A DNA stretch of 30,384 bases, taken from positions 1 to 30,384 of the IMG/VR virus record IMGVR_UViG_3300006919_000264; one strand, written 5' to 3'. This DNA comes from a virus. The notes under the pieces were generated by a model. The model had not been told where the DNA came from. It searched no databases and saw only the letters and a program-made list of their open reading frames with translations. The translations under genes and the position numbers were made by a program. Of the stretch, positions 1-30,384 are shown piece by piece. Numbering within the stretch: the first letter of the stretch is position 1; each line of letters starts with the position of its first letter.

Positions 1-909
1 ATCAACATTCTTGCTGAACATACCACCGGTATATCCAGGGACATTTTCTAGGATTTCTTGCATTCCTACTTTCCATTTTGATGAATCACTAAAATTTTGA
101 ATTTGTATCTTTAGACGGTTTTTAGTTTCTTCATCTCCAAGCAACGAACTGTTCTTCTTAGATGATTCCATAATAGTCATAAAGTTCTCGCGACTAATGA
201 CAAAATCAAAGATGGCTAATTGGGATACATCATCACCCTCTGAATTTTTACGTCCGATTAAGTATTTGATTTCAGGCTCACCGGAACCGCCTCGTAAAAA
301 CAGATAATCAACAAGGTTGGTGAAACTCCCATGGATACCTGTGTTTGGACTCAGCAATTTAAGACTTACATTTTCGTTATCGCCAGTGACAAAGTCTTCA
401 ATGGGCAGTGTACCACCGACGCGGTCTGCCTGCTGCGAGCCGCCGGTAAGTGCCGCCATAAATCCTTCGAACACAAACCCGGCAGATGACTCACTATAGT
501 CATTTAGACAGGCTTGGAGGGCTTCAATAATCATCATCATATTAAGGATGGAATTAAATCTCTGACCGCGCCCTTTTCTTTCTGCTGTCTTTGGATCAAC
601 AAAACTGTTAACGTGCTGGATTCTTTCTTTGATACCACCTTTTCTGGTAATGGATGCAAAGATTCTGTCAATGTCTTTTCTTGATTGGCTGTCGGGATTC
701 CCCCATGCTTCGTTAGGATTGAGCTTGGGAATAGGAATAGACATACTAAATCTCTCTCCCTCTTCAAGCGTTTCACCCTCGTTAAGCATCGTAGCTCCAT
801 GGAGCACTTTGCTAACCTCTTCAATCATCTGTTCTAATTCAGTGAGCTGTGAGATCGTTTCGTCTTTCTCTCTCACTTCAATAAACATATCTTTAATATA
901 ATCAGACAC
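1..909 (-). CDS. Unknown protein with nuclease-like residue pattern, 3' end cut off by the window
   Basis: An open frame of 303 codons runs without a stop from a GTG at 909 to the left edge, so the C-terminus is missing. The start is supported by AAGGAG seven bases upstream and an in-frame TAG just before the GTG. It lies 11 bases after the ClpP-like gene and is probably co-transcribed. I do not recognise the family. The N-terminal 50 residues are rich in charged residues and likely helical. Around residues 148-184 there is E148 in FEGFMAAL, D172 in PIEDF and K184 in VSLKLL, a spacing compatible with a degenerate PD-(D/E)XK nuclease core. That is inference only. The protein at 21777-22919 shows a similar E, D, SLK order. 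A structural protein is an alternative. Confidence 0.7.
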   Translation of the reverse strand, partial: MSDYIKDMFIEVREKDETISQLTELEQMIEEVSKVLHGATMLNEGETLEEGERFSMSIPIPKLNPNEAWGNPDSQSRKDIDRIFASITRKGGIKERIQHVNSFVDPKTAERKGRGQRFNSILNMMMIIEALQACLNDYSESSAGFVFEGFMAALTGGSQQADRVGGTLPIEDFVTGDNENVSLKLLSPNTGIHGSFTNLVDYLFLRGGSGEPEIKYLIGRKNSEGDDVSQLAIFDFVISRENFMTIMESSKKNSSLLGDEETKNRLKIQIQNFSDSSKWKVGMQEILENVPGYTGGMFSKNVD

Positions 910-920
910 CTACAATCTCC

Positions 921-1511
921 TTAAATAATTATGTCCGCGATTCCCAATTCGACCGCTTCTTCTGCTGACAAGTATACATTAACCTTGCGCTCAAGAAGTT
1001 TCTTAAGATCTTTCTTGCTCATGCTGGTTTCATTGACCAGGGCGTCAATGTAGTCTTTTTGAATCTGCTGCATCGCTTCCATTTCATTCGCCAAGTTTGG
1101 AAGAGAGCCATGACTACCACCAATGACAGAGTGAATCATCACTCGACAATACTTTCCAATTTTGCGCTTGCCTTTCGTACCAGCAGCCAAAATCAATACG
1201 CCGGCTGACATGACCTTACCCATTCCAATCGTGTGGACCTCGGTGTTCGTACGCACCTGACGCATGACATCGTAAAGCGCAAACATATCATCAGCAGAGC
1301 CACCATAAGTACAAATGTAAAACTCTACAGGTTTGTTCTGTTTTCTGACCTTGTTCAGTTCATCCAAATATAATAAAGCGTGAACTAGTTCGGCGACTTT
1401 CTCATCAGAGACATCGCTAAACAACCCCATAAGCCTTAAGTCGGGCTCTTTAGACGGCGCTCCAAGTAATTGGCTGACCAACTCTTCTTGTTCTTCTAGC
1501 GACAGAGTCAC
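921..1511 (-). CDS. ClpP-like serine protease homologue, catalytic Asp replaced by Asn
   Basis: This 196-residue protein has the length and core motifs of the ClpP (S14) family. The oxyanion strand is TYGGSADD. The nucleophile is Ser102 in GKVMSAGVL and the catalytic His is His127 in RVMIHS. In E. coli ClpP the third triad residue is the Asp of DRFLSAPEA. The matching segment here is NVYLSAEEA, with Asn178 in that place, so the protein may be weak, inactive or regulatory. A second ClpP-like protein at 8137-8742 keeps all three residues. The start is GTG at 1511, because the frame closes upstream at a TGA and no in-frame ATG exists. No good ribosome site precedes it, so the exact start is uncertain. 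A prohead-protease role is possible but no capsid gene is visible. Confidence 0.88.
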   Translation of the reverse strand: MTLSLEEQEELVSQLLGAPSKEPDLRLMGLFSDVSDEKVAELVHALLYLDELNKVRKQNKPVEFYICTYGGSADDMFALYDVMRQVRTNTEVHTIGMGKVMSAGVLILAAGTKGKRKIGKYCRVMIHSVIGGSHGSLPNLANEMEAMQQIQKDYIDALVNETSMSKKDLKKLLERKVNVYLSAEEAVELGIADIII

Positions 1512-1571
1512 TGGCGCTTGTTTTCTTTGCTTTGGTCGTTCGATAAAGAATCAACCAGTTTTTTTATTTTA

Positions 1572-1961
1572 TCAATCACGGTTATGCTTCCAAAAGTTAA
1601 ATGCTTCTTCCTTCCTTTCTTCGAGAAAGTTTGATGAAGATTCCCAGTCATCAAACACTATGCTATCTCTGTAAAATTTAGGGTGCATATTAATTAGATA
1701 ATTTATTGAATTATTCTTTAAAATTGATATTTGCTCGCTAATGTTTTGTTGTATCAGACGACTCTCATCGGAGTCCGCTTCGCTTACAAGCTCCATTGTT
1801 GTATCCAAACTCTCCAATGCTTTTTGTACGCAAGATAAATAAATTATTTGCGAATACCTGATCAGGGATAGGCTGATGCGGCTGGCTCTAAAGAAGTAGA
1901 ATGTCCTACAGGTCATATGCCCAAATACAAAAACCAGCAAGTAAAGCCACCAAGGATCCAT
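1572..1961 (-). CDS. Small membrane-anchored protein of unknown function
   Basis: This protein of about 129 residues starts MDPWWLYLL and carries one clear hydrophobic segment near residues 4-20, followed by a soluble, mostly helical, acidic region. I recognise no family. The frame could be opened at a GTG at 1985, but that codon lies inside a terminator hairpin. The ATG at 1961 is preceded by GGAG at a normal distance and is preferred. It is the first gene after a consensus promoter (2030-2002) and a terminator whose T tract ends ten bases upstream of the ATG. The hydrophobic N-terminus suggests inner-membrane anchoring with the bulk probably cytoplasmic. A lysis or superinfection role cannot be judged from sequence. 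Confidence 0.7.
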   Translation of the reverse strand: MDPWWLYLLVFVFGHMTCRTFYFFRASRISLSLIRYSQIIYLSCVQKALESLDTTMELVSEADSDESRLIQQNISEQISILKNNSINYLINMHPKFYRDSIVFDDWESSSNFLEERKEEAFNFWKHNRD

Positions 1962-1970
1962 TGTTTCTCC

Positions 1971-2000
1971 AAAAAAAATAACCACGCTGGGTGGTTATTT
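1971..2000 (-). terminator. Rho-independent terminator after the acidic protein gene
   Basis: A perfect 10-bp inverted repeat, AAATAACCAC and GTGGTTATTT, flanks a five-base loop and is followed on the minus strand by eight T residues. It ends transcripts arriving from the acidic protein gene. The predicted start of the next promoter (-10 at 2007-2002, start near 1995) falls inside its first arm, so locally started RNA would have only a 6-bp stem. Confidence 0.88.
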
Positions 2001-2001
2001 A

Positions 2002-2030
2002 ATTATAATATAGATTATGTGGTTTGTCAA
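2002..2030 (-). promoter_or_regulatory. Consensus sigma-70 promoter
   Basis: TTGACA at 2030-2025 and TATAAT at 2007-2002 are separated by exactly 17 bp. Both hexamers match the consensus perfectly. It begins one base after the stop codon of the acidic protein gene and would serve the genes at 1961, 1511 and 909. Predicted transcription start is near 1995. Confidence 0.85.
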
Positions 2031-2699
2031 CTACTTGGAGGTGATTCTGTTTAAAATCTTCTCGGCAAGTTCTTCAACCATGTTCTCTTTTTGGTTCTTC
2101 TCTTGAAGTCGAGCAGCTACGCGGCGTGCAACCTCGTTGACGATAGCATCTTCATCCAAGGACTCTTCCTCATCATCAGCTTCCATCATTGGCTCCTCGT
2201 CATCACCACCCATGTCCATGGCTGCATCACCCATATCATCGGCGGCGTCTTCCATATCGTCGGCAGCGTCTTCGTCGTCCATATCGACCTCGACCTCGTC
2301 ACCAAGGACATCCTCAAGTGCACGCTCAAGTGCGCCCATGAAGTCCTCAATTGCGACCATCTTGCCGGCGGCGGGGGCATCGCCCATGTCCATAGCATCA
2401 TCAGCCATGTCATCAGCAGCATCTTCCATATCATCTGCGGCATCGCCCAGATCCATGGCGTCCATCTCGTCGTCTTCTTCTCTCATGTCACGCATTCCGG
2501 GAGGATCTTCGTCCTCATCATCACGCATGCCGGGTGGCTCATCACGCATACCGGGGCGCATTCCACCCTCTTCCATTTCTTCTTCATCGCGCTTGGCGTG
2601 GTACATTTCTACGACCTTGGCATCACCTACTGGGCCAATGTTTGCAAGTTTAAGAAACTGACGTACTTCAGCTTCAGTAAGTAAAGTTTTACGGGACAT
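2031..2699 (-). CDS. Highly acidic Asp/Met-rich repeat protein, possible scaffold-like
   Basis: This 222-residue protein is dominated by Asp, Glu, Met and Ala. Three PGMRD motifs occur near residues 49-72, then two copies of a block built on DAADDMEDAADDM with DMG endings, one before and one after a short less acidic helical segment (around residues 110-138). The C-terminal 35 residues are a charged helix with Arg and Lys. Composition of this kind is seen in prohead core or scaffold proteins such as T4 gp67 and in disordered acidic phage proteins. No family can be assigned with certainty. The start at 2699 has AAGGAGAG upstream. It is the last gene before a strong terminator. Long frames on the opposite strand here are artefacts of the Asp-rich repeat. 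Confidence 0.8.
   Translation of the reverse strand: MSRKTLLTEAEVRQFLKLANIGPVGDAKVVEMYHAKRDEEEMEEGGMRPGMRDEPPGMRDDEDEDPPGMRDMREEDDEMDAMDLGDAADDMEDAADDMADDAMDMGDAPAAGKMVAIEDFMGALERALEDVLGDEVEVDMDDEDAADDMEDAADDMGDAAMDMGGDDEEPMMEADDEEESLDEDAIVNEVARRVAARLQEKNQKENMVEELAEKILNRITSK
2210..2447 (-). repeat. Imperfect direct repeat within the acidic protein gene
   Basis: Two blocks of about 62 bp, at roughly 2210-2277 and 2383-2447, encode nearly the same series of Asp, Ala and Met residues. Many differences between the copies are at third codon positions, so the protein repeat appears older than, or selected over, the DNA repeat. Confidence 0.75.
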
Positions 2700-2760
2700 T
2701 TAAATTTCTCTCCTTAATTAATGAAATTAAATTCTAGTATAAATAGTATTGTTTTTATCA

Positions 2761-3024
2761 TTAGCCCATATCTTTAAAAGAAAAAAGTTCTGAGTTTTTG
2801 ATTTTCTTGAGCGCGCCGGATTCTATTTGTTTAACGCGGGCAAACGAAATCTTTAGTCTATCGCCTATTTCTCTTAAAGTCATACGACCATTTTTATGAA
2901 TTGATATTAGACTACAGTTATATTCATCTCTGTAATCAATAAAGTATTTGCAGTCTAGTTTTGCGCACCTCTTCTGAGACCTGAGACACTCGCGACTGCA
3001 TTGTAGTAAGCCATCACCTCTCAT
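2761..3024 (-). CDS. Small Cys-rich protein with sigma-70 region 4-like helix-turn-helix
   Basis: The C-terminal half (residues about 43-76) reads as a sigma-70 region 4.2 helix-turn-helix: MTLREIGDRLKIS, then FARVKQIESGALKKIK. These match the usual layout of an LREIG first helix and a VKQIE recognition helix. The N-terminal half holds Cys9, Cys13, Cys20, Cys25 and Cys37, possibly a zinc-binding knuckle. There are no sigma regions 2 or 3, so it is not a complete sigma factor. It may bind -35 elements, replace host region 4, or act as an anti-sigma or co-activator. The ATG at 3024 overlaps the stop of the upstream gene; GGAGG lies further upstream than usual. It sits at the end of a long operon, consistent with a regulator of later expression. 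Confidence 0.8.
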   Translation of the reverse strand: MRGDGLLQCSRECLRSQKRCAKLDCKYFIDYRDEYNCSLISIHKNGRMTLREIGDRLKISFARVKQIESGALKKIKNSELFSFKDMG

Positions 3025-3347
3025 AAGTTTGGGTGTTCCTCCGAAATGAGATCAAAGATATCTTCTACCTGGTCCTCCGACAAGCCTAGATTGTGTACTA
3101 AGGCTTTACCGGCAGTTCTAGCTTTGATGTTTCTTTGTTTCTTTTCTTTTGATAAGTCACCGCTCTCAACCACATAGCTTCTGATTCTTTCATCATCAGA
3201 TAGATACCCAGAGATAAGCGAACGAAAAAACTTAGCTTGTGTCATTCCGTCGTTCTTTAGCTTGAGTGATAGCTGGGCGTGCCTGTGATCTGTATCGGTA
3301 AAGATTATTCTTTTGTTATTTTTTCCATAGTTGTTATCTTGGGACAT
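3021..3347 (-). CDS. Small conserved-looking protein, possible ribbon-helix-helix DNA-binding protein
   Basis: This protein has about 108 residues, counting from ATG 3347; a GTG at 3353 that overlaps the preceding stop is an alternative start. The core KRIIFTDTDHRHAQLSLKL, then MTQAKFFRSLISGYL, has the strand-helix-helix spacing of ribbon-helix-helix proteins, and the rest is charged and helical with the C-terminal EDIFDLISEEHP. This resembles hypothetical proteins I have seen in marine phage genomes. The DNA-binding idea is inference. It overlaps the sigma-region-4-like gene by four bases, and the two may be functionally linked. Confidence 0.7.
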   Translation of the reverse strand: MSQDNNYGKNNKRIIFTDTDHRHAQLSLKLKNDGMTQAKFFRSLISGYLSDDERIRSYVVESGDLSKEKKQRNIKARTAGKALVHNLGLSEDQVEDIFDLISEEHPNL

Positions 3348-3349
3348 TT

Positions 3350-4390
3350 TCACCAAGCCCTATTAAGAATATGTGTTCTGCTCTCTCCCAAGCCAGCGCT
3401 GGTCTGCATCACGAACTCAGAACTAGCGTGTAGCTCAGGAATACTGCGTGCGCCACTATACGATAAGCCTGACCGAAGACCTCTCTCTAGACTCTTAAGA
3501 ATCTTGGTGACAGAGCCCCGGTATGGTACACGTGCAGAAACTCCTTCGTGAGAAGAATACTTGCCACGCCAGCTAATTTGTGCTTCCTTACTTGCCATCC
3601 CTCGATAAGTCTTCCATCGAGTGCCATCAGCTTCTTCAAAGACATTACCCGGTGTTTCATCTGTGCCGGACAATATTGAACCACACATGATACAATCTGC
3701 ACCAGCGGCGAGGGCTTTTACCATATCGCCGGAGTTTCTTATACCACCATCAGCGATAATCGTAACATCGCGATCGGTCTCCGCACAATCTAAGACTGTC
3801 TGTAGACCAGCAACCCCGTGTCCGGTTTCGATCCTTGTTGAACAGATAGAGCCGCCGCCAATGTTACAGCGCACGGAATCAGCACCCCAATCAGCAAGGT
3901 CATTAATACCCTCAAGAGTGGCGATATTGCCAGCCATGATATGTAACTCATTACCAAAAGCACTTCTTAGTCTGTGGAGCGCATCCTTCGTTAGGATATG
4001 ATGCCCGTGAGCAACATCAACACACAGAAAATCAACACCCAAGGCATTCATGACAGCGGCTCGATTGAGGTAATCGCCGGTAACACCAATGGCAGCCCCC
4101 ACAATAATGTCAGTGTTGTGATCATCCATGGCAATATTCTTAGCCAAACTAATGATGTCAGCTTGTTCTTGGATAGTATTGTATCTGTGTACAATGGCAG
4201 CACCACCGTAGACACCGACCGAGACCGCCATGGCGGCTTCAGAGATAGTGTCCATGGGAGAAGCCAAAATTGGAACCTTTAACAAAAGACCGTTACCTAA
4301 ATCAACTTCCGTTGATACTTCAGATCGCGATCGAATGTCGGAATATTGTGGTACCAGCAATACGTCGTCGTATGATAATGATTTTTTCAT
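3350..4390 (-). CDS. IMP dehydrogenase / GMP reductase family enzyme without CBS domains
   Basis: This 346-residue TIM barrel opens with LSYDDVLLVPQYSDI, typical of the family. The active-site loop GGGSICSTRIETGHG carries the catalytic Cys183. Phosphate-binding ADGGIRNSGD and GADCIMCGS follow, then EGVSARVPYRG, GLRSGLSYSGA and EFVMQTSAGL near the end. The CBS pair of ordinary IMP dehydrogenase is absent, giving the length of GMP reductase. The mobile flap lacks the RY pair of IMP dehydrogenase and reads GKYSSHEG, closer to the GMP reductase pattern. The C-terminal AGLGES is more IMPDH-like. It acts on IMP, XMP or GMP with NAD(P) and would alter purine pools in the infected cell. Start ATG 4390 overlaps the preceding stop as ATGA. 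Confidence 0.92.
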   Translation of the reverse strand: MKKSLSYDDVLLVPQYSDIRSRSEVSTEVDLGNGLLLKVPILASPMDTISEAAMAVSVGVYGGAAIVHRYNTIQEQADIISLAKNIAMDDHNTDIIVGAAIGVTGDYLNRAAVMNALGVDFLCVDVAHGHHILTKDALHRLRSAFGNELHIMAGNIATLEGINDLADWGADSVRCNIGGGSICSTRIETGHGVAGLQTVLDCAETDRDVTIIADGGIRNSGDMVKALAAGADCIMCGSILSGTDETPGNVFEEADGTRWKTYRGMASKEAQISWRGKYSSHEGVSARVPYRGSVTKILKSLERGLRSGLSYSGARSIPELHASSEFVMQTSAGLGESRTHILNRAW

Positions 4391-4761
4391 AATGCCACCC
4401 TGTTTAAAAAATTGCAAATGTCACTGACCCGATACCAAGTTTTATCATTTGGATCCTCTGGTTCAGGAAGTAAGTGTAGCTTTGGTCGTCTATCTGAGAT
4501 GTGTGTATTCACAACAAAAATAGTCGGCACACCCTTAAATCTTAGCTTGTCTTCCAACTCAGGATAGTCGTCGATATTGTATGCAAAGAAGTGCATGTCT
4601 TTATATTCTTCTTTATTTGAGACATCTACAAAATAGTCCTTTAGATTGTGACAAAGGTGACAATTGTTAGAGTAAAACTTTAACACAAATGTGGAATTTT
4701 CTTTAATGTCGCCGCGCAATACATTATCAAGTGCATCACGCGAAATTCTAGTTACTGCCAT
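4387..4761 (-). CDS. Thioredoxin/glutaredoxin-like protein with CHLC active site
   Basis: This 124-residue protein has the thioredoxin fold pattern: a strand FVLKFYSNNC leading to C34-H-L-C37, a central strand FFAYNIDD, and the cis-proline loop KGVPTIFVV near residues 76-84. The active site is CHLC rather than the CGPC of thioredoxin. It could reduce the class II ribonucleotide reductase encoded at 16144-18111 or other phage proteins. That link is inferred, as the two genes are not adjacent. AAGGAGG lies upstream of the ATG at 4761. It overlaps the zinc-ribbon gene by 14 bases. Confidence 0.85.
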   Translation of the reverse strand: MAVTRISRDALDNVLRGDIKENSTFVLKFYSNNCHLCHNLKDYFVDVSNKEEYKDMHFFAYNIDDYPELEDKLRFKGVPTIFVVNTHISDRRPKLHLLPEPEDPNDKTWYRVSDICNFLNRVAL

Positions 4762-4993
4762 TTAATACCTCCTTGGCGGTGTCCATACAGTCAGGGCAAA
4801 ATAGTCTTACTACATCTTGCTTGACTACTACTGACCATGATTCTACCATTTCTTTATTCTTCTTGTCAAACTCTTTTTGACATATTCCGCATAGTTCCGG
4901 CATCTTTCCGAATTGTGCTACTTGGCTAGCCATCTTCTCTGAGGCTTCTGCACCAACTTGCTTCTTAACGGCTCTTCGTTGTTTCCGGTTCAT
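4748..4993 (-). CDS. Small zinc-ribbon protein of unknown function
   Basis: This 81-residue protein begins with a strongly basic MNRKQRRAVKK and contains CGICQ (Cys35 and Cys38) and, thirty residues on, CPDC. The two pairs form a probable four-Cys zinc ribbon. Similar small proteins occur in marine phage genomes, but I know of no defined function. The basic tail and zinc ribbon suggest nucleic-acid or ribosome binding. The ATG overlaps the stop of the methyltransferase gene as ATGA. Confidence 0.75.
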   Translation of the reverse strand: MNRKQRRAVKKQVGAEASEKMASQVAQFGKMPELCGICQKEFDKKNKEMVESWSVVVKQDVVRLFCPDCMDTAKEVLNGSN

Positions 4994-5463
4994 CGGTTCA
5001 TGGCTCCAAAGATTTGTCTTTGGTTTGAGCCATCGAAGACCACCACCGCAGACGGGAATGGTGCAGAGTTAGCGCTGTCGCCGAACTTAAGTCGCCCCTT
5101 GACAAAGTGGATCTCGTCAGCCTTCATGACATATTGGTGCCAATACTTTGTGTCAGTTCTCGCCGGGATCAACATCACCACTCGGGTGTTTTCGTTGCGA
5201 GATTCCTCGTAAGCCTTCTTAATCCACTTCTCGATGCCACGACCATACGGAGGGTTAATAAAGCTCGTATGCCCTGACCAACTATGTGATAGTCCGTCGT
5301 CTGCTTCGGTAAAGAACTTAGTGCACTTTGCGTTATCTGCGTCAGCGCAAGGGTCCAAGTCAAATGGACCGAAGCGCCAATTCAGCTTATTAAAGAAATC
5401 TTGCGGTGTTGCCCACTGTCCCGTTTTGGACGAGAACATTACCACTTGTGTTTGCTTGTTCAT
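4990..5463 (-). CDS. dam: Phage-type DNA N6-adenine methyltransferase (Dam family)
   Basis: This 157-residue protein matches the short phage Dam family. Its N-terminal QWATPQDFFNKLN precedes DLDPCAD (residues 35-41), the usual cofactor-site segment. The catalytic motif is NPPYGRGIEKW (residues 70-80), followed by the strand RVVMLIPARTDTKYWH and a C-terminal PFPSAVVVF. It transfers a methyl group from S-adenosylmethionine to adenine N6 in DNA, probably at a short site. AAGGAG precedes the ATG at 5463. It overlaps the next methyltransferase gene by 74 bases in a different frame, an unusually long overlap. Confidence 0.92.
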   Translation of the reverse strand: MNKQTQVVMFSSKTGQWATPQDFFNKLNWRFGPFDLDPCADADNAKCTKFFTEADDGLSHSWSGHTSFINPPYGRGIEKWIKKAYEESRNENTRVVMLIPARTDTKYWHQYVMKADEIHFVKGRLKFGDSANSAPFPSAVVVFDGSNQRQIFGAMNR

Positions 5464-6394
5464 TTAAAATCTCCTTTTCTTTTTCAATGATACGTTCGTT
5501 TGATATTTCACAATATTTTTCATTTTTCTCAATCATGATATAATTTCTGTTCAGATTCATGCAAGCCAGCGCCGTTGACGAGGTACCTGCAAAACAGTCG
5601 AGGACAATGTCGCCTTCGTCTGTGGTGTGTTTGATAATATTTTCTAATAGTGCCACTGGCTTCGGTGTCACATGACCACGCTTTTTGGAATCCAGATCGT
5701 AGTTCCAGACGCAATGATCAGTCTTCTGGTTGTGAAACTTTGGCACTATGTCGTCATACGTCAAGCCCAGGTGTTTGGTAATTGGCTTGATAGTTTCGCG
5801 GGTTACATAGTTCTTGCCGGTTTCAATGTTAGAATACCAGCCAGTCATGTTACCATTTTTGGAAAGTATCTCTCTGGATATTGTTGTTTGTTTGACACCG
5901 AGCCTTTCTCTGGCTTCTTTGAGCTTCCATGAATTATTGAATGTATAAAACATTATGTACTCACACATCTTATTAAATGATGTCAACCCTTCTTTAACAA
6001 CGTAACCATCCAGAAAACCCTTCTTAGGAGAACCCTCAAAACGCTTGTTCCACACAATAAAGTTCTTTAGAACAAAAGAGGTGTTTTCGCTAATTTGACG
6101 GTCCAACTCAGCGGTCATACGAAAATCATTGTGAAAGAAAAAGAACGAACCGTTGTCCTTAAGAACTCTTTCGAGTTCTACAAAAACATCTGACATCCAG
6201 TTGAAGTAGTGATCTCCGTAAATGTTTTCTTTGTTGCCGCCGTATCCCTTGCGTACAATACCCAGCTTGTCCCACTCATCCTTACCAATATTGTAGGGAG
6301 GGTCAATACACACTAGGTTAACCGACTTTGCCGGCATCTTTTTTAGTTCAGCAATCGCATCACCGCAAACTACTTTATTAATTAATTCTTGCAC
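5390..6394 (-). CDS. Beta-class N4-cytosine/N6-adenine DNA methyltransferase with internal helix-turn-helix
   Basis: This 334-residue protein has motif IV DPPYNIG at residues 31-37 near the N-terminus and the cofactor motif DCFAGTSST at about 266-274 near the C-terminus. This order identifies the permuted beta class. Between them, residues about 157-210 form a Cro-like segment (LKEARERLGVKQTTISREI, then YSNIETGK) in the position of the target-recognition domain. It methylates adenine N6 or cytosine N4. Start is GTG 6394 with AAAGGAG upstream, overlapping the HNH endonuclease gene by 17 bases. That arrangement suggests co-expression and perhaps protection against the nuclease. No classical restriction subunit is otherwise visible. 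Confidence 0.93.
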   Translation of the reverse strand: MQELINKVVCGDAIAELKKMPAKSVNLVCIDPPYNIGKDEWDKLGIVRKGYGGNKENIYGDHYFNWMSDVFVELERVLKDNGSFFFFHNDFRMTAELDRQISENTSFVLKNFIVWNKRFEGSPKKGFLDGYVVKEGLTSFNKMCEYIMFYTFNNSWKLKEARERLGVKQTTISREILSKNGNMTGWYSNIETGKNYVTRETIKPITKHLGLTYDDIVPKFHNQKTDHCVWNYDLDSKKRGHVTPKPVALLENIIKHTTDEGDIVLDCFAGTSSTALACMNLNRNYIMIEKNEKYCEISNERIIEKEKEILNEQANTSGNVLVQNGTVGNTARFL

Positions 6395-7127
6395 TCATTT
6401 CTCCTTTCTCAATAGTATAACCTTGGTTCTCTAAGATGTCAATCATAGACTGGAAAGTTTCCTTTTCGGTCTTTTCACCTTGAATAATATTGCAGTCACG
6501 ATGAATCCATTGTGTATTTCCCGCGACATGTGCCGTCTCTTGTTCGCCGTTAATGTATGGATGAATGTGTCCGAGTTGTGCGCTCTTTTCGTCACTAGAG
6601 CCGTGCTCTGTAATAAAGTGCTCGACAAGAACATGTTTCCCACAAATCCTACACCTTAGTCCGTGCGGGTGTTGAAGACGAGAAAGCTTCTGTAGGAAAG
6701 AAACCGTGTCTTGCCGTTCAATATCCCATTCGTCAGTCGATATCACTGGCAGGTCAGCTATAGCAAAAACTTGAATTGCCAATTGAATATTAATCATGAA
6801 GCAATCATATGGCGTAGATGCAAAGCGTTTTGGAATGCATACACCGTGTTCGCCTCTTGTGTTTGCCTCGTAGATCTGCTGCTTTGTGTATTGCACAGGG
6901 TAGCAGCGATCTGCACGGTTTTTAGCGGCACCCTTGTTCCCTGGGGTGCTGTATGAATCTAGTTGCAGTTTCGCACCAACCTTGGTGTTAAACTCTTTAA
7001 CGATTCGTGACACCTCCGTGTGCGAGCATCGGCCAGTGTGTCCTTTTTTCTTGGTGCACATATGACCGTGCTTATTGCATGGTTTCCCGCAGAAAAAAGA
7101 CTCAATAATTTTATTGTCCTGATTCAC
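6378..7127 (-). CDS. HNH endonuclease with N-terminal Cys/His cluster
   Basis: This protein has 249 residues. The C-terminal nuclease domain has CRICGKHV (Cys159, Cys162), then LGHIHPYINGE (His187, His189), GNTQWIHRDCN (Asn204, His209, Cys212) and QGEKT. That is a zinc-bound HNH or beta-beta-alpha-metal fold. The N-terminal 36 residues carry a second Cys/His cluster, CGKPCNKHGHMC and GRCSH, perhaps a zinc finger for DNA binding. It would nick or cut DNA. It may be a homing-type or modification-dependent nuclease, or a restriction partner of the methyltransferase gene it overlaps by 17 bases. Start is GTG 7127 with AGGAT upstream, overlapping the preceding gene by 17 bases in the same tight style. 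Confidence 0.9.
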   Translation of the reverse strand: MNQDNKIIESFFCGKPCNKHGHMCTKKKGHTGRCSHTEVSRIVKEFNTKVGAKLQLDSYSTPGNKGAAKNRADRCYPVQYTKQQIYEANTRGEHGVCIPKRFASTPYDCFMINIQLAIQVFAIADLPVISTDEWDIERQDTVSFLQKLSRLQHPHGLRCRICGKHVLVEHFITEHGSSDEKSAQLGHIHPYINGEQETAHVAGNTQWIHRDCNIIQGEKTEKETFQSMIDILENQGYTIEKGEMSARIN

Positions 7128-7365
7128 TGTTGTTATCCTGAATAATGTTTAGGTTATCAAGAATAGTGTCAATGTCAATCTTTCCAGTATGCAGCCGATA
7201 TGCCTTAACAGCAGCACGAATCTCATCCGTGTTCAGCCATCCGTTTTCCTTAAACTCGGTACGCAACTCACGGCGTTGCTCCTTATATGGTTCCATCGCA
7301 TCTTCGATTGCCTTCAAAGAGCGGATATATTCTTTTACGTATTGTTGCTTTTGCTTGTCAGTCAT
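7111..7365 (-). CDS. Small helical protein, possibly GapR/DUF2312-like
   Basis: This 84-residue, all-helical protein starts MTDKQKQQYVKEYIRSL. The central pattern is a charged helix (EPYKEQRRELRTEFK), the loop ENGWLN, and a basic helix TDEIRAAVKAYR. This layout recalls the DUF2312/GapR nucleoid-associated proteins, but the similarity is by eye and weak. The ATG at 7365 is preferred over a TTG one codon earlier; AGGAGG lies five bases upstream. It is the first gene of a ten-gene operon from the promoter at 7420-7392. Confidence 0.7.
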   Translation of the reverse strand: MTDKQKQQYVKEYIRSLKAIEDAMEPYKEQRRELRTEFKENGWLNTDEIRAAVKAYRLHTGKIDIDTILDNLNIIQDNNSESGQ

Positions 7366-7391
7366 CAAAACCTCCTAGTGACTACTCTTAA

Positions 7392-7420
7392 AGTATAACA
7401 CCATGGGAGAGAGGAGTCAA
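7392..7420 (-). promoter_or_regulatory. Sigma-70-like promoter with TG-extended -10
   Basis: TTGACT at 7420-7415 and TATACT at 7397-7392 are 17 bp apart, and TGT directly precedes the -10. The TGA stop of the J-domain gene lies within the -35. The spacer contains CTCCT, which can pair with the AGGAG ribosome site at the head of the next gene in read-through RNA. Predicted start is near 7385. Confidence 0.82.
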
Positions 7421-8121
7421 GCTTTAACTCTAAAAAGGTGCCAAATAAATTTTCTGACAACATCATCTTTTTGTTCGTCATTTTCACACTCGGCAAACTT
7501 ATAATTGTATGTTGTTTTAACTTCTTGTAGAGCGCCCATGATAACATCTCTCTCTTTTTTGAACCACTTGATTTGCAAGGAGAAGTGTTCCGTAACGTAT
7601 ATGTTATATTTCTTAGCTATTTGAATTAGCTTGAAGTATTTCTTATTGTCCAGCGCGCTTTTAGCCTTGGAAAAGTCCCAGGACATCTGCTTTTTAAATT
7701 CATCGTTAGCTGTGAAGTTTTCTATTCTGTCTGGATGTAGCTGCATTGCCAGCTTTTTGAACATCTTGTGATAATATTCATGAAGCTCTTTAAACATACC
7801 AACTTCGTCTTGCGTTTCTTCAAAGAGCGGCGCTTCGTCTGGTGTATCTATTTTCACAATCTCAGTTGAGCCAGTGTATTCGCTAACCGGAGTTTCTTGC
7901 ACTTCTTCTGGGTTTACGCCGTATAGATCCGCTATTCTATCTTTATTATCTTCATTCAGTTTGTTAAGGTCTATTTCGTTCCTAACACAAAACTCTCTGT
8001 AATACACTTCAAACTCGCCGGCTGCACCTTTTACAATGTCGTCAAGCAAGTCCATTTCTTCATACAGATATTCCAACTCATTCATGAGTCTGCGGTACTT
8101 GATTTTCTTGGTCTTAATCAT
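7417..8121 (-). CDS. J-domain-like protein with N-terminal coiled coil
   Basis: This protein has 234 residues. Residues 114-173 form a helix-HPD-helix unit: HKMFKKLAMQLHPDRI with His129-Pro130-Asp131, then FSKAKSALDNKKYFKL. This matches the loop and helices II and III of DnaJ-type J domains, which stimulate the ATPase of Hsp70. Residues 1-60 are a charged helical stretch, and residues 70-108 are acidic and probably flexible. The J domain is therefore internal rather than N-terminal. It may divert host DnaK to phage assembly or replication proteins; T4-like use of host chaperones makes this plausible. The neighbouring ClpP-like gene ends 15 bases upstream. No strong ribosome site is visible before ATG 8121. 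Confidence 0.75.
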   Translation of the reverse strand: MIKTKKIKYRRLMNELEYLYEEMDLLDDIVKGAAGEFEVYYREFCVRNEIDLNKLNEDNKDRIADLYGVNPEEVQETPVSEYTGSTEIVKIDTPDEAPLFEETQDEVGMFKELHEYYHKMFKKLAMQLHPDRIENFTANDEFKKQMSWDFSKAKSALDNKKYFKLIQIAKKYNIYVTEHFSLQIKWFKKERDVIMGALQEVKTTYNYKFAECENDEQKDDVVRKFIWHLFRVKA

Positions 8122-8136
8122 GTACCATAAGTAGTT

Positions 8137-8742
8137 TTACTTAAAGGTCATTTTAACAGTAGCGTCAATTTTAAGGCTTGGTACACGCAAATGATTGGCT
8201 AATTTGTGCTTCTTGCACTCTTTTGCGTCCAAAAACCAGTCTGCGTGACCTTTGTCGTGCACAATATCAAGGAAATAATCCTCATCCTGTCCACAGTTCT
8301 CTGCCATCATATGGTATATCTTCTTGTTGAGTCGTTCAGTCTCTTCGGCAGATGCTTTTATTTCTTCCACCTTGCCGCGGTCCATTGAACTAACGTCGTG
8401 AATCATAACAGTTGCATCAGGATCCATGTATCTCTTGCCTTCTGCTCCAAAACTGAACAATATTGCACCACAGGACATTGCTTTACCTTGCACGATAGTT
8501 GCAACAGGAAGGGCGCTGTGTTTAATATCGGAGATCATAGACATCAGGCTATAGACTTGACCACCATAACTATCAATTATAATGGGAATAACCGTTTGAC
8601 CGCTGTTGTGTGCTTTTCTCATTAATGCGGAAAAGCTTTTTGCGGATGCTTCATCAAACTTGTTTACCCTGATAATAACTGGCAAGTCATCGACGAGCTT
8701 TGGCTCTTTCAAGAGCGGACTAAATTTTTTAATTACTTTCAT
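8137..8742 (-). CDS. ClpP-like serine protease with complete triad
   Basis: This 201-residue ClpP (S14) family protein has the oxyanion strand IIDSYGGQVY, the nucleophile Ser90 in GKAMSCGAIL, catalytic His115 in TVMIHDVS, and Asp168 in HADWFLDAKE, the position of the ClpP catalytic Asp. It should be an active peptidase or processing protease. No Clp ATPase is seen nearby, so it may use the host unfoldase, act alone like a prohead protease, or pair with the second ClpP-like protein at 921-1511. It follows DNA polymerase III alpha with overlapping control sequences; the ribosome site TTAGGAT includes the polymerase stop. Confidence 0.93.
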   Translation of the reverse strand: MKVIKKFSPLLKEPKLVDDLPVIIRVNKFDEASAKSFSALMRKAHNSGQTVIPIIIDSYGGQVYSLMSMISDIKHSALPVATIVQGKAMSCGAILFSFGAEGKRYMDPDATVMIHDVSSMDRGKVEEIKASAEETERLNKKIYHMMAENCGQDEDYFLDIVHDKGHADWFLDAKECKKHKLANHLRVPSLKIDATVKMTFK

Positions 8743-8744
8743 GT

Positions 8745-11700
8745 TTATCCTAATAGTTTAAATGTTTTGCCGACAGCGTATGTCGAAAAGCCCCAGTTCT
8801 CGTCATATTTAAGACGAGCCATATACGGGCGGTTGAGATGAATGACATCTCTGTGGGGCTTGATACCCCAGCATCGGATTCGTGTCAGTTCATTGTTCGA
8901 ATCAATAACTTCAACAATCCAATAATCTTTGCCATTCTTGGTTTTCTTTGGAGTAATCTTGCGAGGGATGAACCAGCATACCTGTAGTTCTTCATCAAAC
9001 TCAGAGATAGGTGGGATATACTTTTCTTGTAGCTTCTCCACTGTCTCAGTACTGATAACCAAGTTGATTGGGAAGACACCAGTGAGATCGGTTTTAAACT
9101 GAATCACCTCTTCCTCACTGAAGTCGCCTTCTGGTCTGAACAATTCAATGTTCTCGGAAAACTTCTTCAGGTTCTTTGGTCGCTCCACCACACAGGCAGA
9201 CCAGAAGTGCTTACGACCTGAGAAGCGGTCATCAACAATATTGTCTAGTGCGCCGCCGCGACAGAGAGCGTCTAAGGCTTTCTTGTTTAGCTTAGAGTAT
9301 GATACTTCCTCACGGAACAGTAGATCTTCTGCATTCATGAATGGGCGATTGTCTAGAATCTGTTCGATAGCTGACATGCCCAGACCTTTAATAGAGGTGA
9401 GGGGCTGGATGAGAGTCTTACCATCATCACTAATCTCCCACACAGTACCAGACTTGTTGACGTCAAGAGGGGCAATATCAAATCCAAACTTCTTTGCGAT
9501 ATTGATTGCTTTCTCTTTACGAGTCTCTGGTTCTTTATCCAAGAACGCAGCCATCCACTCTGCTGGATAATAGTTCCATAACCATGCACACTGATAAGAG
9601 ATGATAGAGTATGATACGGCGTGTGATTTATTGAAACCGTAGCCGGAGAAGAACTCAAACTTATCCCAAAGGGATTGTGCTTCGTCTCTATTGATCTTCT
9701 TAGCTACACAGCCCTTAATGAATTTCTCGTGAAGCTTAGCCTTGTAGCTGTTCTTACCGGTTCCCTTCTTGGTCAACACCTTGCGGAGCATGTTACCCTC
9801 GTCGAGGGTCAAGCCGCCAAGCTTGTGAGCCAGTAGTGCAATCTGTTCCTGGAAAATCAGGAAACCAAAAGTCTCTTCGGTAATCTCTCGTGCCTCTTCG
9901 GACAGATACTTGATGTAGTGGGGACTTTCCTTAGCTTCCACATAGTCAGCATCAACACCAGCGGACAATGGACCGGGGCGGAAAATAGAGGTAATAGCGG
10001 ACAAATCAATGATGTTGTTTGGCTTCACCTTAGTGCAGAACTGCTGGGCTCCGTGCTCTGTGAACTGGAAGATGCCCGCCCACTTACCGGGATGAAATAC
10101 GTTGCGATATACTTCTTGATCATTTAGATCTAGAATGTCAGGATGCAAGTACTCTTCGTAGTAGTCTCGGATCTGTGCGAACGTAGGCTCTTCGACACCG
10201 TGATGGCGCTTGAGGATGTGATAGATTGCACCCTCCATCATCTTGAGTGTAGACAAACCAAGCAAATCGAATTTAATGAAGCCCATCGGCTCAAGGTGTC
10301 GGACGTTCTGACCCTCTGCCCACGGAGCTTGGCGCACTCCGCCTGAATTAATCAGGGGCATGCTCTTATCTAGATTCTCGGCGATAACCACACCACCAGC
10401 GTGACGAGAGCAAGAGCGCACCTGACCCACCAGACCTTCGACGTGTGTCTTTACAGCCGGGTGCTTGGCGAGATATTGTCTAAGCGTTGGAGAGAACTCC
10501 ATAACTTCTTGCCATGTTGGTGCATATACTCCAGCCTTGATACCGTGCTTCTGCTTAGCCAGCGGGGTTGCTTCGCGGATCATAATAGATGTGACTGTGT
10601 TTACTTCCGTAAACTCAATGTTATACAGCTTTGAAATATCTTTGATCAAAGACTTAAGTTGCAGCGTGTTCCAATTAGAGATTGGCGCAACGCAATCTTC
10701 TCCCCACATTTCAACCAGCTTCTCTTTCAAGGTCATACTATCGGACACATCGTAGTCGATATCTGGGTAGTCTGTTGCGTCTGAGCGCAAGAATCGAGAG
10801 AACAGAAGTCCATGCTTGATTGGATCTACCTGGGTAATGTTTAGCGCATATGCTACCAGAGAGCCCGCAGCCGAGCCGCGTCCCGGACCTGTGAGCATCA
10901 TGTCTGTTGCCACATCCACGATAGACTTCATTGTCAAGAAGTACTTTGAGAAGCCTCGGTCATCAATGACATTCAATTCAAGACGCAATCGATCTGTATA
11001 TTCCTTATTGGTGTGAAGACCCTTGTCTTTCAAACCCTCTAACGCATAGTTTACTAGTGCCTGCGTGGCTGTAAACCCTGCTGGAACAACGAATTCGGGG
11101 AGGCGAACCGTATTGTCGGGCAGGAAGTTCTCAATACGCTCGAAAGCGATCCTGTGAGATTCCTCAATACTTTTCAAGACTACATTGTCGTCATACTCAA
11201 ACCCCGTAGATTGTGAGTACTCCTTGTAGCTTTCCCAGATCTGGTCACCATTCTTAGGGTATAGTTCATACCCAATCTCCTCAACACCTTCAGGAAGTTG
11301 AGACTCTTCCTCCGCCCATGAGGGACGTCCCTTACCAAGCCAACCAAGACGCTTGTAAAGTTCACGGTCCTTCCAAGCATCAGGGTTGGGGTAATGGCTA
11401 TCGGCTGTCGTGACCAGTCCAACGCCAAACTCTTTAGCAACCTGAATAACATATTGATTCAGCTCATGTTGCTCTTTAATATTGTTCCATTGCACTTCGG
11501 CATACCAGCGATCACCGAAAATGTCAACCATACGTGCTGTTGTTTCACGCATAGCATCGAGCACGGCTTCGGCGCCGTCTTCTCGGTTCTCCCAGTAGTT
11601 TCCGGCGTACACCCCACCAAGACAAGCAGAAGAAGCAATGATACCCTCATTGTACTTCTTAAGTAGTGCATAGTCGATACGTGGGTAACGATAGAAATTC

Positions 11701-12176
11701 TCCGGCTGGTATGACTCAGATACCAACTTAAATAGATTGTTCAGTCCTGTTTGGTTCTGAGCCAACAGGACAAGGTGGCGCCGGCGCTTGAGGATGCCTT
11801 GGGTCTTCTTGCTATCACCCTCATCCTCCACGGTAGCACCTGACTGCGCATCCTTCTTGATGGCGCGCGCCTTCTTCTTATCTTCCATCGCCTGATTGTA
11901 GGCTTCATGCCATTCAGCAATAGAAGGCGTAAAGTATGCCTCGCAACCAAAAATAGGCTTGAAGTCCTTGCCGGCTTCCTGCATCTTCTTGGCGTGTAGC
12001 ACTTGATATGCCAGACCGTTCATGTTGCCGTGGTCTGTCAGCGCCAAGGCATCACAACCATTTTCATATGCAAAATCCATATGATCTTGTGGATACCCAA
12101 TGGCATCAAAAATAGAGCCTGCTACCGAGTGGGCGTGCAGACCAACAAACTTAATTTTAGAATCAATACGATTCAT
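8745..12176 (-). CDS. dnaE: DNA polymerase III alpha subunit (family C) with PHP domain
   Basis: This 1143-residue protein is close to bacterial DnaE length. The N-terminal PHP domain keeps its apparent metal ligands: HAHS (14-17), TDHG (47-50), CEAYF (78-82), His134, Cys185 in SACLGG, and ADSHY (258-262). This suggests possible built-in 3'-5' proofreading. The palm has GPGRGSAAGS, then PDIDYD (Asp472, Asp474) and the third catalytic Asp637 in FIKFDLLGL. FRPGPLSAG, LLAHKLGG and GYGFNKSHAVSYS follow. The C-terminal section around 1070-1110 looks like an OB fold. A charged insertion occurs at about 98-132. It is the likely replicative polymerase. A GGAGGG site precedes the ATG at 12176. No proofreading epsilon or clamp gene is in the window. 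Confidence 0.97.
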   Translation of the reverse strand: MNRIDSKIKFVGLHAHSVAGSIFDAIGYPQDHMDFAYENGCDALALTDHGNMNGLAYQVLHAKKMQEAGKDFKPIFGCEAYFTPSIAEWHEAYNQAMEDKKKARAIKKDAQSGATVEDEGDSKKTQGILKRRRHLVLLAQNQTGLNNLFKLVSESYQPENFYRYPRIDYALLKKYNEGIIASSACLGGVYAGNYWENREDGAEAVLDAMRETTARMVDIFGDRWYAEVQWNNIKEQHELNQYVIQVAKEFGVGLVTTADSHYPNPDAWKDRELYKRLGWLGKGRPSWAEEESQLPEGVEEIGYELYPKNGDQIWESYKEYSQSTGFEYDDNVVLKSIEESHRIAFERIENFLPDNTVRLPEFVVPAGFTATQALVNYALEGLKDKGLHTNKEYTDRLRLELNVIDDRGFSKYFLTMKSIVDVATDMMLTGPGRGSAAGSLVAYALNITQVDPIKHGLLFSRFLRSDATDYPDIDYDVSDSMTLKEKLVEMWGEDCVAPISNWNTLQLKSLIKDISKLYNIEFTEVNTVTSIMIREATPLAKQKHGIKAGVYAPTWQEVMEFSPTLRQYLAKHPAVKTHVEGLVGQVRSCSRHAGGVVIAENLDKSMPLINSGGVRQAPWAEGQNVRHLEPMGFIKFDLLGLSTLKMMEGAIYHILKRHHGVEEPTFAQIRDYYEEYLHPDILDLNDQEVYRNVFHPGKWAGIFQFTEHGAQQFCTKVKPNNIIDLSAITSIFRPGPLSAGVDADYVEAKESPHYIKYLSEEAREITEETFGFLIFQEQIALLAHKLGGLTLDEGNMLRKVLTKKGTGKNSYKAKLHEKFIKGCVAKKINRDEAQSLWDKFEFFSGYGFNKSHAVSYSIISYQCAWLWNYYPAEWMAAFLDKEPETRKEKAINIAKKFGFDIAPLDVNKSGTVWEISDDGKTLIQPLTSIKGLGMSAIEQILDNRPFMNAEDLLFREEVSYSKLNKKALDALCRGGALDNIVDDRFSGRKHFWSACVVERPKNLKKFSENIELFRPEGDFSEEEVIQFKTDLTGVFPINLVISTETVEKLQEKYIPPISEFDEELQVCWFIPRKITPKKTKNGKDYWIVEVIDSNNELTRIRCWGIKPHRDVIHLNRPYMARLKYDENWGFSTYAVGKTFKLLG

Positions 12177-13061
12177 TTAACCCTCCGAATTAGTATATGG
12201 TATTGTAACATGCTGTCGGGGTCTTGTCAACTCATCCAGGGGCTTATTTATCGAATACTTTGAAGAAATATAATCGGCATAGCTATCCCAGCGCGATACG
12301 TCAAAATACCACTCTAATTCAATTTCTGTTCTTTGTTGTGAGCCTAAAGGCTCGTATATATCACTTAAAGTAAAGTGACGAGCGGACCACCTCTCGTGAA
12401 GCGGGAGCTTCTGGGATGGATACTGCTGGTTTGGTAAAGGGGGTAAATACTCCCTTGTTGTCTTTTTGTTTATCGCTCTTCGGCATTGTTTAAAGTCTTC
12501 TCCTGTCATGGTGAATGGCAGATATTGGTTGTTTACCACACTCTGTCCATTATGAGTAAAAAATAAATTCTTGGTTTTGTCGCGAATCAATTTCCGATGT
12601 TGTCTTATAAAGTAGATATCAAAAACCCCAAACGGAAAAGAAATGTAGTATTTTTCCGGTGTTAGCCATTTGGAGATTTTGTGAGAAGTCATATAGGCAG
12701 CATGGATGCCTTCTATTATTGACCAGCCGTAGCTATCTCTTTTATTTTGATCCTTGGGTTTGATTCCGACGTAATAAATAGGTATCTCTTTCCTTAATTG
12801 TGAGTAAAATTTAGACTCTAGGTCTCTTTTGTAATATACTGGGTCATATACCCAGTCGCCAACAGTCTTTCTTATGATTGGTGCGAGGTCGTCATTAGCC
12901 ACAATCCATATTGTATTACAACCAGCCATGGCGCACTCATGCACCGACTTCTGTATCAGGTTGAACCCATCACTAATAGGCATAAGCAACTCTGGAAATG
13001 ATACTTCCAATTCTGCCTTGTAATTAGCAATTGGTATTATACCGCTAAGGTGAAGTGACAT
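12177..13061 (-). CDS. Divergent nucleotidyltransferase-like protein
   Basis: This 294-residue protein begins LHLSGIIPIANYKAELEV, followed by FPELLMPISDGFNLIQKSVHECAMAGCNTIWIVANDDLAPII. That is the strand-loop-helix order of sugar-phosphate nucleotidyltransferases (NTP_transferase), but the glycine-rich GxGTR loop is absent. Later DSYGWSIIEGIHAAY and YYISFPFGVFD continue a mixed alpha/beta fold. I recall similar proteins in marine phages without a known activity. It overlaps the Rossmann-like gene upstream by 17 bases and abuts the polymerase gene. A role in modified nucleotides or glycosylation is possible but unproven. Confidence 0.75.
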   Translation of the reverse strand: MSLHLSGIIPIANYKAELEVSFPELLMPISDGFNLIQKSVHECAMAGCNTIWIVANDDLAPIIRKTVGDWVYDPVYYKRDLESKFYSQLRKEIPIYYVGIKPKDQNKRDSYGWSIIEGIHAAYMTSHKISKWLTPEKYYISFPFGVFDIYFIRQHRKLIRDKTKNLFFTHNGQSVVNNQYLPFTMTGEDFKQCRRAINKKTTREYLPPLPNQQYPSQKLPLHERWSARHFTLSDIYEPLGSQQRTEIELEWYFDVSRWDSYADYISSKYSINKPLDELTRPRQHVTIPYTNSEG

Positions 13062-13935
13062 TTAGTAACTCTAAAAATCTATCGGGTGAACCCTGAACAT
13101 TCGATAGAAGCCGGAGCATGCTCTCTTCGCTGTCGGTGTTAATCTTGATATTATGGTTCTCTGTTGTGAGTCCATTTCGACAGCGGTGCGTTTCGCGTCT
13201 GATGCTAGTTGTTCTAAAATCATAGTGCCTAGCCGTACCTTTCTTTGTGTATCCACTTAATTTCCCTCTCATTCCGTTGTCTTTCATAATTTTGAGCACC
13301 TTGAAGCGAGCCATCGTTTCTGAGTAGTCAAAATCTATTAGTTGCGACTCAGTTAACTTTGATACCGCACAAGCATCTCTAACAGGAGTATTTCCGTCAA
13401 TGCGGTCGGAACTATAAAACCATATCTCGCTGATAAAATCATCGCTTGTGTGTATAAAGTCGACTTCATGCTTGCCTCCACTATTGAACGCAATATAATC
13501 ATAACATATGTAACTATGTTCGTCAAGCTTGTTTTTACGAACAAAGCCGCTAGCGTTGGGATCTCCGAAATAATAGCACTTGTCGAACGACGCTTCAAAT
13601 ATCTTTGAGTAGTCATTTGAACAGACTATAGATTCTTCATTGCACCTAATCGTTTTGCACAAATTTGAAAGCGGTGTAAGCCCCCTTAAAGACAAGAGAA
13701 AATACAATCGATCCCATAAAACTTGCTTGCGTGTGCCAACCTCCATCTCGTCGTCAAACGACAGCAGCGTTTTTGCCTCACATGGTATACCGATTGGTGT
13801 GTGCTTGGGAGATAAAAAATCAAATCGGAAAGGTGTGTCAGGTTCCGTAAAAAACACCGGGTAATCATTTACATAAGCAAAGATTAGCGCCGACAACGAA
13901 CTACCGATAACAATGTTCTCGTATTCAAAAGCCAT
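13045..13935 (-). CDS. Unknown protein with N-terminal dinucleotide-binding-like motif
   Basis: This 296-residue protein starts MAFEYENIVIGSSLSALIFAY, which reads as the first strand, glycine/serine loop and helix of a Rossmann fold of the FAD/NAD type. No further flavoprotein motif is convincing. The rest is Cys, Tyr and Phe rich and unrecognised. It is co-transcribed with the nucleotidyltransferase-like gene and overlaps it. The ATG has no ribosome site and begins seven bases after the -10 CATAAT, so its mRNA is probably leaderless. The start codon also sits in the 3' arm of an inverted repeat. Confidence 0.75.
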   Translation of the reverse strand: MAFEYENIVIGSSLSALIFAYVNDYPVFFTEPDTPFRFDFLSPKHTPIGIPCEAKTLLSFDDEMEVGTRKQVLWDRLYFLLSLRGLTPLSNLCKTIRCNEESIVCSNDYSKIFEASFDKCYYFGDPNASGFVRKNKLDEHSYICYDYIAFNSGGKHEVDFIHTSDDFISEIWFYSSDRIDGNTPVRDACAVSKLTESQLIDFDYSETMARFKVLKIMKDNGMRGKLSGYTKKGTARHYDFRTTSIRRETHRCRNGLTTENHNIKINTDSEESMLRLLSNVQGSPDRFLELLNVTSP

Positions 13936-13951
13936 TTATATATTATGGCTT
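13929..13951 (-). promoter_or_regulatory. Inverted repeat covering the start codon
   Basis: AAGCCAT (13951-13945) and ATGGCTT (13935-13929) form a perfect 7-bp stem with a nine-base AT-rich loop. The 3' arm contains the ATG of the gene at 13935. The 5' arm overlaps the promoter -10, so only read-through RNA contains both arms. Four T residues follow, too few for a confident terminator. Confidence 0.65.
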
Positions 13952-13970
13952 ACTTTTTATCGCTTGTCAA
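13942..13970 (-). promoter_or_regulatory. Sigma-70-like promoter for a leaderless transcript
   Basis: TTGACA at 13970-13965 and CATAAT at 13947-13942 are 17 bp apart. The -35 lies in the last codons of the metzincin gene. The expected start is at or next to the A of the ATG at 13935. Confidence 0.8.
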
Positions 13971-14507
13971 GTCTCTTTTTCGAAGACCTTTTGAGTTGAA
14001 GCCACCATCTTTCCAGTTTGGGTGCATTATGTGTTGTCTTTCGCTATAGTGGCGCCAACCTAAAGCGTGCCCGAGTTCGTGTTCCAATACTCTCTCTTTT
14101 CTGCCATTCTTGGGTAATATGAATATTTTAGCCATCACGATCTTGCCCGTGCTGTTGCTGGTATACAATCTTGTTGCCGCCAGATGGTTTGCTGAAAATC
14201 CCCCCTCTGGCAAGGTTATTATGATTTCACCGTATCTGGGATTCATGCAATCCATAATAAAGTCTTTATATGCATACTCAAATTTATAGCCTAGGCGTTC
14301 CCAGTATTTTACAGCGTTTTCAACCCGATACATTGTTAATTGTGTGCTGGCACAAACCCTTACTTTCGGCGGTGTTTCCCATTCAGCTTTTCTAGTTGGC
14401 TTACCAATAACAAACGCATCAATCGGCTTTTGCTCCGAAACATAGATTATATTTTGCAATTCTGTACTAGAAATACAGCTCAGCAAGAACAGTAAAAGAA
14501 ACCCCAC
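13950..14507 (-). CDS. Secreted or lipoprotein metzincin-type zinc metalloprotease
   Basis: This 185-residue protein has the complete metzincin zinc motif HELGHALGWRH (His143, Glu144, His147, His153) followed by the Met-turn region QHIMHP (Met161). The N-terminus MGFLLLFLLSCISS is hydrophobic with a lipobox-like LLSC, so it may be exported or membrane tethered, although the signal is short and lacks basic residues. The only useful start is GTG 14507. It lies in the 3' arm of a terminator hairpin and about five bases past a possible -10, so leaderless translation or an error in the start must be considered. It could degrade envelope proteins, modify the host surface or act in virion entry. Confidence 0.82.
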   Translation of the reverse strand: MGFLLLFLLSCISSTELQNIIYVSEQKPIDAFVIGKPTRKAEWETPPKVRVCASTQLTMYRVENAVKYWERLGYKFEYAYKDFIMDCMNPRYGEIIITLPEGGFSANHLAATRLYTSNSTGKIVMAKIFILPKNGRKERVLEHELGHALGWRHYSERQHIMHPNWKDGGFNSKGLRKRDLTSDKK

Positions 14508-14529
14508 ACAATATATAGTGCTGTGTGGG
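14494..14529 (-). terminator. Terminator after dCMP deaminase
   Basis: CCCACACA (14529-14522) and TGTGTGGG (14510-14503) form a perfect 8-bp stem with an 11-base loop, followed on the minus strand by GTTTCTTTT. A candidate -10 lies inside the loop, so RNA begun there would lack the 5' arm. Confidence 0.78.
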
Positions 14530-14541
14530 TGCCCTTTTCAA
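14512..14541 (-). promoter_or_regulatory. Possible promoter nested in the terminator
   Basis: TTGAAA at 14541-14536 and TATATA at 14517-14512 are 18 bp apart. The -35 includes the TGA stop of dCMP deaminase. The match is weaker than at the other junctions. Confidence 0.5.
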
Positions 14542-14939
14542 AAGGATCTAACTTTGATGCCACTTTTCTTTAATATATCCACACCTGAAGTGTCTCTATA
14601 TGCTTCGCTGTAGATTACTTCGTCAATCCCGGCGTTCACGATAGCTTTTGCACATGTCCTACAGGGAGAAAGCGTTAGATACAGTTTCTTTTTCTTCGGA
14701 TTGTTATAATCTAGTTTAATAAGCGCATTGATTTCTGCGTGGATCATTCCAGATTGCCCCGGATTACTTGACTCCACCTCATTTGGACCGCCGGCGTAAT
14801 TGCCATTATACCCAATTGCTAAAACTTGACAATTATCTTCAGATACTATAACTGCCCCAACTTGAAATCTTGGATCGTAAGATCTTTTTGCAATTGTGTG
14901 GCAAAAGTCCATCCATATCTCATCCCATTCTGGTCTCAT
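14538..14939 (-). CDS. dcd: dCMP deaminase
   Basis: This 133-residue zinc deaminase has HAEINALI (His67, Glu69) and SPCRTCAKAI (Cys93, Cys96), the catalytic and zinc residues of the cytidine/deoxycytidylate deaminase family. N-terminal RFQVGAVIV and IGYNGNYAGGPNE match the substrate-loop region of dCMP deaminases. It converts dCMP to dUMP, feeding dTMP synthesis; no thymidylate synthase is seen in this window. It lies downstream of the ribonucleotide reductase, GroES-like and endolysin genes. The ATG overlaps the endolysin stop as ATGA. The gene ends at a terminator. Confidence 0.94.
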   Translation of the reverse strand: MRPEWDEIWMDFCHTIAKRSYDPRFQVGAVIVSEDNCQVLAIGYNGNYAGGPNEVESSNPGQSGMIHAEINALIKLDYNNPKKKKLYLTLSPCRTCAKAIVNAGIDEVIYSEAYRDTSGVDILKKSGIKVRSF

Positions 14940-15850
14940 TCTTCCTCAGTAATTTCGTCGAGTAATTGTTTAATGTCAAGACCGGCGCAGTCTATCTTTC
15001 GCTTGCTTATATGGTAATGACTAACGAACCCTGAAAATTTGCCGTAAGCAACTTCCTGTTCGTATTTAGTTGATGTGTTTCCGAATTGATTGACTGGGGT
15101 CTCGTATGGAATGTCAGTCGCAGAATGTACAGCTTGCCACAGTGCCTTGAGTGCTTCAATTTGTTGTGGGTAGAATCCAGTAAATGGATCCAACTTTTCA
15201 CCATGAACCCAGGCATCCTCCACAATCGGTCTTTCACCAAAACCATTCTTCTTATACCAATTTTGATATCTTGGATAGTAAGCATTGGTGATCTCGACAC
15301 CGACAGAAGCTCTATTGGTACGCTCTGTGCCTGCGTGCCAAGCTGCGTGTTGCATATCCATTGTCTGATATATTGTTCCGTCGTTGTCAATTAAGAAATG
15401 GACTGATATGCCGCGCTTTTCTAGAATATTGTGGCAAGATTCTGAACTCAGGCATACATCCCAATGATTTACGAAATACCTTATCGGTCTTGTGGGGCGC
15501 GCTGAGTAATCGTAGTATTTACCGCTAGTTGTTTGCATGCCACCATCGTCACTCCATAAAACAAAGTTATCCCAGTTTATCGGATAGTAGACTCCATTAT
15601 ATACTATAGATTTGGAATATGAATTACCAGTGTTCTTGCAATATTCACCAACTACGTGCGGCTCTTGTCTTTCGGTCCACAATCTACGGAATGTGGTGGG
15701 TCCGCAAAGTCCGTCAGCTGGTATATTCCTCTTCTTTTGCCATTTTTTGATAGCCCTAACAAGCTTGTCGTCAAAATATCTTTCACCAAACCAAGAGGGC
15801 TCCCACCCAAGTTTTTTGGCGGAAGCCTCGTTGTAGAAATTTTTGTCCAT
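14936..15850 (-). CDS. N-acetylmuramoyl-L-alanine amidase endolysin with peptidoglycan-binding domain
   Basis: This protein has about 304 residues. The N-terminal 60 residues form a peptidoglycan-binding domain (LVRAIKKWQKKRNIPADGLCGPTT). The catalytic part is amidase_2/T7-lysozyme type: FVNHWD with His129, HFLIDNDGTIYQ, HAAWHAG, SVGVEI, and HISKRKIDC with His280 and Cys288. The His-x7-Cys spacing equals that of the zinc ligands in T7 lysozyme. It cleaves the amide bond between muramic acid and L-alanine at lysis. ATG 15850 is preferred over the TTG one codon upstream. No holin or spanin is obvious beside it. It lacks a signal peptide, so a holin would be needed for export. Confidence 0.94.
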   Translation of the reverse strand: MDKNFYNEASAKKLGWEPSWFGERYFDDKLVRAIKKWQKKRNIPADGLCGPTTFRRLWTERQEPHVVGEYCKNTGNSYSKSIVYNGVYYPINWDNFVLWSDDGGMQTTSGKYYDYSARPTRPIRYFVNHWDVCLSSESCHNILEKRGISVHFLIDNDGTIYQTMDMQHAAWHAGTERTNRASVGVEITNAYYPRYQNWYKKNGFGERPIVEDAWVHGEKLDPFTGFYPQQIEALKALWQAVHSATDIPYETPVNQFGNTSTKYEQEVAYGKFSGFVSHYHISKRKIDCAGLDIKQLLDEITEEE

Positions 15851-15867
15851 CAATCAAACCTTTAGGG

Positions 15868-16134
15868 CTACAGTACCCCCACGACATAATTTTCTAATAT
15901 TATATTGTAAGTAGTATTATTTACTACAATTTCTTCTATCATCGACGAATCGACAACGATTTTACTACCTACTAGTAGGTCGAATTTTACGTCATCAGAC
16001 TTTTCTACGACCTTAACAATTGAGTGTTTTTGTTGTTCAGGCTGATAATCCTCGGGTAATACGATTAGCGATTTTTGCTCATCGGTGCGTTGATCTAAAT
16101 CAACTAAGATGTGTCGGTTTACTGGTTTAAACAT
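15868..16134 (-). CDS. GroES-like co-chaperonin (gp31-type)
   Basis: This 88-residue protein begins MFKPVNRHILVDLD, matching the GroES first strand, followed by a mobile-loop-like segment EQKSLIVLPEDY, then IVKVVE and a C-terminal beta-rich part ending ENYVVGVL. Length and pattern fit GroES and its phage counterpart T4 gp31, which caps host GroEL for folding of the capsid protein. AAGGAG precedes the ATG at 16134. It sits directly after the ribonucleotide reductase gene, with nine bases between them, and ahead of the endolysin gene. Confidence 0.85.
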   Translation of the reverse strand: MFKPVNRHILVDLDQRTDEQKSLIVLPEDYQPEQQKHSIVKVVEKSDDVKFDLLVGSKIVVDSSMIEEIVVNNTTYNIILENYVVGVL

Positions 16135-16143
16135 TGTTTCTCC

Positions 16144-18111
16144 TTAAATTTCACAAGTGTCATTTGTACAGAATTTTGTACCCGAACCACCCTCTTCATC
16201 GTCGATTCGAGTGACGGGACTAATCTTGCTTGACATCTCTTCGTACTTCTCTTTTGTAATAGATTCGTATGGAGCTTGCACATATCCCGTCTCTTCATAC
16301 TTCAGGAAAGATACAGCCTTAAGTCTTGTCTCATACATTTCTAACGCGCTCCGAATCTGACTCGCCTCGCTTCCTTTAAACGAGACCGTAACAGACACTG
16401 CGTTATCCGCCCAATAATTTTGATATTGGGCTGCAATCTCAAGCTGCTCCCACATAGAAACATCTCGTTTTCCCTTTTCAAAGTGTGGCTCCTTGACAGG
16501 AAACTCAACAACAGAAGTGTTCGGAGAGTATGAATCATCTTCAACATTATAACCTGCTTTAATTAAACTTTTAAGAACTTTTGAAGTATTAGAGAATCTG
16601 ATTCGTCTAATGTAGTACTCGTCTTCTGGGAAATGAATTCCTGGAGTGGAGCCATTCAAGAGAGAGACGGTGCCTGATGGCTTAATCGAGGTCATCTTAA
16701 TAGACTTTGGAACGCAAAGCCAATTTGAATACTCGGTGTCTAACTCCTTAACGTAGCCGTACGCATTATCACACCAATCAAGCATCGTTCTACGACCATG
16801 CTTATTGAATGCCTGAATAATGCCAGACTGCGACAGTCCAATGCGTCGGTTCTTGAGCATCTTGGCGTTAGTTTCTGGCCAGTGTGTATTAACAAGCGTA
16901 ACAGTCTTGCCGTATAAGTATGCACACTTAAGCGTCTTTACATAGTCTTCATAATCATCATGCTTGGCTGGGAAGGTTTCGACGAGACAACACATCTCAG
17001 CGTTGTGAAGGCTTTGTTCAACACAAGGGTTAAAACCAACGACCTCGGCATCATCGTAATTAACACCGTCCTTAAAACGTCCATATGCTCTCGCGTTCTC
17101 AAGCCAGATCGTACCAGGCTCACCGTTTTCTTGAGACTGCTCAGCATGCCAAGTATAGTCCATGCCAACAGTAGCGTTGTAAGAGTTGTTAGAGCCCCAG
17201 CGATGATGGTACAGCTTTTCTTGATCATTCTTCATCTCAAGATAGCGGAAGTCGTCGGCATCACCGAGAGCGAGAGCAGCAGAGCGGCGTACATTTCCAG
17301 AGACCACACAGCGACCAATTAGGTTCTCGATGTCAACAATATCCACGGAAGTGATGGCTTCGCCAATCTTGTCTGAGAAAAGTTGCGTTAAGTTTTCATG
17401 AAGCTCGATGAGTGGACCGGGACCGCTTGACGTGCCACCAAAGCCGCTAATTAAAGCGCCCAACGGTCGAATAGCAGAGTAGTCAAACTTAGGAACCTTG
17501 TGTCCGAAAAAGAAACCATTAAGAAGTGTTTGTACAGAGTTAACCCACCCTTCGCGCGAATCATCAATCACAAGTACGTCATTTGTATATTCTGGCTCTT
17601 CGAATGTAATCGTGCCAGCACCCTTCGTGTCAAAACCGACACCAACACCAACCATTAGAGCATCCATAATCCAACTAAAGATATAGCCGCCCTTGGTAGA
17701 GAGGTCCTGAGTTGACCTGAAAGCGCAGTTAAACAAAGCAGCGCCGGTGCGCTCTTCAACAAATTTGGTACCCATCATCCACAATCCACGACCGGGCGGT
17801 GTCCACTTAAGATTGAATAATCTATCAAATGCATCCTTAGCAGTTTTTTGTGCTTTGTTATCATTCCACTCCAGACCAAGTCTAACAACATGCTGTTTTT
17901 GCATATTAAACATGCCTTCAATAACACGACGGCAAGTTTGCCACCATTCTTCGGAACCCTTCGCTTCCGGATCAAACTCGCTAAGACGGCGAGCGTATGT
18001 ACGTTTAAAAGTTACGTAGCCGAGCGGACCCCAAGGGACTTCTGCGGTTGTATATGGTTCAATAAAAGAATCAGATAATCTGAATCTGCGGATGTTTTCG
18101 ATAGTTTTCAT
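16144..18111 (-). CDS. nrdJ: Adenosylcobalamin-dependent class II ribonucleoside-triphosphate reductase
   Basis: This 655-residue protein is of the monomeric class II type. The active-site loop is NPCVEQ (residues 361-366) with Cys363 as the thiyl-radical Cys and Glu365 as general acid/base. Cys129 in LFNCAF and Cys374 in NAEMCC match the redox pair by spacing. SGNVRRSA and KPSGTVSLLNGSTPG are conserved substrate and phosphate-binding segments. The C-terminal tail has FCTNDTCEI, a CX4C swinging pair for re-reduction. It makes deoxynucleotides using vitamin B12, so the host must supply or take up cobalamin. The thioredoxin-like protein at 4387 may be its reductant. The ATG overlaps the helicase stop as ATGA. 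Confidence 0.95.
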   Translation of the reverse strand: MKTIENIRRFRLSDSFIEPYTTAEVPWGPLGYVTFKRTYARRLSEFDPEAKGSEEWWQTCRRVIEGMFNMQKQHVVRLGLEWNDNKAQKTAKDAFDRLFNLKWTPPGRGLWMMGTKFVEERTGAALFNCAFRSTQDLSTKGGYIFSWIMDALMVGVGVGFDTKGAGTITFEEPEYTNDVLVIDDSREGWVNSVQTLLNGFFFGHKVPKFDYSAIRPLGALISGFGGTSSGPGPLIELHENLTQLFSDKIGEAITSVDIVDIENLIGRCVVSGNVRRSAALALGDADDFRYLEMKNDQEKLYHHRWGSNNSYNATVGMDYTWHAEQSQENGEPGTIWLENARAYGRFKDGVNYDDAEVVGFNPCVEQSLHNAEMCCLVETFPAKHDDYEDYVKTLKCAYLYGKTVTLVNTHWPETNAKMLKNRRIGLSQSGIIQAFNKHGRRTMLDWCDNAYGYVKELDTEYSNWLCVPKSIKMTSIKPSGTVSLLNGSTPGIHFPEDEYYIRRIRFSNTSKVLKSLIKAGYNVEDDSYSPNTSVVEFPVKEPHFEKGKRDVSMWEQLEIAAQYQNYWADNAVSVTVSFKGSEASQIRSALEMYETRLKAVSFLKYEETGYVQAPYESITKEKYEEMSSKISPVTRIDDEEGGSGTKFCTNDTCEI

Positions 18112-19493
18112 TTTGATGTTCCTTTAAATTTTTGATACTTCGATTGTAAGTAATTTCTCTGCATTTTCGGTGTTAACGCCACCGGGCTTGTTACCACTGC
18201 GTTTGCTGCTGTGGCTGTAACCGCGTTTGTTTTCGGCAATACTCTAATTTTGACGTTAGAGGTATCCATAAATATATCATAGACCATCCCATCGGGTCCA
18301 TTTCTGTTCTTGGCTATGAAAATTTTTCCAGTGTTGTTCTGTTTATCGTCGATTGTTCGGGAGACAGAGAAGATAAAGTCTGCAACGAAGCACTTATTAA
18401 ACGCTTCGGAGATTTGCTCCATTGTGATCACCTCGGCGTTCAAGCCCGATCGGTTTGTTTGAGATGCGGTCCATATAGGGCATCCAAATTCAGTTGATAA
18501 GCCTCTTAACTCTTCATAGATAGACTCTAGCTCATTTCGCTTTTCTTTGCGCACCACTGTTGGCTTGAGCAAGTCTGCGTAATCTACGATAATCATACCG
18601 GGTTCAATGCCTCTTTTCGTAAGCTTGTTAAGATGGTTTCTTATTGTAGCAGTCGAAGCTGATTTTGTAGGATATTCTTTAACAATTAATCTCCCATCTA
18701 GATCTTTAATCTTCTCGTAGATATCTTCTTTGAACACATCGAGTTCTGAAAGGGGGAATTCCGTGATACAGCTATCATATCTTTTGCCGATTACCGTGTC
18801 CTGTAGCTCTAAGGTGTAGTGGACTACTGTTTTACCTTCCATGATCGCGTTCGATCCAAGATGTACCAAAACCATTGACTTGCCAGCACCTGTCGGCGCA
18901 ACTACCACACCAAGCTCAGATTTGCCCAATCCGCCACCAGTCATATCATCAACCTCTTTCCACCCAGTTGTAACGGGTCCGCGGAAACGAGGCTTATATC
19001 TTTCTTCGAAATCTGCCAGAAAGTCATGACCGAAATTAGACTCAGAACCGAGCTTAAGCGACTCGTTGATAATCTTTGAAATCTCATCAAAAGAATTTGA
19101 TTGAAGAAGTTCTACAGACTTCAGCATCGCCTCTTTTAAATTCTGCTTACGACAAAACTCAAGCGATTGTTCTTTAATGTATTCTGAGCCGTCAATTTCG
19201 CTGGAGCGAATCTTAGTGAAATATTCCGTAATCTGCTGGGAGAGAACTTTGTCTTCTTTCTCCAGTTCGGTCTGCAGGATGGTGTCAATAATCTGTTGAG
19301 ATGGGTGCTTGGCGTAGCGATCTCTGTAATCTACTATCTTTGATGTGAAGAGTCGCAGATATTCAAGTTCCAAAAAGTTAACGTCCAGAACTTCTAATAT
19401 CTGATCTGCGAACGGTCGGTCGTCCAAGATAAGATGCACTAGATCTTCTTGAAAGCTTTTTCCATATTTGCTGAAACTTGGTTTGTTAGACAA
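18108..19493 (-). CDS. dnaB: DnaB/gp41-like replicative helicase
   Basis: This 461-residue protein has the helicase core TGWKEVDDMTGGGLGKSELGV, Walker A APTGAGKS (199-206), the strand VVHYTLEL, Walker B region GMIIVDYADLL and IWTASQTNRSG. The N-terminal 150 residues are helical, as in the DnaB/gp41 N-terminal domain. It is the 5'-3' hexameric helicase at the fork. Start is TTG 19493, with GGGAGGG five bases upstream and no nearby in-frame ATG. The C-terminus past about 425 is low in conservation and ends with a basic tail. It is placed between the exonuclease and the ribonucleotide reductase. Confidence 0.95.
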   Translation of the reverse strand: MSNKPSFSKYGKSFQEDLVHLILDDRPFADQILEVLDVNFLELEYLRLFTSKIVDYRDRYAKHPSQQIIDTILQTELEKEDKVLSQQITEYFTKIRSSEIDGSEYIKEQSLEFCRKQNLKEAMLKSVELLQSNSFDEISKIINESLKLGSESNFGHDFLADFEERYKPRFRGPVTTGWKEVDDMTGGGLGKSELGVVVAPTGAGKSMVLVHLGSNAIMEGKTVVHYTLELQDTVIGKRYDSCITEFPLSELDVFKEDIYEKIKDLDGRLIVKEYPTKSASTATIRNHLNKLTKRGIEPGMIIVDYADLLKPTVVRKEKRNELESIYEELRGLSTEFGCPIWTASQTNRSGLNAEVITMEQISEAFNKCFVADFIFSVSRTIDDKQNNTGKIFIAKNRNGPDGMVYDIFMDTSNVKIRVLPKTNAVTATAANAVVTSPVALTPKMQRNYLQSKYQKFKGTSK

Positions 19494-19509
19494 TTGTACC
19501 CTCCCGGTG

Positions 19510-19538
19510 ATTATAACTGGTTACTCGCAGTAATGCAA
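19510..19538 (-). promoter_or_regulatory. Weak sigma-70-like promoter upstream of the helicase gene
   Basis: A perfect TATAAT at 19515-19510 has a poor -35, TTGCAT, 17 bp upstream; a better TTGACT lies at 22 bp. The spacer holds a TTACT-GCG-AGTAA inverted repeat (19533-19521) that could bind a regulator. Confidence 0.5.
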
Positions 19539-19539
19539 G

Positions 19540-20508
19540 TCAACACGACAATAAAATTTTATTGAGGTGTGTTTTGAGATCTTCCCAGTTAAGTTCACCG
19601 AAACCATCCTCGGTCATAAGTGAGAGTATCTTAGTTTTATTAAATGTGCAGTCAAAGTTTTCAATGGACTCTTGCACAAACTTTTTAGCTTGAACTGAGA
19701 GTAGAGGTGCGTACAACTGCATCATTTTATAATTATGTGAGATAAGTCCTTTCCCCTCGATGATGTTGCTAAAAAACTTCAATTTACTGTCCGCTTTTTC
19801 GCAGAAATCTACTAACTCGTTGATAGTATAGTCTTTTTCCGAAGCGAGAAAAGACAACCTTTTTTTGACCGAAACTAGTCCGGCACCTTTGATCCCTGGT
19901 AGGTTGTCTGAGGCATCTCCGACTATCGCCCTTGCCAATGCCATGTTTGTAGGGTGTACACCATATTCTTCAATGATCCGCTTCTTGTTCATCAGCTGAT
20001 CGCTCGTTGGTCGATATACAACAGTCTCATCATCACACAACTGTAGGAAGTCCTTATCATTGGATATGATGACCTTTTGCCAGCCATCATAGCGGCTCAT
20101 CCTAGACGTAAACGAGATCACATCGTCCGCCTCAATTTCAGGCAACATGAGTTGAATAATTGGCATCTCATTGAAGTAATCAACAACGCGAGATTGCTGC
20201 CATATCTTGTTCATAACGATTTGGTCATCTGTGAGGTTATGCACCGACCTGTTTAGTCTCAGGGGCTTTCTACCCTCTTTATAACTCTTATCGATGCTCT
20301 TACGCTTAGCCGAGCCATTTGGTCCATCCCAGATTACCAAGATTTCATCTGGCTGCGTCATTCGCACTAGCTTTTGCATAATCTTAATCGTGCCCTTAAT
20401 GCCACCGATCGGATCTCCATTCGTTGACAAAGAAGGATCCACGATATACGCTCGAATAAACATATTTAATGCGTCAATGATTATGACGCGCTTTCTTTCA
20501 GTACTCAT
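19540..20508 (-). CDS. 5'-3' exonuclease of the FEN / T4 RNase H family
   Basis: This 322-residue protein has the family's acidic sites: IIIDALNMFIRAY (Asp12), VIWDGPNGSAKRK, PEIEADDVISF and IISNDKDFLQL. A helix-three-turn-helix follows with GDASDNLPGIKGAGLVSVKKRL. It removes RNA primers and 5' flaps during lagging-strand synthesis. The start at 20508 is preceded by GGAGGG, which is also the 3' arm of the terminator stem, followed by seven T residues and then the ATG. The ribosome site is therefore masked in read-through RNA but free in RNA from the promoter at 20560-20532. Confidence 0.94.
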   Translation of the reverse strand: MSTERKRVIIIDALNMFIRAYIVDPSLSTNGDPIGGIKGTIKIMQKLVRMTQPDEILVIWDGPNGSAKRKSIDKSYKEGRKPLRLNRSVHNLTDDQIVMNKIWQQSRVVDYFNEMPIIQLMLPEIEADDVISFTSRMSRYDGWQKVIISNDKDFLQLCDDETVVYRPTSDQLMNKKRIIEEYGVHPTNMALARAIVGDASDNLPGIKGAGLVSVKKRLSFLASEKDYTINELVDFCEKADSKLKFFSNIIEGKGLISHNYKMMQLYAPLLSVQAKKFVQESIENFDCTFNKTKILSLMTEDGFGELNWEDLKTHLNKILLSC

Positions 20509-20551
20509 AAAAAAACCCTCCGATTGATAATATTATAACCAACCGGAGGGT
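20509..20551 (-). terminator. Terminator after recA, masking the next ribosome site
   Basis: ACCCTCCG (20551-20544) and CGGAGGGT (20522-20515) make a perfect 8-bp stem around a 21-base loop that can add three more pairs. Seven T residues (20515-20509) follow, then the ATG. The 3' arm is the ribosome site of the exonuclease gene. A promoter -10 lies in the loop. Confidence 0.83.
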
Positions 20552-20560
20552 CAAAGTCAA
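20532..20560 (-). promoter_or_regulatory. Strong sigma-70-like promoter nested in the terminator
   Basis: TTGACT at 20560-20555 and TATAAT at 20537-20532 are 17 bp apart. The predicted start near 20525 is past the 5' arm of the terminator hairpin, so its RNA escapes termination and has a free GGAGGG site. Confidence 0.85.
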
Positions 20561-20570
20561 GCACTTTTGT

Positions 20571-21716
20571 TCATTCTTTTATTGGAACCGAAATATCTTC
20601 CGGATCCTCGTAATAAGTGCTAGCATCGCCTTGTCGCTTATCAAACTTCTGCACAATCTCTTCATCCATAATCTGGATTACTTTGTTCTTGAACTCTTCG
20701 TCTGAAGTTACAAGGCTGGTCCATTTTGAAGGCTGGAACTTCTTAGTGTATCCATCGGGCATTGACAGTGTATACCAAGCTCCTGCTGATGAAAGGTGTT
20801 CGCAGCCCTTAATAGCATCGAACCACGATTCTTCATCACGAATTCCAACATCTTCAGTCCCCCACATGATACGGAAGGCACACGACCTGCCTTGAGTCCC
20901 AAAACGGGATTTCTCAAGCTTTACCTTAACTTCGGAGCCAATGCGGAAACCCTTTTCATCTTCAATAAAAGCAGACTTAGCCTTTCGACCGGTCAACCAA
21001 ATACGAAGTGAATAAGCATAGTGCATTGCCTTACCACCAGGGGTGATATAAGGTGTAGTCATAGCGATTTGTCGCGCCATCGGACCTTGTGGGATGTTTG
21101 TCTTCAATTGGTTCAATACAATGAAAGTTGCTCGCTTATCAGCAATGGGAATAACCAACTTGGACATACCCTTTGCTAAAATACGAGCCTTCACTGCCAT
21201 TGAAGACTGTGGGTTGAAGTCTCCTTCAACGTCCGAGATTGATGGCGTGAATGCCAAAGAATCCCAGATAAATACAAGCTGCTCGTCGGTTGCTCCAAGA
21301 AGTTCTTCAATAGTCTCAAGGACAAACTCCACAGAAGACGCCTGAACGTACATTAAACGCTCTAGGTTGCATCCTGCTCGCTCCAAGAACATCGGGTCGA
21401 TGGCAGACTCCGAATCGAAGTAAACGACCATCTTGCCCTCTTTCTGGGCGTTTGCTGCAATCTGCACAGCCATGTATGATTTACCAGTTGCTTCAAGTCC
21501 GGCAATCTCGGTGATCTTGCCAACCGGAATACCGGCAACTTTACCCTTACAAATAATAGAATCCAACCAACGTGATCCCGTTGGAATCCATTCCTTAACA
21601 GAAGTCGGGTTATCTCCTGTTAAGTCGTGAGCCACATTCTGACCCGCTTTCTTATTTACCAGTTTCATTAGGTCTTGCATATTTACACGACCTGCCTTTG
21701 CTTTCGCTTTAGCCAT
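20571..21716 (-). CDS. recA: RecA/UvsX-type recombinase
   Basis: This 381-residue protein has Walker A GLEATGKS (73-80), VVYFDSESAID, Walker B LVFIWDSLAF, the DNA-binding loop 1 region DVEGDFNPQSSMAVKAR, and FIVLNQLKTNIP followed by TTPYITPGGKAMHYAYSLRIWL for loop 2 and the core end. It forms filaments on single-stranded DNA for strand exchange and recombination-dependent replication. The basic MAKAKAKAGR start is typical. AGAGGAG precedes the ATG. It is the first gene after a promoter whose spacer is a palindrome. Confidence 0.96.
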   Translation of the reverse strand: MAKAKAKAGRVNMQDLMKLVNKKAGQNVAHDLTGDNPTSVKEWIPTGSRWLDSIICKGKVAGIPVGKITEIAGLEATGKSYMAVQIAANAQKEGKMVVYFDSESAIDPMFLERAGCNLERLMYVQASSVEFVLETIEELLGATDEQLVFIWDSLAFTPSISDVEGDFNPQSSMAVKARILAKGMSKLVIPIADKRATFIVLNQLKTNIPQGPMARQIAMTTPYITPGGKAMHYAYSLRIWLTGRKAKSAFIEDEKGFRIGSEVKVKLEKSRFGTQGRSCAFRIMWGTEDVGIRDEESWFDAIKGCEHLSSAGAWYTLSMPDGYTKKFQPSKWTSLVTSDEEFKNKVIQIMDEEIVQKFDKRQGDASTYYEDPEDISVPIKE

Positions 21717-21740
21717 TTTGGCTCCTCTTAGTTATTTGTT

Positions 21741-21769
21741 ATAATACCACTGTATATTAGTGGAGTCAA
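21741..21769 (-). promoter_or_regulatory. recA promoter with palindrome filling the spacer
   Basis: TTGACT at 21769-21764 and TATTAT at 21746-21741 are 17 bp apart. The whole spacer is the inverted repeat CCACT-seven bases-AGTGG, placed where a repressor would block RNA polymerase. The plus strand reads ACTGTATAT here, like one LexA half-site. Confidence 0.8.
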
Positions 21770-21776
21770 GTATTAT

Positions 21777-22919
21777 TTATACGCCAGCTAATTTATATAA
21801 AGCTGGACCTGTTTCAAGGTAGTTCCTCATCAGGACACCATACTTTTTTGATCCCCCAGACTTCCCTGAAGCCCTTTCTACTTTTGCTCTCATTTGCACA
21901 AGGACGCTTTTATTTCCCGCCGCGTCCTCGTATATGATTTGAATCTTGGGATAAGAGCCGGAAGTGTTGATAATGGGGTATAGGTTTGCTTTTTCCATCT
22001 CGGAGTAAAACTTTTTACCAAATCTCGCCCTCTTAAAGCCACCGGGTAAAATTTTCACCAACTCAACAAACTCTGATTCTGGTCCAACAGCACCAGTCTT
22101 TATGTAGTCCGCTAATAACTTGACAAATTCAGCCTCAAATTTATCATCCCGTAGCTTTGATTCTAGAGTTTTGTACGCTTGCTGATATATCAGGCTTGTC
22201 GCACTAGAAGCCATTTGCAGGTAGCCTCCAGCATTAATCTCTTCGCGTGACGAAAAGGGCTTACCAGCTGGTATGCTATCAACAATGCTGTTGTATTCTT
22301 GCTCGGCGTTTGATACGTCAATGCCAAGAGGCTCCCAAAAGGCTTTTTGAACCTCAAAAGCTTTCCCGGTCTTTTGAGCAAATTGTTCGCCCCCCTTTAC
22401 CTTTAACGACAGTTGGTTTCTTAATTTATTGCCATCTACGATTATTGATATGTCTACCTTAGTTCCTTTTTGATCCTCTGTTCCCGCTGCTTTTACCAGT
22501 ATGTTGTTTGATTTTTTGTTCGATGCGAGGCGTGTTGCAAACTTGTGCATCGGGGGACTATTCACATAGCTCACAGCTCCTTCATACTCACCCTGCAAAC
22601 AGGCTAAAAGATTCTTGTCTACAAGAGCTTCAAAGGGGCGCTTGGGCATTGAAATAGAGAAACTAACAGTATCTTCGTGCTCATCACTGAAGTCTGGAAC
22701 CACGTTGCTAACAACAGTATTCATATCCTGAATACTTGCCACCTGAGCGATAACATCAGACACGCTTATCATTTCTATTTTACCGTTTACTCTCTTTGAA
22801 AGTTTAGCAGCAATGGCAGCAGCCACCACACCTTCGGCAATATCGCCTCGATTTGGTAACTTGCATTTTTGTTCTGTTAGGTATGAATCCCAACTCTCAA
22901 TAATCTTTTTCATTTCCAT
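21777..22919 (-). CDS. Unknown protein with possible nuclease-fold residues
   Basis: This protein has 380 residues. Near the N-terminus WDSYLTEQK precedes GDIAEGVVAAAIAAKL with Glu29; D156 occurs in KVDISIIVDG and K173 in LSLKVKGGEQF. The order Glu, Asp, then a strand ending in Lys recalls degenerate PD-(D/E)XK enzymes. The partial protein at 1-909 has the same order. No firm family is recognised. The ATG at 22919 overlaps the methylase stop as TAATG; the ATG at 22913 is better spaced from AAGGGG and may be the real start. Its place after the Dam-type methylase makes a DNA-related role reasonable but unproven. Confidence 0.75.
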   Translation of the reverse strand: MEMKKIIESWDSYLTEQKCKLPNRGDIAEGVVAAAIAAKLSKRVNGKIEMISVSDVIAQVASIQDMNTVVSNVVPDFSDEHEDTVSFSISMPKRPFEALVDKNLLACLQGEYEGAVSYVNSPPMHKFATRLASNKKSNNILVKAAGTEDQKGTKVDISIIVDGNKLRNQLSLKVKGGEQFAQKTGKAFEVQKAFWEPLGIDVSNAEQEYNSIVDSIPAGKPFSSREEINAGGYLQMASSATSLIYQQAYKTLESKLRDDKFEAEFVKLLADYIKTGAVGPESEFVELVKILPGGFKRARFGKKFYSEMEKANLYPIINTSGSYPKIQIIYEDAAGNKSVLVQMRAKVERASGKSGGSKKYGVLMRNYLETGPALYKLAGV

Positions 22920-23716
22920 TACCCCTTAATTAGTATCTCAGATGACTGTTTACTCTTGTTCATACCATAAGTCCACTGAGCTTCGATAATTTCGTAATCT
23001 TTATACATCTCTCTTATCTCCGGGCAGTCATTATACGACATAAGCCATTGACCGCGGTTTGTCAAGAGTGAATGTAATCTTTCATGATCAAACGAGCTGT
23101 GTAGATTACCGTCAACACCATATAGCGAGTTTTGTGAACCCTCAAGCATATAAGGAGGATCAAGATATAAAAAAGCCCTTGGGTGATACTCAATGGCATC
23201 ACCAAAGTCAGCGTAATCTACTCTAAAGTTTTTACGCTTAAAATCTCTAAGTCTTTGGACTGACGAATCAGTGAATCTTGCGTATGAGGCTCTCTCAGAC
23301 CATCCCCCGCTAAAAGTAGCGCCAGAGAAACTTGCTCTATTAATAGCGTAATACTTCGCTGCTCTTTCGTAAGAGAACATAAACGTATCAGTCATCAAGT
23401 CTTGGCGATACTGGTGGAATGACTCCTTAGAGCAACCGGTAACCGTTTCCCCGTTTCTAATTATATACTGTTCTCGCAGGCTCTCTACTTCGTCAGCTAA
23501 GCGTGTGTTATCTTCACACAGAGCCATCCAGAACCATACAAGCTGCTTCATCTTGTCGTAACCAAACACTTCAGTGCCACGGTTAGCTAAAGCAAGCTCT
23601 ACCGAACCACCCCCGAAGAATGGAGAGCAAACACGCTCGACACTTTCGGGAATATGAGGTAGGATATGCTTAATGGCGCGCGATTTACCGCCAGGATATC
23701 GCAATGGTGTCTTCAT
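22919..23716 (-). CDS. dam: D12-class DNA adenine methylase (Dam)
   Basis: This 265-residue protein starts MKTPLRYPGGKSRA and has the cofactor motif PFFGGGSVE (residues about 32-40) and the catalytic DPPY (186-189). This order is that of the alpha-class Dam/D12 family, whose usual site is GATC. An upstream GTG at 23740 would add eight residues but lies in the terminator stem. ATG 23716 has GAGGG upstream and fits the family start. It is the third DNA methyltransferase in the window. Phage enzymes of this class protect DNA from host restriction or mark replicated genomes. Confidence 0.94.
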   Translation of the reverse strand: MKTPLRYPGGKSRAIKHILPHIPESVERVCSPFFGGGSVELALANRGTEVFGYDKMKQLVWFWMALCEDNTRLADEVESLREQYIIRNGETVTGCSKESFHQYRQDLMTDTFMFSYERAAKYYAINRASFSGATFSGGWSERASYARFTDSSVQRLRDFKRKNFRVDYADFGDAIEYHPRAFLYLDPPYMLEGSQNSLYGVDGNLHSSFDHERLHSLLTNRGQWLMSYNDCPEIREMYKDYEIIEAQWTYGMNKSKQSSEILIKG

Positions 23717-23725
23717 CAAGCCCTC

Positions 23726-23756
23726 AAAAAAATGGCACACATTAACCGGTGTGCCA
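23726..23756 (-). terminator. Rho-independent terminator after the Thr/Glu-rich gene
   Basis: TGGCACAC (23756-23749) and GTGTGCCA (23740-23733) form a perfect 8-bp stem with an eight-base loop, followed by seven T residues on the minus strand. The ribosome site of the Dam gene comes directly after the T tract, and no good promoter is visible in between. Confidence 0.85.
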
Positions 23757-23766
23757 GCGGCTGCAG

Positions 23767-24042
23767 CTACTCTGTTACAGCATCAGTAGCTGTGGTTTCC
23801 GTTGTGGGTGTGGGGGTATTTTCCTCTACTGTGGAAGTTGTGACTTCCTCGGTAGAAGTGGTAGCGGAAACCTCGACTGTGGTGGTCGCCTCCACTGTTT
23901 CGGCTGCAGAAGTGTTTTCACTAACCTCTGCTGCTGGCGGCTCGAAGCTGCATTGTCCGTAAGTGGTGGCAACGACAAGCGCTCCTGCCACAAAACTAAC
24001 TTGCACCTTCCAGCGTGCTAACATTGACTTCAACCATTCCAT
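23767..24042 (-). CDS. Membrane-anchored or exported Thr/Glu-rich low-complexity protein
   Basis: This 91-residue protein starts MEWLKSMLARWK, a basic N-terminus, followed by a hydrophobic stretch at about residues 14-30 ending TYGQC. The remaining 60 residues are Thr, Glu, Val, Ser and Ala with repeated ATTTVE and TTSTVEE motifs and no other hydrophobic segment. It could be a type II or lipid-anchored envelope protein with an extended tail outside the membrane. The function is unknown. Superinfection exclusion or a lysis accessory role is conceivable. AAGGAG lies upstream of the ATG. It is flanked by two similar hairpin cassettes, as a moron gene would be. Confidence 0.75.
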   Translation of the reverse strand: MEWLKSMLARWKVQVSFVAGALVVATTYGQCSFEPPAAEVSENTSAAETVEATTTVEVSATTSTEEVTTSTVEENTPTPTTETTATDAVTE

Positions 24043-24072
24043 AATATAATCTCCTTGTTTATAGAATAATGC

Positions 24073-24099
24073 GGCACCCTATTCCTAAGCCGGGGTGCC
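24073..24099 (-). terminator. GC-rich hairpin after the SSB gene, weak or partial terminator
   Basis: GGCACCC (24099-24093) and GGGTGCC (24079-24073) form a 7-bp stem around 13 bases. No T tract follows; GCATTATTC comes next. It may attenuate rather than stop transcription, or protect the 3' end of SSB mRNA. Confidence 0.6.
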
Positions 24100-24116
24100 A
24101 GCGGCTATCTAACAAG

Positions 24117-24893
24117 CTACTTAGTTGCCATCAATTCATCAAAAGCCGCATCTACGGGATTGACAGTGGGCTCTGTGTTATTATATTTGCTCGTCTCGGT
24201 GGAGCGAGACTCAGCAGAGGCACCACTCGCCAATTGCTCATCTAGGATGGCGTCAATTTGTTCGGGGGTTAGACGCTCGAAGAGTGAGTCAATATCGGGG
24301 ATGCCGTCTAGGAGGGCGGGGATGGCCTCAGTGTCCTCCAGTAGAGCAGATGTGTTTCGACGCATCTTAAGGCTTGTTTGTGGGTATGCACCCGGCGTTG
24401 TTGGCTTTGTGTAAACCAACGAAATGTCAGTTCCTTCAAGAGTATCAGTGATGTCCCCGTATTCTGGGTCCAAAATGTATCCGAGAAGCAACTCGTAAGC
24501 TCTCTTTCCGTAACCGTAAACCTTTACTCCCTCAGTTTCGCGTCCTCGGACGACTACCGGTGAGAAGTAACGTGCACGTACAAAGAGAGACTTTGCAAGC
24601 TTTTTGGATTCTTCGTCATTTTGATCGCTTCCTTCTCGCCAAAGCTGAGAAGCAAAGTCACAAATCGGACAGCGCTCACCATAATTGCGCTTAGGGCATG
24701 GAATACCGCCCCTGTGATCTCCAACGTTGTAGTGGAAATACATTTCCTTCAGGGGGTCTCCGTCTGCGGTTGGTACAATCCGAATAGTTTGGTCGCCTTC
24801 ATCAGGCTTGAACCATACGGAGTTACCATCCCCCTTATCCTCGCCACGAAGTTGGGCAAGTTTCTTTCTCATTAGTTCCATATTGATTGACAT
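24117..24893 (-). CDS. gp32-like single-stranded DNA-binding protein
   Basis: This protein has 258 residues. The core has a zinc site: His54 or His60, then CPKRNYGERCPIC (Cys66, Cys75, Cys78), as in T4 gp32, where one His and three Cys bind zinc. Aromatic and basic residues around KSLFVRARYFSPVVV fit an OB fold. The C-terminal 60 residues are acidic, Ser/Thr rich and end DAAFDELMATK, typical of the tail that contacts replication partners. It coats single-stranded DNA for the polymerase, helicase and RecA here. A 48-base leader with a hairpin precedes the ATG. T4 gp32 regulates its own translation through its leader, so similar control is possible. Confidence 0.92.
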   Translation of the reverse strand: MSINMELMRKKLAQLRGEDKGDGNSVWFKPDEGDQTIRIVPTADGDPLKEMYFHYNVGDHRGGIPCPKRNYGERCPICDFASQLWREGSDQNDEESKKLAKSLFVRARYFSPVVVRGRETEGVKVYGYGKRAYELLLGYILDPEYGDITDTLEGTDISLVYTKPTTPGAYPQTSLKMRRNTSALLEDTEAIPALLDGIPDIDSLFERLTPEQIDAILDEQLASGASAESRSTETSKYNNTEPTVNPVDAAFDELMATK

Positions 24894-24924
24894 TAGTTTT
24901 TTCTCCTATTTGTTTGTTTAAAGT

Positions 24925-24945
24925 ATATCGAGCTTTCCTCGATAT
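24925..24945 (-). promoter_or_regulatory. Hairpin in the SSB leader
   Basis: ATATCGAG (24945-24938) and CTCGATAT (24932-24925) form a perfect 8-bp stem with a five-base loop. No T tract follows. The predicted start near 24941 falls in the 5' arm, leaving about four pairs in locally started RNA. Confidence 0.7.
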
Positions 24946-24947
24946 CT

Positions 24948-24976
24948 AATGTATCACTCTTGTTCTAGCTTGTCAA
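24948..24976 (-). promoter_or_regulatory. Sigma-70-like promoter for SSB
   Basis: TTGACA at 24976-24971 and TACATT at 24953-24948 are 17 bp apart. The -35 lies within the last codons of the upstream gene, whose TGA is at 24956-24954. Confidence 0.75.
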
Positions 24977-25814
24977 GAGTATTTTGTTGAATTGCGTTTG
25001 TGTGGGTAACGCAGAACCCAAAGTCTTGCAAATGTGTCTCCCAAATCCCGTATGAAACCTTGCGATATGCATTTCTTGGTTTCTCTTTTAGGAGATCGAC
25101 GATTCGCTTATGTAATCCGCTTTCCTTCTCTAATCTGTCTTGATTTATGCATATATAATAACACGTCTCTCGCGGGATGTCAAGGCTGAAAAGCCACTTT
25201 TCTGACAAAGTTTCCGCATTGAGTATGCCGATAGTACGGATTCTGTTGATATCCGATGGCTTAGCCATTTGACCAATTTCCGGCTCGGTGTGATTGAAAA
25301 AATTAAGGTAATGCACGCATGAAAAGATTGTATGATTTAGCTTCTCATAATAGTTCTTGATAGACAAACCGGTGATGCTGTTTTCAATTTCCAAGTTAGA
25401 CAAAATGGTCAGTGAGCTGAATAAGCCTGAACGGGCGTATTCTTGCAATACACCAAACAGCAAGTTTTCTAACAGCTTTGGAACACCTGTAAGTAACTCC
25501 ACATCAGGCTTGATGTAGAAGATTTCCAAGTTTTTGTCTTTGATTTGCTCTAAAATACCAAGCGCATAACTTGAGCTGTGGGATGAGCCCACTATAAACA
25601 CTTGCACCTTGTCATTTAGGTCTTTGAAAAACTTAGACAAATCAGGAATATTTTGTTCGTACTTTTCTGGGCTATCATAGCTCTTAAGGGCACGTGTATA
25701 TTTCGTGTTTTTGTAATTGCTGCCAAGTTGGTATACTTTATAGTTGTTGTTCTGCGATTTGAAATTCTCTGCGATTGCAGATGCAGCATTGCCTATCCCT
25801 ACAATTGAAATCAT
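24954..25814 (-). CDS. Unknown Rossmann-like protein, possibly a divergent tubulin/FtsZ relative
   Basis: This protein has 286 residues. It opens MISIVGIGNAASAIAENF, a nucleotide-binding strand-loop-helix. VQVFIVGSSHSSSYALGILEQIKD occupies the place where FtsZ has its glycine-rich GTP loop and following helix. EIFYIKPD, then a helix and SLTILSNLEIENSI, resemble the KPF and IxIxN segments of FtsZ. The order fits a tubulin-like fold, but the GGGTGTG motif is replaced by GSSHSSS, so GTP binding is doubtful. A plain NAD-type Rossmann protein is the alternative. The ATG overlaps the polymerase stop as ATGA, so the two are translationally coupled. Confidence 0.7.
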   Translation of the reverse strand: MISIVGIGNAASAIAENFKSQNNNYKVYQLGSNYKNTKYTRALKSYDSPEKYEQNIPDLSKFFKDLNDKVQVFIVGSSHSSSYALGILEQIKDKNLEIFYIKPDVELLTGVPKLLENLLFGVLQEYARSGLFSSLTILSNLEIENSITGLSIKNYYEKLNHTIFSCVHYLNFFNHTEPEIGQMAKPSDINRIRTIGILNAETLSEKWLFSLDIPRETCYYICINQDRLEKESGLHKRIVDLLKEKPRNAYRKVSYGIWETHLQDFGFCVTHTNAIQQNTLDKLEQE

Positions 25815-27013
25815 AGATTTAATACTCCAATATCCATATAGTCTTTACCAGCCTTAAGATTTGTGACAAACTTGTCAAGCTTGTTGTTTGAGAAGATGTC
25901 TTTAATCTCAGGAATAAGATATCTCTCTTCATCGGGAATGTCAAGTACAATTTCATCATGTACGATATGTGACACGAATGAGCGCTTGTTTTCTAAAAAT
26001 TTGTCGATAGCGACAGCCCGATCATTGACCAAATCGGCAGTTGTGCTTTGTACAATGTAATTGACTGCCTTGTATGCGTCCACCTCAATCTTTCGACCAA
26101 ACACAGTTTCAATGTGTCCATCGTTGTAATACTTGTCTAAAAGCGCCTCGCGATCATAGAGGGATTCTTCGATCTTGTTGGAATCTGGGTTGTACAGCCA
26201 CGAGAAAAAGAACGTCTTTGCGGATTCTCGGGATTCTACTCCTTTATCTTTAAACACGTTCATAACATTCCATTCGTGCACATCGCCAGGAGGCTGCTTT
26301 TCGCCCAGAAGAGACAATACAGTGCGAGCCTCAGCTCCATTGTAATCAAGTGAAATAAACCAATCGTTTTGTGGCTTGACTAGTGCCCGTAAATCCTTTT
26401 GCATCGTAAGAATGGGGAAAGAGCCTGGATACGTCGACAAACGCCCTGTTCTAGTTCCAAAGATGTTGTAGTCAATATGCTTGGGTCCATTAAGTAGCTT
26501 TTGTGCTGCTTGACGGCTTCTTGACGAAGTAAACAGTCCGCGGGCATCTTGGGTGTTTAGATTGAGGTTCTGATATCTCATCTTATAAAGCAGTTTTTCC
26601 ACAGCTACGAGATGATCGTAGATTACAGGCTTTTCGTAGTTTTCAAATACGTGCTGGGTAATTTGGTTTTTCATCTCCAAGAACGAAACAAGAAAATCAT
26701 GTGGCACCAAGTCAAAGAAACAGTGGTCTCGAAAGTTAATTTTTGCTATCTCAAATGATTTCTTGTAAGCATTCATCTTCTTTTCGAATCTAGTCAGTTC
26801 TTCGATAAGGTGTTCAGGGCAACACTCTTTTAATGTCTTGCCTACAGCGCGAAACCACCCATATTCAATAGACTCGTCTTGTAAAAACCCCGAATATCTC
26901 CAAGTCCTCATATTTGCTAACGAATCCGGAAAAGTGCCCTCATCAAAATTTAGCCGGCCATCGTGATAGATGCCGACACACTCTTTTTTATCATCTAAAG
27001 CTTGAAAATACAC
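25811..27013 (-). CDS. polA: Short family A DNA polymerase (polymerase domain only)
   Basis: This protein has 400 residues, much shorter than Pol I or T7 gp5. The polymerase motifs are in order: GTRTGRLST (186-194), motif A SLDYNGAEAR (Asp223, Glu228), O-helix AKTFFFSWLYNP (265-276), VNYIVQSTTADLV and motif C VHDE (351-354). The two catalytic Asp are present. No 3'-5' exonuclease domain is visible in the first 180 residues. It may fill gaps, act in repair, or be a second replicative polymerase beside the family C enzyme at 8745. GTG 27013 overlaps the preceding TAG, with GAGGA upstream. Confidence 0.92.
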   Translation of the reverse strand: MYFQALDDKKECVGIYHDGRLNFDEGTFPDSLANMRTWRYSGFLQDESIEYGWFRAVGKTLKECCPEHLIEELTRFEKKMNAYKKSFEIAKINFRDHCFFDLVPHDFLVSFLEMKNQITQHVFENYEKPVIYDHLVAVEKLLYKMRYQNLNLNTQDARGLFTSSRSRQAAQKLLNGPKHIDYNIFGTRTGRLSTYPGSFPILTMQKDLRALVKPQNDWFISLDYNGAEARTVLSLLGEKQPPGDVHEWNVMNVFKDKGVESRESAKTFFFSWLYNPDSNKIEESLYDREALLDKYYNDGHIETVFGRKIEVDAYKAVNYIVQSTTADLVNDRAVAIDKFLENKRSFVSHIVHDEIVLDIPDEERYLIPEIKDIFSNNKLDKFVTNLKAGKDYMDIGVLNL

Positions 27014-28206
27014 TATTTCCTCAAATCATCTCGCCTTTTTTGAATATATCCCAAAGAGCCGGAATAGTCAAATGTTTTGTTTAACAATTTTTCAAAAATG
27101 GTAATCGCCGGTACCGTTCCCTCGATTTTTGACAAAGCTATGGTATCCCGTATTAGTGTATTCATTTCGTATTTAGTAAATTTGCTCTCTTCTTCTAAAA
27201 ATCTAATCGTTAGGTACAACTCTAACAGGTAGTCATCTCCGATCTCAGCGACAAAATCATTATATTTATAGCTTTTAACCTTATTGATGACCGCCCTTGT
27301 GCCATTATAGTGATTTTGGGTTGTTGTAACGATCGTCTTGGGTTTGTTGTCTGAATATATGTTGTATAGGAACAGTTTAAATGTGTTGAAATGGGAATCT
27401 GCAACCGAATCATAACAATTCGCTATAAAAAGCTCTCCCGAGCTTATTGCCGGGCTGTACGCCTTCATTTTTTCAACCATGTTTACTGAGTTGATGTCTG
27501 CAATAATTCTGTTCGGCATATTACAGTCTACCATAAACCCATATGTGTTACAAGCGTTTAAGAAGAAGTCCCAGTTTTTACTTCTGTAGAACTTATCGTA
27601 TTTGGTTTTATCATCATTGGGGTCTAACTCTGCTAATTCAATGACGAGTCCATTAACGCTCATTGGACATTGTCTACTTTTGACAAAAGCCGGATACGTT
27701 ATGACTTTATTTTTTAGATAACTTTTTATGTAAGGCATTATAACATTCACAAATTCAGTAAAGTTATGAAACTTTAAATTATTGTCTGATATAACATTGC
27801 CGACTGCGACTGAAAATGATTGAGTATAATTGTAGAATATCTCTTTTGGATCCAAGTATGCTGCTGTTGGGACTAAGGTGCTTAGAAAGTCTTCATCGGC
27901 GCTTATTTCTCCAGTGGCAAGTTTTAATTTGAATTTGTTTTCAAGCTCCGCGAAGGCATCAGCAACAAAATTAAACACACGATTAGGATTGGGCGTGCTT
28001 GTTTTAAGGTTCACTATTTCAAGATATTGGCTGTTTGGCACAATAGGCTGGAAGTATCGATCAACGCGACCATAGAGTCGCTTCTCGCCATAATTAAAAT
28101 CAATTAAATTGCCAAGCTTGGACCTAGAAACAGTCTTAAACATCTGTTTTTTCTTAAAAAGATCTTTTGGGTTTTCTTTATCATCTTCAATAAAAAATCT
28201 ACTCAT
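27013..28206 (-). CDS. Probable virion structural protein, unrecognised
   Basis: This 397-residue soluble mixed protein is rich in Asn, Phe and Tyr. It has no signal peptide, membrane segment or enzymatic motif that I recognise. NLIDFNYGEKRLYGRVD near the start and the C-terminal GSLGYIQKRRDDLRK are its clearest landmarks. Its position between a tail-hub-like gene and a DNA polymerase suggests a baseplate or tail component, which is inference from context. TTAGGAAT serves as ribosome site for ATG 28206. Confidence 0.65.
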   Translation of the reverse strand: MSRFFIEDDKENPKDLFKKKQMFKTVSRSKLGNLIDFNYGEKRLYGRVDRYFQPIVPNSQYLEIVNLKTSTPNPNRVFNFVADAFAELENKFKLKLATGEISADEDFLSTLVPTAAYLDPKEIFYNYTQSFSVAVGNVISDNNLKFHNFTEFVNVIMPYIKSYLKNKVITYPAFVKSRQCPMSVNGLVIELAELDPNDDKTKYDKFYRSKNWDFFLNACNTYGFMVDCNMPNRIIADINSVNMVEKMKAYSPAISSGELFIANCYDSVADSHFNTFKLFLYNIYSDNKPKTIVTTTQNHYNGTRAVINKVKSYKYNDFVAEIGDDYLLELYLTIRFLEEESKFTKYEMNTLIRDTIALSKIEGTVPAITIFEKLLNKTFDYSGSLGYIQKRRDDLRK

Positions 28207-28215
28207 TGTTTATTC

Positions 28216-30384
28216 CTATGCCCCTTTTGGTCCGTTGTTGGCTGAGCCTTGATTCCCCTGATTAGGGTTAGAGACGGTTTTGGAGCCAAGTTTGCCCGTA
28301 ATATTCTCAACTTCTTCTACAGTAATCTCAGCATCGGAGTTATCAAACATGGCTTTGAATAAACCAACAGCGCTGTCTACAATGCCACCGAATAACGATT
28401 CTGATACTGTGCGCGCCTGCTGTGCTGTCTTGTTTTGGTCCTTGTTGTTAGGACCCTCTTCTGCAGACTTACATCCACTATATCTGTCGTTATTTGATTC
28501 GTTAGGAGCGGCGGTTGGTTGCTCTTCTGTCTCTGGCTTCTTTCTCATTTCTTCATCTGTATATTTGTTAGCTGATGGCTGCCATTGAGTATTGAGCGTT
28601 GTTTCAAATCTACCCTGCTCAAACGAATGGTGAACCGAATTTACAAAAAAGAAGCCACCAACGCCCAGCATATCCTGTGTAAGTTTCGACATTCTGGATC
28701 TGGTCTCCGCACTTAAATAGCTAGTTACGCTGTTTGGGTCAATGTAAATAAATTGTCCAACATGTACATTTAAGTTAAGGTACATGGTTAATGTCGCATC
28801 AAAAATTTGCGTTAATTGTGCCAGACCGTCTTGTGAGCCCTCTTGACTCGCCATGTGGGCTGCTTGCAAGTCCTTATTATCTAATCTGGTAAAGTTTATT
28901 TCTTTTAAGACTCCTCGATTTTTTCCAAGCTGATAAACTCCAATACCCATGTTGGCTAATTGATCGTTGGTTTTTGGTATTGCAAACGGCGATCTTGGTT
29001 CATGAAAAATCATATAATCAAAACCCTCTTTCTTGCCTTTGTTTAGTATTTTATTAGAACTAGTTTTGATTAATGGTCTATAGTCATTATCTATAAGCTG
29101 GTATATCACGGATTTGCGACCTGCCGCTTTAGTGTCCGAATGTCTTAAAAGTGTCAAAGGATCAGTATCATACTCGCTATGGTGCGACTTATAGCCAAAC
29201 AGATTCGTAGTAGAGTAGATTTTGGACACACCAAGATTCCCAACGTCATTATATTTTGTATTGCCACGCAAAAAAAGTTTAAGATAATCTTTTATAAAAT
29301 CAGTGATAAATTGAGCCAGCGGGTATCTTACTCTTTTCGATCCTTCCATCTCACCTACAAGCCACGAATTAAAGTGTTTTAAGGGCACAGGGATATCGCC
29401 TATGCTACAAACAATTTCATTTTCAGTAAAAAAATCTTTTACGGTGGTTGGACCAAGGACGACCCGGAGTTTTTTTAATTTATCAGCATTAATCGTAATA
29501 TTATTAACAGCGTCGTTATTTTCAGTTAGCATGGTATCGCCGCGCGCGGTCTCCTGACTAATACCCAGAAACTCTGATCTGGCTAGCGCGCTCTCATCTG
29601 TGGAGTATTCTGTTAATAACTTCTCTATAATAGGAACTATATTTTCTTTTCGATATAATGTCGTTAAATTGTCTAAAATTATGTTGATTAAGTCACTTAC
29701 ATAAAAATATGGTATTTGATTTGAGTTAGGGTCAACAGCACAGTCTCTAATCGTGCTTTGAGGTGGTGCTTTTTCCTCCATATCGTTTTGCATTGATTTG
29801 GCTTGTTTGTTCGGATTTGAAATATTTGTGTATGCTGAGCCCAGGACACCAGCTTTGAGCCCGAGTTCATCCTCGATCATAGATGAGAGTGGAATGCGAG
29901 TACCCAAGGCTGCCATCATGACCGCTTTTCCTGCAACGCTGCGGTTTCTGGCTATCTCATTTTTTGTGGGCGATCCCTCTACTGTGTAAGAATTGAATAC
30001 ATCATTAAAAGCGTTCATCACTTCTGGTGCGATGTTAATGTAATATATCTTACCTCTTTTGCGTAATTCTTTATTTAGGTTTATTATCCTACTGCGATAG
30101 TATTCTTTATTACCCTTCGCAACTTGGTCCAGTCTGAATCTTGCAGCTTCTTTCGCTCCACAGTCCTTTGTGATAGCGGCTGCACCTAATTCAATTTTAA
30201 GATCACGTTCCACGTCTTTCGTCTGCATAAATACATCAAATTGAGCAGGACTAGAAAACGTCGTGTCTAGATAACCCTTAAATTCAATAGTCAGCGTGAC
30301 GGACCCATCTTGTTGAAATTCAAAATTGTGTCCGTGCGGTTTCAATTTAACTGTAAGTGAAGTTGCGTCTCCTGTCAAGCCAGA
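28216..30384 (-). CDS. Probable baseplate or tail-hub structural protein, 5' end outside the window
   Basis: Over 720 residues are visible. A TTG at 30378 is not a convincing start because the frame runs open to the edge and the sequence there (VKLKPHGHNFEFQQDGSVTLTIEFKGYLD) reads as interior beta structure. Near the C-terminus, NLNVHVGQFIYIDP and LGVGGFFFVNSVHHSFEQGRFETTLNTQW match the pattern of gpD/gp27-like hub domains, where a beta barrel ends with a V-H-F-G-F-T-W series. After that comes a flexible, Gln/Asn-rich tail of about 130 residues. It is likely a large virion protein at the tail tip or baseplate. Confidence 0.75.
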   Translation of the reverse strand, partial: SGLTGDATSLTVKLKPHGHNFEFQQDGSVTLTIEFKGYLDTTFSSPAQFDVFMQTKDVERDLKIELGAAAITKDCGAKEAARFRLDQVAKGNKEYYRSRIINLNKELRKRGKIYYINIAPEVMNAFNDVFNSYTVEGSPTKNEIARNRSVAGKAVMMAALGTRIPLSSMIEDELGLKAGVLGSAYTNISNPNKQAKSMQNDMEEKAPPQSTIRDCAVDPNSNQIPYFYVSDLINIILDNLTTLYRKENIVPIIEKLLTEYSTDESALARSEFLGISQETARGDTMLTENNDAVNNITINADKLKKLRVVLGPTTVKDFFTENEIVCSIGDIPVPLKHFNSWLVGEMEGSKRVRYPLAQFITDFIKDYLKLFLRGNTKYNDVGNLGVSKIYSTTNLFGYKSHHSEYDTDPLTLLRHSDTKAAGRKSVIYQLIDNDYRPLIKTSSNKILNKGKKEGFDYMIFHEPRSPFAIPKTNDQLANMGIGVYQLGKNRGVLKEINFTRLDNKDLQAAHMASQEGSQDGLAQLTQIFDATLTMYLNLNVHVGQFIYIDPNSVTSYLSAETRSRMSKLTQDMLGVGGFFFVNSVHHSFEQGRFETTLNTQWQPSANKYTDEEMRKKPETEEQPTAAPNESNNDRYSGCKSAEEGPNNKDQNKTAQQARTVSESLFGGIVDSAVGLFKAMFDNSDAEITVEEVENITGKLGSKTVSNPNQGNQGSANNGPKGA

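Follow-up and report, generated by a model that had tools for sequence, protein, structure and literature searches.

Predicted sigma-70 promoters nested within intrinsic terminators at two gene junctions of an uncultured marine phage

Can a sigma-70 promoter and an intrinsic terminator occupy the same stretch of DNA, and what would then distinguish an RNA arriving from an upstream gene from one started on the spot? This question is raised by the virus record IMGVR_UViG_3300006919_000264, which derives from an uncultured marine virus of bacteria. The window, by which we mean the whole stretch of DNA analysed, is 30,384 bases long and probably represents a fragment of the virus genome. Its protein families (DNA polymerase, UvsX-like recombinase, DnaB-like helicase, ribonucleotide reductase, head maturation protease and ssDNA-binding protein) are those of a tailed phage. 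Megablast against cultured phages gave zero DNA-level matches for the record, and IMG/VR contains several hundred relatives for single genes of the window; our comparative sample consisted of loci from IMG/VR single-gene scans together with relatives' records fetched whole. No described RNA family was matched in the window by an Rfam 15 search at the gathering score. A first-pass annotation had proposed that a promoter is interleaved with a hairpin at five junctions, designated here J1 (2030-1971), J2 (13970-13929), J3 (14541-14494), J4 (20560-20509) and J5 (24976-24925), all with genes on the - strand. The described sequences are indeed present at all five (Table 1). The interleaving is clear at J4 and J1, J5 turned out to be of another kind, and J2 and J3 did not hold up.

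Table 1. Positions of promoter elements, hairpin arms and adjacent genes at the five junctions of the window
Feature	Position	Strand	Remark
J1 -35 TTGACA	2025..2030	-	
J1 -10 TATAAT	2002..2007	-	one base upstream of hairpin
J1 5' arm AAATAACCAC	1991..2000	-	predicted start ~1995 within arm
J1 3' arm GTGGTTATTT	1976..1985	-	
J1 T tract, eight T	1971..1978	-	overlaps 3' arm end; followed by Shine-Dalgarno GGAG (1970-1967) and ATG (1961)
Gene upstream of J1	2031..2699	-	acidic protein, conserved ends, near head maturation protease
Gene downstream of J1	1572..1961	-	small protein, hydrophobic N-terminus
J2 promoter TTGACA-17-CATAAT	13942..13970	-	beside start codon at 13935
J3 plain intrinsic terminator hairpin CCCACACAG / TTGTGTGGG	14503..14529	-	T-rich tail 14501-14494
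J4 -35 TTGACT	20555..20560	-	first five bases invariant in 26-sequence alignment A2
J4 5' arm CCCTCCGGTTG	20540..20550	-	within 17-nt promoter spacer; covariation
J4 -10 TATAAT	20532..20537	-	in hairpin loop
J4 predicted transcription start	20525	-	7 nt past -10, at loop/3' arm boundary; placed from -10
J4 3' arm CAATCGGAGGG	20516..20526	-	holds Shine-Dalgarno GGAGGG (20521-20516)
J4 T tract, seven T	20509..20515	-	doubles as spacer between Shine-Dalgarno and ATG (20508)
UvsX/RecA-like recombinase gene, upstream of J4	20571..21716	-	PHROG 97, E 5.9e-60
5'-3' exonuclease family gene, downstream of J4	19540..20508	-	PHROG 107, E 6.8e-27
J5 promoter TTGACA-17-TACATT, for ssDNA-binding-protein gene	24948..24976	-	conserved in relatives
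J5 hairpin a: ACTCTTG (24980-24974) + CAAGAGT (24962-24956)	24956..24980	-	brackets/overlaps -35; swap test
J5 hairpin b: ATATCGAG (24945-24938) + CTCGATAT (24932-24925)	24925..24945	-	starts right after -10; swap test
ssDNA-binding protein gene, downstream of J5	24117..24893	-	PHROG 1192, E 4.3e-24

At J4, the promoter TTGACT-17-TATAAT agrees with the consensus at 11 of 12 positions, and its hexamers, conserved in relatives, have the 17-nt spacing expected of a sigma-70 promoter (16-18 nt). The hairpin has a folding energy of -22.1 kcal/mol and is directly followed by seven T, which is the sequence signature of an intrinsic terminator. Since the 5' arm is located entirely upstream of the -10, RNA from the J4 promoter cannot include it. 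The local RNA is predicted to have the 5' end AAUCGGAGGGUUUUUUUAUG, with the 3' arm acting as the Shine-Dalgarno sequence.

The 158 related loci found for J4 reduce to 78 distinct units. Most relatives have a J4-type unit after uvsX, either directly or behind an inserted gene; in contigs with such an insertion the unit is kept 284-352 nt downstream, ahead of the next gene, and the gene following the unit differs among relatives. The stems diverge widely (CCCTCCGATTG, CCCTGATC, CCCCATCCA, CCTCCCACATTTA, CCCCCCCGACAC and others), whereas the -35, the spacer and the -10 stay constant, and the unrelated stems CCCTGATC, CCCCATCC, CCTCCCAC and CCCCCCCGA have a common geometry with a spacer of 17-18. 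Pairing across the -10 is lost in six of the 78 units.

We compared the predicted folding of read-through and local RNA for the 78 units, using the conserved helicase promoter from the same phages' loci as a control. The median energies were -24.1 kcal/mol for read-through RNA and -4.5 kcal/mol for local RNA, and the median gap (read-through minus local) was -19.5 against -4.4 for the control promoter. A gap of -12 kcal/mol or below was found in 67/78 J4 units but in only 1/65 helicase promoters and 6.5% of shuffled units. A null model of at least 10 pairs spanning the -10 was dropped because about half of the shuffles pass it, and the energy gap and an arm-swap test were used instead. In the latter, the units' own arms scored 25.0 against 18.0 for swapped arms (sd 0.44; maximum 19.5, with 0/2000 permutations reaching the own value), figures that are not strict probabilities because the sequences are related and non-independent; the better control is the helicase promoter, on which swapping had no effect (own 11.1, swapped 11.5). 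Double changes occur at 9 of the 11 stem pairs among 26 units picked for stem diversity, and the covariation score of 0.444, itself lowered by MAFFT misregistration of some stems, exceeds the 0.270 of shuffled alignments (0/500 as high) and the slid controls (at most 0.218). For the sequences compared, the folding, arm-swap and pair-count tests show that neither chance nor sequence conservation by itself accounts for J4.

The same elements recur at J1 in a looser arrangement. The promoter TTGACA-17-TATAAT has all 12 consensus bases of the sigma-70 hexamers, and the hairpin AAATAACCAC-ccagc-GTGGTTATTT (2000-1976; -9.8 kcal/mol) with its eight T conforms to the sequence pattern of an intrinsic terminator, the G+C-richness of its stem being moderate only. 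We examined 96 homologous loci, comprising 65 distinct sequences with protein identities of roughly 32-100%, and in every one a promoter precedes or overlaps a hairpin. The promoter in these relatives mostly matches 11-12 of 12 positions and abuts or overlaps the 5' arm, typically as TATAATAACCAC...GTGGTTATTTTTTT; three loci (L176, L550 and L589) retain the arrangement with stems of unrelated sequence. Median folding energies were -20.0 kcal/mol for read-through and -5.5 kcal/mol for local RNA, and own arms again scored above swapped ones (25.3 vs 21.1, sd 0.31). The first-pass proposal was that read-through RNA has the full hairpin, that the 5' arm is wholly or partly missing from local RNA, and that each block consequently depends on its own promoter. 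Folding and covariation support this proposal at J1 and do so strongly at J4. The gene upstream of J1 is inferred from its position to be scaffold-like, and a family search with the protein encoded downstream found no match.

The remaining junctions fared differently. At J5 both hairpins covary (own vs swapped arms, 17.3 vs 15.5, sd 0.26, and 18.2 vs 12.7, sd 0.56), and the second is missing from one group of relatives. A U tract was looked for after the J5 hairpin and is absent, the sequence there being ACTTTA or similar, and the Shine-Dalgarno sequence is located outside both hairpins. On these two grounds J5 was ruled out as a terminator; our guess is that its hairpins serve RNA processing of read-through transcripts. 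At J3, the hairpin is retained via G-U changes in two near relatives, in both of which the -35 TTGAAA is changed to TCTGAAA, and no J3 -10 passed the consensus filter. J3 was rejected as a nested promoter-terminator because the putative promoter is not conserved. The converse applies to J2, whose promoter is kept in five near relatives and whose hairpin (13951-13929) is found in one of the five and lost in the rest; here the lack of hairpin conservation led to rejection. Conservation of the hairpins relative to the flanking genes, on which the first-pass annotation had staked its reading, therefore holds for J4 and J1, extends at J5 to hairpins without a terminator tail and at J3 to near relatives only, and fails at J2. 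Elsewhere in the window, the uvsX promoter at 21769 has a small hairpin in its spacer, and the region upstream of it is highly variable among relatives.

We consider it probable that J4, and J1 in its looser geometry, are nested promoter-terminators in which the downstream gene is expressed solely from its own promoter. This reading is based on anatomy, conservation, covariation and fixed geometry, from which we infer starts (placed by consensus spacing), termination and effects on translation. A sigma-70 promoter and an intrinsic terminator would occupy one stretch of 50-60 bp, and a polymerase from an upstream promoter would transcribe the entire element. In the resulting read-through RNA, the upstream arm, which stems from the promoter spacer at J4 and from the bases just past the -10 at J1, would pair with its downstream counterpart, and the U tract would then cause termination; in most J4 lineages, any read-through RNA that escaped would have a base-paired ribosome site. 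A local polymerase would initiate within the 5' arm at J1 and no earlier than the loop at J4, and its RNA, without part (J1) or all (J4) of that arm, would not be terminated. At J4 this RNA would open with a free Shine-Dalgarno sequence. Such an escape model does not explain the J1 elements of L550 and L589, in which the predicted local RNA retains a structure of -14 to -16 kcal/mol beside the T tract. Because the upstream polymerase crosses the promoter before it reaches the terminator, read-through expression would be blocked and promoter occlusion would not. The earlier suggestion that each block is insulated is accordingly sustained for read-through expression, and the occlusion of the promoter by a passing upstream polymerase would remain.

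The two elements might instead be packed together without being coupled, the terminator of the upstream gene and the promoter of the downstream gene sharing a short space and each being conserved separately. The short intergenic space (62 nt at J4) and the need of a compact genome for both elements individually speak for this explanation, which we nevertheless regard as rather doubtful. The J4 spacer is nearly always 17, and the pairs spanning the -10 have their 5' bases upstream of the predicted start in 72/72 units. A nested promoter-like site was found in 13 of 114 strong terminators from eight related records, nearly all of them J1 or J4 orthologues, so that most strong terminators lack one, and the ordinary order of terminator then promoter is found in the same phages (L026, L030). 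The nested arrangement is special to certain junctions and not general in these phages. Nesting would in any case yield the consequences described above whatever its origin, packing included.

Control could also be exerted on translation only, with the read-through hairpin hiding the ribosome site, the T tract being a mere spacer between Shine-Dalgarno and ATG, and little termination taking place. This has a precedent in the hairpins of T4 lysozyme and I-TevI (PMC2988022, PMC3014915), and an SD-like motif lies inside the 3' arm in 64/72 hairpin-bearing J4 units, 20 of which score weakly for a T tract in an automatic measure. By that measure, 49/72 units have at least five T within 8 nt past the stem, a lower estimate because the stem end is set wrongly in some units (e.g. 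L474). The T tract is short or interrupted in about 20 units, some of which may work by hiding the ribosome site and not by termination. Five units have a T tract without the SD-like motif, which lies further downstream in the L021 and L052 types. We judge control by translation only to be unlikely all the same, as L021, L023, L024, L052 and L069 keep the hairpin and the T tract with the SD downstream of the hairpin, and in the window's relatives the J1 SD is always found outside the hairpin. Unproductive read-through RNA is to be expected in T-tract and SD-hiding J4 lineages alike, the terminator form being the commoner judging by these motifs.

It is highly improbable that the inverted repeat acts as DNA, either as the operator of a dimeric protein or as a cruciform or single-strand hairpin promoter. 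The centre of the repeat is near the -10, where a repressor or an extruded hairpin could act, but the arm sequences are unrelated between lineages with the pairing kept, which excludes a common operator sequence. Furthermore, the T tract is one-sided, as in an RNA terminator, and U-G pairs are common in the J4 stem (alignment of 26 units), which fits RNA pairing better than DNA pairing. The operator or cruciform reading was rejected on account of the unrelated stems and the frequent U-G pairs. Finally, chance overlap of common motifs, for which the abundance of promoter-like matches in the window (57 found vs 40 expected) and the loss of the J2 hairpin in most near relatives could be cited, is scarcely credible as a general account and is refuted for J4 and J1, whose hairpins, like those of J5, are conserved with covariation, although it is retained for J2 and is the likely explanation there and for the putative J3 promoter.

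The closest known systems are the late promoters within ribosome-site hairpins of T4 gene e, soc, I-TevI, I-TevII, I-TevIII and segB and of Aeh1 mobE, where only transcripts begun at upstream promoters form the hairpin and the local RNA, without the 5' part, is translated (PMC2988022, PMC3014915). The J4 and J1 hairpins resemble them in that, by folding and with predicted starts, the hairpin is present only on read-through RNA and the local promoter is inside. The ribosome site is within the hairpin, as in T4, in 64/72 J4 units but outside it at J1 and in several J4 lineages. The T4 late promoters are of the TATAAATA type and depend on gp55, and TATAAATA is present in the hairpin of the soc leader, whereas J4 and J1 have -35/-10 elements of the sigma-70 type and no TATAAATA late promoter. 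In addition, the -10 of J4 is in the hairpin loop and that of J1 at the 5' arm; the T4 hairpins hide the ribosome site and in the described cases are not terminators, while most hairpins here have a T tract. In this respect J4 and J1 are similar to intrinsic (Rho-independent) terminators, with a G+C-rich hairpin and then a T tract between genes, but they differ from the remaining strong terminators in these phages in that the loop and 5' arm carry the promoter elements of the next gene. In bacteria, where a terminator is near a promoter, the terminated polymerase can reinitiate (PMC11347151); the two elements are neighbours there, whereas at J4 and J1 they are nested and the promoter precedes the site of termination. 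A search for a sigma-70 promoter inside an intrinsic terminator found no precedent in the literature covered, most subscription journals being outside it. A terminator with a sigma-70 promoter nested in it thus appears to be a new form, the principle of a hairpin restricted to read-through RNA being known from T4.

We also looked for nesting beyond these relatives. Strong terminators with a nested promoter numbered 0/29 in T4 (50 kb) and lambda and 1/18, a weak one, in SPO1 (50 kb). A scan of bacterial genomes for CCTCC-TATANT-GGAGG-TTTT gave at least 83 matches, and among the matches listed a -35 of at least 5/6 occurred 10 times at spacings of 15-18 against 5 times at 18 other spacings. The bacterial matches fall between ordinary genes, for example upstream of a putative lactate/malate dehydrogenase-like gene in Anaerostipes, identified by translation. 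Viral contigs scanned for GCCCC-TATANT-GGGGC-TTTT yielded 41 distinct matches, among which a -35 was hit five times at a spacing of exactly 17, equivalent to about three independent cases, against four times at 21 other spacings. These pattern scans suggest a wider use of nested promoter-terminators. More speculatively, and with considerable doubt on our part, the nested unit could be a switch or a relay beyond an insulator, acting via occlusion or polymerase hand-back and recurring as a compact regulatory element of general use in other phages and on bacterial chromosomes. As a switch, heavy upstream transcription would occlude the nested promoter and give no downstream RNA, and the downstream gene would come on once upstream transcription wanes. 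As a relay, the terminated polymerase would be returned directly to a promoter about 20-30 bp away.

If the nested reading of J4 and J1 is right, 50-60 bp can accommodate both a strong promoter and a terminator, and the two can be kept together over long evolution, as the covariation within a large group of marine phages indicates. Nested sites of this kind would be misread by gene-boundary prediction in which promoters and terminators count as separate neighbours. As the promoter lies ahead of the termination point, classical insulation from a passing polymerase would not be achieved, and occlusion or recycling (PMC11347151) are testable consequences. The variation among J4 lineages, in which the T tract occurs with or without a hidden ribosome site, may represent a natural series on the switch between transcriptional and translational blocking, and the nested promoter-terminator offers a compact design idea for transcriptional insulation.

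A terminator hairpin carrying a -10 in its loop, with the -35 at 17-18 nt among the matches listed, was also found between genes of bacterial contigs, namely those of Anaerostipes (loci L346 and L372), an Oscillospiraceae member (L323) and a Lentisphaerae member (L329). The nested promoter-terminator architecture occurs likewise in other viral contigs (loci L611/L628, L608/L650 and L595) with different arms (GCCCC/GGGGC), where these units precede an exonuclease-like gene and other genes. The sigma-70 promoter upstream of the helicase gene, which is kept in many relatives and has no nested hairpin, served as the negative control for the nested-hairpin tests.

Two hairpins of the window share a motif, which was found again 5' of the UvsX/RecA-like recombinase gene (uvsX) in most relatives in the form GCCGCTGGCAGACCGGT..AAAGTCTGCCGC. 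The hairpins upstream of uvsX in the relatives have T-rich tails and mostly lack a promoter, and the loop of the motif is conserved to an unusually high degree for a terminator. In two loci, L011 and L012, uvsX is immediately preceded on its 5' side by a putative tRNA-like sequence whose anticodon is CAT.

Features of the window
Feature	Position	Motif or match
Hairpin	24100-24072	CGCTGGCAC-CCGG...GTGCC or GTGTGCC
Hairpin	23756-23733	CGCTGGCAC-CCGG...GTGCC or GTGTGCC
Dehydrogenase gene	3350-4417	PHROG 9582, E 2.6e-90
Matrixin-like metallopeptidase gene	13950-14507	PF00413, E 8.9e-6
Ribonucleotide reductase	16144-18111	actinobacteriophages, 46.7% identity
Helicase gene	18108-19493	

The dehydrogenase gene, which we take to be of the IMP dehydrogenase/GMP reductase kind, is unusual for a phage. 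The metallopeptidase gene is flanked by a dCMP deaminase gene and a gene of no known function. Because the nearest match of the ribonucleotide reductase among cultured phages is to actinobacteriophages, its sequence hints that the phage may have an actinobacterial host.

Follow-up and report, generated by a model that had tools for sequence, protein, structure and literature searches.

A predicted insulated promoter, set in a terminator-like hairpin that pairs with the next ribosome site, is kept at the end of recA in uncultured phages

We studied a record from an uncultured virus, 30,384 bases long (the whole stretch analysed, called the window here), and found, between a recA-like gene and an exonuclease gene, a promoter whose spacer and −10 hexamer lie in the 5′ arm and loop of a stable hairpin, with the ribosome site of the exonuclease gene in the 3′ arm. 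From its sequence and conservation this element is probably an insulated promoter, which would terminate or translationally silence RNA read through from recA and start a short, translatable mRNA of its own. Promoter activity, termination, translational silencing and any timing difference are what we infer from the features described below. The likely genes of the window are on the minus strand, and the features of the junction are as follows.

20571..21716, minus strand: RecA/UvsX-like recombinase, 381 aa, the upstream gene (PF00154, E 1.3e-35; phrog_97, UvsX-like)
20555..20560, minus strand: −35 hexamer TTGACT (promoter score; every relative in alignment A2 keeps TTGAC)
20538..20552, minus strand: hairpin 5′ arm GACCCUCCGGUUGGU, carrying the anti-Shine–Dalgarno (anti-SD) sequence, within the promoter spacer (RNA folding, spacer–leader duplex)
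20532..20537, minus strand: −10 hexamer TATAAT, in the hairpin loop (promoter score; TA...T invariant in A2)
20529..20537, minus strand: hairpin loop UAUAAUAUU, 9 nt, opening with the −10 (RNA folding)
20524..20526, minus strand: predicted transcription start, A at 20525 (placed 7 nt past the −10)
20514..20528, minus strand: hairpin 3′ arm AUCAAUCGGAGGGUU (RNA folding; pairing kept with covariation)
20516..20521, minus strand: SD sequence GGAGGG, 7 nt 5′ of the ATG (SD pairing probability)
20509..20515, minus strand: T7 tract, putative terminator U-tract and SD–start spacer in one (sequence; T-enrichment in relatives)
19540..20508, minus strand: FEN-like 5′-3′ exonuclease, 322 aa, the downstream gene, ATG at 20508 (PF02739, E 2.5e-27; phrog_107)

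The recA stop codon is followed by 10 nt, TTGACT, a 17-nt spacer, TATAAT, a leader ending CAATCGGAGGG, T7 and the ATG. The promoter (TTGACT-17-TATAAT, 20560–20532) scored 11/12. Both hallmarks of an intrinsic terminator are present: a stable, GC-rich stem-loop at 20552–20514, 18 nt past the recA stop (15 bp; minimum free energy −23.2 kcal/mol, z −6.95; 0 of 200 shuffles equally stable), and a U-tract directly past the stem, T7 in the window. No Rfam family matched within the window at gathering score.

An earlier, sequence-only reading had described this junction, and its observation is confirmed. As it stated, the −35 (20560–20555) lies 5′ of the 5′ arm (20552–20538), TATAAT (20537–20532) is inside the loop, occupying the start of its 9 nt (20537–20529), and the GGAGGG ribosome site in the 3′ arm (20521–20516) is followed by seven T residues (20515–20509) and the ATG at 20508. 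The CCCTCCG/CGGAGGG pairing that it noted is the core of a stem that is in fact longer, at 15 bp, and the 50-base element that it outlined at 20509–20560 is real, with its whole extent corrected to about 20560 (the −35) through 20508. Folding of both transcript forms, which it had proposed as a check, also came out as it expected: read-through RNA retains the full hairpin, and the predicted local RNA, starting at about 20525, has a 17-nt leader lacking the 5′ arm (fold −7 kcal/mol, z −0.29), so that the hairpin cannot form there. The SD is predicted to be paired with a probability of 1.0 in read-through RNA versus 0.13 in local RNA.

Relatives were gathered in IMG/VR first through the exonuclease and then through a recA profile, the latter adding 80 further loci (kept out of 564 as the nearest by recA); the recA loci numbered 101, with 87 distinct junctions, 83 of them evaluable. 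In 63 of these 83, an SD-masking hairpin surrounds a sigma-70-type promoter downstream of recA, a count made up of 59 found by script, minus L015 (relabelled as a terminator with a separate SD), plus L001, L005 and L048 (each with an element that exactly matches another one in the set), L083 (which has the hairpin but an ambiguous start codon) and L074 (a copy 1.6 kb downstream). Five of the remaining junctions had a terminator and a separate SD, nine had either an unrelated promoter or one at which masking was not strong, and six had nothing, several recA loci being without any element.

Among the exonuclease relatives, clade A kept promoter, hairpin, 3′-arm SD, T-run and start, all with changed letters. 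Clade B (L015, L016, L017 and L031) kept promoter, hairpin and T-run and has a separate SD past the U-tract, so that no mask of the window's kind is required there; L064 kept terminator and promoter, also with a separate SD. L103 and L120 retained the promoter with little pairing, as did L014, which keeps only the promoter. The composite occurs across the recA tree (FastTree, with many weak branches), with the SD in the 3′ arm across most of it, and the hairpin arms are varied (22 clusters below 83% identity). This spread suggests that the composite is probably old in this phage group, with repeated losses. No DNA-level relatives were found among named phages (protein-level identity at most about 33%), and no relatives were found in bacterial genomes.

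The gene behind the element changes from relative to relative. In L005, L008 and L010 the element stands directly past recA and 5′ of an ORF of ~65 aa, in L019 it is 5′ of a pyrimidine-dimer glycosylase-like gene, and in L020, L022, L023 and L024 it is 5′ of a dCMP-deaminase-like gene. Behind 62 tabulated promoters were dCMP deaminase (33), exonuclease (13), UvdE-like UV endonuclease (9) and Pyr_excise (2) genes, the rest being small or single ORFs; no fewer than four unrelated kinds of gene (the exonuclease being FEN-like) thus follow the element. The element belongs to the recA end and not to the exonuclease, staying with recA while the next gene changes. In some 25 loci recA and the element are separated by a small gene. 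A His/Pro-rich, secreted-looking ORF of ~100 aa was seen between recA and the composite in L022 (about 4185–4516), L023 (4638–4958; no Pfam match), L024 and about 20 other loci. Just past recA in L109 there is an extra inverted repeat (TTGACACAT ... ATGTGTCAA), in which the −35 itself pairs with sequence around and past the start codon.

The pairing carries signs of selection, and of selection on RNA. In figures that sequence relatedness inflates, mean SD pairing with bases 5′ of the predicted start was 0.86 at 75 promoter hits near the recA end (including some overlapping hits on one element) versus 0.29 at 100 other hits in the same loci, the spacer–leader duplex reached −17.6 kcal/mol versus −5.4 in controls, and, when spacers were swapped between elements, the own spacer was in the best 5% for 32 of 62 versus 6 of 60 controls. 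The spacer-shuffle z, subject to the same inflation, was −3.66, compared with 0.03 in controls. Alignment A2 had two-sided changes at 12 of 13 pairs and a covariation score, likewise inflated by relatedness, of 0.423 versus 0.234 in shuffles, slid registers reaching at most 0.217. In the AGCCCTCC group (A3), covariation was no higher than in shuffles because the 3′ arm barely varies; nearly all changes there are one-sided on the 5′ arm and preserve G.U pairs. With registers picked by Watson–Crick pairs alone, the non-Watson–Crick positions comprised 22 G.U, 1 A.C and 4 others. A dyad acting as DNA gives no reason for G.U to outnumber A.C, so this asymmetry points to a constraint on RNA rather than on a DNA operator and, taken with the 22 arm clusters, argues that relatedness is not the whole cause of the pairing signal.

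The promoter type throughout the relatives is TTGACW-17-TATAAT. In A2, where mean column identity is 57%, TTGAC and TA...T are invariant. Of the 59 masked elements, which were selected for spacers of 16–18 nt, 56 have a spacer of 17 nt and the other three one of 18 nt. As the main search used the promoter pattern, a promoter-blind scan was added: up to 520 nt from the recA end it gave 55 strong SD masks, 52 of them with a promoter (counted at a score of at least 9/12), versus 2 of 43 elsewhere. Among 137 promoters tested in the loci, few strong pairings occurred outside the recA end, and only one of these (L074) is another true copy. The sigma-70-like reading presupposes a host polymerase of that type.

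The window abounds in promoter-like sites (93, from two overlapping scans). A weaker look-alike at 7420–7392 (minus strand) consists of TTGACT, a CTCC-rich spacer, TATACT and AGGAGG before a small gene, and is also present in a near relative at L036:370 (duplex −13 kcal/mol) and absent in G002; another weak look-alike lies at 12230. These are not conserved in relatives; on this ground, and on the scarcity of strong pairing among the 137 promoters away from the recA end, genome-wide use of the device was rejected.

The gap between SD and start was 70% T and 9% A in the elements, versus 23% T and 44% A at control promoters of the same phages, which favours a selected U-tract. Clades A and B have long T-runs (T5–T8), and L019, L020, L022 and L023 have short ones, so that termination may be weak in these four; SD pairing persists despite the short U-tract in L020, L022, L023 and, partly, L019. 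In direct junctions the hairpin begins 6–24 nt past the recA stop. When an E. coli terminator stood 5 bp past a stop codon, its efficiency fell from ~90% to <10%, due to ribosomes, and 10–15 nt of free mRNA is deemed enough for hairpin folding (PMC4824070). Leaky termination near a translated recA would account for the retention of a second lock, on translation.

A further promoter–terminator overlap lies at 2030–1976 of the window (minus strand), where TTGACA-17-TATAAT runs into AAATAACCAC-CCAGC-GTGGTTATTT and a T-run, with the SD past the T-run and outside the hairpin. Similar overlaps were seen at G002:47994 and G003:7250, and in all three the predicted start is in or near the 5′ arm. Terminator-like hairpins without an embedded promoter occur at other gene junctions of the window (23756–23733 and 14529, both minus strand).

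The sequence-only reading had further interpreted the junction element as a terminator, a mask for read-through RNA and a promoter for a clean mRNA in one. Conserved features in relatives match each part and support this interpretation, the functions themselves being predicted: hexamers and 17-nt spacing are kept for the promoter, spacer–SD pairing is kept with compensatory changes and wobble for the mask, and for the terminator the tract past the hairpin is T-rich, whereas starts in these phages are usually preceded by A-rich sequence. In the mechanism that we propose, a sigma-70-like, host-type RNA polymerase coming from recA would transcribe both hairpin arms, and the hairpin with U7 would release part of the recA-derived transcripts by intrinsic termination. 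RNA that reads through would keep the hairpin, with its SD hidden, and would not yield exonuclease. Polymerase initiating at the −35/−10, with the 5′ arm as spacer and the −10 as loop, would make RNA from about 20525 that has no 5′ arm, would neither terminate at the junction nor hide its ribosome site, and would be translated. If only this local RNA is translatable, expression of the downstream gene would depend on its own promoter alone, whether or not recA is transcribed.

A wider proposal, to which we give slightly less than even chances, is that of a new class of regulatory element in phages, a lineage-wide, recA-linked 'read-through lock'. A single RNA hairpin would terminate transcripts, mask the ribosome site and enclose a sigma-70-type promoter; it would stay in place as one DNA-repair or nucleotide gene replaces another behind it, and ribosomes reaching the end of recA might adjust its action.

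Alternatively, recA could simply end in a normal intrinsic terminator, one GC-rich arm of which doubles by coincidence as the next gene's ribosome site; the promoter would be there to save space, and masking would have no regulatory role. Clade B and L064, which retain terminator and promoter with a separate SD, would fit this reading, as would the overlap at 2030–1976 of the same genome with its SD outside the hairpin, the SD–start spacer that is T-rich throughout, and the hairpin without an SD in its stem at the recA–exonuclease junction of the distant Microcystis phage Mel-JY01. We nevertheless consider this unlikely, as SD pairing is kept where the U-tract is short (L020, L022 and L023; partly L019), the SD lies in the 3′ arm across most of the recA tree and promoter-bearing strong SD masks are almost confined to the recA end. 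The 6–24-nt distance from the recA stop, and the ribosome effect on the E. coli terminator 5 bp past a stop (PMC4824070), could also suggest coupling to recA translation, in which the ribosome finishing recA would open or prevent the hairpin, leading to read-through and re-initiation, so that the downstream gene is made while recA is translated. This is very unlikely: the gap in the window, 18 nt, exceeds the 10–15 nt of free mRNA that suffices for folding (PMC4824070), another gene separates recA from the element in about 25 relatives and a conserved internal promoter would be unnecessary.

A dyad spanning the −35/−10 region is in a usual place for an operator, and the inverted repeat might be read as the DNA site of a dimeric repressor overlapping the promoter, with RNA pairing incidental. 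That is highly improbable, with arm sequences that differ greatly among relatives, the SD on the 3′ side of the transcript and a T-rich tail, and we rejected it on the 22:1 ratio of G.U to A.C at non-Watson–Crick positions. Chance could create such overlaps where CCTCC/GGAGG and promoter-like motifs abound, as in this phage, and the 93 promoter-like sites and the weak look-alikes at 7420 and 12230 speak for it. These look-alikes are not conserved, whereas the junction element is conserved with covariation in relatives, an outcome that counts as refuting chance; we give it almost no credence.

If the insulated-promoter reading is right, one compact element would do the work of terminator, insulator, promoter and ribosome site together, across dozens of lineages of uncultured phages, and it offers a ready-made design for insulated gene expression. 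With its place beside recA fixed and its neighbours changing, one can test directly why read-through from recA has to be silenced.

The element resembles an intrinsic (Rho-independent) terminator in its GC-rich stem and the U7 directly past it, termination here being predicted, and differs in that a promoter is embedded in it, across spacer and loop, and that its 3′ arm carries the ribosome site of the following gene. Open-access literature yielded nothing pertinent to a promoter within a terminator, and an earlier description may exist elsewhere. SD-sequestering riboswitch and RNA-thermometer leaders likewise fold into a hairpin whose 3′ arm hides the SD; here the position of the transcription start, not ligand or temperature, would decide, and the active mRNA would never have the 5′ arm. 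The nearest named phage with the recA–exonuclease gene order, Mel-JY01 (about 32–33% identity), has a terminator-like hairpin at this junction but no SD in the stem.

The nearest known systems are the T4 e, soc, 49 and I-TevI leaders, segB and Aeh1 mobE, with an RBS-sequestering hairpin and an internal late promoter. In T4 genes e, soc, 49 and I-TevI and their relatives, RNA started upstream hides the ribosome site and RNA from the internal late promoter frees it, with a 100-fold effect cited for gene e (PMC2988022, PMC3014915). As in these leaders, the SD is paired in upstream-started RNA, here by prediction and conservation, and the 5′ arm is missing from RNA that starts at the internal promoter, here with a predicted start and the arm in the promoter spacer. 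The T4 late promoter is gp55-dependent (TATAAATA in gene e), whereas the element has a −35 and −10 with the 17-nt spacer as 5′ arm; the gp55-type late promoter was looked for at the element and not found, TTGACW-17-TATAAT being present throughout. As the promoter class is not T4 late, we say that the element 'works like' the T4 leaders and do not class it as one, and no sequence kinship with them is known. It also differs from them in that its U-tract would make the hairpin a terminator too, its position is fixed past recA and it serves DNA-repair and nucleotide genes, not the same one in every relative. If the element works as proposed, the T4 trick of hiding the ribosome site extends beyond the late genes of T4-like phages and is used there with promoters of host type, in the service of DNA repair and nucleotide genes.
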